Source of the DNA: Marinobacter sp.
Lineage (GTDB): Bacteria; Pseudomonadota; Gammaproteobacteria; Pseudomonadales; Oleiphilaceae
Direction of reading: 5' to 3'
Assembly (NCBI GenBank): GCA_014359475.1
Contig: JACIZI010000026.1
Coordinates: 1 to 59,466 of the forward strand
Length of the DNA: 59,466 bases
Shown: piece by piece, positions 1 to 59,466 of the stretch
Position numbering within the stretch: position 1 is the stretch's first letter
Layout of the letters: each line of letters begins with the position of its first letter
Translations under genes and position numbers: made by a program
Notes under the pieces: model-generated
What the model saw: the letters and a program-made list of their open reading frames with translations, nothing else
Told to the model about the DNA's origin: nothing
Databases searched by the model: none

Positions 1-125
1 GAAAACGGCTCATATTTCCCGGCTTTTTCGTTGCATAGAACCACTATGCGCCTCAAAATCCAGAAAATCTGCGCTCGCTTTCCCACCTTGCTCGTGACGA
101 TTGCTTAAGTCCGACAGGCTGCTAG
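1..125 (-). repeat. TIR element, copy 1 (cut by window edge)
   Basis: This is the right-hand 121 bp of a short non-coding element, followed by the tetramer CTAG at 122-125. Its terminal repeat, read toward the outside, is CTTAAGTCCGACAGGCTG. The rest matches, in reverse complement, the copies at 4241-4408 and 48365-48541 with only scattered differences. It holds no transposase, so it is MITE-like. It ends about 57 bp before the start codon of the tandem-HAD gene at 182. Confidence 0.8.
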
Positions 126-181
126 AGTGTCCGGAATTGACACCTTAAACTCAAGAACTTCTGTACAGGCGGAGAGAACGG

Positions 182-1870
182 ATGACGCGATTCTGCGATA
201 GTCTGCCGGCCCCACGGCTGTTGCTGTTCGACTGGCATGGCACGCTGGTGGATACCCACGATGCCATGTTCAGCGCCATGGAGGAGATGCTGCCACAGCT
301 GGAGGAGCTGGGCCTGGTGGACCGGCTGTTGCCCGAAAGTCAGTGTCGCACAGCGGATGACGCCAGACTGGTTCGCTACATTCGCATCTTCCGGCGCTTG
401 CATCCGAGAATTCTGGCCGAGCGGCGGGTATCGAGGACCGATATCTTCAATGCCATCTTCGGCGACGACCGGGAGGCCAGACTGGTTGCCCATAGGGCGT
501 ACAACGACTGTTATCGGAAGTATTTCGGCCAGGTGAAGCCCTTTCAGGAAGGGGTCTATGAGTACCTCTGCGCATTGCAGGAGATGGGCATCAAACTGGC
601 GGTGGTGACCAACCGCAACCGGGAGTTTCTGGACAAGGAGCTGGCCACGGTCGACCAGGGGCGCTGGAAACAGCTGTTTGATATCACCGTCTGTGCCGAT
701 GACGTCACCCGCTACAAGCCGGACCCGGAAGTGATTACCCGTGCGCTGGAAGATCTCGGATTGCCGGCCGGGGAAGATGTGTGGTACGTCGGCGACAGCT
801 ACGTGGATATTGTCACGGCCAACGCTGCGGGTGTATCCGGAGTGTTCTATAACGGAGCCTGCTGGGAGGCCGGCAAGGTGGACAGCTGGTTCAGCCACCG
901 GGATGCGCCGGCCGCCATCCTGGACAGCTTTGAAGACCTTATGGACCTGCTGTCGCTGCTGCAGCGCAGTCAGCCGGACGCATTTGCCTGCAGCCCCGCA
1001 GAGGTGCGTCCACGTGCGTATCCGCCACCCACGCCCCCGCAGCCGAGGATCGAGCCGGATTGGCATCCGGCCGTCGTGAAACTGATCCGTCCGGCGGTGG
1101 TGCTGTTCGACTGGCATGCGACCCTGGTGGACACGCTGGATGCCATGTACCACGCCGTAGACGATATGTTTCCGGAATTCGAAACGCTGGGTCTGATGGA
1201 CCGGATGTTGGCCCCCGGGGATAGCAAGACGCCTGAGGATGCGCGCCTGGTGGCCTATGTGCGTGAGTTTGCGCAGCTACACCCCAAGGTAAAGGCGGAT
1301 CGAAAGATTTCCCGTACCGACATCTTCGAGGTTCTGTTCGGTGAGGATCAGGAGGCCAAGCAGATTGCCCACAAGGCGTTCAATCATCACTACCGCAAGC
1401 ACTACGGAAACGTCGCGGCCTTCGAGCCCAAGGTGAAGGAAGTGCTGCAGGGGTTGCGACGTCTGGACATCCAGGTGGGGGTGATCACCAACCGCGACCG
1501 AGAATTTTTTGAACACGAACTGGCCGCTGTTGACGGCACGGGCTGGACAAAACTGTTTGATGTGGATGTCTGTGGCGATGACACGCCGATCAGAAAGCCC
1601 CATCCCGACCAGTTGCTGCTGGCAGTCCAGAAGCTGGATTACCCCCCGGATCCCAGTGTGTGGTACGTAGGTGACAGTACTACAGACGTGATTGCCGCCA
1701 AACGGGCCGGGATGACCGCTGTGTTTTTCAACGGCGCCCAGTGGGATCTGCCGTGGCTGAACCGGATTTTCCCCGGAACCCACAAGCACCCCCACAAGCC
1801 GGACGTGGTGGTGAATGATTTTTCCGAGTTCTGGGCGCTGGTGCTGGCCTGTGAAGTGGGGCCGCCGTGA
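182..1870 (+). CDS. Tandem HAD-like hydrolase, two domains in one chain
   Basis: The 562-residue protein is two homologous HAD domains joined by a proline-rich linker around residues 275-298. Domain 1 has DWHGT (D17, H19), a VVTNRN motif, a lysine in YKPDPE and GDSYVD. Domain 2 has DWHAT (D310, H312), VITNRD, RKPHPD and GDSTTD. These are HAD motifs I to IV with the nucleophile Asp kept. The usual second Asp of motif I, the general acid/base in HAD phosphatases, is His in both domains. Substrate is unknown. The ATG has a GGAG about 9 bp upstream. The gene runs toward ectD, which ends 45 bp away. Both halves share long stretches such as RTDIF, consistent with internal duplication. Family assignment is firm; function is open. 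Confidence 0.85.
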   Translation: MTRFCDSLPAPRLLLFDWHGTLVDTHDAMFSAMEEMLPQLEELGLVDRLLPESQCRTADDARLVRYIRIFRRLHPRILAERRVSRTDIFNAIFGDDREARLVAHRAYNDCYRKYFGQVKPFQEGVYEYLCALQEMGIKLAVVTNRNREFLDKELATVDQGRWKQLFDITVCADDVTRYKPDPEVITRALEDLGLPAGEDVWYVGDSYVDIVTANAAGVSGVFYNGACWEAGKVDSWFSHRDAPAAILDSFEDLMDLLSLLQRSQPDAFACSPAEVRPRAYPPPTPPQPRIEPDWHPAVVKLIRPAVVLFDWHATLVDTLDAMYHAVDDMFPEFETLGLMDRMLAPGDSKTPEDARLVAYVREFAQLHPKVKADRKISRTDIFEVLFGEDQEAKQIAHKAFNHHYRKHYGNVAAFEPKVKEVLQGLRRLDIQVGVITNRDREFFEHELAAVDGTGWTKLFDVDVCGDDTPIRKPHPDQLLLAVQKLDYPPDPSVWYVGDSTTDVIAAKRAGMTAVFFNGAQWDLPWLNRIFPGTHKHPHKPDVVVNDFSEFWALVLACEVGPP

Positions 1871-1915
1871 GGTTTGCCTCCGACGATCCCCTGCAGGCGT
1901 CGGTGTGGCAGGGCG

Positions 1916-2821
1916 TTACACCGGCTTGAGCGGTCCCCAGTCCTGGCGGTTGGCGAGAAATTGAGGTCTTGGCTTGTTGCCGCAGAATGGCTCCACCAGT
2001 GTGTTATGAACACTGTTGTACACGAAAAACAGATTGCTGCGTGGCCAGCAGGACATGTTGGCATTGGAGCCGTGCAGGGTATTACACTCGAAAATGATCA
2101 GCGACCCGGCCGGGCCTTTGGGCGCCTCGATGGCATTGTCATTCATCAGCCGGGTAAGGCTGGCAGCATCGGGGACCCCCAGGTCCTGTATCTTCAGGGA
2201 TTCCTTGTAATTGTCTTCCGGCGTGCGACCGACACAGGGAATAAAGTACTTGTGAGATCCCGGGATGAGCATCAGCGGGCCGTTGAACTCGTTGTTGTCG
2301 GTCATCACGATGGAACAGCTCAGGCATCGCATGCGTGGCATACCGTCCTCACTGTGCCAGGTTTCGAAATCCGAGTGCCAGTTGAAGCCCTTGCCCTTGA
2401 AGCCTGGCTTGTAGTTGATCCGTGACTGGTGGATGTAGACATCGCTGTCCAGTAACTGCTGGACAATCTTCAGCAGCTGCGGGTTGCGGGTGAGCCGGTC
2501 AAAGCGCTCCGAGATTTCATGAATGCCGAAAATTGAGCGGATTTCCTCCTTGCCGGGCTCCAGTATGGTGCCTTCCGAGAGTTTGAGGTCTTCGTCTTCC
2601 TCATAGTCCTGCAGCTCTTCAATGAATTTCTCCATCTCGTCTTTCTCGAAAAAGGACTCGAAAAACAGAAAGCCGCGTTCGTCGAATTCACGAACTTTTT
2701 CTTCCGACAGCGGGCCGTCCCCGATACGTTGCTCGGGTGTATGGACCACCGGATCAAGCCGCTCGAACATGCTCAGTTTGCGCTCCAGGCGGGTCGGGAA
2801 CAGATCTTGGACACGGGACAT
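1916..2821 (-). CDS. ectD: Ectoine hydroxylase (Fe(II)/2-oxoglutarate dioxygenase)
   Basis: EctD converts the compatible solute ectoine to 5-hydroxyectoine, using O2 and 2-oxoglutarate in the cytoplasm. The 301-residue length matches the family. The EctD signature WHSDFETWHSEDGMP spans about 148-162, giving iron ligands H149 and D151; the distal ligand is H250 in LHGSN. The start is preceded by AGGAGG 6-7 bp upstream on the minus strand. No ectABC genes are adjacent, so hydroxylation is encoded apart from ectoine synthesis, at least within this window. The neighbours are a tandem HAD protein (convergent) and an SBP/Cache protein (same strand), with no clear ectoine link. The trio sits between two inverted repeat elements. 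Confidence 0.95.
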   Translation of the reverse strand: MSRVQDLFPTRLERKLSMFERLDPVVHTPEQRIGDGPLSEEKVREFDERGFLFFESFFEKDEMEKFIEELQDYEEDEDLKLSEGTILEPGKEEIRSIFGIHEISERFDRLTRNPQLLKIVQQLLDSDVYIHQSRINYKPGFKGKGFNWHSDFETWHSEDGMPRMRCLSCSIVMTDNNEFNGPLMLIPGSHKYFIPCVGRTPEDNYKESLKIQDLGVPDAASLTRLMNDNAIEAPKGPAGSLIIFECNTLHGSNANMSCWPRSNLFFVYNSVHNTLVEPFCGNKPRPQFLANRQDWGPLKPV

Positions 2822-2939
2822 AAGTCGCCTCCTGTTGGGATCACTGTGTTTAAAACACTTGCGACGATAAGGCCTTTTTCAACCCGTCGGGGAGGCGGGT
2901 GCGATTGAGTCGCTGCTGGATCCAGGGCAGCCCTGACTA

Positions 2940-4187
2940 TCAGGGCGTGGGCTGTCTTTCCAGAGCTCTGCCAATATCGATGCCCAGCACAAGGATTCCC
3001 TTCGGGTTGCTGTTGGCACCGGATATCACCGGGACACTCACAGTAACCTGGAAGTGACCGGTGGACTGGTCATAACGGATGGGGGAAATGTACATGGCAT
3101 CAGCACTCTCCGCCCCGGCCAGCTCGCGGAACTTGGGTTCGTCTCCCTGCCAGTAGTCCGAGGTAAGCTGGCTCATGGCCACCACGGTGCCCATGTCATT
3201 GGTGAGCATGATCTCGGTAATCAGTCCCCGGTGCCGGCTGACAAAGCGGGCAAATTGACCGGAAGCGGGCAGTTGCGTGATTTGCCGGGCAAGCTCTGTT
3301 TCCTCCTTTGTCGCCAGAGCCTGCCACAGGGAGTCCGCTTTGAGTATCCCAGCCAGGCTTTCCATGCGCGGGCCTGAAAGGATCGCATTCAGCAGGTCTG
3401 TCTCGGCGACCAGGGTATCGCGCAGTTCCCTTGCCAGCGCCACCAGAGTTGCTCTCTCCTCCTCATCCAGTGCAAACTGGCTATTCAGGCAATCCGTCAG
3501 GTAGGTGTTGAAGCGGTCCAGGAAATCCGGATGCCGGCGGTTAAAGTCCGGGCTGACATACAGATAAAGCGGTGTATAACGCAGGAAGCGGCGGTATATC
3601 TGTTCCTTGTTCGGCTCACTGCTCTGAGCCAGGAGACTCTGCATTACCCGGCTGTCCATCAATGCCGTATCTATCCGCTGGCGGCCCAGAAGCGCCAGTA
3701 GCTGCGTGGCAGAGGACACGGTCAGGAATACATCATAGCCATTATCTTCCAGCCACAGGTGCTCATTGCTGCCGTTGACCACTCCAATGCGTGCTCTGGA
3801 GGGATTAATGTCGGGTTTCAGGCTGTAGAAATACCATTTTTCCAGCGCCACCGGGTTGGAATGTGTCAGCGTCCGGTTTAGCTCCGGGGTAGAGTGGCCG
3901 GCAAAGTAACCATCGATTGCGCTGTTGCGCAGCGCGTACATGGCGCGGCTCTGGGGCACCAGGCTGATGTAGGGTTCCCAACCGGCTTTTTCGGTGGCAC
4001 AGATGACGGTGTTCACGGTCAGCCCCGAGATAAACTGGACCCCCCCGATGACTCCGTTCAGCTCCTGGTAGGGGGGAGCCAGGAACGTGTAAAGGCTCAC
4101 CCGTTCCTGACCACAGGCTGTTGCTGTGGCGACACAGGCGAGCAGGGCAAACAGGTGTGAACAACAGGTGCGTATCATCTTTGGCAT
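2940..4187 (-). CDS. Periplasmic solute-binding-like protein with C-terminal Cache domain
   Basis: The 415-residue protein begins with a Sec-type signal (hydrophobic run about 9-24, then ATACGQE). Residues about 30-240 resemble a bacterial family-3 solute-binding protein, including the linear layout around VVNGSNEHLW and DTALMDSRV. Residues about 300-410 look like a Cache/PDC sensor fold (GLITEIMLTNDMGTVVAMS, then YISPIRYDQS and VSVPVIS, ending in GILVLGIDI). There is no transmembrane anchor or signalling output domain after the Cache part. It may feed a separate sensor or transporter; the ligand is unknown. A TIR element lies about 54 bp upstream of its start. Domain calls are by eye and the ligand is not inferred. 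Confidence 0.65.
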   Translation of the reverse strand: MPKMIRTCCSHLFALLACVATATACGQERVSLYTFLAPPYQELNGVIGGVQFISGLTVNTVICATEKAGWEPYISLVPQSRAMYALRNSAIDGYFAGHSTPELNRTLTHSNPVALEKWYFYSLKPDINPSRARIGVVNGSNEHLWLEDNGYDVFLTVSSATQLLALLGRQRIDTALMDSRVMQSLLAQSSEPNKEQIYRRFLRYTPLYLYVSPDFNRRHPDFLDRFNTYLTDCLNSQFALDEEERATLVALARELRDTLVAETDLLNAILSGPRMESLAGILKADSLWQALATKEETELARQITQLPASGQFARFVSRHRGLITEIMLTNDMGTVVAMSQLTSDYWQGDEPKFRELAGAESADAMYISPIRYDQSTGHFQVTVSVPVISGANSNPKGILVLGIDIGRALERQPTP

Positions 4188-4240
4188 GGTTCCGGGAAGC
4201 TGCTGAACGGAAGGTTAGCAGATGCACGCCTGTTTTGCGT

Positions 4241-4408
4241 CTAGCAGCCTGTCGGACTTAAGCAATCGTGGCGATCAAGGTGGGAAGGCGAGCGCAGATT
4301 TTCTGGATTTTGAGGCGCATAGTGGTTCTATGTAACGAAAAGGCCGGGAAATATGAGCCGTTTTCCCACCGGCGCAGCAGATTAGCCTTAAGTCCGACAG
4401 TCTGCTGG
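4241..4408 (+). repeat. TIR element, copy 2 (complete)
   Basis: This complete copy has a 160 bp core (4245-4404). The left end starts CAGCCTGTCGGACTTAAG and the right end is its inverse with one change (GTCTG instead of GGCTG). The core is flanked by CTAG (4241-4244) and CTGG (4405-4408), which suggests a 4 bp CTAG-type target duplication. It carries no gene; short ORFs across it are spurious. Copy 1 is inverted relative to this copy, so the ectD segment lies between inverted repeats. The left end faces the start of the SBP/Cache gene. Confidence 0.85.
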
Positions 4409-4556
4409 ACTGTGCAGGTTTTCGAGTAGCTACACCGCCCGACCCAACAGGCCGCGCAGGGTTTGGAGCTCAGATAGCCGCCGTCTGCATGGATTACCAT
4501 GCCCCGCGCATTGGGCAGCTTTATCCAGGCGCTCGCCGCTCGATTCCACGCTGGAT

Positions 4557-6392
4557 TTACCCCGCTTTCGCCCTGACAGTGTCAATGGCTTCAAGGAATT
4601 CAGGAAGACCCGCTTCCCCCGCAATCCGGGCCTGGCTGACTTCATGGCCGTCTGCCGCGAAAAACAGGATAGCCGGTGGTCCGACCAGCCTGAGCTGTTC
4701 CAGGTAGGCTTTGTGGTCGCCGTTGAATTCGGTGATATCCAGCTTGATGAAACGGTACTCCTCAGCGAGTTGACGCACTTTCGGGCCGGAAAATATCTCC
4801 TCTTCCATAATCTTGCAGCTGATGCACCAGTCGGCGTAGATGTCCACCACAACAGGCTGGCCCTTGCCCAGTGTGATTTGCAACTGGTCAGGCCGACGGA
4901 CTGTTTCAAACAGTTGGGACGGTTGGTCAGCAGAGAAGGTACCCGCAGCCCGGGTTTGTATGCCTTTTAGCGGGGTGAACAGAGTGCCTGAACCGCTGGC
5001 GGCGGCAAACAGGACGAAAATACCCCACAGGAATATCATCAGGCCTGCTGCCTGCCCGGTCCGCTGGAGCATGTTATCCGCCCGGCGCAGAGCGCCCAGG
5101 TGCAGGGCGCTGAAAATCAGCAGAGCTGCCCACAAAAGAAGCGCTGCGGTGGAAGGAATAATGCGTTCCAGAAGCCAGACGGCGACAGCCAGAAGAATCA
5201 GACCGAAAAACTGTTTGACGCGCTCCATCCACATACCGGCTTTGGGAAGAACCCGGGCTCCGGTTGCACCGACCAGAATCAGTGGGGTACCCATGCCCAT
5301 AGCCAGGGTGAAAAGACTGGCGCCCCCCAGTAACGCGTCACCGGTGCTGGAGATATACAGCAGCGTCCCCGCCAGTGGTGCAGTAACACAGGGGGAGACG
5401 ACCAGAGCGGAGATTGCGCCCATGGTGGCGACGCTGAGCCACTGCCCGCCACTGTGCCGGCTTCCCGCTCGGTCGAGGCGTTCACGCAGCCCCGCCGGGA
5501 GCTGTAACTCGAACAGCCCGAACATGGACAAAGCGAGTACCACGAACAGCACCACAAACACGGATAGTACCACTGGCTGCTGCATCCACGCCTGGATGTT
5601 GGCCCGGGCTCCCAGATAACCCACCACAACACCAATCAGTGTGTAGGTGGTTGCCATGCCCAGGACATACGCCACGGAAAGATTCAGCGCTCTGGTTGCC
5701 CTCACGGGCTGTTGCTGGCCAACGATGATGCTGGACAGTATTGGCACCATGGGCAGCACGCACGGTGTAAAGGTGAGTCCAAGCCCGAGCAGGAAAAATG
5801 TGCCAAGGATGACCGGGAGACTCGCATCACCGATAAATGAGGCAATGCCGCCCGAGCTTTCTGTATCCCGAGCCTTCGTTTGCTGCGGGCCGGATGGGGC
5901 TGGAGGACTGTCAGTTAATGCTGCCTGGGCTGCGGCGGGACGAATGGTGAAGTTGCGGTGCTGGGGTGGGTAGCAAAGTCCGGCCTCTGCGCATCCCTGA
6001 TAACTCACCGTAAGTCTGGTCGTGCCCTGATCAAGCGCTTGCCGGTCGACCACCTGGAAGGGCACCTTCATGCTGGCCTGGTCATGGAAGACCCGCTGTT
6101 CTCCGAAATAGGGATCGTTTTTCTCCTCACCCGGCGCTGCGAATACTGGCGGATCAAGTGCCAGGGCACCGGACGGGTCACTGACGGTTATCCGTGACTG
6201 GTAGAGATAGTAACCCGGAGCGATGGTCCAGCGGACCTGCAGGACGTCTCCAGCAAGCTCAAAGGCTGGCTCAAAAGCTTCATCCACAGGCAGGAACTGG
6301 TCCCGGCTGGCGCTCAGTGCCGTCTGCCAGGGCAGTAGTGTCAGCAGCAGAAACACTCCGGATCTCAAGATTGCCCTTGTCACTTTCCACAA
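4557..6392 (-). CDS. dsbD: Thiol:disulfide interchange protein DsbD
   Basis: DsbD carries electrons from cytoplasmic thioredoxin across the inner membrane to periplasmic thiol proteins. All three modules are visible in 611 residues. There is a signal peptide and a periplasmic alpha domain with C134 and C140 (GCAEAGLC). The membrane domain carries C211 (FTPCVLP) and C335 (SPCVTAP). The C-terminal thioredoxin-like gamma domain has the active site WCISC (C523, C526). It is divergent from a tlpA-like operon 104 bp away, and its likely client is the secreted thioredoxin encoded there. The shared intergenic region holds a paired CTTAAG box. Length and cysteine layout are normal for the family. Confidence 0.95.
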   Translation of the reverse strand: MWKVTRAILRSGVFLLLTLLPWQTALSASRDQFLPVDEAFEPAFELAGDVLQVRWTIAPGYYLYQSRITVSDPSGALALDPPVFAAPGEEKNDPYFGEQRVFHDQASMKVPFQVVDRQALDQGTTRLTVSYQGCAEAGLCYPPQHRNFTIRPAAAQAALTDSPPAPSGPQQTKARDTESSGGIASFIGDASLPVILGTFFLLGLGLTFTPCVLPMVPILSSIIVGQQQPVRATRALNLSVAYVLGMATTYTLIGVVVGYLGARANIQAWMQQPVVLSVFVVLFVVLALSMFGLFELQLPAGLRERLDRAGSRHSGGQWLSVATMGAISALVVSPCVTAPLAGTLLYISSTGDALLGGASLFTLAMGMGTPLILVGATGARVLPKAGMWMERVKQFFGLILLAVAVWLLERIIPSTAALLLWAALLIFSALHLGALRRADNMLQRTGQAAGLMIFLWGIFVLFAAASGSGTLFTPLKGIQTRAAGTFSADQPSQLFETVRRPDQLQITLGKGQPVVVDIYADWCISCKIMEEEIFSGPKVRQLAEEYRFIKLDITEFNGDHKAYLEQLRLVGPPAILFFAADGHEVSQARIAGEAGLPEFLEAIDTVRAKAG

Positions 6393-6431
6393 CTCCTATC
6401 GGAAGTATCGGGGGCATTGTCGCGTTGCATT

Positions 6432-6448
6432 CTTAAGGAAACCTTAAG
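6432..6448. promoter_or_regulatory. Candidate response-regulator box CTTAAG-N5-CTTAAG
   Basis: Two perfect CTTAAG hexamers are separated by GAAAC, giving 11 bp periodicity, and the whole is also an inverted repeat. This layout matches boxes known for PmrA/BasR-type OmpR-family regulators. It sits 40 bp from the dsbD start and 48 bp from the tlpA-like start, so it could control either or both. No cognate regulator is in the window. The match is seen; the regulator is inferred. Confidence 0.45.
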
Positions 6449-6496
6449 GTTGCCCGGCGAACATGGGAGTCGTTACCTGAAAGGAGAGTGTTCAGT

Positions 6497-7006
6497 ATGT
6501 CATCTGTCTTCAGCCGATCATCGAATGCCACCGCCCCGGCCCTTGCTCTTGCTGCCTGTCTGCTGTCGGGTGTCGGCCCAGTTCTGGCCGCAGAGCCGGC
6601 CCCGGCGTTTGAGTTGCCCACCCGGGAGGCGTCAGTCCAGTTGGAAGCGCTTCGCGGTAAAGTGGTGCTGGTGGATTTCTGGGCATCCTGGTGTGGCCCC
6701 TGCCGGGAGTCATTTCCATGGATGAATGCCATGTACCGCAAATATCACGATCAGGGCCTGGAGATAGTTGCCATCAATGTCGACGCGGATACCCGCGATG
6801 CTGAGGTGTTTCTGCAGAACAATCCCGCCGGGTTTACCGTGGCTTTTGATCCTTCCGGGACGACTCCTGAACTGTTCGGCGTGATGGGGATGCCGAGTTC
6901 TTATCTGGTGAATCGTCGGGGTGGGATAAAGAGCGAACATGTGGGCTTCCGAATCGCGGAGAAAGAGGAATACGAACGCCAGATCCGGGAGTTACTCAAT
7001 GAATAA
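6497..7006 (+). CDS. Secreted TlpA-like thioredoxin
   Basis: The 169-residue protein has an N-terminal signal peptide (cleavage probably after VLAA, about residue 32) and a thioredoxin fold with WCGPC (C66, C69). The conserved cis-proline appears in MGMPSSY. It should act in the periplasm as a thiol reductant, fed by DsbD across the divergent promoter. The ATG at 6497 is preferred over an in-frame GTG at 6488, because AAGGAG at 6481-6486 is 10 bp from the ATG and only 1 bp from the GTG. It leads an operon with DUF4266, DUF3570 and ApbE genes. The specific partner is probably one of these, for example the two-cysteine tail of the DUF4266 lipoprotein; that is inference. Confidence 0.85.
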   Translation: MSSVFSRSSNATAPALALAACLLSGVGPVLAAEPAPAFELPTREASVQLEALRGKVVLVDFWASWCGPCRESFPWMNAMYRKYHDQGLEIVAINVDADTRDAEVFLQNNPAGFTVAFDPSGTTPELFGVMGMPSSYLVNRRGGIKSEHVGFRIAEKEEYERQIRELLNE

Positions 7007-7070
7007 CCGCGAATGGGATGGCAATCAAATGAGTGTCATGAATGACCATTCAGGAGCCGGGGAACCCGTC

Positions 7071-7316
7071 ATGAAACGATTATCTGCAATTCATCCAATA
7101 GTGCGTTTTGCTGTGGTTGCCAGCTTGCCTTTGCTGATGCTGGCTGGCTGCAGCGATCTGGGGGTCAAGCCCTGGGAAAGAGGAACGCTGGCGAAGCCGG
7201 AAATGCAGCTGGTCAGTGACCCTGTCGAGGCCGGTCTTGATGACCACATCTATTTCAGCAAAGAGGCCTCCAGTGGCGGTCGCAGTTTTGGTGGAGGAGG
7301 TTGCGGATGCAATTGA
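7071..7316 (+). CDS. DUF4266 small lipoprotein with Gly/Cys-rich C-terminus
   Basis: The 81-residue protein has a lipoprotein signal ending LMLAGC, so the mature chain should start at that Cys and be lipid-anchored. The mature part carries KPWERGTLAKPEM and HIYFSKEASSGG and ends in GGGGCGCN; these are the hallmarks of the DUF4266 family. The paired cysteines at the very C-terminus are the obvious substrate for the upstream thioredoxin. The start at 7071 gives a compact signal peptide; longer starts at 7029 or further upstream add a hydrophilic leader and no clear ribosome-binding site. Its end overlaps the next gene by 10 bp, so the two are translationally coupled. The molecular role is unknown. 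Confidence 0.8.
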   Translation: MKRLSAIHPIVRFAVVASLPLLMLAGCSDLGVKPWERGTLAKPEMQLVSDPVEAGLDDHIYFSKEASSGGRSFGGGGCGCN

Positions 7317-8671
7317 TCAGTGAGGGTTCAGAAAATCAGAAGCCGGACCGGTGTCGGACGGGTGCGGCTCTGGCTGCGGCTACACTGTCCCTGCTGGGAA
7401 CAACGGATGCCATGGCCAGGGAGCAGCCCGGTGAGTGGGACGTTAACACGGCGATTCTGTTCTATTCGGAAACCGATGACCGGGTTCAGGCGGTCGAGCC
7501 GGTGATCAGTGCGACCCGTTACTTCGAGGACGGTCGCAGCCTCAATCTCAAGGCGGTGGCAGACACGCTTACCGGGGCTTCTCCTAACGGTGCGACGCCA
7601 TCGGATGAGGTGCAGACCTTTACCAAGCCGTCTGGCAATGGCAGTTATGAAATCCAACCCTCGGAGCAACCGCTGGATGATACCTTCCAGGATACCAGGG
7701 GTACTTTCTCAGCTACCTGGAGCGCGCCGATCAACAGGAAGTATGACTACTCGGTGGGTGGCTATTTCTCGAAAGAGTATGATTACACTTCGATGGCCCT
7801 GAATGGCTCTGTGTCCCGCTATCTAAATAACAAGAACACCACGCTGAATCTGGGTACTTCGCTTAGTCTGGATACAATAACCCCGGAAGGGGATATCCCG
7901 ATCGGGCTTTCCACTATGCCGGTACCGGCGAATATCAGTGACAGTGACTTTGACCAGGCGTTTGATGCGAGCCGGGACAGCTCCGACGATACCAAAACGG
8001 TGGTGGATTTGTTGCTGGGCGTGACACAGGTCATTGATTCGCGCACGGTGATGCAGGTGAATTATTCGTTGTCCATGTCCGACGGGTATCTCACCGATCC
8101 GTTCAAGATCCTGAGCGTGATTGATGACCGTCCGGGCAGCAATTACGGAGGCAATCTCAAGGATGGCGATGGCAACAATATATACCTGTATGAGCAACGA
8201 CCTGACTCGCGGATGAAGCATGCGCTCTACTGGCAAACCAAGCACATGCTGGAAAATGGTGATGTGGTGGATGGCTCCTACCGGTTCATGGTGGATGACT
8301 GGGGCATTTCCTCCCACACCTTTGATGTACGCTATCGCTGGATGCTGGGAAATCAGTATCTGGAACCTCACCTGCGTTACTACATGCAGTCTGAAGCAGA
8401 TTTCTACAAACGCTATCTGACCGGCAGCGAGTATAACGGGGGGGCTCCGCGGCTGAGCGAAGCCAGTGCGGACTACCGGGTGGGGGATCTGGACGGTATT
8501 ACTGTGGGACTAAAGTGGGGCTACCGGTTTGATGAGGACCATGAGTTCAGTATCCGCGCGGAATATATGCAGCAAAGTAACAGCGGTGACAGCGGCTTCG
8601 GGAAGCTGGCCAGCCAGGAACTGTATCCGGATACCGACGCATTCTGGTTGCAGGTCGGGTACAGTTTCTGA
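7307..8671 (+). CDS. DUF3570 protein, predicted outer-membrane beta-barrel
   Basis: The 454-residue product has a signal peptide (hydrophobic run about 20-32, cleavage near DAMA-REQ). The mature chain is rich in alternating aromatic/polar strands and ends in QVGYSF; a terminal Phe is typical of outer-membrane barrels. It matches the DUF3570 family, which regularly accompanies DUF4266, a thioredoxin and ApbE. The ATG at 7307 has GGAGGAGG just upstream, within the end of the DUF4266 gene, and is better than the TTG at 7301. It may be the surface partner of the small lipoprotein. Transport or assembly role is inference; no biochemical function is assigned here. Confidence 0.8.
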   Translation: MQLISEGSENQKPDRCRTGAALAAATLSLLGTTDAMAREQPGEWDVNTAILFYSETDDRVQAVEPVISATRYFEDGRSLNLKAVADTLTGASPNGATPSDEVQTFTKPSGNGSYEIQPSEQPLDDTFQDTRGTFSATWSAPINRKYDYSVGGYFSKEYDYTSMALNGSVSRYLNNKNTTLNLGTSLSLDTITPEGDIPIGLSTMPVPANISDSDFDQAFDASRDSSDDTKTVVDLLLGVTQVIDSRTVMQVNYSLSMSDGYLTDPFKILSVIDDRPGSNYGGNLKDGDGNNIYLYEQRPDSRMKHALYWQTKHMLENGDVVDGSYRFMVDDWGISSHTFDVRYRWMLGNQYLEPHLRYYMQSEADFYKRYLTGSEYNGGAPRLSEASADYRVGDLDGITVGLKWGYRFDEDHEFSIRAEYMQQSNSGDSGFGKLASQELYPDTDAFWLQVGYSF

Positions 8672-8704
8672 CCGTGACCCTCTGTCTCGCCCAGGAGACC
8701 GGCT

Positions 8705-9658
8705 TTGCAGCAGGTTATGATCAGTGCGCAGGATAATCCTGCCAGCCATCCGGCACCTACCCTGGCTCGCCTCGGTGGGTTATGGGCGGGGCGCTTCCAG
8801 GCCATGGCCAGCCCCTGCGAGGTGCTGGTCGAATCTGCGGCGGATGAACGGCTGGCCAGTGAGCTGGTGGCCCTGGCAGCGAAGGAGGCCTGGCGCATTG
8901 AGCATAAGTTCAGCCGTTATGTCAGCGGCAATGTGGTTGACCGGATCAATCGCTCTGATGGCAGGGATGTCCGGGTCGATGAGGAGACGGCACGTTTACT
9001 CGACTACGCCGACCAGTGTTACCGGTTATCCGACGGACTGTTTGACATTACGTCCGGAGTCTTGCGGAAGGTCTGGCGATTTGATGGCAGCAACCGGGTG
9101 CCGTCCAGGGCGGCAGTCGACCAGCTGTTGCCCGGGATCGGCTGGCAACGGCTGCGGTGGCAGGCTCCGGTCCTGAATCTACCCAAAGGCATGGAGCTGG
9201 ATCTGGGGGGGATTGGTAAAGAATACGCGGTGGACCGCACTCTGATGCTGCTGGATCAGCAGTTGAAAGCAAAAGATATCGTCCGCTGTGGCCTGCTGGT
9301 CAATTTCGGTGGAGACCTTTGCTGTACACGCCGGTGGCACCCGGATGAGCCGTGGAAAGTAGGCATCGAGAACCATCGCAATAGCGCAGCATCGGCCGGT
9401 ATGCTGCCCTTGCGAGCGGGCGCACTGGCAACCAGTGGTGACACCCATCGGTTTCTGGTTCGCAATGGTAAACGCTACAGTCACGTACTCAATCCACGGA
9501 CCGGCTGGCCGGTTGAGCAGGCACCGCACACCGTCACCGTTCTGGCTCCTACCTGCACGCTGGCCGGTATGCTGGCGACTTTTGCCATGCTGCAAGGCCC
9601 ACGGGCGGAATCGTTCCTCGGTGAGCAGGATGGCATCCGTTACTGGATCCGGCGCTGA
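8705..9658 (+). CDS. apbE: ApbE-family FAD:protein FMN transferase
   Basis: ApbE enzymes attach FMN through a phosphoester bond to Thr/Ser in a D-x-x-(S/T)-G-A-T-type motif of exported redox proteins. The 317-residue protein shows ApbE landmarks: FSRY near the start, DGLFDITSG, LDLGGIGKEYAVD, NFGGD, the ATSGDTHRF stretch and HVLNPRTG. The start is probably TTG at 8705, because AGGAG (8693-8697) is 7 bp upstream; the ATG at 8717 is poorly placed. No signal peptide is evident from either start, unlike typical periplasmic ApbE. No target motif is visible in the DUF4266 or DUF3570 products. NosR, encoded at 19598, does carry one (DGLSGAT), so it is a plausible client. Confidence 0.85.
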   Translation: MQQVMISAQDNPASHPAPTLARLGGLWAGRFQAMASPCEVLVESAADERLASELVALAAKEAWRIEHKFSRYVSGNVVDRINRSDGRDVRVDEETARLLDYADQCYRLSDGLFDITSGVLRKVWRFDGSNRVPSRAAVDQLLPGIGWQRLRWQAPVLNLPKGMELDLGGIGKEYAVDRTLMLLDQQLKAKDIVRCGLLVNFGGDLCCTRRWHPDEPWKVGIENHRNSAASAGMLPLRAGALATSGDTHRFLVRNGKRYSHVLNPRTGWPVEQAPHTVTVLAPTCTLAGMLATFAMLQGPRAESFLGEQDGIRYWIRR

Positions 9659-9740
9659 TCAGGTTATACCGCCTTTGTCCTTCTGAACTCCCCTGAAAGG
9701 GATATGGTTGGCGATACCGTCGTTCCTTTATGCTGGTCAC

Positions 9741-9754
9741 ATGACATGCATCAA
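9741..9754 (+). promoter_or_regulatory. Candidate Anr/FNR box upstream of hemN
   Basis: ATGAC-ATGC-ATCAA matches the TTGAT-N4-ATCAA consensus at 8 of 10 positions, with a perfect right half. It lies 82 bp before the preferred hemN start. Oxygen-independent hemN is commonly under Anr/FNR control in pseudomonads and relatives. No Anr gene is in the window. Confidence 0.4.
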
Positions 9755-9836
9755 ACTGCTCTGGTTGTTCCTCAGGGATAATAGATCGGTGTGTCATGCC
9801 CATACCCGCCCTTACCCACGGATTTCAGAGTGTCCT

Positions 9837-11246
9837 ATGGCTTCCAGTACTGCTGCCGTCAATGAGCTGCCCGCCTTCATCTGGGATGAAGCGCTGATCC
9901 GCCGCTATGATCTGAGTGGCCCCCGTTATACCTCCTATCCTACTGCGGTCGAGTTTGATCATAGCTACCCGGTTGAGGATATGGTAAAGGCTGCCGGACG
10001 CAGCAAAGCCGGGGGAGGGCCTGTTTCGCTCTATACTCATCTGCCGTTCTGCGCACACCTTTGCTATTACTGCGCCTGCAACAAGGTGATTACCAAAAAA
10101 CGTGACAAAGCCATGCCCTATGTGGAGCGGTTGCTGAAAGAAGCGGCCTTGCAGGCGAAGCTGTTCGGTGGGGACCGGCCGGTTAAGCAGTTGCACTGGG
10201 GCGGTGGAACGCCAACGTTTCTGCCCCGGGATGTCATGAAGCACCTGATGGCCGGCTACGGCGAGCTGTTCAACCTGCAGACCGGCCGCGACCGGGACTA
10301 CAGCGTGGAAATCGATCCCCGGGAAGTGGACCCGGACACCCTGCCAACCCTGTGGGAGCTGGGTTTCAACCGGATCAGTCTTGGTGTGCAGGATGTCAAC
10401 CCGCAGGTTCAGAAAGCAGTGAACCGCATCCAGCCCCGGGACATGACCGAGACGGTGCTGAATGAGGCGCGTCGTATCGGCTTCCGGTCCATCAATCTGG
10501 ATCTGATTTACGGCCTGCCGTACCAGACTCCGGAAAGCTTCGCCGAGACCCTGGAAGTCGTGCTGGAGATGTCTCCGGACCGGCTCTCTGTGTTCAGCTA
10601 TGCTCACCTGCCGGCCCGTTTCTACCCGCAGACCCGGATTCAGGGTGACACCTTGCCCAGTCCGCAACAGAAGCTGACCATCCTGCACAACACCATCAAC
10701 CGTTTGCTGGAAGCAGGGTACGAGTACATCGGCATGGATCATTTCGCCAAACCGGATGACAGTCTCGCGGTGGCCCAGCGGGAAGGGCGGTTGCACCGGA
10801 ATTTCCAGGGCTACACTACCCACTCGGATTGCGACCTGGTATCCCTCGGTGTATCCGCCATCGGCCAGACCGATGATGCCTACTTCCAGAACAACCACGA
10901 TCTGCCGGCCTGGGAAGCGGCCATTGATGCCGGCCAGCTGGCCATCACCAAAGGGGTGAACCTCAGCCGGGACGACCGCATCCGCCGCTGGGTGATCGGG
11001 CAACTGATCTGCCAGTTCCGGCTAGACCGCCAGCAGTTTGCGGCCAAGTGGCAGGAAGACTTCGACCGGTACTTTGCGGACGAGCTGGCGCGCCTCAAGC
11101 CGATGATTCAGGATCAGTTGGTTGCCGACGATAGTCGATTTCTGCAGGTGCAACCCGCAGGCCGCCTGCTGATCCGCGCCATCTGCCAGATTTTCGATTT
11201 CTACCGCAAGGAAGGGGCGAGCAAGCGTTTTTCCCGGATTATCTGA
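9837..11246 (+). CDS. hemN: Oxygen-independent coproporphyrinogen III dehydrogenase
   Basis: HemN is a radical SAM enzyme that decarboxylates coproporphyrinogen III for heme synthesis without oxygen. The 469-residue protein has the cluster motif C72-x3-C76-x2-C79 (FCAHLCYYCAC), then WGGGTPT, the SVEIDPRE and NRISLGVQD strands, and the HemN C-terminal domain. The C-terminal RYYRKEG-like ending (FDFYRKEGASKRFS) is typical of true HemN and argues against HemW-like proteins. The ATG at 9837 matches the usual family N-terminus; an upstream extension to 9708 looks like leader sequence. An Anr-like box lies upstream. Heme made this way suits the denitrification genes nearby. Confidence 0.93.
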   Translation: MASSTAAVNELPAFIWDEALIRRYDLSGPRYTSYPTAVEFDHSYPVEDMVKAAGRSKAGGGPVSLYTHLPFCAHLCYYCACNKVITKKRDKAMPYVERLLKEAALQAKLFGGDRPVKQLHWGGGTPTFLPRDVMKHLMAGYGELFNLQTGRDRDYSVEIDPREVDPDTLPTLWELGFNRISLGVQDVNPQVQKAVNRIQPRDMTETVLNEARRIGFRSINLDLIYGLPYQTPESFAETLEVVLEMSPDRLSVFSYAHLPARFYPQTRIQGDTLPSPQQKLTILHNTINRLLEAGYEYIGMDHFAKPDDSLAVAQREGRLHRNFQGYTTHSDCDLVSLGVSAIGQTDDAYFQNNHDLPAWEAAIDAGQLAITKGVNLSRDDRIRRWVIGQLICQFRLDRQQFAAKWQEDFDRYFADELARLKPMIQDQLVADDSRFLQVQPAGRLLIRAICQIFDFYRKEGASKRFSRII

Positions 11247-11294
11247 TGACCCGGTAAACCAGTCGGATCAAACGCCCGTATGAATCCTCAGTAT

Positions 11295-11322
11295 GCGACC
11301 GCCGGCCTGTCCGGGCGGTCGC
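11295..11322 (+). terminator. Stem-loop after hemN
   Basis: GCGACCGCC pairs with GGCGGTCGC around a 10-nt loop. It lies 49 bp past the hemN stop and 63 bp before the acyl-CoA dehydrogenase start. There is no strong T-run after it, so termination is plausible but not certain. Confidence 0.4.
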
Positions 11323-11384
11323 CTTCCGACCGGTGGTCTGTGCAACGCCACCACCATTTTAGGTTGTACTGAGGAGTTGAATCC

Positions 11385-13160
11385 ATGCAATACCAGGCAC
11401 CTGGGAATGATCTTCGCTTCCTGCTCTTTGACGTACTGGGCGCAGACAAGCTGCACGAGCTGGAACCATACGCCGATGCGACCCCGGATCTGATTTCTGC
11501 GGTCATCGACGAGGCGGGCAAGCTGGCCGCCGAAGTGATCCAGCCGACCAACCAGGTAGGTGACCGGCAGGGTTGTCAGTACGACCCGCAAACCCATAAC
11601 GTTACGACCCCTGAGGGTTTTAAAGAGGCCTACCAGAAATTTGTGGAAGGCGGCTGGACCGCTTTGGACGCTCCGCTGGAATATGGCGGTCAGGGCCTGC
11701 CCCACACCCTCAAGTTTGTAGTGGACGAGATGGTCTGCTCCACCAACCTGTCACTGGGTATGTATCCGGGGCTCACACACGGAGCCATCAGTGCACTGTA
11801 CAAACACGGTACCGATGAACTGAAGTCTACCTATCTGGAAAAGCTGATCTCCGGCGAGTGGACCGGCACCATGTGTCTGACCGAACCCCATTGCGGCACC
11901 GACCTGGGCATGATCCGCACCCGTGCCACCCCGAATGATGATGGCAGCTACGCCATTGAAGGCACCAAGATCTGGATCACCGGCGGTGAGCATGACCTGG
12001 TGCACAATATCGTTCACCTGGTGCTGGCCAAATTGCCCGGTGCCCCGGACACCACCAAGGGTATTTCCCTGTTTGTGGTACCCAAGTTCCTGCCAGAGTC
12101 CGGCGAGCGTAACCCGGCTTTCTGTGGCGGCCTTGAGCACAAGATGGGCATCAAGGGTTCTGCTACCTGTGTGATGAACTTCGAAGGTGCCAGAGGCTGG
12201 CTGGTGGGCGAGCCCAACGATGGCATGCGCGCCATGTTTACCATGATGAACGAGGCCCGCCTGATGGTTGGCATGCAGGGTCTCGGCCTGGCAGAGATGG
12301 CCTACCAGGAGAGTCTTGGCTTTGCCCGTGAGCGCCTGCAGAGTCGGTCCCTGACTGGTGCGAAAAACCCGGACGGCCCGGCGGATCCGATCATCGTGCA
12401 TCCGGATGTACGCCGCATGCTGATGCGCCAGAAGGTTCTGAACGAGGGCATGCGTGCATTGGCCCTGTTCACCGGCCACCAGCTGGACCTGTCCGTAGCC
12501 CACGGGGACGAAACGGTGCGGGAGAACGCAGACAACCTGGTGCAACTGCTGACCCCAGTGGTCAAAGCGTTCCTGACCGACGAAGGCTTCAACAACGCCA
12601 ATGTGGGCTTGCAGGTGCTCGGTGGTTCCGGCTTCACCACCGACTGGCCACTGGAGCAGCTGGTACGCGATGGCCGTATCGCCCGTATCTACGAGGGCAC
12701 CAACGGCATCCAGGCCATGGATCTGGTGGGTCGCAAGTTGGGACTTAAGGGTGGGGCACTGGTTAGGACCCTGTTTGCTGAACTTACCTCGTATCTGAAA
12801 GATAACAGCGATGCGCCCCACCGGGAAGAGCTGAAGGCGGCCATGAAGCGCCTGGAAACTGCCACCCTGTGGCTGGCCAGCAACGCCCCGAAAGACCCGG
12901 AACAGGCCGGTGCGGCGGCGTCACCCTATCTGCGCCTGATGGCTCTCACCGTGATCGGCTACCTGTGGTCGCGGATGGCTGGCGCGGCGCAGCAGGGGCT
13001 GGATAACGGTGCTGAAAACCGGCCGCTACTGGAGAGCAAACTGGTATCCGCCCGCTTCTACTTTGAGAAGCTGCTGCCGGAAACCGACTGGCTGCTGCAG
13101 GATATCGAGAGTGGCAAGGACAGCATGATGGCCTTCTCGGACGACCACTGGGTGGCCTGA
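11385..13160 (+). CDS. Large acyl-CoA dehydrogenase (DmdC-like architecture)
   Basis: The 591-residue FAD enzyme is longer than the roughly 380-residue core dehydrogenases because of a C-terminal extension, as in DmdC-type proteins. Landmarks are the substrate/FAD segment MCLTEPHCGTDLG, the WITGGEHDL stretch, KMGIKGSATC and the catalytic glutamate E437 in RIYEGTNGIQ. It oxidises an acyl-CoA to the 2-enoyl-CoA and passes electrons to ETF. DmdC itself acts on 3-methylmercaptopropionyl-CoA, but many close relatives use other chains, so the substrate is not assigned. It stands alone between hemN and a strong terminator. The start has a usable GAGGAG about 8 bp upstream. Confidence 0.88.
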   Translation: MQYQAPGNDLRFLLFDVLGADKLHELEPYADATPDLISAVIDEAGKLAAEVIQPTNQVGDRQGCQYDPQTHNVTTPEGFKEAYQKFVEGGWTALDAPLEYGGQGLPHTLKFVVDEMVCSTNLSLGMYPGLTHGAISALYKHGTDELKSTYLEKLISGEWTGTMCLTEPHCGTDLGMIRTRATPNDDGSYAIEGTKIWITGGEHDLVHNIVHLVLAKLPGAPDTTKGISLFVVPKFLPESGERNPAFCGGLEHKMGIKGSATCVMNFEGARGWLVGEPNDGMRAMFTMMNEARLMVGMQGLGLAEMAYQESLGFARERLQSRSLTGAKNPDGPADPIIVHPDVRRMLMRQKVLNEGMRALALFTGHQLDLSVAHGDETVRENADNLVQLLTPVVKAFLTDEGFNNANVGLQVLGGSGFTTDWPLEQLVRDGRIARIYEGTNGIQAMDLVGRKLGLKGGALVRTLFAELTSYLKDNSDAPHREELKAAMKRLETATLWLASNAPKDPEQAGAAASPYLRLMALTVIGYLWSRMAGAAQQGLDNGAENRPLLESKLVSARFYFEKLLPETDWLLQDIESGKDSMMAFSDDHWVA

Positions 13161-13179
13161 TGCCTGGCGTTCAGTAATA

Positions 13180-13212
13180 AAAAGGGGACCTGTGCGGTCC
13201 CCTTTTCTGTTT
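13180..13212 (+). terminator. Rho-independent terminator after acyl-CoA dehydrogenase
   Basis: An 11 bp perfect stem, AAAAGGGGACC with GGTCCCCTTTT, closes a 5-nt loop and runs into a T-rich tail. It begins 20 bp after the stop codon. The A-run on its left arm means it could also act on the minus strand. Confidence 0.85.
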
Positions 13213-13232
13213 CCCTTTACGGTTACTGCGGA

Positions 13233-13397
13233 TCAGGCATTCGCCAACCTGACGCTTCTCCATGGAGCTGTCAGCGGCATTCGCGACCTGCAGGGTATTC
13301 TCGGAAATCTGCTCCGAGGTGGGGCGGCAGCGGCGGAGAATGATACAGTGACACTCAGGATGAAGGTGCTCAGAAGCGAGCTGTTTGTTTTTATCAT
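13233..13397 (-). pseudogene. Possible small secreted protein, perhaps frameshifted
   Basis: On the minus strand an ATG at 13397 opens a 54-codon frame beginning MIKTNSSLLSTFILSVTVSF then AAAAP, a convincing signal peptide; AAGGGG lies about 8 bp upstream. After the signal the frame becomes arginine/proline-rich and stops at 13233. A one-base shift at the C-run near 13323 would instead give PTSEQISENTLQVANAADSS followed by MEKRQVGECLIR, which looks like real protein, and would run to 13171. Either a frameshift mutation, a sequencing slip or chance could explain this. I do not recognise the family. The rest of 13213-13546 shows no other gene. Confidence 0.25.
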
Positions 13398-13546
13398 GAG
13401 GGTGCCCCTTCTATCGTTGAATGGTGAGCCTTTTTCAGGTTATCACTCATCGCAGCAGGCCTGTTGAGGTATGTTAATTGAACACGTTGGTTAGTCCGCC
13501 GTCGGTTGGTTGAAATCCGGGCGCTGCAGCCGCATGACAGCGAGGT

Positions 13547-14614
13547 ATGTTTGTAGAATTGCAAGGGGGCGATATCTTTCAGCTTCTGATGTGGACGGCG
13601 GTTGCCGCCGTCGGCACTGCTATAGTGTGGAAAGGCAGTGGCCTTCTGGAAGCCGCCAGTGAGCGGCTGTCCCTGTATTACCGTCTGCCCGAGATCGTGC
13701 AGGGTGCGATTGTCGTTGCGATTGGTTCAAGCTTTCCGGAACTGGCCACCGTGGTTGTCTCTACCCTGGTCCATGGGGAGTTTGAGCTGGGGGTGGCGGC
13801 GATCGTCGGCTCTGCCCTGTTCAACATCATGGTCATCCCTGCCCTCAGTGGTCTGGTCGCAAAAGAGCAATTGGCGACCAACCGTGACCTTGTCTACAAG
13901 GAAGCGCAGTTCTACATGATTGCCGTGGCAACTCTGTTGCTGACGTTCTCGTTTGCGGTCATCTACAATCCGGTTGAATCCGCGGGTGGCGAGCTGCGGG
14001 GCGAGTTGAACCGTGGTCTGGCATTCCTGCCGCTGGTGCTTTATGTGGTGTACATATTTGTCCAGTACCAGGACACTATGGACTACCAGTCTGATGCCGG
14101 TGTCTCTCATATCCGGCCAGGCCGCGAATGGGGGAAGCTGGCGGCGGGCCTTGCGCTGATCCTGGTGGGCGTCGAGGGGCTGGTTCGGGCTGCGGTCAAT
14201 TTCGGCGATATTCTCGGCACGCCCAGCTTCCTGTGGGGCATCACGATTGTCGCTGCTGGCACCTCGATTCCCGATGCTTTTGTTTCCGTGCGCGCTGCCC
14301 GTAACGGTAAGGGCATTACCAGCACTGCGAACGTGCTGGGCAGCAACATCTTCGATTTGCTCTGCTGCATTCCCATTGGCGTTCTGATCGCGGGGACGGC
14401 CGTCATCAACTACTCGGTGGCGGCCCCGATGATGGCGGTGCTTACCCTTGCGACGGTAATCCTTTTTTTGATGATGCGCACCCACATGATCCTGAGCCGG
14501 GCTGAATCCTGGATTTTGTTGCTGATCTACGGAATATTTGTGGCGTGGATTGCTGTAGAGACGTTCAACGTCACGAACATTCTTGTCAATTTCCCGCCCG
14601 CTGACGCTGCCTGA
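13547..14614 (+). CDS. Sodium/calcium exchanger family antiporter (CaCA)
   Basis: The 355-residue membrane protein has about ten hydrophobic segments and the two inverted alpha-repeats of CaCA antiporters. Repeat 1 has AIGSSFPELATVV followed by IVGSALFNI, and repeat 2 has AAGTSIPDAFVSV followed by NVLGSNIFDLL. The acidic residues within these repeats are the expected cation ligands. It should exchange Ca2+ (or another cation) for Na+ or H+ at the inner membrane. GAGG lies 5 bp before the ATG. It is convergent with narL and appears to be a single-gene unit. Ion specificity cannot be read from sequence. Confidence 0.85.
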   Translation: MFVELQGGDIFQLLMWTAVAAVGTAIVWKGSGLLEAASERLSLYYRLPEIVQGAIVVAIGSSFPELATVVVSTLVHGEFELGVAAIVGSALFNIMVIPALSGLVAKEQLATNRDLVYKEAQFYMIAVATLLLTFSFAVIYNPVESAGGELRGELNRGLAFLPLVLYVVYIFVQYQDTMDYQSDAGVSHIRPGREWGKLAAGLALILVGVEGLVRAAVNFGDILGTPSFLWGITIVAAGTSIPDAFVSVRAARNGKGITSTANVLGSNIFDLLCCIPIGVLIAGTAVINYSVAAPMMAVLTLATVILFLMMRTHMILSRAESWILLLIYGIFVAWIAVETFNVTNILVNFPPADAA

Positions 14615-14674
14615 AGCCTGTGGCCCTGCGACATACTGCTGGTCGTGGGGTGGGTGCCGCTTACTTCCCAGGCT

Positions 14675-15334
14675 TTATTCCCGGTGCAGCCCTTCCTCGA
14701 CCGCCCACACAGCCACCTCCACCCGTGACCTCAGGTTGAGCTTTTTCAGCAGGTGTTTGACATGCACCTTGACGGTACCGTCGCTGATGTCCAGTTTGCG
14801 GCCGATCATTTTATTGGACAGGCCCTCGGCAATCAGCCTCAGTATGTCTTTTTCCCGGGGTGTCAGGCTGTCAAAGTCCGGTCGGGACGTTGCTTTGCTT
14901 TTGCTGGAGCGCAGCGCCTCGGCCAGAAGAGTGGTCAGGCGATCGCTGATCACCATTTTCCCCACGGCCGCCTGATGGAGCCGGGTGATCATGTCTTCCG
15001 GCTCCATATCTTTGAGCAGATAGCCGTCCGCCCCGGCGCGCAGTGCATCCACCACATCTTCTTCATGGTCGGAGACGGTGAACATGATGATGCGGGAGCT
15101 GATGCTCTCCTCCCGGAGGGCCTTGAGTGCCTCGATGCCGCTCATCTCGGGCATGTTCAGGTCCATCAGGATCAGATCCGGCTCCATCGCCCGGGCCCGC
15201 TCGATACCATCCCGGGCGTTGCTGGCTTCACCGACAACGGTCATGTCATCTTCCAGGTCGATCAGTTGCCTGATGCCCTGGCGCAGGAGGGGGTGGTCAT
15301 CAATCAGCAGTATGGTGGCCGGGGAGTCTGTCAT
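14675..15334 (-). CDS. narL: NarL-type response regulator
   Basis: The 219-residue regulator has a receiver domain with the acidic pair DD (in LLIDDHP), the phosphoacceptor Asp in LILMDLNMP and the conserved Lys in LLKDMEP. A LuxR-type HTH follows at the C-terminus ([21 protein letters not shown], then [14 protein letters not shown]). It lies 36 bp downstream of narX on the same strand. The ATG at 15334 is preferred over 15346, because GAGGG then sits at the right distance. NarL activates nitrate-respiration genes; candidate heptamers occur near the MFS gene and upstream of dnr. Confidence 0.92.
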
Positions 15335-15370
15335 GGTTTCCCTCATTCGCTTCTGTTGTGTTCGGAATAT

Positions 15371-17230
15371 TCACTCGCCGGAAGCCCGGGATTCGATCAT
15401 GTGGCGGCTTTTCGGAATGAAACCCAGTACCACTTCGGCACCGCCCTGGTCATGGTTACGTACTTCCACTTTTCCGCCCAGGGTTCTGGCCCGGTCTTCC
15501 ATGATGATCAGTCCGTAGTGCTGGCTGGGAGCATCGCCTGCCGGAAGACCCTTGCCATTGTCCCGGATGATGACCTGTACCCGGGGGGTGCGGAACAGCA
15601 CCTTGACAGTCACCTGATTCGCTCCGGAATGTTTGACGGCATTGGCCAGTGCCTCACGGACAATCTGCAGAGTGTGGATCTCCTCATTGGGGGAGAGGGT
15701 TTGCAGCGGCAGATCATACGCCAGTTTTACCGGGTGCCCGAGTCGTTCCGAGAATTCGTCCACGGTTTTACTCAGGGCTGCCGACAGCTCCGGGGTGTCC
15801 AGCTTCAGGCGGAAGGTGGTGAGCAGCTCCCGCAGCTGTCGATAGGCGCTGTTCAGGCCCGAGCTGAGCTGTTCCAGTATGTCATCGTGGGTGAGCTTCT
15901 GCTCGCTGGCGACATCCAGGCGGCGCAATCGTGCGACCTGCATTTTCAGGTAGGACAGAGACTGTGCCAGGGAATCATGCAGCTCCCGGGCGATCACGGT
16001 GCGTTCTTCCACCAGGGTCATCTGCTGTTCCTCGGTAATCTGCCGCTCCAGGAAAATAGCAGTGGCCAGCTGGTCGCTCAGGGTTTCCAGCAGGCGCCGC
16101 GCGGTTTTCGACAGGCCCCTGTCTGCGGGGTACCAGACTTCCAGGGTGCCGAGCAGTTGGCTGGGGGTGCGGATCGGCAGCAGCAGGCGGCGACCGTCGT
16201 TGTTTTCGTTGGGCAGTTCGTCGTACTGCTCCGGGGTCACCAGGCAGGCGTTGCAGTGATGGTCGCGGCAGTAGAAAGGCCGCTCGGCAGCCGTGGTGGT
16301 GACGGCTTCGACTGGTTGGCCTGCGTTCTTGTCGTGCAGATAGAGACGGATGGGCCCTATGCCCAGCAACTCTTCCAGATCCTGCAGCATGGGCACGGCA
16401 CCGCTGCACAGGTCGTGGTTAGCAAACAGCCTGCGGCTGGCGGAGTGCAGAAGTTCCAGGGCGGTGTGGCCAATTTCCAGTTCCCGGGTTTTGTCCCGTG
16501 CCTCGGCTTCCAGCTCATGGTAACTCAGGGCCAGTTCGCTGGTCATCTGGTCGAAGGCATTGCCCAGCCTGGCCAGCTCGTCACTACCGGACAGGTGAGC
16601 CTTGCGGGAGAAATCCTGTTCCCCCACCGCCCTTGCGATGTCGACCAGTTTGCGTAAGGGACGCAGTACCCGGTTTTTCAGATCCAGAAACAGGGCAATC
16701 ACAATGACTACCGAGAGCACCAGACTGATGACCTGAATCAGGTGAAGGAGGTCGATTCTGGCTTCCGTGCGCTCCTCCAGCATGGATACCAGGGAGTCCA
16801 CTTCGGCCACATAGTAGTTGGTGGTCTGCAGCAGGTCACGTGGGACTGTGCTCGAGGCGCTGGCCTGCCTTAGTCCCGGCAGAACCTCTGTACGCCAGAG
16901 CGAGAGTACCTTCTGATACTGACGATGCAGGGGATGGTCCTCTGCACCGGGCACCCGCTGGCTGATGGCGGAGTGGGCGATGCGTTGCTGGTAGAGTGTC
17001 GCAGCCTCGGAGAATGCCGCAGGATCGCCGCCACCGTTACTTTCCTGCAGCACCCGGTTTAGCAGATCGTAGGCCCCCATGCGTAATGATCCGGCTACGT
17101 TGATGGCGGTGGCATTGCCTTCAATGCTGCGGGACACCGTCAGTGTGCTGGCCATGCTTATCAGTGCGGTCAGTGCGATGGCCGCAACGGTAATCCCGAT
17201 TCGGTTGACCAGGGGGCTTCTGGAAATCAT
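15371..17230 (-). CDS. narX: NarX-type nitrate/nitrite sensor kinase
   Basis: The 619-residue protein has an N-terminal membrane helix (about 10-30) and a periplasmic sensing domain with a P-box-like SIEGNATAINVAGSLRMGAY. A second helix near 165-185 follows, then HAMP and a central GAF-like region with a cysteine cluster (CRDHHCNAC). The C-terminus is a HisKA_3 domain with the phosphoacceptor H418 in ARELHDSLAQ, plus a HATPase domain (DNGKGLP, YGLIIMEDRA). It senses nitrate/nitrite and phosphorylates NarL, encoded just downstream. It is divergent from an MFS gene, with an Anr-type box between them. Confidence 0.93.
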   Translation of the reverse strand: MISRSPLVNRIGITVAAIALTALISMASTLTVSRSIEGNATAINVAGSLRMGAYDLLNRVLQESNGGGDPAAFSEAATLYQQRIAHSAISQRVPGAEDHPLHRQYQKVLSLWRTEVLPGLRQASASSTVPRDLLQTTNYYVAEVDSLVSMLEERTEARIDLLHLIQVISLVLSVVIVIALFLDLKNRVLRPLRKLVDIARAVGEQDFSRKAHLSGSDELARLGNAFDQMTSELALSYHELEAEARDKTRELEIGHTALELLHSASRRLFANHDLCSGAVPMLQDLEELLGIGPIRLYLHDKNAGQPVEAVTTTAAERPFYCRDHHCNACLVTPEQYDELPNENNDGRRLLLPIRTPSQLLGTLEVWYPADRGLSKTARRLLETLSDQLATAIFLERQITEEQQMTLVEERTVIARELHDSLAQSLSYLKMQVARLRRLDVASEQKLTHDDILEQLSSGLNSAYRQLRELLTTFRLKLDTPELSAALSKTVDEFSERLGHPVKLAYDLPLQTLSPNEEIHTLQIVREALANAVKHSGANQVTVKVLFRTPRVQVIIRDNGKGLPAGDAPSQHYGLIIMEDRARTLGGKVEVRNHDQGGAEVVLGFIPKSRHMIESRASGE

Positions 17231-17295
17231 GCAGGCCTGCTTGAGAACGTGATATTGCCGGGTGCGGGTTGGTCATTATCCCTGCACTTACCCAC

Positions 17296-17317
17296 TTGAG
17301 GATAGTCAAATACCTCT
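17296..17317 (+). promoter_or_regulatory. Candidate Anr/Dnr box plus NarL heptamer
   Basis: TTGAG-GATA-GTCAA (17296-17309) fits the FNR-type consensus at 8 of 10 positions. It is followed at once by TACCTCT (17311-17317), which fits the NarL heptamer TACYYMT. The pair sits between divergent narX and the MFS transporter gene, about 82 bp before the latter's ATG. Joint oxygen and nitrate control is therefore plausible. Confidence 0.5.
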
Positions 17318-17398
17318 ATGGGATATAGCCCATCATAGTCTTTGACCGGCGCAACGGCAAAACATGACACTGAAAGTTGTGTTTACCGGGGCTCAGTC

Positions 17399-18667
17399 AT
17401 GGATCCAGACAACAATCTTCAGGACAGTGACGGATCAGTCTCGCTGGTCGTTGTGTTGCCCCTGGCCGTCACGGGGCTTGTCATTGCGACGGGGTGCTGG
17501 ACGCTGTTTGCAGTGGGTGGCCCGGTGCTGCAACAGAGTCTGTCCTTCAACAATCTGCAGTTCGGCCTTTTGCTGGCTATGCCGATGGCAGTGGCTGCCG
17601 CACTGGCCTTGCCGGCGGGGCTGGCTGCCAGTCAGTTTGGAGCCCGGCGGGTAATGGTTGGTTGTCTGATCGGACTCGCCCTTTGCATGCTGCTGCTCCT
17701 TCTGGTTGAGAGTTTTGCCGGCTATCTGCTGGTGGCTGCAGGGATGGGCCTGTCCGGGGGCTTCTACAGCGCCGGCCTGCAGTTTGTGGCCGGCCACGCG
17801 CCGCGCCGCCACATGGGTATTTCCCTGGGCATTTTCGGGGCCGGGCTGGCTGGTGCCGGTTTCAGTTACTACCTCCTGCCTTTGTTACTTCATGCCTATT
17901 CCTGGCAGCAGGTGCCGCTGGCTTACCTGGTGGTGCTTGTCGTGCTGGCTCTTTTGCTGGTGTTGCTTACAGAGGATGTCCCTGCCGGCCGGGAAAGCTT
18001 TACCTCCCTGTCGCCCGGGCAATTAGTGAGTCACCTTGCCTGTCGGGACACGTTACCTGTTCTGATATGTTTCGGGCTTCTGGCGGGAGGTTTCTTTGCC
18101 CTGGCGCTCTGGTTGCCTGGCCATATCACTTCCCAGTTTGTGCTGACGCTGGAAGGTGGTGGCAAGGTGGCGCTGTGGTTTGTGATACCGGCCGCTTTTG
18201 CCCAGATTGCCGGTGGTGGTCTTACGGACTGCGCCGGCAGCCAGCGGGTGCTTATCGGTTCGCTTTTGCTGGGCTTGCTGGCCTTGTTGGTGCTGTCCTA
18301 CCCCCCGATGACCCTGCTTGTCGAAGGCATCCACGGCCTGATCCGGGTGGACTATCGATTGCCATTGCCGGTGGAGCGCTGGTTGATCCTTCTGCTGGGA
18401 CTCGCCATGGGCTCCGGGATGGGTGCCCTGCAGGCCCGCATGGTGCTTCTTTATCCGGGCGCTCCGGCATTCGCCGCGGGTGCCCTGCTGTTGTCCGCCT
18501 GTGCCTGCGCTTTTTTGTTGCTGGTGTTGTTCGGCGCGGCCATGCAGTGGGTGGGGGTACGCAGTACGGCTTTCATGGTGCTGTTCGGGCTGCTGTTCGT
18601 CAGCTCGCTGGTGGCGCTCAATGTTCCCCGGACTGCAGGTGCTGATAGCGGAGCAACAGACGGGTAA
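17399..18667 (+). CDS. MFS transporter, divergent NarK/nitrate-nitrite type
   Basis: The 422-residue protein has about twelve hydrophobic segments and an MFS-like signature after helix 2 (GLAASQFGARRVM). The segment GIFGAGLAGAGFSYYLLP resembles, but does not match well, the Gly-rich nitrate signature of NarK proteins. Location beside narXL and dnr, and an upstream Anr/NarL-type site, favour nitrate or nitrite as substrate. A long loop (about 315-340, PPMTLLVEGIHGLIRV) interrupts two late helices. The ATG at 17399 is chosen over a TTG at 17342. The MFS call is firm; nitrate specificity is inferred from context. Confidence 0.7.
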   Translation: MDPDNNLQDSDGSVSLVVVLPLAVTGLVIATGCWTLFAVGGPVLQQSLSFNNLQFGLLLAMPMAVAAALALPAGLAASQFGARRVMVGCLIGLALCMLLLLLVESFAGYLLVAAGMGLSGGFYSAGLQFVAGHAPRRHMGISLGIFGAGLAGAGFSYYLLPLLLHAYSWQQVPLAYLVVLVVLALLLVLLTEDVPAGRESFTSLSPGQLVSHLACRDTLPVLICFGLLAGGFFALALWLPGHITSQFVLTLEGGGKVALWFVIPAAFAQIAGGGLTDCAGSQRVLIGSLLLGLLALLVLSYPPMTLLVEGIHGLIRVDYRLPLPVERWLILLLGLAMGSGMGALQARMVLLYPGAPAFAAGALLLSACACAFLLLVLFGAAMQWVGVRSTAFMVLFGLLFVSSLVALNVPRTAGADSGATDG

Positions 18668-18704
18668 TCAATCGATATCAGCTACTCCAAAAAAAGCGGC
18701 GAAC

Positions 18705-18720
18705 TACCCCCAAGGGGGGA
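18705..18720 (+). promoter_or_regulatory. Candidate NarL 7-2-7 site upstream of dnr
   Basis: TACCCCC-AA-GGGGGGA is an inverted repeat in the 7-2-7 layout used by NarL dimers, matching the consensus TACYYMT-NN-AKRRGTA at about 11 of 14 positions. It lies 73 bp before the dnr start codon, in the 126 bp gap after the MFS gene. Confidence 0.4.
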
Positions 18721-18793
18721 GCGATTTCAGCCGTATCTGCTTCTACTATTCAAAGCAGGATATGAAATGCTATGAAAACCCGGGAGAATCCGC

Positions 18794-19552
18794 ATGGCGC
18801 TTGTGCAATCTGCAGACTTACACCACAACCTGTCCCGCCGGCCGGTGCTGGTCTCTGTGCGAGGCAAGCCGGACGGCGACGAGGATATGCAGGCGCTGCG
18901 CAGCCACCCGTTGTTTGCCAGGCTGGAGCACGATGACCTGCATGCACTGCACCAGCAATCCAGAAAGGTCAACCTCAAGCACCATGAGCTGCTCTACCGG
19001 CAGGGCATGGCCGCACACTATTTCTATTTCGTGATCAGCGGAAGAATCCGTCTTTACCGGCTGGACTCTACCGGCGTGGAGCGAACCCTGGACAGCCCCG
19101 GTGCCGGTGACTGTTTTGCCGAGGTAATGATCTACGCTGACCCGCCCAACTATGCGTGCTATGCCGAGGCTCTGAAAAACAGCGAGATTCTGATGATCCC
19201 GGTGCGGGCCTATCAGGAACTGCTGGAACAGCGCCCGGCCTACAATCATGCTGCACTGCAGCACTATGCCATGCGCGCGGTGTCCCGCTTTCATGATCTG
19301 GAAATCATGACGATCCAGAGTGCCCGGGACCGGCTTATCCGCTATCTGGTCGATTTACTTCCGGGGGGCGCTTCCGTTGGTGGTGAGGTAGAACTGCCCC
19401 TGCCTAAATGCCTGGTAGCCTCACGCCTGGCCATGCAGCCGGAGACTTTCTCGCGGATTCTGGCGGACCTCAAGTCATCCGGTCTGGTACGGGTTAACCG
19501 GAGCCGGTTGTTTATTCCGGATCCGCAGCGCCTGGTTGGCATTTGTCAATAA
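18794..19552 (+). CDS. dnr: Dnr-type Crp/Fnr regulator
   Basis: The 252-residue regulator has a cyclic-nucleotide-type sensor domain (about 35-150) and a C-terminal HTH whose recognition helix reads ETFSR, the E-x-x-S-R pattern that binds TTGAT half-sites. It lacks the N-terminal cysteine cluster of FNR/Anr, so it is not an iron-sulfur oxygen sensor; Dnr-type proteins sense nitric oxide through heme. Its position directly before nosR (45 bp) fits control of denitrification. GGGAG lies about 8 bp before the ATG. A NarL-like palindrome lies upstream. NO sensing is inferred from family and context. Confidence 0.85.
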   Translation: MALVQSADLHHNLSRRPVLVSVRGKPDGDEDMQALRSHPLFARLEHDDLHALHQQSRKVNLKHHELLYRQGMAAHYFYFVISGRIRLYRLDSTGVERTLDSPGAGDCFAEVMIYADPPNYACYAEALKNSEILMIPVRAYQELLEQRPAYNHAALQHYAMRAVSRFHDLEIMTIQSARDRLIRYLVDLLPGGASVGGEVELPLPKCLVASRLAMQPETFSRILADLKSSGLVRVNRSRLFIPDPQRLVGICQ

Positions 19553-19597
19553 TTGCTGCTTTCTTTGGTAGTCAGTGGTCAATCCTCGGGGGATTCA

Positions 19598-21745
19598 GTG
19601 AGCAGTAAACCTTGCCTGTTTCTATTCGCGGTGCTTGCCATGGTGATGCCCTGGGTTGCCCAGGGTGCCAGCCTGGCCAGTTACGAACCGGCGGCTGCCC
19701 GGCAGGTTATTGAAAAGGCCTTCCCGGAAGCGGACGAAGTGGTGCCGGTCGAGGGTAACCGCGCCATACAGGAACTTCGCAGCGGTGACGAACTGCTGGG
19801 TTATGCCTATCAGACCCTGGATTTTGTCCAGACTCCGGCTTATTCCGGTAAGCCCATGAACATTGTGGTGGTTCTTGACACCGAAGCGCAAATCGTAAGT
19901 GCCCATGTCATCGAGCACCACGAACCGATCCTCCTGGTTGGCATCCCCGAAAGAAAACTCCATGTGTTTACCGACCAGTACACTGGCCTGAGTGCGGATC
20001 AGAGGGTAACAGTGGGCGGGACATCATCCGGGCGCAAAGTCGCTGTCGACGGTCTGTCCGGCGCAACGGTCACTGTGATGGTGGTGAACGAGGTCATCAT
20101 GAAATCAGCCCACCGGGTTGCCGCTGAACTGGGGCTCGTTGAGAGCCTGAGCGATGCCCGTCCGCCACCGGCGAACATTCAGGCTGGCGACTTCCAGAAA
20201 AAAAGCTGGCAGACGCTGCTCGGAGAGGGATCCGTGCGCAGACTGAAGCTGACCCGTGGCCAGGTGGATGACGCCTTCAAAGGCACGGCTGCAGAAGGCA
20301 TCGACACAACGCCAGAGAAACAGCGTGGCAAGCCCCTGATTGACCTGTACACCGCGTACCTGGATGTCCCCACCATTGGCCGTAACCTGCTGGGTGAAAG
20401 CCAGTTCCAGTGGCTGACCGGCGAGCTGAAGGAAGGTGAACATGCCATCGCGGTTATGGCCAGCGGTGAGTACTCCTTCAAAGGCTCCGGCTATGTCCGT
20501 GGCGGCATTTTCGACCGTATCCAGATTCGCCAGTTTGGTGACACCTTCAACTTCCGGGATCTCGATTACTATCGACTGAGCGATGTCTATGCCGAAGGCA
20601 TGCCGGATTTCACTGAAATGGCGATCTTCATCATTCGCCAGCAGTACAATTTTGATCCCGGCAGCGAATGGACCCTTGAGCTCACGGTCAAGCGCCAGAC
20701 CGGGCCATTGGACAGCGAGTTCCAGGTATTCCCGCTGACTTACCAACTGCCGGATCAGTACTACACGCGCCCGGAACCGGTCATGACCGAAGAGGAAATG
20801 CTGGCGGACCAGCCCATGTGGGTGCAGGTGTGGTACCAGCGTGAATTCCAGATTGTGGTGCTGGGCATCGGTATCGGTGTGCTGTTGTTCATCCTGTTTT
20901 TCCAGGATTGGCTGGTGAAGAAGCCGAAAATGATGCGCTGGATCCGCCACGCGTTCCTGACCTATACCCTGTTTTTCATTGGCTGGTACGCCATGGGGCA
21001 GCTGTCCATCGTCAATGTGCTCACGTTCGTTAACAGCCTGATCAGCGGATTCAGCTGGAACACTTTCCTGATTGACCCGGTGATTTTCATTCTCTGGGCC
21101 GTTGTTGCCGGCATCATCCTCTTGTGGGGGCGGGCGGTGTACTGCGGCTGGCTGTGTCCGTTCGGGGCGTTGCAGGAATTACTCAACGAAATTGCCCGCA
21201 AGTTCAAGGTGCCCCAGTACACCGTACCTTTTGCCGTGCACGAGCGGCTGTGGGCGATTAAATACATCATTCTGCTGGTGCTGTTCGGGGTGTCGCTGGA
21301 CTCTATGGCGACCGCCGAGCGCCTGGCCGAAGTGGAGCCCTTTAAAACGGCCATCACACTCAAATTTGACCGCAGCTGGCCCTTCGTTGCCTACGCCGTC
21401 CTGCTGCTGGTGGTCAATCTTTTCACCCGCAAGGTTTTCTGCCGGTATATGTGTCCGCTGGGGGCTGCATTGGCGTTGCCCACCAAATTACGGGTGTTTG
21501 ACTGGCTCAAGCGGCGCAAGGAATGTGGCAATCCCTGCCGGCTGTGCGATCGCGAGTGTGAGGTTCAGGCGATCCACCCGGACGGCCACATCAACTATAT
21601 GGAATGCCATTACTGCCTGGATTGTCAGATGACCTATTTCGATGACCATAAGTGCCCGCCGTTGATCGTCAAACGACGCGGCAAGCGCAGGGGTCATAAC
21701 GCACCGGGCCATCCGGAAGAAATTCCGGTGGCTCAGGTGACCTGA
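19598..21745 (+). CDS. nosR: NosR, flavoprotein electron donor to nitrous oxide reductase
   Basis: NosR passes electrons toward NosZ and is needed for its activity. The 715-residue protein has a signal/anchor, then a periplasmic FMN-binding domain with D151-GLSGA-T157, the ApbE flavinylation motif. Several membrane segments follow (about 420-620), with CGWLCPFGALQ and CRYMCPLGAAL Cys motifs, and a C-terminal cysteine-rich part (CGNPCRLCDREC, MECHYCLDCQMTYFDDHKC) for iron-sulfur clusters. The start is taken as GTG at 19598, because a GGGGG run lies about 8 bp upstream and the signal peptide begins there; an ATG is lacking. It leads nosRZDFY. Confidence 0.93.
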   Translation: MSSKPCLFLFAVLAMVMPWVAQGASLASYEPAAARQVIEKAFPEADEVVPVEGNRAIQELRSGDELLGYAYQTLDFVQTPAYSGKPMNIVVVLDTEAQIVSAHVIEHHEPILLVGIPERKLHVFTDQYTGLSADQRVTVGGTSSGRKVAVDGLSGATVTVMVVNEVIMKSAHRVAAELGLVESLSDARPPPANIQAGDFQKKSWQTLLGEGSVRRLKLTRGQVDDAFKGTAAEGIDTTPEKQRGKPLIDLYTAYLDVPTIGRNLLGESQFQWLTGELKEGEHAIAVMASGEYSFKGSGYVRGGIFDRIQIRQFGDTFNFRDLDYYRLSDVYAEGMPDFTEMAIFIIRQQYNFDPGSEWTLELTVKRQTGPLDSEFQVFPLTYQLPDQYYTRPEPVMTEEEMLADQPMWVQVWYQREFQIVVLGIGIGVLLFILFFQDWLVKKPKMMRWIRHAFLTYTLFFIGWYAMGQLSIVNVLTFVNSLISGFSWNTFLIDPVIFILWAVVAGIILLWGRAVYCGWLCPFGALQELLNEIARKFKVPQYTVPFAVHERLWAIKYIILLVLFGVSLDSMATAERLAEVEPFKTAITLKFDRSWPFVAYAVLLLVVNLFTRKVFCRYMCPLGAALALPTKLRVFDWLKRRKECGNPCRLCDRECEVQAIHPDGHINYMECHYCLDCQMTYFDDHKCPPLIVKRRGKRRGHNAPGHPEEIPVAQVT

Positions 21746-21809
21746 GCAGTCTTGTACAAAGAAAGCACGAGAAGTAAAGCCGCCATAATCAATAACGGAG
21801 TGGGATGTT

Positions 21810-23705
21810 ATGAAAAAGAACGATGACCTGACCAAAGATACGCCGGAGCTTACGGAAAGCGGCCAGAGCCGCCGCCGGTTTATGGGCGCTGCGGCGCTGG
21901 CCGGTGTGGCCGGAGCCACCGGCCTCGGTACGGCCGTGATGTCCCGGGAGTCCTTCGCGGCCGCCGCAGAGGAAGCCCGCAACAAGTATGTGGTTCACCC
22001 TGGCGAGCTGGACGAGTACTACGGTTTCTGGAGTGGCGGCCACTCAGGTGAGGTGCGCGTACTTGGGGTTCCCTCCATGCGCGAGCTGATGCGCATTCCG
22101 GTGTTCAACGTGGACTCCGCCACTGGTTGGGGGATCACAAACGAAAGTAAAGAGGTGCTCGGGGCCAGCAGCCGTTTCTCCAACGGTGACGCCCACCACC
22201 CGCACATCTCCATGACGGATGGTCGCTACGATGGCAAGTATCTGTTCATCAACGACAAGGCCAATACCCGGGTTGCCCGGATCCGTCTGGATGTCATGAA
22301 ATGTGACAAGATCACCACCATTCCCAATGTTCAGGCAATTCATGGTCTGCGGCTGCAGAAGGTGCCGAAAACCAGGTACGTATTCTGTAACGCCGAGTAT
22401 GTGATCCCGCATCCGAACGATGGCAGCGACACCAGCCTCGAGAACAGCTTCACCATGTTCAATGCGGTGGACGCGGAGACCATGGAGGTGGCCTTCCAGG
22501 TAATTGTCGACGGTAACCTGGACAATACCGATGCCGACTACACCGGCAAATACGCCTGTTCTACCTGTTACAACTCCGAAAAGGCTCTGGATCTGGCCGG
22601 TACCATGCGCAATGATCGCGACTGGGCCGTGGTATTCAATATCGAGCGCATAGAGAAGGCGGTCCGGGACGGCAACTACAAGACCCTGGGTAAATCCAAG
22701 GTGCCGGTTGTTGACGGTCGCCATGGGTCCGAGCTCACCCGCTACATCCCGGTTCCCAAGAACCCTCACGGTCTGAACACCTCACCGGACGGTAAATATT
22801 TCATCGCGGCCGGTAAGCTCTCACCGACAGTCACGATTATTGCAATCGACAAGCTGGACGAACTGTTCGAGGGAAATATCGAACCTCGCGACACGGTGGT
22901 CGGTGAGCCAGAGCTGGGCCTCGGGCCTCTGCATACCACTTATGACGGCCGTGGTAATGCTTACACCACGCTGTTCATCGACAGTCAGGTGTGCAAGTGG
23001 AACATTGCCGATGCCATCAGGCACTACAACGGCGAAGATGTGAATTACATCCGCCAGAAGCTGGATGTGCACTACCAGCCGGGGCATAACCACGCCTCCC
23101 TGACCGAGTCCCGCGACGCTGACGGCAAGTGGCTGGTGGTTCTGTCCAAGTTCTCCAAGGACCGGTTCCTGCCGGTAGGGCCGTTGCACCCGGAAAATGA
23201 TCAGCTGATCGATATTTCCGGCGAGGAAATGAAGCTGGCGCACGATGGCCCGACGTTTGCCGAGCCCCATGACTGTATCCTGGTGCGTCGTGACCAGATC
23301 AAGACGAAGAAGATCTACACCCGTGACGATCCTTACTTTGCCTCTGCGGTTGATCAGGCGAAAAAGGACGGTGTGACTCTGGAAGCCGACAACAAGGTGA
23401 TCCGCGACGGCAACAAGGTCCGTGTGTACATGACCTCGATTGCGCCGCAGTACGGCATGACCGAGTTCAGGGTTAAACAGGGTGATGAGGTGACGGTGTA
23501 CGTGACCAACCTGGACACCATTGAGGATGTGACGCACGGTTTCTGTATGGTGAATCATGGTGTGAGCATGGAGATCAGTCCGCAGCAAACTGCCTCGGTG
23601 ACCTTTATGGCGGATCAGCCGGGAGTTCACTGGTACTACTGCAACTGGTTCTGTCATGCGCTGCATATGGAGATGCGGGGCCGCATGATTGTAGAGAAGG
23701 CCTGA
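21810..23705 (+). CDS. nosZ: Nitrous oxide reductase (clade I, Tat-exported)
   Basis: NosZ reduces N2O to N2 in the periplasm. The 631-residue precursor begins with a Tat signal (SRRRFMG then a hydrophobic stretch), typical of clade I enzymes. The beta-propeller carries CuZ histidine motifs such as DAHHPH and EPHDC. The C-terminal cupredoxin domain carries the CuA site C611-N-W613-F-C615-HALH619-M-E-M622. Length is normal. It lies 64 bp after nosR and is followed by a GC-rich hairpin and a long stem-loop before nosD, so expression of the downstream genes may be damped. Confidence 0.97.
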
Positions 23706-23722
23706 TAGGCTCTTGCTCAATT

Positions 23723-23744
23723 GGGGCTCCGAATTTGGAGCCCC
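23723..23744 (+). terminator. Hairpin directly after nosZ
   Basis: GGGGCTCC pairs perfectly with GGAGCCCC around a GAATTT loop, 17 bp past the nosZ stop, with GGTTTCTCCC after it. A strong stem but only a weak T-run suggests an attenuating or processing hairpin that could leave nosZ mRNA more abundant than nosDFY. Confidence 0.6.
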
Positions 23745-23772
23745 GGTTTCTCCCAGGTTTGGGAGAAGCAAC

Positions 23773-23880
23773 CCGAGAGCAGACTGCTTCCCAAAACACG
23801 CTCCTTGCGGCACATCCCTGTGGCGCTTGGGCTCCGCCATCCCTGGCTCCGCACAGTTTTGGAAAGCAGTCTGCTCTCGG
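23773..23880. repeat. Long stem-loop, arm-variable family, member 1
   Basis: Arms 23773-23797 and 23856-23880 pair over 25 bp with one mismatch, around a 58-nt loop. The loop contains ACATCCCTGT and a GGCTCCGCCATCC segment shared with the members at 57998 and 59351. The arm sequence is private to this copy except for the inner GTTTTGGAAA, which resembles the inner arm of the other members. It lies between nosZ and nosD, which are co-directional. Confidence 0.8.
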
Positions 23881-23933
23881 ATTGCCCAGCCTCCGATGGG
23901 GGCCGAGACAACTCCAACCTCTGAGAGAACTTG

Positions 23934-25202
23934 ATGTCCCAATTTTTGCGTTATGGGGGGGGCCTGACAGTCGCTCTGTTATCGCTGACCGCGAACGCGG
24001 GCCTGCAAGCACAGCTTGATGCACTGGAACCGGGCGCGAGCTTTGAGCTTCCCCCTAAGCAGATTTCGTCTCTGGCAATCCGGGTGCCCGGGGTGTCTGT
24101 GTCTTGCCATGCCGAGACGGTGATTGACCCGGGCGGGCAGGGCAATGCGGTGGATATCGTCGCCGAGAGGGTGACATTTTCCGGCTGTGTCGTTCGCAAC
24201 TGGGGCAGCAATCTGAACGAGCTGGACGCGGGGATTTTTGTGGCGCCGGAGGCTCGAGGCGCTGTGATTGAGAACAACCGTCTGCAGGGGCCGGCATTCG
24301 GGGTCTGGCTGGATGCGACGCCGGATGTGACGGTTCGCAATAACAGGATTCGCGGTGATGTGAGTATGCGTCCGAATGACCGGGGAAACGGGATTCACCT
24401 GTTCAATACCACCGGGGCGCTGATTGAGGGCAATGATATTCGTCAGACCCGGGATGCAATTTATATCGAGACGGCCAATAACAATACCATCCGGGGCAAC
24501 GAGATGTCGGATCTGCGTTATGGTATTCATTACATGTATTCGATGAATAATCTTCTGGAGGGCAACGTCACCCGGAACACGCGGACCGGTTATGCGCTGA
24601 TGCAGAGCAAGCGGCTGAAGGTGATCAATAACCGGTCGGTGAATGATGAGAATTACGGGATTCTGATGAACTTCATTACCCAGTCGGAGCTGCGGGGTAA
24701 TGTGGTTACCGGGGTGTCACAAGGTCGCACTGGTGGTGTGGCGATTGAGGGGGCCGAGGGCAAGGCGGTGTTCATTTATAATTCCCTGTACAACTCCTTC
24801 GAGGGCAATCTGTTTGCCGACAGCAACATTGGCATACACCTGACAGCCGGCTCGGAGGATAACGAGGTGTTCGGAAATGCCTTTGTGAACAATCAGCGCC
24901 AGGTGAAGTACGTGGCCACTCGCACCCAGGAATGGTCGGAGAGTGGCAGGGGCAATTACTGGAGTGACTACCTGGGCTGGGATCGTAACCAGGATGGAAT
25001 CGGGGACGTGCCCTATGAGCCCAACGACAATGTGGACCGGCTGCTGTGGAAGTATCCGGAAGCACGGGTACTGATGTTCAGTCCGGCGGTGGATACCCTG
25101 CGCTGGGTGCAGGATGCCTTTCCGGTGGTCAAGGCGGCCGGGGTAACCGATCCACATCCGCTGATGCGCATTCCCGACGCTCTGCAACCGGAGATCCGAT
25201 GA
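23934..25202 (+). CDS. nosD: NosD, periplasmic copper-site maturation protein
   Basis: The 422-residue protein has a signal peptide (ending about TANAGLQ) and a right-handed parallel beta-helix seen as repeated N-x-I/L-x-G-N units (for example [39 protein letters not shown]). NosD works with the NosFY ABC transporter to assemble the CuZ site of NosZ. The ATG at 23934 is used, with GAGAG upstream. Its stop codon overlaps the nosF start in an ATGA junction. The 228 bp gap from nosZ holds two hairpin structures. Confidence 0.93.
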
Positions 25203-26131
25203 ACTGTTTCAGACTGGAGAATGTCAGCCACCGCTATGACAGGGCGATGGTACTGCACGGTGTTGACCTGCGTCTGCAACCCGGGGAGATTCTCGGGTTG
25301 TTTGGCCATAACGGGGCAGGCAAGACCACCTCGATCAAGCTGGTCCTGGGATTGATGAAACCCAGCGAAGGCCGGGTGTCGGTGCTGGATGGAGAGGCGG
25401 GAGATCCGCAGGTCACCCAGCACATCGGATATCTGCCCGAGAACGTGATGTTTTACCCGCAACTGACGGGGCGGGAGATTCTGCGACATTTTGCGCGACT
25501 TAAGGGTGCCTCTCTACAGCAGGTACCCGAGCTGCTCAAGCAGGTGGGTCTCGGTGATGCCATGGATACCCGCACCAAGACCTACTCCAAGGGCATGCGT
25601 CAGCGGCTGGGGCTGGCCCAGGCGTTGCTGGGCCGACCGAAACTGCTGATGCTGGATGAGCCTACCGTGGGGCTGGACCCTGTTGCCACCGCCGATCTGT
25701 ACCACCTGCTTCGTGAACTTCGGGACCGGGGCACTGGTGTTGTGCTGTGTTCCCATGTACTGCCGGGGGTGGAGCCCTATATCGACCGCGCGGCGATTCT
25801 GACCAACGGTGCCGTTAAGGCTCACGGCGATCTCCCATCCCTGCGCCGACAGGCGAATATGCCGGTGACCCTCAGCCTTGAGCCGGCGGGCACCATGAGC
25901 GAATTGGAGAAGGCAATGGAGCAGGCCCGCGCCAGCACCGGCCTGATGATGAAAAGCGAGAACGGACGACTGCAGGTGGATGTGAAGCCCCACGATAAAA
26001 TGCCGCTGATCCGCAGCCTGATGGCTTCCGGCGAGCTGGCGGACATTTCCATTCACCAGCCGAGTCTGGAGGATATCTACGTGCACTTTATCGGTGCCGG
26101 TGGTCTGGCCCACCGGGGAGGCAACCAATGA
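25199..26131 (+). CDS. nosF: NosF, ABC transporter ATPase for nos maturation
   Basis: The 310-residue ATPase has Walker [10 protein letters not shown] (about 36-44), the signature [13 protein letters not shown], Walker [13 protein letters not shown] and the switch histidine in LCSHVL. It pairs with NosY and NosD in copper-site assembly, probably moving a sulfur species. The start overlaps the nosD stop by 4 bp, and its own end overlaps nosY in the same way, so the three are coupled. Confidence 0.94.
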
Positions 26132-26958
26132 ACGCCGTCTGGACCATTGCCCGTAAAGAACTCAGCGACAGCTTGCGTAATCGCTGGCTGGTGGCCATCT
26201 CTCTGGTTTTTGCCACCCTGGCGCTGGGCATTGCCTGGTTCGGTGCTGCTGCATCCGGGCAGGTGGGTTACGCCTCCACCCCGGCTACCATTGCCAGCCT
26301 CGCCAGCCTGGGCATTTTCCTGATCCCGCTGATTGCGTTGCTGCTGGCCTACGATACCATTGTGGGGGAGGACGAAGGTGGCACCCTGCTGTTGCTGATG
26401 ACCTATCCCCTCAGCCGCAGTCAACTGCTGCTCGGCAAGTTCCTCGGCCATGGCCTGACCCTTGCGCTGGCCACACTGATTGGCTTCGGCGTGGCCGGTA
26501 TCGCCATAGTGCTGCTGGTGGAGGATGTGGCTATTGTCAGCCTTGCCGTGGCGCTGGGGCGTTTTATCGGCTCCACCATATTGCTGGGCTGGGGATTCAT
26601 TGCCCTGGCTTATCTGGTGAGCGTCCGGGTCAGCGAGAAACCGGTAGCGGCGGGCCTGGCGCTGGCCATCTGGTTTTTCTTTGTGCTGATTTTCGACCTG
26701 ATGCTGCTCGGTATTCTGGTGGCCAGTGAAGGCAAGCTGAATCCGGAGTTGCTGCCCTGGTTGCTGATGCTCAACCCCACCGACATCTACCGGTTACTGA
26801 ATATCGTGGCATTTGGCGACACCAGCCAGCTCAGTGGTGTGCTGAGCCTGGGCAGCGACCTGCCCGTGGGGCCCGGCGGCCTGTGGCTGGCGCTGGTGAT
26901 GTGGTGTGTTGTGCCGCTGGCCTGTGCTCTTTTGTTGTTCCGTAAGCGCCGGATCTGA
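26128..26958 (+). CDS. nosY: NosY, ABC transporter permease
   Basis: The 276-residue protein has six hydrophobic segments and the N-terminal [16 protein letters not shown] amphipathic stretch typical of NosY and related ABC-2 permeases. It forms the membrane part of the NosFY transporter. It is the last nos gene here; no nosL copper chaperone follows, since the next gene is moaA on the opposite strand. nosL may be encoded elsewhere. Confidence 0.93.
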
Positions 26959-27028
26959 CCCCTTGGAGACCCGATCCCGTGCACTCAGGTGACGGCAGTC
27001 GCGGCAGGTTATGGATCACTGACCGGGA

Positions 27029-28021
27029 TCAGCCGCCGGTCATATTCATGAAGCGCAGGATCTGCACGTCGCCATCGCTGGAGAAGTGGTGGCGTTCGGG
27101 CTTCAGGTCCATGGCGCGGATGATGGTGTCCCGGAGTTTCCGGTCATGGTCCGGGTGAGCGCGCAGAACCCGCATCAGGTCCACAGAGTGCTCGTTGCCC
27201 AGGCACAGCAACAATCTTCCTTCCACCGTCACCCGTACCCGGTTGCAGTCTCCGCAGAAATTGTGGGAGTGGGGTGAGATAAAACCGACCCGTACCGGAC
27301 TGTCGGGCATCCGGTAGTAGCGGGAGGGGCCGCCGGTATCGTCGGTGGTGGGCATCAGATCGTGGTGCTGGCGGATCAGCGTGCGGACTTCATCGGAAGA
27401 GCACAGGGCCAGCCCCCGGTCGTGTTCGGAGATCTCGCCCAGGGGCATTTCCTCAATAAAGCTGATGTCCAGCCGCTTGCGACGGGCGAACTCGATCAGT
27501 TCCGGTACTTCCTGGTCGTTGCGTCCTTTCATCACCACTGTGTTGAGCTTGATCCGGTCAAACCCTGCATCCCGTGCGGCATCAATGCCTTCCAGGACAC
27601 GGCTGAGGGTGCCGGTGCGGGTAATGGTGCGGAATTTATCCGCATCAAGGGAATCCAGGCTGATATTCAGCCGGCCCAGACCCGCCTTGCGCAGAGGCTC
27701 TGCCAGTTCCGGCAGCTTCTGGCCGTTGGTAGTCATGGCAAAGTCCCGCAGGCCCAGGGTGCCGATTTCCTGTACCAGATCGACAATGCCCCGGCGAACC
27801 AGCGGCTCACCGCCGGTCAGGCGGATCTTGTCGGTGCCCAGTTCATTGAAGTTGCGTGCCAGCCGGGCGATTTCCTCAAGGGTGAGAATGCGGGCCCGGG
27901 GCAGGAATGTCATGTCTTCCGCCATGCAGTAGACGCAGCGGAAGTCGCAGCGGTCGGTGACCGACAGGCGCACGTAGTTTATGGTGCGGCCAAAGCGGTC
28001 TGTCAGCGGGCTTTCGGTCAT
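27029..28021 (-). CDS. moaA: GTP 3',8-cyclase, molybdenum cofactor synthesis
   Basis: MoaA is a radical SAM enzyme for the first step of molybdopterin synthesis. The 330-residue protein has the N-terminal cluster C25-x3-C29-x2-C32 ([10 protein letters not shown]), the GGEPLVR motif, the C-terminal cluster in [11 protein letters not shown] with a third Cys in LLLCLG, and the conserved C-terminal Gly-Gly (MTGG). The ATG at 28021 with GGGAG upstream is preferred to longer starts. Molybdenum cofactor is needed by nitrate reductase, consistent with the neighbouring nar and nos genes. Confidence 0.95.
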
Positions 28022-28175
28022 GATTCTCCCTGCGGATGAGATGGCTCCTGCTGAGTATCGCAGAATTGCAGCGGTTTTCCGAGTCATCAGCACTTGAGCC
28101 GGATTGGCAGAACTGCCGGGGAAAGTCCGGTAGAATGGCGCTTGTCAGGTGCCGGAACGATCAGAGCAGGCAGCG

Positions 28176-28541
28176 ATGTCAATGGGCAAAACCGGATACA
28201 GGTTTCTTGCGTATATCTTTGCAGGTCTCGGGACGCTGGGCATTCTTCTCCCGGTGCTGCCAACCACGCCGTTTATTTTGCTGGCTGCACTCTGCGCCTC
28301 CCGGGGATCACCGGCATTTGCCCGTTGGCTGGATAACCACCCCACCTATGGGCCCATGCTGGATAACTGGCGGCAAAACCGGGCGGTACCTCTGAAAGCC
28401 AAGTGGCTGGCCTGCTCCATGATGTCCCTGAGTTGGCTGCTACTGGTGGTGCTCGGAGCCCACTGGCTGGTACTTACGGTCGCCGGAGGCTCCATGATGG
28501 CCGTGGCCTGCTATCTGGTCAGCCGCCCGACAGCATCCTGA
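28176..28541 (+). CDS. DUF454 (YbaN-type) small inner-membrane protein
   Basis: The 121-residue protein has hydrophobic segments at about 9-35 and 75-110 with a short conserved motif between them: GILLPVLPTTPF and SRGSPAFARWLDNHPTYGP, which are DUF454 hallmarks. AGCAGG lies 5-6 bp before the ATG at 28176. In denitrifiers DUF454 genes often sit near nitrogen-oxide genes; its molecular role is not known. It precedes nsrR by 24 bp and may be co-transcribed with it. Confidence 0.8.
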   Translation: MSMGKTGYRFLAYIFAGLGTLGILLPVLPTTPFILLAALCASRGSPAFARWLDNHPTYGPMLDNWRQNRAVPLKAKWLACSMMSLSWLLLVVLGAHWLVLTVAGGSMMAVACYLVSRPTAS

Positions 28542-28565
28542 AACGTCTCCACACTGGGGTAATAC

Positions 28566-29006
28566 ATGCACATCACCCGTTATACCGACTACTCCCTGAG
28601 AGTTCTGATCTATCTTTCCATGCAGGGTGGTGACCGCCTTTCTACCATACAGCAGATTGCCGACAGTTATGAGATATCCCGCAATCACCTGATGAAGGTA
28701 GTGCATCATCTCAATAAGAAGGGCTACATCGAAACGGTACGGGGCAAACACGGTGGAATGCGCCTCCACATGCCGCCGGATAAAATCAATATTGGCATTC
28801 TGGTGCGCGAAACCGAGCAGGACCTGAACGTGGTAGAGTGTTTCTCCTCGAAGAACCGATGCGGGATTACGCCAGTGTGTGGCCTGCGGTCCATGTTCGG
28901 CGAGGCGCTGAATGCCTTCCTCTCGGTCCTGGACAAATACACTCTCGCGGATGTCATTGACGATGGCCATCAGTCCCAGGTACTCCGCCTGCTACAGATC
29001 GCCTGA
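28566..29006 (+). CDS. nsrR: NsrR, Rrf2-family nitric-oxide-sensing repressor
   Basis: The 146-residue protein has the NsrR/Rrf2 N-terminus MHITRYTDYSLRVLIYL, a winged HTH (IADSYEISRNHLMKVV) and three cluster cysteines C92, C99 and C105 (ECFSSKNRCGITPVC), as in NO-sensing NsrR with its iron-sulfur cluster. It probably represses NO detoxification and related genes. The location between moaA and the desC-like gene, close to nos, supports the NO role. Confidence 0.92.
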   Translation: MHITRYTDYSLRVLIYLSMQGGDRLSTIQQIADSYEISRNHLMKVVHHLNKKGYIETVRGKHGGMRLHMPPDKINIGILVRETEQDLNVVECFSSKNRCGITPVCGLRSMFGEALNAFLSVLDKYTLADVIDDGHQSQVLRLLQIA

Positions 29007-29060
29007 GGGAATGCATAAGCATACCAATAAAAAGTCCCCGGCAGGAAAACCCGCCAGGGA

Positions 29061-29162
29061 TCAAGGGGCAAGAAGAGCGCATGTCGCGCCGGTCAGTTTA
29101 TTGACCGCAGTGCCAATGGCCTGGCGGCCGCTGCACTGGTGGTAAATACCCGTGCGACAGTC
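29061..29162 (-). pseudogene. Decayed 2Fe-2S ferredoxin tail of the desC-like gene
   Basis: Reading on past the TAA stop of the upstream frame gives DCRTGIYHQCSGRQAIGTAV then NKLTGAT, in the same frame, to a TGA at 29061. This lines up with the plant-type ferredoxin end of related reductases (Y-G-C-R-M-G-I-C-H-x-C). Here the Tyr codon is the stop and the second cluster Cys is Tyr. Both changes would abolish a normal 2Fe-2S site, so the tail looks dead. Confidence 0.65.
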
Positions 29163-30113
29163 TTAGTGTGGTGTCAGCTTGGCGGCTTCTGTAGCTTCCA
29201 CCAGAGCAGCGTCGCCCTCAGAGGAAGCCTCCGGTTCGCTGGACTCGAGGCGAACCTCACCACCCATTTCCTCACTGTCGATGGGTGCCGCTGTGGCTGC
29301 GAAGACGGTGCTGTGAATACGGTCTTCGCCAATGCCACGCTGATACAGCAGATCCTCTGCAAGATCCATCAGTCCCTTGGGGCCGCACAGATAGAAGCGA
29401 CGGGCCTTTACGCCGGGCACGGCATTCAGATCTTCGTCGTTCAGGTAGCGAGGCTCGCTGCGCTCATGGGTGTGCACCACCTTGAGTGTGAATGCCGGCC
29501 ACTGGTTCCTGAGTTTGTGCAAGCGTTCGGCGGCGATCACATCTTCCGCGGTACGCACGTAGTACAGCAGGGTAACAGGGGCCTTGTACTGGGTTGCTGC
29601 CAGGTGCTCGAGATGACTCAATACCGGTGTGATTCCGCTACCGCCGGCGATGTAGAGCAGCGGCTCCTCCTGCTTTGGAACCAGAAACTCCCCGAATGCC
29701 TCGTCCAGGCCAATTACGGAACCGGTTTGCAGGTGGTCATGCATCCAGTTGGTCACCAGACCACCGGGGAAGCGCTTGGTGGTCAGTGTAACGGTGCCCG
29801 AAGTTTCCCACTGTTCCGGTGAGCTGGACAGGCTGAAGGTCTGATTGCGACGGATGCCATCAATATCGATACAGATGTTCACGTGCTGGCCGGCACGAAA
29901 TCCGGCCCAGCGACTGGCCGGACGAAGGACAAAGGTTTTGGTGTCTGCGGTCTCGTCCCGGACCTCTTCAACTTGCGCCGGTGTGTACTGTTGTGTCCAA
30001 ATTGGATTGACACTTTCCAGCATGGGATCGATGTTTGCAGCTGGCTCTTCACGGTTGAAAATCTGCTTTCCGAGCCAGCGCAGTGCGGGTGTTTTTTCAA
30101 GTCTGGACATCAT
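29163..30113 (-). CDS. DesC-like flavin oxidoreductase, truncated before its ferredoxin domain
   Basis: The 316-residue protein has an FAD-binding reductase domain (RNQTFSLSSSP, GGLVTNWMHDHL) and an NAD-binding domain (YIAGGSGITPVLSHLEHL, LCGPKGLMD). Relatives of about 360 residues end in a 2Fe-2S ferredoxin; this one stops at EAAKLTPH, just where the first cluster Cys should come. The downstream remnant is at 29061-29162. The divergent TetR gene and operators match DesT, so this is probably the reductase that supplies electrons to an acyl-CoA delta-9 desaturase. No desB follows. It may be inactive, or may use a separate ferredoxin. Confidence 0.75.
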   Translation of the reverse strand: MMSRLEKTPALRWLGKQIFNREEPAANIDPMLESVNPIWTQQYTPAQVEEVRDETADTKTFVLRPASRWAGFRAGQHVNICIDIDGIRRNQTFSLSSSPEQWETSGTVTLTTKRFPGGLVTNWMHDHLQTGSVIGLDEAFGEFLVPKQEEPLLYIAGGSGITPVLSHLEHLAATQYKAPVTLLYYVRTAEDVIAAERLHKLRNQWPAFTLKVVHTHERSEPRYLNDEDLNAVPGVKARRFYLCGPKGLMDLAEDLLYQRGIGEDRIHSTVFAATAAPIDSEEMGGEVRLESSEPEASSEGDAALVEATEAAKLTPH

Positions 30114-30128
30114 AGCTTCTCTCCAGGT

Positions 30129-30164
30129 GTGTACAAGTGTTCACTGATGTGTACGAATGTACAC
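30129..30164. promoter_or_regulatory. Tandem DesT-type operators
   Basis: GTGTACAAGTGTTCAC (30129-30144) and GTGTACGAATGTACAC (30149-30164) are inverted repeats whose centres are 20 bp apart, two helical turns. The reverse complement of the first, GTGAACACTTGTACAC, closely follows the DesT operator pattern known from Pseudomonas. They lie directly upstream of the desC-like start, so bound repressor would block it. Confidence 0.65.
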
Positions 30165-30243
30165 AGAGAATGTTTCAGGCACAATCAAGGAGATGTCTAT
30201 TGGCTCAAAATGACAAGAATTCGATGCTCAAATATTTCCATAT

Positions 30244-30259
30244 GTGTACACTTGTCACC
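30244..30259. promoter_or_regulatory. Third, weaker DesT-type operator
   Basis: GTGTAC-ACTT-GTCACC keeps one perfect half-site and 4 of 6 bases of the other. It lies 28 bp before the desT start, suited to autoregulation. Confidence 0.45.
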
Positions 30260-30286
30260 ATCTGAACGGATGATGCGGTAATAACA

Positions 30287-30910
30287 ATGACTCAAAAACA
30301 ACGACGCAAACCCGGTGAGACCCGGGACAAGCTGATGAGGGCAGCTCTGGACCTGGTTGGCAAAGGGAGACACTTTGCCAGTCTTGGCATCCGCGAAGTC
30401 ACCCGCCAGGCAGGGGTTGTGCCTACTTCCTTCTATCGTCATTTCCGCAATATGGATGATCTGGGGCTGCAACTGGTGGACGAGCTGGGCCTTGTGTTGA
30501 GGCGCATGATGCGCGAAACCCGTGCTAACGCCAGTCAGGCAGAAAAGCTGATGAGTGAATCAGTGGCCACCTTTGTCAGCCATGTCCAGGCAAACCGCAG
30601 CTTCTTTCTGTTTATGGCCCAGGGCATGGCAGGGGAGAGCCGGGCAGTGCAGGATGCCATTCGTAGCGAGATGCGCTTTTTCTCCAGTGAACTGGCCAAC
30701 GACCTGCGGCGGTTACGGCTGGTGGATCATCTCAATGACAGCGACCTGAATATGGTGTGTGATCTGGTGGTGCGGGCGGTAGCGTTCAGCTTGCCGGATC
30801 TGCTCTGGGTGTCTCCGGACGATGGCTATCAGACTGACCTGATCCGGGAACAGACCACCCGCTACCTGCAGCTGATTTTTGTGGGTGCGGCTAACTGGAA
30901 AAGCCAGTAG
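30287..30910 (+). CDS. desT: TetR-family regulator, DesT-like
   Basis: The 207-residue protein has a TetR HTH (about 10-60: IREVTRQAGVVPTSFYRHFRN) and an all-helical ligand domain. Divergent placement beside a desC-like reductase and the operators between them match DesT, which in Pseudomonas senses the balance of saturated and unsaturated acyl-CoAs and represses desCB. The N-terminal QRRKPGETRDKLMRAALDL also fits the DesT/FabR group. The ligand is inferred from family and locus structure. Confidence 0.75.
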   Translation: MTQKQRRKPGETRDKLMRAALDLVGKGRHFASLGIREVTRQAGVVPTSFYRHFRNMDDLGLQLVDELGLVLRRMMRETRANASQAEKLMSESVATFVSHVQANRSFFLFMAQGMAGESRAVQDAIRSEMRFFSSELANDLRRLRLVDHLNDSDLNMVCDLVVRAVAFSLPDLLWVSPDDGYQTDLIREQTTRYLQLIFVGAANWKSQ

Positions 30911-31151
30911 TTTGTGCTCATTCCGGGGCGGCTACGCCTTCCGGGCTTTTGTCGGCGTTGTGTGGGACGGCGATTTATGCGCATTTGCCGCTTTATCTGA
31001 CTGGTCTGTAATTGGTCATTCTGCCCGCCTTTGCCGACTCGAAAGACAGGGGCTTGACGAAGTGGCGCTGATAAGCTGTTTGACCCTGGCATAACGGCGC
31101 TTGGGACCGCTGCCGGTCTGTGCAACAGAGACAAAGCAAAGGATAACAACA

Positions 31152-32270
31152 ATGATAATTCTGGATCTATCTACTCGCTTTACGAAGCAATGTCTGGCGA
31201 TTCTTGCCGGCATGATGCTTATCCCGCTGCTGGCTGCAGCAAATGACGATGCGCTGCGCGACCAGATTTATGACAAGTCACTGCCTCTTGAGCGGCGGCT
31301 TGAGGCCATGAAGGAACTGACCGGTGTGGACCTCGATCGCAGTTACCGGGTTTGTATCTGGGATATTTTCGGCCGTTCCGGGCCAATATTTGGTGCGGCC
31401 ATGGATCAGCGGGCCGAGATCATCAAATATGGCATTGATGTGGAAATGGTGCCCTACACCAGCGAATCGGTGATGGTGGAGGAACTGAAATCGGGTACCT
31501 GCGACGCGGCATTGATGAGTGGTCTGCGGGCGAGGCTGTTCAATAAGTATACCGGCACCATCGATTCGATTGGCGGGTTTCCCGAAAGAGAGCAACTCCG
31601 CCTGGCTTTGCGCCTGATGGCCGATCCCAGAAGTGCCGATCGCATGGTCAGCAATGGCTACGTGGTGATGGGCATTGCTCCGGGCGGTGTGGCAATGATT
31701 TTCGTTAATGACCGGGAGATCAATACCCTGGCCAAGGCCTCCGGCAAGCGGGTAGTGGTGCTGGACTATGATCCGGTCCAGGCGGAAATGATCGCCGGTA
31801 TCGGGGCCACGCCAGTGGTGGCGGACATCGTCAATGCCCCCAACATGTTCAATACCGGTGTGGTGGATGTGCTGGCGGCACCCCTGGCAGCCTACGAGGT
31901 ACTGGAGCTCTACAAAGGCCTGAGCCCGGATGGCGGCATTATCAATTTCCCGTTGACGCACATTACTATGCAACTGATCGGCCGGGAGGACGTGTTCCCC
32001 AACGAGCTGGCCCAGTTTATCCGTGAGGCGTTCTACAAGCATTACGAAGAGATCAGCAAGCGGGTGAGTGAGGAAGAGAAAAAAGTACCGGAGAAGTGGT
32101 GGATCGAGATTCCTGAAGAGGACAGGCCGGAATACGAACGGGTCATGCGGGATGCTCGCCTGACACTGCGCAAGCGCGGCTATTACAGTGCCGACATGCT
32201 GACCCTGCAACGCAAAATCCGCTGCCGGGACAACCCGTCCCGGGAGGAATGCACCAATCCGGTGGAGTAA
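31152..32270 (+). CDS. TRAP-type periplasmic solute-binding protein (DUF6091-like)
   Basis: The 372-residue protein has a Sec signal peptide (about 1-30, cleavage near LAAA-NDD). The mature part reads like a solute-binding protein (VCIWDIFGRSGPIFGAAMDQ, VMVEELKSGTCDAALMSGLR, GIAPGGVAMIFVND) and resembles the putative solute-binding family that accompanies TRAP permeases. The C-terminal 70 residues are charged and contain two Cys (CRDNPSREEC). It is followed after 3 bp by the permease gene, so the pair is an operon. Substrate unknown. AAGGA lies about 10 bp before the ATG. Confidence 0.7.
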   Translation: MIILDLSTRFTKQCLAILAGMMLIPLLAAANDDALRDQIYDKSLPLERRLEAMKELTGVDLDRSYRVCIWDIFGRSGPIFGAAMDQRAEIIKYGIDVEMVPYTSESVMVEELKSGTCDAALMSGLRARLFNKYTGTIDSIGGFPEREQLRLALRLMADPRSADRMVSNGYVVMGIAPGGVAMIFVNDREINTLAKASGKRVVVLDYDPVQAEMIAGIGATPVVADIVNAPNMFNTGVVDVLAAPLAAYEVLELYKGLSPDGGIINFPLTHITMQLIGREDVFPNELAQFIREAFYKHYEEISKRVSEEEKKVPEKWWIEIPEEDRPEYERVMRDARLTLRKRGYYSADMLTLQRKIRCRDNPSREECTNPVE

Positions 32271-32273
32271 CCC

Positions 32274-34400
32274 GTGACCACCGATACGCTTACCAGGTCT
32301 TCGTCATCCGGGTCGGTAGCCATACGGCTTTTGGCGAGCCTGCCAATGCTCGTGATACTGGTGCTCACCCTCCTGGCTTCGGTCGGCGAGAGCCTGCATT
32401 CCCGAATGCTGGAGTTTGGCGGGGAGACCTGGCCTGATTACTTCAACCTGCGGGTGATTGATCACGTCGAGGCCCCCCCCTGTGAGCCGATTGATGATAT
32501 CAATGGGGCGGTGGACCGGGCCGTTGCGGAGAAGCAGGCAACTTTGCGGGACGATCCGTTTGCGGATGTGTTCGGCGGTAACATAGATCGTAGCGAGGTT
32601 CGAAGCTCCATTGAGGCGAGTGCCGCCGCATGCCAGGCCCGCTGGGATAAATGGCAACGCCTGAAAGCCATGGACGGGCCAACCGTCAAGGCTTATGCCA
32701 TGGTGGAGACGGGGCTGTCTGAAGCGGTGGTGCTGATTACCGGTAACCGCCGGGTGCTGCTGGGCCTGATGCTGTTGTTTTGCGCTGCAGCCGCTACGCT
32801 GCACCGCCAGCACATCGCCCTGCGTCCGGTAGAGAGCCGCATGGATGACCAGGTGGCGACGGTCGCCCAGCTGGTGGCCAATCTGCTGCTGACCGCCTCG
32901 GCGTGGATATATCGCTCCCAGGAGCTGGCTCAGGCGGCAGCAGGTATGCCCCTGGCCCATCTGTTCATGCATGATGTGTGGGTAATCGGCTTCGCTACCC
33001 TGACCCTGATGTCGGTCTGGCAGCTGTTCCGGCCTCGCATGGACCTTCCGGCAGGCGGCTCGTTTGTCCGCTCCCTGCTTAGTGTCCCCCTATACACCTA
33101 TATGTGTGTCAGTGCCGCGGCGCAGTTTGCCTGGCATGGTTTTTATCACGGCATCGCTGTGTATCTGAACATGATGGCGGAGCTGTCGGCTCTGTTCCTG
33201 ACCCTTGGGCTCTATGTCTGGGTGGGCATGCTGCTGGCGCGAACCCACCTCCCCAGGAAGGTGTTTGATGTGATCCGGCCCTGGCAGTTGCCACCCAAAC
33301 TTCTCGGAGTCGTGGTGTTGCTGCTGACTGCGCTGCCCACGGCTTACAGCGGTGCCTCTGGTATCTTTATTCTGGCGGCCGGGGTAACCCTTTACCGGGA
33401 ACTCCGGCGGGCCGGTACCTCCGAGCAACTGGCGCTGGCGACCACGGCTATTTCCGGTTCCATGGGAACCATGCTGCGGCCCTGCCTGCTGGTGGTTATT
33501 GTTGCCACCCTTAATAACTCGGTTACCACCGACGAACTGTTCAGTGCCGGGGCCCGGGTTCTGTTGCTGACGGCTACGGTTTACACCGTCTATGTGCTGT
33601 TCCTGGGTGGGGGCAGCCTGAAAATTGCGCCTCTGAGCCGGGCGATTCCGGGCACGATCAGGGCACTGGTCCCCTTGTTGCCCTACGTTGCGATTTTCGC
33701 CGGTGTGGTGCTGTTCTGGAATCTGTTGCTCAACCGCGGGCTGGACGAATTCTCGGCACCGGCGATTCTGCCGGTCGTGATGCTTTTTATCCTCGCCTGG
33801 GAGCGGGTTGTCCGCAAGGTGTCGGACCCGGATGTTGATGAGCCGGCGGAGCGCACTGCTGGCCCCGTGCCAGTGGGCTTCCGCCAGGCACTGTTGCGGG
33901 CCACTGGTGATTCCACCGCGCTGATTGGCGCCTTGCTGATGCTGATGGCGCTGAGCGTCAGCATGGGCGGATTGATTGAGCGTTCCGGTCTGATGGAACT
34001 GCTCCCGGAACAACTGGGGTCCGTATGGATGACCTTGGCGCTGTTGATGGGCATGCTGGTTTTCATCGGGATGATTATGGATCCATATGGTGCGGTGCTT
34101 CTGGTGAATACCACCATCGCGCCGATTGCCATAAACAACGGCGTTGACCCGCTGCATTTCTGGGTTATGACGGTACTGGCTTTCGAGATGGGATACCTGA
34201 CCCCACCGGTGGCATTGAATCACCTGCTGACACGGCAAGTGGTCGGTGTGCCGACAGACTACGAGAGCCTGTACGGGACCTTCTGGCAGCGGAACTTCCG
34301 TTATATTCTGCCGGTACTGGTGATGGGTACCACGCTGCTGATCGTCACGTTCGCGCCAGTGATCTGGCCCACGGTGTTCGATCTTCTGTTGGGCGCATGA
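32274..34400 (+). CDS. Fused TRAP transporter permease with periplasmic insert
   Basis: The 708-residue membrane protein is much longer than a DctM large permease (about 430). The C-terminal 430 residues look DctM-like (PTAYSGASGIFILAAG, TAISGSMGTMLRPC, FIGMIMDPYGAVLLVNTTIAP, FEMGYLTPPVALN). The N-terminal part has a first helix (about 17-38), a charged extracytoplasmic segment of about 110 residues with two Cys (APPCEP, AAACQA), and further helices that probably replace the small DctQ subunit. GTG start with GGAG about 8 bp upstream. It acts with the binding protein just upstream to import an unknown anion by ion gradient. Confidence 0.75.
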   Translation: MTTDTLTRSSSSGSVAIRLLASLPMLVILVLTLLASVGESLHSRMLEFGGETWPDYFNLRVIDHVEAPPCEPIDDINGAVDRAVAEKQATLRDDPFADVFGGNIDRSEVRSSIEASAAACQARWDKWQRLKAMDGPTVKAYAMVETGLSEAVVLITGNRRVLLGLMLLFCAAAATLHRQHIALRPVESRMDDQVATVAQLVANLLLTASAWIYRSQELAQAAAGMPLAHLFMHDVWVIGFATLTLMSVWQLFRPRMDLPAGGSFVRSLLSVPLYTYMCVSAAAQFAWHGFYHGIAVYLNMMAELSALFLTLGLYVWVGMLLARTHLPRKVFDVIRPWQLPPKLLGVVVLLLTALPTAYSGASGIFILAAGVTLYRELRRAGTSEQLALATTAISGSMGTMLRPCLLVVIVATLNNSVTTDELFSAGARVLLLTATVYTVYVLFLGGGSLKIAPLSRAIPGTIRALVPLLPYVAIFAGVVLFWNLLLNRGLDEFSAPAILPVVMLFILAWERVVRKVSDPDVDEPAERTAGPVPVGFRQALLRATGDSTALIGALLMLMALSVSMGGLIERSGLMELLPEQLGSVWMTLALLMGMLVFIGMIMDPYGAVLLVNTTIAPIAINNGVDPLHFWVMTVLAFEMGYLTPPVALNHLLTRQVVGVPTDYESLYGTFWQRNFRYILPVLVMGTTLLIVTFAPVIWPTVFDLLLGA

Positions 34401-34403
34401 TAC

Positions 34404-35978
34404 TCATCCGTCATCCTGCGGCTCGTCGGTGAGGGACGTTGGCGGGCAGTGGTATTCTGCGATCGTGTTATCATCGTCCACACTCTCGAGATGTACATCG
34501 AAACCCCAGAGTCGATGCACGTGCCGCACCACTTCCTGGGTTTCCGGACCCAGGGGTACCCGGTCCATAGCAATGTGGCGCAGGGTTAGCGAGCGGTCCC
34601 CCCGCACATCCACATCCCACACCTGGATGTTGGGCTCCCGGTAACTGAGGTTGTACTGGCGGGCCAGTTTTTCCCGCAGTGACCGGTAGCCGGGATCATT
34701 GTGGATGGCCGTGACTTCGTAGGCATCTTCCTGGTCGTCGTCCTGCACCGCGAACAGCCTCAGATCCCGCATGACCTTCGGCGACAGGAACTGCTGAATG
34801 AAGCTCTCGTCCTTGAAGTTCTGCATGGCGAAATGCAGGGTCTTCAGCCAGTCGGAACCGGCAATGTCAGGGAACCATTCGCGGTCTTCGTCGGTGGGAG
34901 ACTCGCAGATTCTGCGCAAATCCGTGAATATGGAAAAGCCCAGGGTATATGGGTTGATCCCGGAGTAATAAGGACTGTCGAAGGGTGGCTGGTAGACCAC
35001 CGCAGTGTGGCTCTGCAGGAACTCCAGCATGAAACCGTCATTGACCAGCCCTTTGTCATACATGCGATGCAGCAGGGTGTAATGCCAGAATGTGGCCCAG
35101 CCTTCGTTCATCACCTGGGTCTGGCGCTGGGGATAGAAGTACTGGCCGAGCTTGCGAACAATGCGGATAATCTCCCGCTGCCAAGTGTCCAGCAGCGGCG
35201 CGTTTTTCTCAATGAAATACAGAATGTTTTCCTGGGGCTCATCCGGAAACCGGCGACGTTTCTGGCCGGTGTGCTCATCATCCTCCGGGCGGGGAATGGT
35301 GCGCCACAGGTCGTTGATACGCCGCTGCTGGTATTCCTCCCGCTCCTTCTGGCGGCGGGCTTCTTCGGACGCAGAGATGGGGGGCGGGCGCTTGTAACGG
35401 TCCACGCCGTAATTCATCAGGGCGTGGCAGGAGTCCAGGATGGCTTCCACTGCCTCCACCCCGTAGCGTTCCTCGCACTCGGCCACGTAGTTCCGGGCAA
35501 ACACCAGATAGTCGATGATTGCGCTGGCATCGGTCCAGGTGCGGAACAGGTAATTGTTCTTGAAGAAGGAGTTATGCCCATAACAGGCATGGGCAATCAC
35601 CAGCGCCTGCATGGGCAGGGTGTTTTCCTCCATCAGATAGGCAATACACGGGTTGGAGTTGATCACGATCTCGTAGGCCAGCCCCATCTGACCGCGCTCG
35701 TAGCCCTTGGAGGTTTGCATGAATTGTTTGCCGAACGACCAGTGGTGGTAACCTACCGGCATGCCTACTGAGCTATAGGCATCCATCATTTGTTCGGCGC
35801 TGATCACTTCGATCTGGTTGGGGTAGGTTTCAAGCCCGAATTCTTTTGCGCACCTGGCGATTTCCTCGTCGTAGCGCCGGATCAGCTCGAAAGTCCACTC
35901 CGAACTGGTGGAAATGGGCTCTCTGGCCCTGACCGGGCGCTGATCCCCGCCATTGGGCCGGTCGATGATGTCACTCAT
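34404..35978 (-). CDS. ycgB: SpoVR family protein
   Basis: The 524-residue protein is a full-length SpoVR/YcgB homologue: [30 protein letters not shown], the [10 protein letters not shown] and [16 protein letters not shown] segments are family hallmarks, with several conserved His/Glu that suggest a metal site. Its function is not settled; in enterobacteria it belongs to the RpoS stress group with YeaG/YeaH. Its start overlaps the end of the DUF444 gene by 4 bp, and prkA comes first in the same operon. Confidence 0.93.
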
Positions 35979-37270
35979 GCGGCTTTCCTTTCGAACAACT
36001 GGCGGAACACCGGGTAGATGTCACCGGGGTCAGCAATTTGCTGCATGGCAAAGCTGTCCGGGTTCTGTTCCATCACCTTTTCGTATTCATACCAGAGCAT
36101 CTGGTGATCCTGGGGGGTGATCTCCACATAGGCGTAGTACTGCACCAGAGGCAGGATGGCCTGGGACAGCACCTTGCTGCAGACCGGGGAGTCATCATTC
36201 CAGTTATCGCCGTCCGAGGCCTGGGCGGCGTAGATGTTCCATTCCGAGGGCGGATACCGCGAGTCGATGATCTTCTTCATCAGCCTGAGCGCGCTGGAGA
36301 CGATGGTGCCGCCGGTCTCCCGGGAATAGAAAAACTCCTCCTCGTCTACCTCCTTGGCACTGGTGTGGTGGCGGATGAACACCACGTCGATCTTCTTGTA
36401 GTTTTTCTTCAGGAAGAGATAGAGCAGGATGAAAAACCGCTTGGCAATGTCCTTGTGCATCCGGGTCATGGAGCCGGACACATCCATCAGGCAGAACATC
36501 ACTGCACTGGTGGCCGGCTGTGATTTTTTCACATGCTGGCGGTAGCGCAGATCAATTTCGTCAATGAAAGGAATGCGCCGGACATTCGCCTTCAGCCGCT
36601 GGATCTCGTCTTCCAGTGCCTTGACCTGGTCTTCATGGCTGAATGCCGGGTCCAGGTCGTCCGGTGCGGCGTTCAGTTCTGCAAGCTGTTTTTCCAGCTC
36701 CCTGATTCTCTTCTTGCGAGCACCGCCCAGGCCCAGACGCCGCGCATGGGCGCCCCTCAGGGAGCGCACGACATCCAGTTTGGCGGGAATGCCCTGGTTG
36801 GTGAAACCGGCCCGCACGTACTTGAACGATTCCACATCTTTGAGCTTCTTGCGGGCCAGGTTGGGCAGTTCCAGGTCGTCGAACAGGAAATCCAGGAATT
36901 CTTCCTGGGTGATCTGGAAAGCAAACTCGTCCATGCCTTCCCCGTCCGGACTGGCCTGACCCTCCCCCGGACCCTGGCCGTTACCGCCTTCAGGCTTGGG
37001 CAGACGATCACCGGTCATGAAATCCTTGTTGCCGGGGTGGACCACCTCCCGTTTACCGCCCCGGCCGTGATGGAAAATGGGCTCGTCAATGTCCCGGGAG
37101 GGAATGCTGACGCTCTCCCCCCGCTCGATATCGGTAATGGACCGCTTCTGGACGGCATCCGCCACGGCCTTCTTGATGTGCTGGCGATAGCGGCGCAGGA
37201 ATCGCTCCCGGTTCACCGCGCTCTTGTTCTTGCCGTTCAACCGCCGGTCGACAATGTGGGTCATACCCAT
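35975..37270 (-). CDS. yeaH: DUF444 protein (YeaH/YhbH) with VWA domain
   Basis: The 431-residue protein has a highly charged N-terminal half and a C-terminal von Willebrand A-type domain with the MIDAS motif D263-VSGSM, the hallmark of YeaH/YhbH. It usually forms one operon with the kinase PrkA (YeaG) and SpoVR. It lies 20 bp after prkA and overlaps spoVR by 4 bp. A role in starvation or stress response with PrkA is known for the family; the mechanism is unclear. Confidence 0.93.
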
Positions 37271-37290
37271 GGAACCACTCCCGTTGGTCG

Positions 37291-39213
37291 TTACTGGGAC
37301 TTACGAACACGCAGATACCATTCGGCCAGCAGCCGTACCTGTTTCTCCGTGTAGCCTCTATCGACCATACGCTCGACGAACTGCTTGTGTTTCTTCTGGT
37401 CTTCCTGGCTGGCTTTGGGGTTAAAGGAAATCACCGGCAGCAGGTCCTCGGTGTTGGAGAACATTTTCTTCTCGATTACGCTGCGCAGCTTTTCATAACT
37501 CAGCCAGGAGGGGTTCTCCCCGTTGTTGTTGGCCCGGGCCCGCAGCACGAAGTTGACCACCTCGTTGCGGAAGTCCTTGGGATTGGAGATGCCTGCCGGC
37601 TTCTCGATCTTCTCCAGCTCCTCATTGATGGAGCCTCGGTCCAGAATCTCGCCGGTATCCGGATCCCGGTATTCCTGATCCTGGATCCAGAAGTCCGCGT
37701 AGGTCACATAGCGGTCGAACAGGTTCTGGCCATACTCGCTGTAGCTTTCCAGGTAAGCGGTCTGGATTTCCTTGCCGATGAAGGACACATAATGCGGTGC
37801 CAGATATTCCTTGATAAAGCGCAGGTAACGCTCCTGCACCTCCGGCTGAAACTGCTCCTGCTCGATCTGCTTCTCCAGCACATAGAGCAGGTGCACCGGG
37901 TTGGCTGCCACCTCGGCGGTGTCGAAGTTGAATACCTTGGAGAGGATCTTGAACGCAAACCGGGTGGACAGCCCGTCCATACCCTCGTTCACTCCGGCGG
38001 AATCCCGGTACTCCTGAATGGACTTGGCTTTCGGGTCAGTATCCTTGATATTCTGGCCGTCATACACCTTCATCTTCGAGTAGATGCTGGAGTTTTCCGG
38101 CTCCTTGATGCGGGACAGAATTGAGAACTGCGCCAGCATGTCGAGGGTGTCCGGCGCGCAGGGCGCCCCACTCAGTGAGCTCTCCCTCAGCAGCTTGCGG
38201 TAGATATCGATTTCCTCGGTGACCCGCACACAGTAGGGCACCTTGACGATATACACCCGGTCAAGAAACGCCTCATTGTGCTTGTTGTTTCGGAACGTCT
38301 GCCATTCCGATTCGTTGGAGTGGGCCATGATAATGCCGTCAAACGGCACCGAGCCCATACCCTCGGTGGTGTTGTAGTTGCCTTCCTGAGTGGCGGTCAG
38401 CAACGGGTGCAGCACCTTGATGGGGGCCTTGAACATCTCAACAAACTCCAGCAGCCCCTGATTGGCCTTGCACAGACCGCCGCTGAAGCTGTAGGCATCC
38501 GGATCATCCTGGGAATAGTCCTCCAGCATGCGGATATTGACCTTGCCCACCAGTGCGGAAATATCCTGGTTATTGTCGTCACCGGGTTCGGTCTTGGCCA
38601 CACCCACCTGATCCAGCACTGACGGATAACGTTTTACCACACGGAACTGGCTGATATCACCGCCGAACTCATGGAGCCGCTTCACCGCCCAGGGCGACAT
38701 GATCGAGCGCAGATAACGACTCGGAATGCCGTATTCCTCCTCCAGAATCCGCCCGTCCTCATCCGGATTGAACAGTCCCAGCGGGCTCTCATTCACCGGA
38801 GAGTCCTTAATGGCGTAAAAAGGTACCTTCTGCACCAGAGACTTGAGCTTCTCCGCGAGGGAGGACTTACCACCGCCCACCGGGCCCAGCAGATAAAGAA
38901 TCTGCTTCTTTTCTTCCAGCCCCTGGGCCGCGTGACGGAAGAACGACACGATGTTCTCAACCGCGTCTTCCATGCCATAGAACTCGGCAAATTCCGGGTA
39001 ACGCTTGATGACCTTGTTGGAAAAAATGCGTGACAGGCGGGGGTCACGGGAAGTGTCAATCAATTCTGGTTCGCCAATGGCCAGTAACATCCTCTCAGCC
39101 GCCGTGGCGTAGGTTGACGGGTCCTTTTTGCAGAGCTCCAAGTATTCCTCAAGGGAGTATTCCTCCTCCTGAGTGGATTCATACCGGTCTTTGAAGTGCT
39201 GCACGATGCTCAT
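37291..39213 (-). CDS. prkA: PrkA-type serine protein kinase (YeaG)
   Basis: The 640-residue protein has the AAA-like N-terminal module of PrkA with Walker A G110-PVGGGKSS, Walker B-like GIIMAHSNE region and a C-terminal kinase-like domain. The length and ordered motifs are normal for PrkA. It opens the prkA-yeaH-spoVR operon; GAGGGG lies upstream of the ATG. The 420 bp before it (39214-39633) hold no gene, only a likely promoter and a perfect 26 bp inverted repeat at 39516-39589. Confidence 0.94.
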
Positions 39214-39515
39214 AGATGCCCCTCGCTTGCTATATTCAGCTTTGTTACACGCAGATTCCCCGTTTGTCTGGTTGCCACCGCCTGGGTGGGTTGGTCAGTG
39301 AGTGGAGTCGGGTAGTACCGGTCCGGGCGCTGATTTTTTCCAGGCCGGTTAATCTGAGCTTAGTTCAAGCTTGCAAGGTTGGACAGATGGATTAGCGTAT
39401 CGGTTCATTAATTCTTGTTACCGGTGGTTGATTTTGGGAGCCTCTCACATTCCTCTCCGGTCAAACTCCGGTGGTGCCCGCCCGGCGATACCCGTGATGT
39501 TTCAGGGCGGGTATG

Positions 39516-39589
39516 GGAGATGGGGTTCAGAAACGGATCGATGTCTGAGCGTAGCGAGTTTATTCGATCCGTTTCTGAACCCCATCTCC
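39516..39589. repeat. Long stem-loop, arm-variable family, member 2
   Basis: Arms 39516-39541 and 39564-39589 are perfectly complementary over 26 bp around a 22-nt loop; weaker pairing extends further out. The inner part CGTTTCTGAA matches the arms of the member at 59351, but this copy lacks the shared loop core. It lies between tpm and prkA, both on the minus strand, in a 420 bp gene-free stretch. Confidence 0.8.
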
Positions 39590-39633
39590 TATGACCGTCC
39601 CTCCCCAAAAACCCGCAGTCTACAACAGGCCGC

Positions 39634-40290
39634 TCACAATTTGAGAAGCCGAAACACGCTCTCGGAAGCCCCACTAAGCCCCTTGATTTTGCAGAACGGA
39701 TGATCCGCCGCCAGTGTATTGCTCACAATGTGTTCCACCTCGAAATCCCCCGAGTAAAGCTCGAAGACTTCCTCATCGGACACATTGAACGGCGGCCCCT
39801 TGTGCTCCGAGTCGTCGTAATTCAGGGTGATCAGCAGTATGCGCGAGTTATCCGGAAGTATCGCCGTCAGATGTTCCACATAGGCCTTGCGCATGGCCGG
39901 GGGCAGGGCGATGAGCGCGGCGCGGTCGTAGACCAGTTTGGTGTGCTGAACGTCATCCGGGACCAGCTGGAAAAAATCACCACACCAGATTTCCAGGTTG
40001 TCATGCCGGAACGTCGTGTACGGCTCGCCGGGGTGCACTCGGGCTTTCTCGCCCGCTTCCTCGAAAAAATCCTTGCAGGCAATCTCGCTCAGCTCGATGC
40101 CCAGCACCGGATGCCCGCGGTCATGCAGCCACCACATGTCATGGGCCTTGCCACACAGGGGCACCAGCACCGCACCGGTGCCCTTGCCAGCCAGTTGCTC
40201 CCAGTGGTCGTGCAGGTACTTGTTAACGGTACCTTCGTGGAAGCCGATTTCTTTCTTGGCCCAGCGTTCGTGCCAGAATTCGTGTTCCAT
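39634..40290 (-). CDS. tpm: Thiopurine S-methyltransferase family protein
   Basis: The 218-residue protein has the bacterial TPMT N-terminus (FWHERWAKKEIGFHEGTVNKYL), a SAM-binding motif (VLVPLCGKAHDMWWL, then GHPVLGIELSEIA) and the DRAALIALPP stretch. It uses S-adenosylmethionine to methylate thiol or chalcogen substrates; bacterial members can methylate selenium and tellurium compounds. GGAGG lies about 9 bp before the ATG. It stands alone, divergent from the YihY gene. Confidence 0.93.
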   Translation of the reverse strand: MEHEFWHERWAKKEIGFHEGTVNKYLHDHWEQLAGKGTGAVLVPLCGKAHDMWWLHDRGHPVLGIELSEIACKDFFEEAGEKARVHPGEPYTTFRHDNLEIWCGDFFQLVPDDVQHTKLVYDRAALIALPPAMRKAYVEHLTAILPDNSRILLITLNYDDSEHKGPPFNVSDEEVFELYSGDFEVEHIVSNTLAADHPFCKIKGLSGASESVFRLLKL

Positions 40291-40432
40291 GGGAGTGTGC
40301 CTCCGGTTAACAGGGTTTCAGACAGTCTAACGCAGACTATCGGTGATTTGTGCAGGGATGTGTGGACGGGTGGCGGCCATGCCTGCCAACCGCTACCATT
40401 GAGGGTCAAAACCCGTCAAGACAGGATGTTAC

Positions 40433-41740
40433 GTGGCTTCCACCCAGATGAAAGATCGCCTCCAGGCCGCCGAAAACTGGCTGCTGTCCAACCCCAGGCC
40501 GCCCCGGAACTGGCCCTGGACGTGGCTCTACAAGACCGGACGCACCGTCTATGCGTTGGTGCGTGATGTGCTCAGCGGGCAGCTCACCCTGCACGCCATG
40601 AGCCTGGTCTATACCACCTTGCTCAGTATTGTGCCCATGCTGGCCCTGAGTTTTTCGGTACTCAAGGCACTGGGGGTGCATCAGCGCCTTGAGCCGTTCC
40701 TGTTCCAGTTCTTTCAGCCCCTGGGTCCACGGGGGGCGGAAATGGCGGAACGGGTGCTGGGCTTCGTGGATAACATGAAGGTCGGCGTGCTGGGGTCTGT
40801 GGGGCTGGTCGTGCTGGTCTACACGGTCATTTCCCTGGTGCAGAAAATTGAACGCTCTTTCAATATGATCTGGCGGGTGCCGGATATGCGCTCGCTGGCC
40901 CAGCGGTTCAGCAATTATCTTAGTGTGATTATGGTGGGACCGCTGCTGATGGTGTCAGCAATCGGCATCAGTGCGACCATTTTTTCCTCCGCCATTGTCC
41001 AGAGGCTGATAGAAATTGAGCCTTTTGGCTCACTGGTTCTGGTGGCCAGCCGGTTTACGCCCTTCTTTCTGGTGGTCGGTGCCTTTACCTTCGTGTACAT
41101 CTTTATTCCCAACACCCGGGTCAAGCCACGCTACGCTTTTATTGGCGGGCTGATATCGGGTATCTCATGGCAGGCGGGCAGTATGCTGTTTGCCTCTTTT
41201 GTGGCGGACTCGGCCAGGTATGCGGCCATTTACTCCAGCTTTGCTATCGGCATCATCCTGCTGATCTGGATTTACCTGAACTGGATGATCCTGTTACTGG
41301 GGGCCAGCCTGGCCTACTACCTGCAGAATCCGTCCGCCGTGGCCAGGCGTCGGGAGGTCCGTCAGTCACCGGAGCTGCAGGAAAAAGTAGCGCTGGCACT
41401 GACGTGGATGGTGGTCCGGCCCTTTGCCCGGGGCGAGCCTGCTCCCCAGCAGGAGGATCTGGAGCAGACCCTGGCTGTGCCGGGGGAAGTGACCCGGGGG
41501 GTCAGTGACAAGCTGATTCGCGCGGGCATTCTGAACCTGGCTGGCCAGCATGGCGACCGGCTGGTACCCGGCAGGGCGCTCGATATGATATCCGTGCGGG
41601 ATGTGCTGGATGCAGTGCGCGCCGATGAAGACGGTATTGTCAGACGCTTGCCGGCGGTGCTGCCGGAGGGGCTGAAGGGGCTTCGCCACGAAGTGCCGGA
41701 ACTCACGTTTGCTCAACTGGTGGCGCAACAGGAACGCTGA
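40433..41740 (+). CDS. YihY/BrkB family inner-membrane protein
   Basis: The 435-residue protein has six hydrophobic segments in the first 300 residues, with the family motif SLVYTTLLSIVPMLALSFSVLK and the later GAFTFVYIFIPNTRVKPRYAF and GSMLFASFV segments. A C-terminal soluble part of about 130 residues follows, as in the longer YihY proteins. Once called RNase BN, the family is now regarded as membrane proteins of unclear role. The GTG at 40433 is favoured by AGGA about 9 bp upstream. Confidence 0.87.
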   Translation: MASTQMKDRLQAAENWLLSNPRPPRNWPWTWLYKTGRTVYALVRDVLSGQLTLHAMSLVYTTLLSIVPMLALSFSVLKALGVHQRLEPFLFQFFQPLGPRGAEMAERVLGFVDNMKVGVLGSVGLVVLVYTVISLVQKIERSFNMIWRVPDMRSLAQRFSNYLSVIMVGPLLMVSAIGISATIFSSAIVQRLIEIEPFGSLVLVASRFTPFFLVVGAFTFVYIFIPNTRVKPRYAFIGGLISGISWQAGSMLFASFVADSARYAAIYSSFAIGIILLIWIYLNWMILLLGASLAYYLQNPSAVARRREVRQSPELQEKVALALTWMVVRPFARGEPAPQQEDLEQTLAVPGEVTRGVSDKLIRAGILNLAGQHGDRLVPGRALDMISVRDVLDAVRADEDGIVRRLPAVLPEGLKGLRHEVPELTFAQLVAQQER

Positions 41741-41773
41741 GATCTGTTTCCTGAGTGGCCGCTGGGTGGCCCG

Positions 41774-41794
41774 GCGCACCTGCCGGCGGTGCGC
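41774..41794. terminator. Hairpin between convergent yihY-type and DUF445 genes
   Basis: GCGCACC pairs with GGTGCGC around a 7-nt loop, 33 bp past the stop of the first gene and 46 bp from the stop of the second. No clear T-run; a shared terminator is possible. Confidence 0.35.
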
Positions 41795-41840
41795 TCAGGG
41801 AGATGCCTCAGGTTGTTGCGCCCCCAGCACCCAACCGCAG

Positions 41841-43073
41841 TCAGAACAGTGAGGTATTGCCGAACACGAATACCAGCTGGCCGATACCGGCCACTAGCCC
41901 CAGAAAGGCACCCACCAGAATCAGCTTGATCTCGTCTTCCTGAAAACAGGGGCGCAGGAGATCCTGGAACTCCTCAGATGAGAGAGCCACCATGCGTTCC
42001 ACCATGATTTTTTCGACCGCCCGGGCGCGGTCCTTTTCGAACACCGGGCTATTGAAAGAGTTGCGTGAGAGGTCGATGGCCTTTTCGCCCACCTTGTTCT
42101 TGAGGGTGGCAAAACCTGTGGGGCCGAAGGCCATCTGGGTGAAAGCCTTGGCCATGCCGGCGGCTTCGTCTACCATGGGTTTGGCGTGCTTGCGCACCAT
42201 ATTCTGCGCTCGCTCACTTTTGGGGCCGTGGAGAATCGAGTTGATGATGTTCTCCACTGTCAGGACTTCATGGGTGACGATGTGGCAGAAAGACTCCGCT
42301 ACCGCCTGTTGCCGCTTTAGGAACAGGCCCTGTAGCCGGAAAGGACCGACTTTCTTTTCCCTCAGGGGACGGAAAATCACGTTCAGGGCGATCCAGTTGG
42401 TGGCGTAACCGACAAGGAGACCGAACAGGGGCAGTACCCACCAGCCCTGGTAAAAGTACCAGGCCGCCATCTGGATCAGGCCAAACAGGAAGCCGAAATA
42501 CAGGCCTGAATTAATAATAAAGCGGAACTCCACCTCGCCACACTCCAGGAAAATGCGGTTCAGCAACCTTTTGTCGCTCACCAGCTGCTCGATCACCATG
42601 CCCTTGATGTCCAGCAGGTCCTCAATGTTCTCCGAGATGTCGTCCACCAGCTTGTCCACCACTTGCGGGATGGATTTGCGGACACGTTCGTAGACCATAT
42701 TCCGGGCGGAGGCGGGAAGGTTTTCCCAGAAGGTGGGGTATTCGCGAAGCATCATGTCGTCCACGTATTCTTCTACCCGGGGGGTGAGGGACTCGATGAT
42801 GTGGGCAGCCAGCACTTTGGGATCAATCTGCTGGAAGATTTCCTGCACGGTGCCGATCTTGGTGATGGTGGAATCCACACTGATGGACGCCATCTTTCGC
42901 GCTTTGGACGGGATGATGCCCTGCCAGCCCCAGATAGGGCGCTTGCCCCAGAACTCCAGCGGGTAGAAGGTCATTTTTAAGGCCAGCCAGTTGGTACTCC
43001 AGCCGATAAGCGCGGCGATTATCGGTATGCTGAGGTACTGGCTGAATTCAGCTTGGGTTAGAAAACTCGTCAT
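41841..43073 (-). CDS. DUF445 family membrane protein
   Basis: The 410-residue protein has an N-terminal membrane segment with the DUF445 signature GWSTNWLALKMTFYPLEF, repeated in variant form as GYATNWIALNVIFRPLRE near residue 225 after a second membrane stretch. A third hydrophobic segment lies at the C-terminus (LILVGAFLGLVAGIGQLVFV). Between them are long helical soluble regions. The internal duplication is a family trait. Function unknown. Confidence 0.87.
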   Translation of the reverse strand: MTSFLTQAEFSQYLSIPIIAALIGWSTNWLALKMTFYPLEFWGKRPIWGWQGIIPSKARKMASISVDSTITKIGTVQEIFQQIDPKVLAAHIIESLTPRVEEYVDDMMLREYPTFWENLPASARNMVYERVRKSIPQVVDKLVDDISENIEDLLDIKGMVIEQLVSDKRLLNRIFLECGEVEFRFIINSGLYFGFLFGLIQMAAWYFYQGWWVLPLFGLLVGYATNWIALNVIFRPLREKKVGPFRLQGLFLKRQQAVAESFCHIVTHEVLTVENIINSILHGPKSERAQNMVRKHAKPMVDEAAGMAKAFTQMAFGPTGFATLKNKVGEKAIDLSRNSFNSPVFEKDRARAVEKIMVERMVALSSEEFQDLLRPCFQEDEIKLILVGAFLGLVAGIGQLVFVFGNTSLF

Positions 43074-43177
43074 CCAAAACTCGCAGTCGGTTTATAGTTT
43101 TGATTGTTTAGGCAGCGATAATGTTGGTCAGTTTGCAGCTTGTCAATGACCTTAGTGCATAGAAGCTGATGACACTA

Positions 43178-43909
43178 TTACCGCAGATCGCCCCAGAGCC
43201 ACTGGCAGAGCGTTATGGCAGCCACGGGCGCCGTTTCTGTGCGTAGCACCCGGGGCCCCAGGGCCGTCGCCAGGAAGCCCGCCTGTTCCGAGGCCGTAAT
43301 TTCTTCGTTGCTGAGCCCACCCTCAGGGCCGATCATCAGTGCCAGGGAGGCAGGTTTTTCGAGATTTTGCAGTGCCTGTCGGGTGCGGTGGTGTAGCACC
43401 AGCCGCGCCTCGCATGCGCGAGTGTAGTCCAGCCACTGGGCTAACTCCATGACCGGCATGACCTCCGGTACCACGGCACGTCCGCATTGCTCGGCGGCAC
43501 TGATGGCCACCGATTGCCAGTGGCGCAGGCGCTTGTCTTCGCGCTCACCTCTGAGCTTGACCTCGCAGCGTTCGGTCACCAGGGGCACAATCACCGAAAC
43601 CCCGGCTTCCACACTTTTCTGCACGGCGTAGTCCATCCGGTCCCCCCGGGCCAGAGCCTGCCCCAGCACAATACGCAGTGGTGACTCGAGGTGATTGGCC
43701 TGTGGCTCCGCCAGTTCTGCTGTGACCCGCTTCTTGTCCACGCCACTGAGGGTGGCAGGGTAATCCATACCATCGCCGTTGAACAGTACCAGTGACTGGC
43801 CCGGTTGCATGCGTAGCACTCTGGCCACGTGTCTGGTCGCCTTCTCATCCAGCTCAATGCTGCTGTTGCCGGCCAGTGGCGCGTCAGTATGGATTCGCGG
43901 TACCCGCAT
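43178..43909 (-). CDS. rsmE: 16S rRNA m3U1498 methyltransferase
   Basis: RsmE methylates U1498 of 16S rRNA. The 243-residue protein has an N-terminal PUA-like part (MRVPRIHTDAPL, HVARVLRMQPGQ) and a SPOUT domain whose knot motifs are LMIGPEGGLSNEEI and LGPRVLRTETAPVAA. Its start lies 4 bp from the bioA stop on the same strand, so the two are probably co-transcribed. Confidence 0.95.
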   Translation of the reverse strand: MRVPRIHTDAPLAGNSSIELDEKATRHVARVLRMQPGQSLVLFNGDGMDYPATLSGVDKKRVTAELAEPQANHLESPLRIVLGQALARGDRMDYAVQKSVEAGVSVIVPLVTERCEVKLRGEREDKRLRHWQSVAISAAEQCGRAVVPEVMPVMELAQWLDYTRACEARLVLHHRTRQALQNLEKPASLALMIGPEGGLSNEEITASEQAGFLATALGPRVLRTETAPVAAITLCQWLWGDLR

Positions 43910-43913
43910 GGGT

Positions 43914-45269
43914 TCAGGCTCCGGTGGCGATGTTGATGCCTTCCTCGGCCACCTTCGCCAGGTGCCGGATCTGGTCTTCGGTGATGACGTAGGGCGGCAT
44001 GAAATACACCACGTTGCCCAGCGGGCGCAACAGCGCCTCCCGGGTCAGAGAATGCTGGTATACCTTGATGCCGCGGCGCTCTTGCCAGGGGTAGGGGGTC
44101 TTGCTGGCCTTGTCTTTGACCATTTCAATGGCCATGGTCATGCCATGCTGGCGGATGTCGCCTACATGGGGGTGGTCAGCCAGGTGGGCCACAGAGTCTG
44201 CCATACATTGCGACAGGCGGCGGTTATTCTCGATGACGTTGTCGTCCCGGAAAATGTCCAGGGTTGCCAGGGCAACGGCACAACCAATGGGGTTGCCGGT
44301 GTAGCTGTGGGAATGCAGGAAGGCGCGCAGGGTTTCATAGTCGTCGTAGAAGGCCTGGTAGACATCATCGGTGGTCAGTACCACGGACAACGGCAGATAG
44401 CCGGCGGTCAGTCCTTTGGACAGACACATGAAATCCGGCGTAATGCCGGCCTGCTCGCAGGCGAACAAGGTACCGGTGCGGCCAAAGCCGACGGCAATCT
44501 CGTCGGCGATCAGGTGCACGTTGTAACGGTCGCAGGCTTCCCGGAGTCGGGTGTGATACACGGGGTGGTGCATGCGCATGCCCCCGGCGCACTGGATCAG
44601 CGGCTCCACCACCACCGCACAGATCTCGTCATGTTTCTCCGCCAGCAGTTGCTCCATAGCCTCGAACTGGCGCAGGGCATATGCTTCGTCGGTCTCGCCG
44701 GGTTCTTTGTTGAAGGCATCCGGAGAGGGGGCGGTCATCACCTTCATTAGCAGCGGCTCATAGGTGTCCTTGTAGAGAGACACGTCCCCCAGGGCCAGGG
44801 CACCCAGGGTTTCCCCATGGTAGCTGTTGGAAAGATTGACGAAGTTCTTCTTGGCCGGCTTGTCCTGGTTTTTCCAGTAGTGGTAGCTCATTTTCAGGGC
44901 GGCTTCGATGGCAGACGAACCATTATCTGCGTAGAAGCATTTGTTGAGCCCTGGCGGAGTAACTTCGATCAGGCGTTCGGAAAGGTTGACGACCGGTTCG
45001 TGACTGAACCCTGCCAGAATAACATGCTCCAGCTCGCCGATCTGGTGCTGGATGGCCGCATTGATGCGGGGATTGGCGTGGCCAAAGATGTTGACCCACC
45101 AGCTGCTGACCGCATCAATGTAACGGTTGCCCTCAAAGTCTTCCAGCCAGACGCCTTTGCCCCGCTTGATGGGAATCAGGGGCAGGGACTCGTGGTCTTT
45201 CATCTGGGTGCAGGGGTGCCAGACGGATTTGAGGTCGCGGGCAACCAGGTCTGCATTGCGCATGGCCAT
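43914..45269 (-). CDS. bioA: Adenosylmethionine-8-amino-7-oxononanoate aminotransferase
   Basis: BioA makes 7,8-diaminopelargonate in biotin synthesis, using S-adenosylmethionine as amino donor. The 451-residue PLP enzyme has the DGSSAIEAALKM-like cofactor segment (YADNGSSAIEAALKMS), SYHGET, DEIAVGFGRTG and the PLP lysine K285 in LSKGLTAGY. WHPCTQMKDHE near the start is specific for BioA. No other biotin genes are in the window. rsmE follows directly. Confidence 0.95.
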   Translation of the reverse strand: MAMRNADLVARDLKSVWHPCTQMKDHESLPLIPIKRGKGVWLEDFEGNRYIDAVSSWWVNIFGHANPRINAAIQHQIGELEHVILAGFSHEPVVNLSERLIEVTPPGLNKCFYADNGSSAIEAALKMSYHYWKNQDKPAKKNFVNLSNSYHGETLGALALGDVSLYKDTYEPLLMKVMTAPSPDAFNKEPGETDEAYALRQFEAMEQLLAEKHDEICAVVVEPLIQCAGGMRMHHPVYHTRLREACDRYNVHLIADEIAVGFGRTGTLFACEQAGITPDFMCLSKGLTAGYLPLSVVLTTDDVYQAFYDDYETLRAFLHSHSYTGNPIGCAVALATLDIFRDDNVIENNRRLSQCMADSVAHLADHPHVGDIRQHGMTMAIEMVKDKASKTPYPWQERRGIKVYQHSLTREALLRPLGNVVYFMPPYVITEDQIRHLAKVAEEGINIATGA

Positions 45270-45448
45270 GTCTCCTTGGGAAAGGTCTCGGACAGGAAGT
45301 GAGAATTCAGGGCCGCCTATGATACTGGCTGCGATGGTGCCTGTACCAGTGCTCTCTGGCTGCGGAGACGATCTTTACGGGTCGGGCGGCCAATGCCGCC
45401 AACCGCGGCCCTTTGCAGAATGGCCGCTGGCATAGTCTGGAGGTTGTC

Positions 45449-45940
45449 ATGGAAGTTGCGATGGAGCATCCCTACGAAGCGGGCATCGATGCCGTTCTGG
45501 GGGCGTTTTTCGACAAGCAGCATATTCTGTTCCGTAACGAGCAGCTGGGTTGTCGTAATGTTCGTATCATCGACCTCAAGCGCGACGACGTGACGGCTAA
45601 AGTGGTAGTGGAACGCGAACTGGCCCTGAAAATGAACGTGCCGGGCATTCTGGCCAGCGTGAACCGGGACTGGAGTCAGATTCGCCATGAGGAACACTGG
45701 TTCCGCAAGGATGCCGGAGAGTGGCATTGCGAATTCCGGGTCCGCATCAAAGGGCTGCCGGTGCGCATCAGGGGCAGCATGCAACTGCAGGGCGATGCCA
45801 GCCGTTGCACCAACCTGGTCACTCTGGATATCTATTGCGATGTGCCGTTATTTGGCAAGCAGATTGCTGGCGTGGTGGTAGACGATACCCGTGCCCGCAT
45901 CCACCAGGAATACAAGGCTATTCGGAATTTACTGCAATAG
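45449..45940 (+). CDS. DUF2505 family protein
   Basis: The 163-residue cytoplasmic protein starts MEVAMEHPYEAGIDAV and continues as a SRPBCC-like alternating strand pattern, matching DUF2505. GGAGG lies 7 bp before the ATG at 45449. It is divergent from bioA. No enzymatic motif is visible; a lipid- or ligand-binding role is only a guess from the fold class. Confidence 0.75.
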   Translation: MEVAMEHPYEAGIDAVLGAFFDKQHILFRNEQLGCRNVRIIDLKRDDVTAKVVVERELALKMNVPGILASVNRDWSQIRHEEHWFRKDAGEWHCEFRVRIKGLPVRIRGSMQLQGDASRCTNLVTLDIYCDVPLFGKQIAGVVVDDTRARIHQEYKAIRNLLQ

Positions 45941-46056
45941 GCGTATCCACATCTCCTGAAGATAGGTTAACCCCTTCCTCTGTCATTCTTGCCGTTATGC
46001 TTGACCAGGTTACCGGGTGGCCCGCCTCGTAACAGACGGAATCGCTATCGCATCTG

Positions 46057-46803
46057 TTAATGAGCCAGAACCCGGGAGAGAAATGCCTGGGTGCGCTCAT
46101 TCCGGGGATTGTCGAAAACATCGGCCGGTTTCCCTTCTTCCACAATCTTTCCTTCGTGAATGTAGATGACCCGGTCGGCCACTTCCCTGGCAAAACCCAT
46201 TTCATGGGTAACCACCATCATGGTCATGCCTTCCTTTGCCAGTTCCCGCATGACATCCAGTACCTCTCCGATCATTTCCGGATCCAGGGCTGAGGTGGGC
46301 TCGTCAAACAGCATCAGCCGGGGTTCCATGGCCAGAGCCCGGGCAATGGCCACTCGCTGCTGCTGTCCGCCGGAAAGCTGACTGGGGTACTTGTCCGCCT
46401 GATCACTGATCCCCACCCGGCTGAGCAGCCGCTCGGCGGTGGCATTGGCGATTACCTGAGAGTTGTTCTTGACCTTCATGGGCGCGAGCATGATGTTTTT
46501 GCGTACCGTCAGGTGAGGGAACAGGTTGAACTGCTGGAATACCATGCCCACTTCCTTGCGTATCTCGGCGAGCGCCTGCTGGTTACCACCTTTGGGCTCC
46601 AGGCGGCTGCCATCGACCGACAACTGACCGCTCTCGTACTCCTCGAGGCCGTTGATGCAACGAATCAGGGTGGATTTGCCTGAGCCACTGGCCCCGATGA
46701 TCACCACCACCTCACCCTGTTCCACGGTCAGGTCGATGCTCTCGAGCACGTGCAGTGAGCCGAAATACTTGTTCAGACTCTTCATCTCAACGATCTGTGT
46801 CAT
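46057..46803 (-). CDS. glnQ: Polar amino acid ABC transporter, ATPase
   Basis: The 248-residue ATPase has Walker [10 protein letters not shown] (about 37-45), the signature [15 protein letters not shown], Walker [14 protein letters not shown] and the [12 protein letters not shown] switch region typical of the GlnQ/GltL group. It is the last gene of an operon binding protein-permease-ATPase. Substrate could be glutamine or another polar amino acid. Confidence 0.92.
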
Positions 46804-46815
46804 GGATGCTTACCT

Positions 46816-47487
46816 TCAGACAGAAGCCACACCGCGCCGCTCCAGCAGGCGCAGAATCAGTGATAGTGACAAGGTGATGGCCAGATACATGAGGGCAACA
46901 ACAAAGTAGACCTCGAAGGCAGTAAAGGTGTTGGCGATATAGACCTGCCCTTGGCGGACCAGCTCCCCGACACCGATCACCGAGAACAGGGACGTGTCCT
47001 TGATACTGACGATGGCCTGGTTTCCCAGTGGCGGAATCATCCGCCGGAATGCCTGGGGCCACACAATAAACCAGAACGTCTGGGACCGGGACAACCCCAG
47101 CGACAGGCCGGCCTCGGTCTGACCCTTGTCGATGGATTGCACGCCGCCTCTTACCACCTCGGAGATGTAAGCGCCGGAGTTGAGTGCGATGGCCGAGATA
47201 CCGGCGGTCAGCGGTTCGATCGGCCCCCCGACCAGGTCGGGCAGGCCGTAGAAGATAAACAGTACCTGCACCAGAATCGGCGTGCCCCGGAAGATCTCGA
47301 TATAGGTGGTGGCAGGCCAGCGCAGAAACCTGCTCTTATTGATGCTCAGCAGGCCGAAAATAATGCCGAGTACAAAGCCGATGGCCAGACCACCGAAGGA
47401 AATCAGCAGAGTATAGGGGATGCCTTTGAGCAGGAATGGGATGGAATCCATCGCTGCCTGCCAGTCAAACTGAAACTGGGATTCCAC
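46816..47487 (-). CDS. glnP: Polar amino acid ABC transporter, permease
   Basis: The 223-residue permease has five hydrophobic segments, the N-terminal FLLKGIPYTLLISFGGLAIG stretch, FRGTPILVQVLFIFYGLP, and the EAA loop EAGLSLGLSRSQTFWFIVWPQ. This is the His/Glu/Gln/Arg permease family. It lies 78 bp after the binding-protein gene and 12 bp before the ATPase gene. Confidence 0.92.
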   Translation of the reverse strand: MESQFQFDWQAAMDSIPFLLKGIPYTLLISFGGLAIGFVLGIIFGLLSINKSRFLRWPATTYIEIFRGTPILVQVLFIFYGLPDLVGGPIEPLTAGISAIALNSGAYISEVVRGGVQSIDKGQTEAGLSLGLSRSQTFWFIVWPQAFRRMIPPLGNQAIVSIKDTSLFSVIGVGELVRQGQVYIANTFTAFEVYFVVALMYLAITLSLSLILRLLERRGVASV

Positions 47488-47565
47488 GTGAGGAGTCTCC
47501 GTAGACCGGGGCTGATAATCCCGGGGCGCGCGTGTCCACCCCGGTGTGACGGTGGGTCAGGTGAA

Positions 47566-48327
47566 TTACTGGTCTTTGGGCATGGGCCCGAACCACTTTT
47601 CATAAATCTTCTTGTAGGTTCCGTCGTCCCTGATGGATGCCAGTGCCCCATTGACCTCGTCTACCCACTCACTGCCCTGTTTCAGAGCTATGCCATACTG
47701 CTGGCCTTCATACAGAGGGCCCACGGTTTTTACCTTGCCCTCCCCCTTGGTGCGCGCAAAGTAGCCCACGTTAGGTGCATCGTAGAACACCGCATCCACG
47801 GCTCCGGACATCAGCGCCATGTACATATCGGAGCTCCCCGGGTACGGCGTGACACCGTCGCCGTCCTCAAGGTTCTTCACCAGGAAGTCGTAGCTGGTAC
47901 TGCCGATCTTGGTGCCGATTTTCTTACCCTCGAGATCATCCAGTTCCTCCACCTGAGCATTGCTGTTGCGAACCAGAATCCGGAGACCGGAGTCGTAGTA
48001 AGGGTCGGAGAAGTCGACGATCTGCTCGCGCTCCTCGGTGATGGTAATGCCGGCGATGGCAATGTCCACGTTGCCGGTCTGCAGGGCCGGGATGATTCCA
48101 TTGAAGTCCATGGTCTTCAGGTCGTACTCGAAGCCTGCCCGCTCCGCTACTTCGGCAATGATTTCCATGTCAAAACCGATCATTTCGCCGGTTTTCTGGT
48201 CCATCATTTCAAAAGGAACAAAGCTGGGATCGGTTACTACACGCAGCGTTTCTGCGGATGCGGCGCTGGCGGCCGCCAGCGAGAGGGAAAGTGCAACACC
48301 GAGTGATTTGAACCAGTTGGTCTTCAT
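47566..48327 (-). CDS. glnH: Polar amino acid ABC transporter, binding protein
   Basis: The 253-residue protein has a signal peptide (cleavage about ASA-ETL) and a family-3 solute-binding domain: FVPFEMMDQKTGEMIGFDME, AIAGITITEEREQIVDFSDPYY and GTKIGSTSYDFL. It is closest by eye to glutamine-type GlnH. The start codon is only 38 bp from a TIR element, so its promoter must lie in or overlap that element. Ligand specificity is not certain. Confidence 0.88.
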   Translation of the reverse strand: MKTNWFKSLGVALSLSLAAASAASAETLRVVTDPSFVPFEMMDQKTGEMIGFDMEIIAEVAERAGFEYDLKTMDFNGIIPALQTGNVDIAIAGITITEEREQIVDFSDPYYDSGLRILVRNSNAQVEELDDLEGKKIGTKIGSTSYDFLVKNLEDGDGVTPYPGSSDMYMALMSGAVDAVFYDAPNVGYFARTKGEGKVKTVGPLYEGQQYGIALKQGSEWVDEVNGALASIRDDGTYKKIYEKWFGPMPKDQ

Positions 48328-48364
48328 AGCAACTCCTGTGTTAAAAAAGGTAACAAAGAAAAGT

Positions 48365-48541
48365 CTAGCAGCCTGTCGGACTTAAGCAATCTTAAGTAAT
48401 TGTCGCGAGCAAGGTGGGAAGGCGAGCGCAGGTTTTCTGGGTGTTGAGGTGCATAGTAGTTCTATGCAACGAAAAACCGGGGGATGTGAGCCGTTTTCCC
48501 ACCGGCGCAGTCGATTAGCCTTAAGTCCGACAGGCTGCCAG
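48365..48541 (+). repeat. TIR element, copy 3, upstream of glnH
   Basis: The core 48369-48537 is 169 bp, flanked by CTAG (48365-48368) and CCAG (48538-48541). It matches copy 2 in the same orientation, except for a tandem duplication of about 10 bp, CTTAAGCAAT-CTTAAGTAAT, at its left end. The left end faces glnH. Copies 1 and 2 also turn this end toward a start codon. Confidence 0.85.
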
Positions 48542-48600
48542 ACCAGGATCCGGTGATTTGCAGGGAAACAGCAAAAGGGGGGCAACTTCGTGGAAGCGGC

Positions 48601-48628
48601 GTGGTGCCGGCCATTAAGCCGGTACCAC
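48601..48628 (-). terminator. Hairpin downstream of metF
   Basis: GTGGTGCCGGC pairs with GCCGGTACCAC with one mismatch around a 6-nt loop, 17 bp past the metF stop on the minus strand. No strong T-run follows, so this is a modest candidate. Confidence 0.35.
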
Positions 48629-48644
48629 TCGTTGCAGGTCGGGG

Positions 48645-49514
48645 TCAGAAGGCGATCTTCTTCTGGTCGTCCAGCCCCAGGTTTTTCCAGACTGCCAGGC
48701 TGGCCTCCGCCTGATTCAGGGTGTAGAAATGCAGTCCCGGGGCCCCTGCTGACAGAAGCTTCTCGCACATGCGGGTGACCACTTCCTCGCCGAACTTGCG
48801 GATCGACTCGGAGTCATCTCCGTAGGCTTCCAGCTGCTTACGGATCCAGCGGGGAATTTCGGCACCGCACATGTCCGAGAATCGCACCAGATTGGTGAAG
48901 TTGACGATCGGCATGATGCCGGGCACCACCGGAATAGTGATGTTCATCTTCTCCAGCCGGTCGATGAAATAGAAGTAGCTGTCCGCATTAAAGAAGTACT
49001 GGGTGATGGCGCTGTTGGCACCCGCCTGAACCTTGCGGGCAAAGTTCTTCAGGTCTTCCTCGGCATTGCGGGCCTGGGGGTGGAATTCCGGGTAGGCGGC
49101 CACTTCCAGGTTGAAGGTATCGCCGGTGCGTTCGCGGATGAACTCCACCAGCTCGTTGGCATAGCGAAGCTCTCCGGCCGCCCCCATACCGGACGGCATG
49201 TCGCCGCGCAGGGCGACAATCCGGTTGATGCCGCTTTTCTGGTAGACATCCAGCAATTCACCGATGGCCTCACGGGTGCCGCCCACACACGACAGGTGCG
49301 GGGCGGTGGAGATTCCCTGCTTGTGCAGCCCGAGAACCGTCTCAATCGTCCGGTCCCGGGTTGAGCCTCCTGCACCGAAAGTGACCGAGAAAAAATCGGG
49401 GTTCACTTCCGCCAACCGGTCTCGCACCTTCTGCAGTTTTTCCTTGCCCTTGTCGGTCTTGGGCGGGAAAAACTCGAAGCTGAACCGGCGTTTGAACTGT
49501 TTTTGCGATTCCAT
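48645..49514 (-). CDS. metF: Methylenetetrahydrofolate reductase
   Basis: MetF reduces 5,10-methylene-THF to 5-methyl-THF for methionine synthesis. The 289-residue protein is a single TIM-barrel domain with FEFFPPKTDKG near the start, SVTFGAGGSTRD and the PGIMPI and CGAEIPRWI segments. It is 12 bp after ahcY on the same strand, the third enzyme of the metK-ahcY-metF operon. Confidence 0.95.
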   Translation of the reverse strand: MESQKQFKRRFSFEFFPPKTDKGKEKLQKVRDRLAEVNPDFFSVTFGAGGSTRDRTIETVLGLHKQGISTAPHLSCVGGTREAIGELLDVYQKSGINRIVALRGDMPSGMGAAGELRYANELVEFIRERTGDTFNLEVAAYPEFHPQARNAEEDLKNFARKVQAGANSAITQYFFNADSYFYFIDRLEKMNITIPVVPGIMPIVNFTNLVRFSDMCGAEIPRWIRKQLEAYGDDSESIRKFGEEVVTRMCEKLLSAGAPGLHFYTLNQAEASLAVWKNLGLDDQKKIAF

Positions 49515-49526
49515 GGGTCCGTCCGA

Positions 49527-50921
49527 TCAGTACTTGTAGCTTTCCGGCTTGTACGGGCCTTCCACCGGTACACCGATATACTGGGCCTGCTCCGGTGTCA
49601 TTTTGGTGATCACACCACCGAAACCTTCCACCATGGCCCGGGCCACCTCTTCGTCCAGCTGCTTGGGCAGTACCTGAACGTAGATGCCCTTGGCCCGCGC
49701 GTCTTCCGGCAGGTCCGCGAACTTGCGCTCGAACAGGTGCATCTGGGCCAGTACCTGGTTGGCGAAGGAGCCGTCCATGATCCGCGACGGATGGCCGGTG
49801 GCGTTACCCAGGTTCACCAGGCGACCTTCGGACAGCAGAATCAGGTGGTCGTTGGCGGCCTTGTCACGGTAAACCACGTGTACCTGCGGCTTCACCTCGT
49901 CCCATTCCCAGTGCTTGCGCATGTACACGGTATCGATCTCGTTGTCGAAGTGACCGATGTTGCATACGATTGCGCCGTTCTTCAGCGCCTTCAGCATATT
50001 GGAATCACAGACATTGACGTTGCCGGTGGTGGTCACCAGCAGGTCGGTGGTGCCCAGCAGTTCCTTGTCTACGCTGGCCTCGGTGCCGGTATTCACCCCG
50101 TCAAGGTACGGCGAAACCACCTCGAAGCCATCCATGCAGGCCTGCATGGCACAGATCGGATCCGCTTCGGTTACCTTCACGATCATGCCTTCCTGGCGCA
50201 GGGATGCCGCAGAACCCTTGCCCACATCACCGTAGCCGATGACCAGGGCTTTCTTGCCCGCCAGCAGGTGGTCAGTGGCGCGCTTGATGGCATCGTTCAG
50301 GCTGTGGCGACAGCCGTACTTGTTGTCGTTCTTGGACTTGGTGACCGAATCATTCACGTTGATGGCCGGCACCTTCAGGGTGCCGTCACGCATCATTTCC
50401 TGCAGACGGTGCACACCGGTGGTGGTTTCCTCGGTCACGCCGTGGCAGTTGGCCAGCACTTCCGGATACTTCTCGTGCAGCAGCGCGGTCAGGTCGCCAC
50501 CGTCGTCCAGAATCATGTTCGGTTCCCAGCCGTCCACGTCGGCACCGACAGTGCGCTCCAGGCACCAGTCGTATTCCTCGTCGGTTTCACCCTTCCAGGC
50601 AAAGACCGGAATGCCCCGGGCCGCGACGGCTGCAGCGGCCTGATCCTGGGTGGAGAAGATGTTGCACGAAGACCAGCGCACCTGCGCACCCAGCTCGATC
50701 AGGGTCTCAATCAGCACCGCAGTCTGAATGGTCATGTGGATGCAGCCCATGATGTTGGCGCCCTTCAGCGGCTGCTCAGAGCGGTATTTCTCCCGGAGCT
50801 TCATCAGCGCAGGCATCTCGCCTTCGGCAATATTGATTTCCTTGCGACCCCAGTCGGCCAGGGAAATATCACGGACCTTGTAGTCCTCGAAGTTGCTCAG
50901 TTTTTCAGCCGGAGTGCTCAT
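49527..50921 (-). CDS. ahcY: S-adenosylhomocysteine hydrolase
   Basis: AhcY splits S-adenosylhomocysteine to homocysteine and adenosine, removing a strong methyltransferase inhibitor. The 464-residue NAD enzyme has [50 protein letters not shown] and the C-terminal [12 protein letters not shown]-rich inverted repeat lies in the 108 bp between it and metK. No SAH riboswitch is apparent in that gap. Confidence 0.97.
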
Positions 50922-50951
50922 GGTGTTCTCCTGTATCTAGGGATTCTTTTG

Positions 50952-51019
50952 GCCGCGGAAACCGCGGAAGGACGCGGAAAACAGAAATTAAAGTCTTTTC
51001 TTCCGCGTTTTTCCGCGGC
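50952..51019. repeat. GC-rich inverted repeat between metK and ahcY
   Basis: The first 29 bases, built on GCCGCGGAAACCGCGG, are identical to the left end of the repeat at 56561. The right end TTCCGCGGC (51011-51019) closes the inverted repeat. It lies between two genes of the same operon and could form an intercistronic hairpin in their mRNA. Confidence 0.7.
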
Positions 51020-51029
51020 AATTAAGGCT

Positions 51030-52220
51030 TTAAACGCCCGCCGCGTCTTTCAGGGCTGCGGCGCGGTCGGTTTTTTCCCAGGGGAAGGCGGTAAAGGTCT
51101 TGCCTCCCACTGTCATTTCAAACGGCTCGCGGCCGAAGTGGCCGTAAGCTGCGGTGTGCTGGTACATCGGGTGCAGCAGGTCGAGCATGTTGGTGATGGC
51201 ATAGGGCCGCAGGTCGAAGTGCTGGCGGATCAATTCGATGATCTTGTTGTCGGCCAGCTTGCCGGTTCCGAAGGTATTTACGGAGATTGAGGTCGGTTGG
51301 GCCACGCCGATGGCGTAGGACACCTGAATCTCGCATTTCTCGGCCAGGCCGGCGGCGACGATGTTTTTGGCCACATAGCGACCGGCGTAGGCAGCCGACC
51401 GGTCAACCTTGGAAGGATCCTTGCCGGAGAAAGCGCCGCCACCGTGGCGGGCCATGCCGCCGTAGGTGTCGACGATGATTTTGCGGCCGGTCAGGCCACA
51501 GTCACCCACCGGGCCGCCGATCACAAACTTGCCCGTCGGGTTGATGTGGAACCGGGTGTCACTGTGCAGCAGGTTGGCCGGCAGCACGTTCTTGACGATC
51601 AGCTCCATGACCGCCTCTTTCAGATCCTCCTGGGTGACATCTTCATCGTGCTGGGTGGACAGCACCACAGCGTCGATGCCCACCACCTGGCCGTTCTCGT
51701 AGCGGCAGGTGACCTGGCTCTTGGCGTCCGGGCGCAGCCAGGGCAGCAGGCCGCTCTTGCGGGCTTCCGCCTGGCGTTCCACCAGGCGATGCGCAAAAGT
51801 GATCGGCGCGGGCATCAGTACTTCGGTCTCGTTGCTGGCGTAGCCGAACATCAGACCCTGGTCGCCGGCTCCCTGATCCTCGGGTTTCTTGCGGTCGACA
51901 CCCTGTGCAATGTCCACCGACTGCTTGCCGATAATGTTGATGATGCCGCAGGTGTCGCCGTCGTAGCCGACATCAGAAGAGGTGTAGCCCACGTCCTTGA
52001 TCACACCCCGCACCAGATCTTCGAGATCCACCCAGGCATTGGTGGTTATTTCACCGCCGACAATGGCCACACCGGTTTTTACCATGGTTTCGCAGGCAAC
52101 CCGTGCGTGGGGGTCGTCGGTCAGGATGGCATCCAGTACCGCATCTGAAATACGGTCTGCGAGTTTGTCCGGGTGGCCCTCGGACACAGACTCGGAGGTG
52201 AAGATACTGTAGTCAGACAT
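51030..52220 (-). CDS. metK: S-adenosylmethionine synthetase
   Basis: MetK makes S-adenosylmethionine from methionine and ATP. The 396-residue protein has [62 protein letters not shown], all family signatures. AGAGGAGCA precedes the ATG. A SahR-type operator lies 94 bp upstream of the start (52314-52331). Confidence 0.97.
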
Positions 52221-52313
52221 AATCGTGCTCCTCTCTGAGCGTTCTCGAATTCGGACCGGCGGGGCCGGTGTTGTTTTGGTTCAGTCACGGATACGTAATA
52301 ATACGTACATCTG

Positions 52314-52331
52314 TATCAAAAAACTTTGATA
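52314..52331. promoter_or_regulatory. SahR-type operator upstream of metK
   Basis: TATCAA-AAAACT-TTGATA is a 6-6-6 inverted repeat between sahR and metK. The same half-sites and spacing recur at 53381-53398 upstream of sahR. A second symmetric sequence, TACGTAATAATACGTA (52292-52307), lies next to it on the metK side. On location alone the regulator is most likely the ArsR-methyltransferase protein. Confidence 0.7.
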
Positions 52332-52341
52332 TTCGTTTTGC

Positions 52342-53337
52342 TCAGGCATCCGCTGTCTTCCAGAACTCGCGGACCTGGACCTGGAAGCCGTTACGCAGGC
52401 CGATAAACAGTTGTTCACCGGCTTTCAGGCCCGCATCCGTCGCCCAGGCAGTCAATTCTTCCGGCTCAAAACCCAGCCACAGGTCGCCGCAGTTTTCCCT
52501 GGCCCAGTCCTGATCATGGCTGCACAGGTCACTGATCATCAGGCAGGCATCGTTGTTCATCAGCGCCGAGGCATCCAGGAAAATATCTGCCGGGCTGGGT
52601 ACATGGTGCAACACCATATTGGCCACCACCAGATCAAAGGCATCGCCTCTGGCCAGCAAGTTATCGGTCACACCTTCAATCAGATCGACATTGGTCAGTC
52701 TCTGGTCGATGCAGTTGCGACTGGCCTTGGTCAGCATGTCCCGGGAGTTGTCCAGGGCAACCACGTGCTCGCCAACCTCCGCCAGCACCGGCAGGAATGC
52801 GCCTTCTCCCGGGCCGATTTCCAGCACTGATGGCCATTTGCGTCCTTTCGCCCGGCCACGCAACAGGTTTGCAACGGGTTCCGCATACAGGTCAAAGGCT
52901 GCAATCAGTTCCTGCTGTTCCCGGAATTTTTCGGCGTGGCGGGCGAAAAACGCCCGGGACTGTTCGGCTCGCTGGGCCCGGATGGCATCAATGCGTTCCT
53001 GCAGATGTGCCGGCAGGGTAGAACAATCCACCAGCTCAAAAATCTGCCGCGCGGCCCGGTCCTCCAGTCGGTTGCTGCCCAGGTTCAGGCGCCGCCGGTA
53101 GAAAATGGCGTTTCCTTCCCTTTGGGGTTCCAGCAATCCCGCCTTGTGCAGCACCTTCAGGTGGTGGCTCATGCCGGACTGACGCATGTCGAACATCTGG
53201 CTCAGTTCCAGGACCCCGAAGGTGTCCCGCCGCAGCACACGCAGAATCTCCAGGCGTAACGGATCACCACTGGCCTTGTAGATGGGGGCCAGTGTTTCCG
53301 GTGCTGCCTGATCTGTGGGGGCGGTCAGTGAGCTCAT
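52342..53337 (-). CDS. sahR: SahR-type ArsR regulator fused to a SAM-methyltransferase domain
   Basis: The 331-residue protein has an ArsR-type winged HTH (LRVLRRDTFGVLELSQMFDMRQSGMSHHLKVL segment, about 30-65) followed by a class I methyltransferase-like domain (VLEIGPGEGAFLPVLAEVG, VVANMVLHHVPSP). This fusion, next to metK and ahcY, is the SahR regulator that responds to S-adenosylhomocysteine in Proteobacteria. The ATG at 53337 is preferred; a TTG at 53370 would add 11 residues. Operators flank the gene on both sides. Confidence 0.85.
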   Translation of the reverse strand: MSSLTAPTDQAAPETLAPIYKASGDPLRLEILRVLRRDTFGVLELSQMFDMRQSGMSHHLKVLHKAGLLEPQREGNAIFYRRRLNLGSNRLEDRAARQIFELVDCSTLPAHLQERIDAIRAQRAEQSRAFFARHAEKFREQQELIAAFDLYAEPVANLLRGRAKGRKWPSVLEIGPGEGAFLPVLAEVGEHVVALDNSRDMLTKASRNCIDQRLTNVDLIEGVTDNLLARGDAFDLVVANMVLHHVPSPADIFLDASALMNNDACLMISDLCSHDQDWARENCGDLWLGFEPEELTAWATDAGLKAGEQLFIGLRNGFQVQVREFWKTADA

Positions 53338-53379
53338 GGAAATGGAGTTTAGGCGGGTTGGGATGGTCAATCAATATAC

Positions 53380-53399
53380 ATATCAAAAAAAATTGATAT
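53380..53399. promoter_or_regulatory. SahR-type operator upstream of sahR
   Basis: ATATCAA-AAAAAA-TTGATAT is a perfect inverted repeat between divergent sahR and tktA. It is 42 bp from the sahR ATG and about 119 bp from the tktA ATG, so autoregulation is more likely than control of tktA. Confidence 0.7.
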
Positions 53400-53517
53400 A
53401 GATTCAGGGTGAAGCTTGATTTGCCCCGGGGGTAACTAATCGGCGAAAATACGCGCCTTCTTTTTAACCAGCTCGAGCAGCCGGATTCTTTTCCCGAAAA
53501 TTACTGGAGAATAGTCA

Positions 53518-55518
53518 ATGCCGTCCCGTAAAGATCTCGCCAACGCCATTCGCGCGCTGAGCATGGATGCGGTTCAGAAAGCCAAGTCCGGCCACCCGGG
53601 TGCGCCCATGGGTATGGCGGATATCGCCGAGGTGCTGTGGAATGATTACCTGAGACACAACCCGGCCAACCCGCAGTGGGCCAACCGTGACCGTTTCGTA
53701 CTTTCCAACGGCCACGGCTCCATGCTGCAGTATTCGCTGCTGCACCTGAGCGGGTATGACCTGAGCATTGACGACATCAAGAACTTCCGTCAGCTGCACT
53801 CGAAAACCCCGGGCCACCCCGAGTACGGTTACACTCCCGGGATCGAGACCACCACCGGTCCGCTGGGGCAGGGCATGGCCAACGCCGTGGGTTTTGCGAT
53901 TGCCGAGAAATCCCTGGCAGCACAGTTCAACCTGCCCGGGCATGAGATTGTTGACCACTACACCTATGCCTTTCTGGGGGACGGCTGTCTGATGGAGGGC
54001 ATATCCCATGAGGTATCGTCCCTGGCAGGCACCCTTGGGCTGGGCAAGCTCATCATGTTCTACGATGACAACGGCATCTCCATTGACGGGGAGGTGGATG
54101 GCTGGTTCACCGATGACACCCCGATGCGCTTTGAGTCCTACGGCTGGCAGGTGATTGCTGCCGTTGACGGCCACGATCCCGAAGCTGTGCGTGCGGCCAT
54201 TGAAGCCGGCCGCGCCAACAAGCGGCAGCCCACGCTGATCTGCTGCAAGACCATTATCGGCTTCGGCTCTCCCAATAAGCAGGGTACCGAAGCTTCCCAC
54301 GGTGCCGCGCTGGGTGAAGAGGAAGTCCAGTTGACCCGCAGGGAGCTGGGCTGGGAGCACGGGCCGTTCGAAGTGCCCTCTGAGATCTATGCCGGTTGGG
54401 ATGCCCGCGAGAAAGGCGCTGCCGCCCAGCAGGCCTGGGAAGAGAAGTTTGCGGCTTACGAAAAAGCCGAGCCGGCACTGGCTGCCGAATTCAAGCGTCG
54501 TATGGCGGGCGACCTGCCTGTCGACTTTGCCGAAAAGGCTCAGGCCTACGTTGAAGAATGTCAGGGAAAGGGTGAATCCATTGCTTCCCGCAAGGCTTCC
54601 CAGAACACCCTCAACGCCTACGGCCCGCTGTTGCCGGAACTGATGGGCGGCTCTGCCGACCTGGCCGCCTCCAACCTGACCCTCTGGTCTGACAGCAAGG
54701 GCCTGACCAGCGACGACGCCTCCGGCAACTACATCTATTACGGTGTACGGGAATTCGGTATGGCAGCCATCATGAACGGTATCGCACTGCACGGCGGTTT
54801 TGTGCCCTACGGTGCCACCTTCCTGATCTTTATGGAGTATTGTCGCAATGCCGTGCGCATGGCCGCGCTGATGAGGCAACGCTCCATTTTCGTGTTCACC
54901 CATGACTCCATCGGCCTGGGCGAGGACGGCCCCACCCACCAGCCGGTCGAACAACTGGCCAGCCTGCGTACCACGCCGAACATGAGCACCTGGCGCCCCG
55001 CGGATACCGTGGAAACCGCGGTTGCCTGGAAAGCCGCCCTGGAGCGTCAGGACGGGCCGACCGCCCTGGTTTTCTCGCGCCAGGGGCTGCCGCACCAGGA
55101 CCGTGATGCCAGCCAGCTGGCGGACATTGCCAAAGGCGGCTACATCCTGTCAGACAGCGAAGGTACACCGGAGCTGATTCTCATCGCCACCGGCGGCGAA
55201 GTGGGTATTGCCCAGGACGCCGCGGCGAAGCTGCGGGAGCAGGGCAAGGCCATACGGGTGGTTTCCATGCCCTCCACCGACGTGTTCGATGCCCAGAGTG
55301 CCGAGTACAGGCAAAAGGTACTGCCGCTGGAAATCACCAACCGCGTCGTGGTGGAAGCCAGCATCGCCGACTACTGGTACAAGTACGTTGGCCTGGACGG
55401 ACGGATTGTGGGTATGACCACCTTCGGTGAATCCGCGCCGGCCGGCGACCTGTTCAAGGAATTCGGCTTCACCGTCGAAAATATCCTGGAAGTGGCCGAC
55501 GAACTGCTGGATGCCTGA
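53518..55518 (+). CDS. tktA: Transketolase
   Basis: Transketolase moves two-carbon units in the pentose phosphate pathway and Calvin-type reactions. The 666-residue protein has [19 protein letters not shown], the ThDP motif [13 protein letters not shown] to [18 protein letters not shown] and [20 protein letters not shown] lies 8-9 bp before the ATG. It heads tktA-epd-pgk-fba, and epd follows within 7 bp. Confidence 0.97.
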
Positions 55519-55525
55519 TGAGCTG

Positions 55526-56557
55526 ATGAGCAACGCCAAGCCTTTCCGGATAGCCATCAACGGGTACGGCCGTATCGGCCAGTGCGTGTTGCGGGCACTG
55601 TATGAGAACGGCTATCGCGACCAGCTTCAGGTGGTCGCGATCAACGAGTTGTCGGATATCGACACCATCGCCCACCTGACCCGCTATGACTCCACCCACG
55701 GGCGGTTTCAGGGCGCGGTGTCGGTTGATCAGGACTACCTGGTCGTCAATGGTGACCGCATCCGCGTGCTGCGCCATCCGGATCCGGCGGAGTTGCCCTG
55801 GCGACTGCTGGATATCGACCTGGTGCTGGAGTGTTCCGGCGCATACTCCGACCGGGCCACCGCTGAAAAGCACATTGAAGCGGGCGCCAGCCGCCTGCTT
55901 TTTTCCCAGCCGGGAGAGCCGGATGTGGATCGCACGGTGGTGTTCGGCATCAACGACAATGCCCTGAACCATGGTGATGTCATTGTTGCCGCCGGTTCCT
56001 GCACCACCAACTGCCTGGTGCCGGTGGTCAAAGTCCTGGATGACGCACTGGGCGTGGAGCAGGGCAGTACCACCACCATTCATGCGGCCATGAACGACCA
56101 GCCGGTGATCGACGCCTACCACCACCAGGACCTGCGGCGCACCCGCAGCGCACTGCACAACATCGTACCGGTGGACACCGGCCTGGCGCGCGGAGTGGAA
56201 CGGTTGCTCCCCCACATGGAAGGCCGCTTCAGCTCCGTCGCCATACGCGTGCCCACCCTGAACGTGTCTGCCATCGATATGGTGGTCAATGTACGCAAGG
56301 CCACGGATGTTGGTACGGTTAACCGGATTCTGGCGGACGCAGCCCGGGGATCCCTGAAAGGCATTCTTGGCTACACCGACGAACTGCTCGCCAGTTCCGA
56401 CTTCAACCACGACTCCCGCTCCGGCGTGGTCGACGGCGGCCAGACCAGAGTCACCGGCGGCACCATGGTCAAGGTATTGTGCTGGTTCGACAACGAATGG
56501 GGCTTCGCTAACCGCATGCTGGATGTGAGCAAGGTCTGGCTTGAGAGGACTGATTGA
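55526..56557 (+). CDS. epd: Erythrose-4-phosphate / glyceraldehyde-3-phosphate dehydrogenase
   Basis: The 343-residue NAD enzyme has INGYGRIGQ, the catalytic Cys C159 in SCTTNCLVP, and NDQPVIDAYHHQDLRRTRSA, which fits Epd better than GapA. It serves vitamin B6 synthesis and in some relatives also glycolytic flux. The ATG at 55526 is preferred; an in-frame ATG at 55511 would overlap tktA. A long inverted repeat separates it from pgk. Confidence 0.88.
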   Translation: MSNAKPFRIAINGYGRIGQCVLRALYENGYRDQLQVVAINELSDIDTIAHLTRYDSTHGRFQGAVSVDQDYLVVNGDRIRVLRHPDPAELPWRLLDIDLVLECSGAYSDRATAEKHIEAGASRLLFSQPGEPDVDRTVVFGINDNALNHGDVIVAAGSCTTNCLVPVVKVLDDALGVEQGSTTTIHAAMNDQPVIDAYHHQDLRRTRSALHNIVPVDTGLARGVERLLPHMEGRFSSVAIRVPTLNVSAIDMVVNVRKATDVGTVNRILADAARGSLKGILGYTDELLASSDFNHDSRSGVVDGGQTRVTGGTMVKVLCWFDNEWGFANRMLDVSKVWLERTD

Positions 56558-56560
56558 TTA

Positions 56561-56744
56561 GCCGCGGAAACCGCGGAAGGACGCGGAAAGTCGCGGAAAT
56601 AAAAGATGGAAAACATTTTAACCATGAAATGCACGAAAGAGTACGAAAGAAAAAACAAAGATATTTTTTAACGCCGTTAATCTTTTTTCGTGGCAAACAG
56701 TCTTTGTGGTTGTTTATTCCTCGTCCTTCCGCGGTTTCCGCGGC
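56561..56744. repeat. GC-rich inverted repeat element between epd and pgk
   Basis: A 184 bp element begins 4 bp after the epd stop. Its ends, 56561-56583 and 56722-56744, are perfect inverted repeats of 23 bp based on CCGCGGAAACCGCGG. The inside is A/T-rich with repeated ACGAAAG units and a partial inner palindrome. The left end equals that of the repeat at 50952. It fills most of the 224 bp epd-pgk gap and may hold the pgk promoter. Confidence 0.8.
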
Positions 56745-56781
56745 AAAATGCTTTTAACCCGTAGATAATGGAACTGTAACT

Positions 56782-57942
56782 ATGGCCATCAAGAAAATGA
56801 CTGACCTGGACCTCGCTGGCAAGCGGGTTCTGATTCGTGAAGACCTGAACGTACCGGTCAAAGGCGGCAAGGTAACCAGCGATGCCCGCATCCGTGCCTC
56901 GCTGCCCACCATCAAGGCAGCCAACGAGGCCGGAGCCAGCGTTATGCTGATGTCCCACCTCGGTCGCCCGGAAGAAGGCGTGTACGACGAGGCGGCCTCC
57001 ATGAAACCGGTGGCCGAGCACCTCAGCACCCTGCTGGGCCAGGAAGTGCGCCTGGTCAAGGACTACCTGGACGGCGTCGAAGTCAGCGACGGGGAGGTGG
57101 TGCTGTTCGAAAACGTCCGCTTCAACAAGGGCGAAAAGAAAGACGACGAAGCACTGTCCAGAAAGTACGCTGCCCTGTGCGACGTGTTCGTCATGGATGC
57201 CTTTGGCACCGCCCACCGCGCCCAGGCCTCCACCCACGGCGTGGCCAGATTCGCTCCCGAAGCCTGTGCAGGTCCCCTGCTGGCAGCAGAACTGGAAGCC
57301 CTCGGCAAAGCCCTGGACAACCCGGCCAAGCCCGTCGTCGCCATTGTCGGTGGCTCCAAAGTCTCCACTAAACTGGATGTTCTCAACGCCCTGGAAAAAG
57401 TCTGCGACCAGATCATCGTTGGCGGCGGCATCGCCAACACCTTCCTGGCCGCAGCCGGTCACCCGGTGGGCAAGTCCCTGTGCGAGCACGATCTGGTCGA
57501 CACCGCAAAAGACATCGCGTCCCGGGTCAGCATCCCCCTGCCGGTAGACGTTGTTGTTGCGTCTGAATTTTCAGAGACCGCCACCGCCACCGTCAAAAAC
57601 ATCTCCGACGTCACCGCCGACGACATGATCCTCGACGTCGGCCCCGAAACCGCCGGCGAATTCGCCCAACTGCTTAAAAACGCCAAAACCATCCTCTGGA
57701 ACGGCCCCGTCGGCGTCTTCGAATTCGACCAGTTCGGCAACGGCACCAAAGCCCTGGCCAACGCCATCGCCGAAAGCGACGCCTTCTCCCTGGCCGGTGG
57801 CGGCGATACTGTCGCCGCCGTTGACAAATACGGCGTAGCTGACAAGATCTCCTACATCTCAACCGGCGGCGGTGCCTTCCTGGAATTCGTGGAAGGCAAA
57901 ACCCTCCCGGCGGTAGCCGTATTGGAAGAACGAGGTAACTAA
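56782..57942 (+). CDS. pgk: Phosphoglycerate kinase
   Basis: Pgk interconverts 1,3-bisphosphoglycerate and 3-phosphoglycerate with ATP formation. The 386-residue protein has [67 protein letters not shown] and [13 protein letters not shown]. Length is normal. No pyruvate kinase gene lies between it and fba, unlike in some relatives; a structured non-coding element is there instead. Confidence 0.97.
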
Positions 57943-57997
57943 ACCTCCGGCCGACAGTATTTGGCTGGAGTTATCGCAAAGGCAGAATCGCAAGGAG

Positions 57998-58182
57998 CAG
58001 GGGGAGGGGCTTTCCGAAACCGTCTCTGGCCAAGGATGGCCAGAGCCGAGCCCCTACAGGGGTGAGGCCGAGCGCTTATAAAGCGAAGCTTTATGCGACA
58101 GCCTCACGACCGCAATCTGCGATTGCGGGCCGGACCCGCTTGCGGGGGTTTACGGGCGTGTTTCGGAAAGCCCCTCCCCCTG
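57998..58182. repeat. Multi-branched stem-loop, arm-variable family, member 3
   Basis: A perfect 23 bp closing stem (57998-58020 with 58160-58182) encloses several local hairpins. These are CTCTGGCC/GGCCAGAG (58024-58045), GTGAGGC/GCCTCAC (58062-58107) around ATAAAGC/GCTTTAT (58078-58094), CCGCAATC/GATTGCGG (58110-58128) and CCCGC/GCGGG (58135-58146). The part from 58021 to about 58060 is the reverse complement of the core in the member at 59351. It occupies most of the 300 bp gene-free gap between pgk and fba. Confidence 0.85.
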
Positions 58183-58242
58183 GTCCGCCGCAGACTCCAG
58201 AATCAGCAATCTACTCACTTTTAAGAGCAAGGAGAGAAACCC

Positions 58243-59307
58243 ATGGCCCTGATATCAATGCGGCAACTCCTCGACCACGCCGCCGAGCATGGTTACGGTG
58301 TACCCGCCTTCAACGTCAACAACCTCGAACAAATGCGCGCCATCATGGAAGCCGCCGACAAGACCGATTCCCCGGTAATTGTCCAGGCCTCCGCCGGTGC
58401 CCGCAAATACGCCGGTGCCCCGTTCCTGCGCCACCTCATCCTGGCTGCCATTGAAGAATTTCCCCACATCCCCGTGGTCATGCACCAGGACCACGGCACC
58501 AGCCCCTCGGTGTGCCAACGCTCCATCCAGTTGGGCTTCAGCTCCGTCATGATGGACGGCTCCCTGGGCGAAGACGGTAAGACCCCGACCGACTACGAAT
58601 ACAACGTTGACGTCACCCGCCGCACCGTCGAAATGGCCCACGCCTGCGGTGTCTCCGTGGAAGGCGAACTGGGCTGCCTGGGCTCCCTGGAAACCGGCCA
58701 GGCCGGCGAAGAAGATGGCATCGGTGCCGAGGGCACCCTGGACCACAGCCAGATGCTGACCGACCCGGAAGAAGCCGCAGACTTCGTCAACAAGACCCAC
58801 GTGGACGCCCTGGCCATCGCCATCGGCACCAGCCACGGCGCCTACAAGTTCACCCGCCCGCCCACCGGCGACATTCTGGCCATCGAGCAGATCAAGAAAA
58901 TCCATGCCCGCATCCCCGACACCCACCTGGTGATGCATGGCTCCAGCTCGGTACCCCAGGAATGGCTGGAAATCATCAACCAGTACGGCGGTGAAATACC
59001 GGAAACCTATGGTGTTCCGGTGGAAGAAATCGTTGAGGGCATCAAGCACGGCGTACGTAAGGTCAATATCGACACCGACCTGCGCCTGGCCTCCACCGGC
59101 GCCGTCCGTCGCTTCCTGGCCCGGAACCCCGCCGAGTTCGACCCGCGCAAATACCTGAAAGAAACCATGAAGGCCATGACCGAGGTCTGCGTGGCCCGCT
59201 ACGAAGCCTTTGGAACAGCCGGCAACGCCAGCAGGATCAAACCGGTTAGCCTTGAACGCATGTTTGAGCGTTACGAAGCCGGGGAGCTTGATCCCAAGGT
59301 CAAATAA
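58243..59307 (+). CDS. fba: Class II fructose-bisphosphate aldolase
   Basis: The 354-residue zinc aldolase has [31 protein letters not shown] (zinc ligand His), [32 protein letters not shown] and [10 protein letters not shown], matching the CBB-type class II group. It splits fructose-1,6-bisphosphate or condenses triose phosphates. GGAG lies upstream of the ATG. It ends the tktA-epd-pgk-fba block and is followed by another long stem-loop. Confidence 0.96.
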
Positions 59308-59350
59308 CCTGGGTGCTTGCCCTCGTTGTAGCCTGATGGGTTTGGGGGAG

Positions 59351-59464
59351 GGAGTCGGCTCGGGAACCCTTTTCAGAAAACGCCCGTGAATACATCCCTG
59401 TAGGGCTCGGCTCTGGCCATCCATGGCCAGAGACGTTTCTGAAAAGGGTTCCCGACCCGTCTCT
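59351..59464. repeat. Long stem-loop, arm-variable family, member 4
   Basis: A perfect 20 bp stem (59360-59379 with 59436-59455) extends outward with two mismatches to about 29 bp. The loop has CATCCCTGTAGGGCTCGG followed by the hairpin CTCTGGCC/GGCCAGAG (59411-59432). This core is nearly identical, in the opposite orientation, to that of the member at 57998, while the arms differ entirely outside the inner GTTTC-GAAA part. It lies 43 bp past fba. Confidence 0.85.
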
Positions 59465-59466
59465 TT

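Follow-up and report, generated by a model that had tools for sequence, protein, structure and literature searches.

The window, i.e., the whole stretch of 59,466 nucleotides of Marinobacter sp. DNA that was analysed, carries four long intergenic hairpins; among the inverted repeats found in it whose arms lie no more than 250 bp from each other, they account for four of the five longest. The hairpins and the two genes next to the last ones are as follows:

23768..23885, minus strand: element A (family 1), between nosZ and nosD, with a 30-bp stem
39516..39589, plus strand: hairpin B (family 2), between tpm and prkA, with 26-bp arms
56782..57942, plus strand: pgk, phosphoglycerate kinase (Pfam PF00162, E 1.2e-146)
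57994..58186, plus strand: element C (family 1), between pgk and fba
58243..59307, plus strand: fba, class II fructose-bisphosphate aldolase (Pfam PF01116, E 7.6e-95)
59352..59463, minus strand: element D (family 1), after fba; its minus strand matches the family covariance model

The sequence-only reading that drew attention to these palindromes had placed three of them between co-directional genes and the fourth after fba. All four are present, in the gene context as described (nosZ-nosD, tpm-prkA, pgk-fba and after fba), with arms that are 89-96% complementary: 93% in element A (23768-23797/23856-23885), 89% in hairpin B (39505-39541/39564-39600, with 39516-39541/39564-39589 as its core part), 96% in element C (57994-58020/58160-58186) and 93% in element D (59352-59379/59436-59463). 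The proposal of a shared loop core proved right for A, C and D, which form one family, but not for 39516-39589, which has a conserved loop of its own, TGTCTGAGCGNAGCGAGTTT, and no GGA hexaloop. Hairpin B thus belongs to a separate family, and the further suggestion that it is an empty copy of the others is ruled out.

Family 1 is abundant. The Marinobacter genome under study holds at least 62 copies (48 related cores were found in 147 kb of its sequence), and the family was present in all 37 Marinobacter genomes searched, with 3 to at least 64 copies each, as well as in 4 of 21 genomes from elsewhere in the order. No description of such a hairpin family in Marinobacter was found in the portions of the literature that our search covered.

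Most complete copies consist of a stem of 26-32 bp that encloses two small hairpins. Two copies of CANGGANG were present in 169 of the 177 palindromes with loops of 40-79 nt; the stem was 26-31 bp long in 139 of these 169, and the two GGA were 20-22 nt apart in 168 and 25 nt apart in the remaining one. In shuffled loops, two CANGGANG occurred in 1 of 8850 cases. At the fba loci, all 28 palindromes of this loop size have two CANGGANG on one strand, though these are orthologous and hence not independent; among the palindromes that lie outside the seed pattern and away from fba, 36 of 43 do. On one strand, here called R (the opposite strand being +), both loops usually read C-ANGGAN-G, i.e., the hexaloop bound by CsrA/RsmA, with any base rather than Y alone at the second position. 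Read on the minus strand of the window, these loops lie at 23813-23820 and 23838-23845 in element A and at 59393-59400 and 59418-59425 in element D. In element C, the R strand is the plus strand of the window and is sense to both pgk and fba. This element has one intact small loop only, the first (58031-58038); the second is without GGA and is broken by a structured module that is nested within it and about 80 nt long (approximately 58063-58144, by eye), which, again by eye, recurs in C85:36494, in C24:4316 and at site A of genome G029. The second GGA loop is likewise lost in copy C8:75484.

The outer arms had been described as unrelated between copies and yet almost perfectly paired within each copy. 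The pairing was confirmed, but the arms are not wholly unrelated, because their inner 11 bp are conserved among family-1 copies and a GG/CC step lies 17-18 bp from the inner end of the arm in 35 of 37 copies. Past the inner 11 bp, pairing amounts to 74-98% within a copy versus 43-64% between copies (41 copies, G.T on the + strand counted as paired). In the 37 complete copies of this genome, 93.0% of the stem cells are paired, and cells in which both partners have changed number 417, well above the mean of 134 after shuffling and the 61-104 of slid controls; such double changes occur in 33 of the 45 stem pairs.

That the arms are rewritten together, as the sequence-only reading had considered, is borne out by the comparison of species carrying the same core at the same site (three sites, loop identity of at least 0.8; 19 of 30 species at pgk-fba, where R-orientation copies were counted and G059 was missed by the finder, and 11 of 25 loci listed for site B). 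Here, 996 two-sided changes kept Watson-Crick pairing and 94 did not, and 187 changes were one-sided; in 21 non-overlapping species pairs, the corresponding counts were 94, 4 and 19. Counting all species pairs gave 4566, 374 and 496, but register is not assured in these numbers, because different core types are pooled, as are oppositely oriented elements at site B, and the same-core counts are therefore used as the basis. The arms thus differ by copy and, at one site, by species, yet remain mostly paired. The nearest species pairs (arm identity 0.8-0.99) show 16 two-sided versus 11 one-sided changes; single-step changes therefore do occur, and these counts do not show template switching to be the sole cause of the pairing, which we take to be kept by selection and perhaps also by template switching. 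Hairpins maintained by template switching likewise show joint changes on the two sides of a paired stem, and have been studied in RNA genes such as rRNA, as far as the cited parts of that work go (PMC8794818); family 1 differs in being dispersed, with many natural replicates, and switching is a possibility here.

The two strands of the stem are not equivalent. Wobble pairs favour R over + by 30:5 in the copies of this genome, as compared to 2610:2143 when arms of different copies are combined (p ~1e-4). In relatives the ratio is 34:6 in the inner 20 bp, and 25:6 (p ~4e-4) in the inner 18 bp with a strand-neutral method. A ratio of 30:4 in distant copies is biased and not relied on, because R wobbles were permitted in that search, which also took in at least one false palindrome (L309). 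With genes called by codon or Markov statistics (81% of bases coding), 92 of 167 copies have an antisense gene on the 3′ side of R, and 42 have a sense one. Just past the stem, GCGATATC (median position -22) and CAGGCTAC (median +16) are enriched, and several further enriched words were traced to the repeated fba locus. GCGATATC and CAGGCTAC each occur in 17 of 209 copies. We do not claim an R-strand promoter.

The closest known relative of family 1 is Rfam's TwoAYGGAY (RF01731, clan CL00106), in which an outer stem likewise encloses two hairpins with AYGGAY-type loops (element C being the exception in family 1) and whose model can be aligned from end to end with family-1 R strands. It reached E ≤0.1 on the R strand in 6 of the 11 elements that lie at six loci of this genome, with a best score among the loci scanned of 39.2, i.e., under the gathering cut-off of 43. 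Element A matched on the minus strand (25.9 bits, E 0.25), elements C and D did not match at E ≤1, and the window holds no match at the gathering score of 43. Across Marinobacter, 36 of 41 genomes had matches at E ≤0.1 and 7 of 41 exceeded the cut-off, as compared to 0 of 14 controls. In the available parts of its description, the Rfam outer stem is called poorly conserved, a CsrA motif was predicted and CsrA binding was proposed in 2014 (PMC4333381). Family 1 differs from it in that the stem of about 30 bp is nearly perfect, in that the arms are specific to each copy, and in that the genome under study holds at least 62 copies.

According to the sections of the CsrA literature drawn on here, the CsrA site is an ANGGAN hexaloop, the SELEX consensus is RUACARGGAUGU, SELEX ligands mostly have no more than four contiguous pairs, and two sites can be bridged at 10-63 nt (PMC7652899, PMC3791407). 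Family 1 has ANGGAN closed by C-G, its GGA spacing of 20-22 nt falls inside the bridging range, and a csrA gene was found in 40 of 41 genomes. Judged from these motifs, RNA of family 1 probably binds CsrA. The hexaloop motif is missing from the second loop of element C, and mostly from the second loop of distant copies as well. Five distant gammaproteobacterial genomes provided 20 stretches, in which our own reading of this loop, mostly without GGA, gave ACGAY in 13, AGGAN in 5 and the full CANGGANG in 1, with 1 unread. The ACGAY version should not bind CsrA. The first small hairpin of family 1 has stable stems, in contrast to the short-stemmed SELEX ligands.

We consider it rather probable that family 1 is a high-copy, divergent structured RNA family of the TwoAYGGAY type, with R as the functional strand and as a candidate for CsrA binding. 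The R strand would fold into a stem of about 30 bp around two short hairpins whose hexaloops fit the CsrA/RsmA dimer site, and its most likely activity would be the capture or bridging of CsrA once R is transcribed, be it as an antisense transcript, as part of operon messages such as that of pgk-fba, or where transcription reads through between convergent genes. The outer stem would mainly have to pair, so that its sequence could drift, with complementarity kept by compensatory selection on the folding of R and possibly also by template switching, in which one arm would serve to correct the other. Points against this reading are the predominance of antisense genes on the 3′ side of R, the altered second loops of element C, C8:75484 and most distant copies, the stable stems of the first small hairpin, the RF01731 matches, most of which fall short of the cut-off, and the one-sided changes in the nearest species pairs. 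CsrB/RsmZ-type sponge RNAs come from a small number of loci, each with numerous GGA motifs; family 1 shares their small hairpins with GGA hexaloops, but is spread over many loci that have two loops apiece.

A quite different origin, by insertion of the core into the loops of existing palindromes such as terminators, had been raised from the sequence. The family claim itself had been expected to fail if orthologous sites carried the same palindrome regardless of core, or if the arms paired no better than after shuffling; neither outcome was obtained. Between nosZ and nosD, the element is absent in 4 of 29 species (G058, G015, G025, G019), and none of these sites has a palindrome with arms of 15 bp and a loop of at least 14 nt; in G031, arms with the conserved inner motif surround a 9-nt remnant, which indicates core deletion. 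The site after fba is ambiguous: 2 of 30 species (G009, G022) have a bare hairpin, and its arms of 9-10 bp are identical to the outer arms that the element has in G002, G059 and G018, which would suit insertion. Given also the narrow range of stem lengths and the fixed distance of the GG/CC step from the core, we regard core insertion as very improbable. Family-1 copies rather come and go as units of arms and core.

Such presence or absence of whole units, the range of copy numbers within one genus and the words enriched directly outside the stem would also suit a mobile element that acts at the level of DNA (REP- or MITE-like) and has no RNA function. In this case, R would fold while single-stranded, and its loops and stem would be features recognised by a transposase, all the more as G.T wobbles are tolerated in single-stranded DNA as well. 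However, matches to Y1 transposases (IS200/RAYT) do not follow copy number (none in G001 with 56 copies, 22 in G004 with 7 copies), which speaks against mobilisation by RAYT/Y1, the only type that this comparison covers. Viral contigs had no match to one exact family-1 pattern, and plasmids and phages had no blastn match to element D, such that an origin from any of these was rejected; moreover, the loop positions that vary are the two N of the CsrA site. In REP/BIME-type repeats, the stem sequence itself is repeated, whereas family 1 has a copy-specific outer stem and conserved loops and inner stem. They resemble family 1 in being intergenic, dispersed, palindromic and variable in copy number, as far as the cited portion of that work describes them (PMC3733652). 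A mobile element is thus possible, if somewhat unlikely. Less probable still, and in our view doubtful, is that the + strand hairpin stops RNA polymerase as terminator of the upstream gene. In 92 of 167 copies, the + orientation does follow a co-directional gene, starting a median of 24-41 nt past its stop codon, and after fba the element sits where other species have terminator-like hairpins. Yet T reaches 59% at the first position past the + stem and then only 20-33% over the next 15 (163 copies), so that there is no U-tract on average, with single exceptions such as the T-run after fba in G002; the wobbles favour the opposite strand, and element A already lies behind a separate terminator-like hairpin, as judged from its sequence.

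Returning to the structured RNA family, its copies might together act as a distributed CsrA sink, in which two-loop sites are transcribed by read-through or antisense transcription and arms are rewritten by template-switch correction, a scenario that we put forward tentatively and think unlikely in this full form. If true, the sink would tie CsrA activity to genome-wide transcription, through dozens of dimer-bridging two-loop RNAs in 3′ regions and operons, and template-switch correction would keep the pairing while removing the identity that allows recombination between copies. TwoAYGGAY is an orphan RNA family, and its proposed link to CsrA becomes directly testable in a genus where a single genome has at least 62 copies. 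The many paralogous and orthologous hairpins likewise allow stepwise compensation to be compared with templated correction. In this context, family 2, i.e., hairpin B, has an unrelated loop and similar arm behaviour, which suggests a process that does not depend on one particular core.

Four intergenic palindromes had been claimed in the window from its sequence alone, and all four are present at the positions given for them. Three belong to a dispersed family of two-loop hairpins (family 1), which is real and unusual, with many copies and covarying, copy-specific arms, and is probably a divergent structured RNA of the TwoAYGGAY type. On one strand, here called R (the opposite one is called +), both inner hairpins usually read C-ANGGAN-G, either N being variable. 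The features discussed are the following (window positions):

23768-23885, element A, between nosZ and nosD: family-1 hairpin
57994-58186, element C, between pgk and fba: family-1 hairpin
about 58063-58144, within element C's second loop: nested structured module
59352-59463, element D, after fba: family-1 hairpin
39516-39589, element B, between tpm and prkA, with relatives at fetched loci L261-L284, L047, L160 and L190: family 2, loop CTGAGCGNAGCGAGTT, copy-specific arms of 18-37 bp
4239-4410 and 48363-48543: MITE-like unit of 172-181 bp, present twice
56558-56747, directly upstream of pgk: 31-bp inverted repeat (94%), 128 bp between the arms

The window's own genome (3.69 Mb, 85 contigs) gave 50 matching stretches with element D as query, part of them single arms, 48 cores by a core pattern in 147 kb of fetched loci, and at least 62 matches to a covariance model derived from 37 copies. 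By this model, copy numbers range from 3 to at least 64 per genome within one genus, those near the top being lower bounds. Named contigs bearing the core are, among the matches listed, mostly from Marinobacter, with Marinobacter flavimaris as the best named match to the window (82% over 6.4 kb; locus L173). The assembly ends inside or beside family copies at contigs C29, C22, C51, C24 and C9 and at window 59352-59466, the start of C29 matching element D at 99% over 83 bp; since several contigs end in this way, the hairpins may break the assembly.

Complete copies in this genome have a stem of mostly 28-35 bp (a few of 20-25) that encloses two small hairpins; in relatives, 139 of 169 stems measure 26-31 bp. 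The innermost 11 bp of the arms (CTTTYCARRAC type) are largely conserved. The sequence-only reading had the outer arms unrelated between copies and nevertheless paired within each. The pairing stands, at 74-98% within copies versus 43-64% between them (41 copies), but the arms are not wholly unrelated: 35 of 37 copies share a GG/CC step at stem positions 17-18 from the inner end, and it is the remaining outer arm that is copy-specific. In the 37-copy alignment 93.0% of cells are paired and 33 of 45 pairs show double changes. Double-change cells number 417, against a shuffle mean of 134 and 61-104 in slid controls, so that the pairing is better than in shuffled arms, whereas further pair types (84 versus 80.9) are not above shuffles.

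Orthologous sites were tallied by eye from printed sequence; for pgk-fba and the site after fba, 40 genomes had an fba match and 30 of them were read. Between pgk and fba, 19 of 30 species have an R-oriented element, whose core is of at least four types; in two species it is + oriented and differently flanked, one has a remnant and eight have none. After fba the element is found in 11 of 30, including one with a broken right arm (G035); the rest comprise a deletion remnant (1), a bare hairpin sharing arms of 9-10 bp (2) and other, often terminator-like sequence (16). The nosZ-nosD site was matched in 29 of 41 genomes, 25 of them with a palindrome; G058, G015, G025 and G019 have none with 15-bp arms and a loop of at least 14 nt. 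At this site G031 has kept the arms with a core down to 9 nt, G008 has partly lost the core, and G029 and G060 carry nested modules inside the loops.

How the arms change was followed in species pairs with the same core (loop identity of at least 0.8; 123 pairs at nosZ-nosD, 34 at pgk-fba, 10 at element B). The proposal that the arms are rewritten together is supported: 996 differences are two-sided and paired, 94 two-sided and unpaired and 187 one-sided (94, 4 and 19 in 21 non-overlapping pairs), counts made with a palindrome finder biased against unpaired stem ends. The nearest pairs (arm identity 0.8-0.99) show 16 two-sided paired and 11 one-sided changes; between close species, then, single-sided steps can be seen. 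The identities of arm, flank and loop average 0.76/0.58/0.86 at nosZ-nosD, 0.61/0.70/0.89 at pgk-fba and 0.58/0.59/0.95 at element B, loop values being high by the choice of pairs; relative to the flanks, arms are thus better conserved at nosZ-nosD, less so at pgk-fba and equally at element B. Arms that stay paired while diverging roughly as fast as their flanks are consistent with templated correction, a process reported in rRNA hairpins (PMC8794818). Stepwise compensation would also do as the source of these changes, as would replacement by other copies. Correction by template switching, which we had put somewhat short of an even bet, was lowered slightly, to a tentative possibility, because a register check found the arms overall no faster than the flanks.

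Three copies were folded on both strands, and every one did better than its own shuffles, so the strand is not chosen by folding energy. Stem mismatches within copies are asymmetric. At stem positions 11-28 of 40 copies, the + strand has 30 A.C (wobbles on R) versus 5 G.T, against 2610 versus 2143 when arms of different copies are set together (p ~1e-4 for the excess), although stem ends were set with + wobbles allowed, a bias against this result. In relatives, R wobbles prevail by 34 to 6 in the inner 20 bp (p ~4e-6 against one half) and by 25 to 6 over the first 18 bp from the inner end, a stretch in which the finder is strand-neutral (p ~4e-4). For this reason, R is more likely the strand under folding selection, be it as RNA or as single-stranded DNA.

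Among 177 palindromes with loops of 40-79 nt (139 loci, other genomes), 169 have two motifs on one strand, four have one and four none; shuffled loops have two in 1 of 8850. Since many loci were picked by a motif-containing pattern or model, the fairer figures are 28 of 28 at fba loci (orthologous, hence not independent) and 36 of 43 outside the seed pattern. The spacing from GGA to GGA is 20-22 nt in 168 of 169. In a review (PMC7652899), ANGGAN is the RsmE hexaloop, with the SELEX consensus RUACARGGAUGU, and one dimer bridges 10-63 nt; ANGGAN is likewise the consensus in the RsmN structure paper (PMC3791407). Of 41 genomes, 40 have a CsrA gene and the remaining one is 62% complete; CsrA being widespread, the presence of its gene does not discriminate. 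CsrA binding is our best functional guess for family 1, and one towards which we lean slightly.

In Rfam, the window has no match at gathering scores. Under relaxed thresholds TwoAYGGAY (RF01731) aligns from end to end with 6 of 11 elements from six loci of this genome, in each case on R and at 32.9-39.2 bits (gathering score 43); element A scores 25.9 bits, and elements C and D have no match at E <=1. Of 41 genomes in the genus, 36 have a match at E <=0.1 and 7 have one above the cut-off, whereas none of 14 control genomes matches. TwoAYGGAY has been classed as a probable RNA that is probably not cis-regulatory (table of Weinberg et al., PMC2864571), and as a proposed CsrA binder with a poorly conserved outer stem (PMC4333381). 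Class-wide, a match at E <=0.001 is found in at least 13 of 229 genomes, several of which hold many copies, so TwoAYGGAY is patchy and often multi-copy; the window's genome is not among the matches listed. The CsrA proposal is reportedly due to Gardner and Eldai. Distant copies are partly evidence against it for these elements: when 20 stretches taken from five further genomes were searched for two CANGGANG loops, one was recovered, and a looser palindrome search found mostly one such loop in the same stretches, the second being, as we read them, ACGAY in 13, AGGAN in 5 and full CANGGANG in 1 (in one more the finder took another palindrome). As these second loops mostly lack GGA, and as arms in G219 and G207 are, by eye, alike from copy to copy, it is the Marinobacter form that is marked by the two-GGA design and by arms specific to each copy.

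For 167 copies (named loci, window and pieces of its genome), the setting was tallied with computed gene calls. On the 3′ side of R, an opposite-strand gene ends towards the element in 92 (medians 24-41 nt), which in many cases puts the + strand behind a stop codon and makes R antisense to the gene in question; in 42 a gene starts away from the element, and 33 are unresolved or within a called gene. At pgk-fba, R is sense. A U-tract 3′ of the + stem is on average absent. R-strand leaders, about 45-65 nt before the stem, are enriched in the REP-like words GTCGGATTAC and TAATCCGACCTAC beside 12-16 of 209 copies. The window's genome has 13 inverted copy pairs at 219-271 bp from core to core and one more at 668 bp. 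As to mobility, whole units are present or absent between species at the same sites. Y1 transposases do not track copy number (G004, of the same genus, has 22 matches and only 7 copies), and neither viral contigs (one exact pattern) nor plasmids and phages (blastn with element D) gave a match.

Element B had been put forward as a possible empty copy of the shared-core family. Instead it has a core of its own, which recurs in this genome at the end of contig C44 and at the start of C4; these two occurrences may together be a single element divided by a contig break. A family-2 hairpin occupies the tpm-prkA gap in 11 of 25 printed loci, but its orientation varies, which means that they do not all stem from one insertion. 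The 15 distinct members in the fetched loci show a wobble asymmetry of 14:4 in favour of the CTGAGC-bearing strand; the loop frequently includes GCGNAGC, a very stable DNA mini-hairpin. The element-C module also interrupts, by eye, copies at C85:36494, at C24:4316 and at site A in G029, where a second module sits in the other loop, as does the one in G060. The MITE-like units have near-identical 24-bp inverted ends (GTCTAGCAGCCTGTCGGACTTAAG) with 124-133 bp in between, and are apparently unrelated to the hairpin family. The word GGAAGGACGCGGAA occurs both within the 56558-56747 repeat and beside the family-1 copy at C18:35700.
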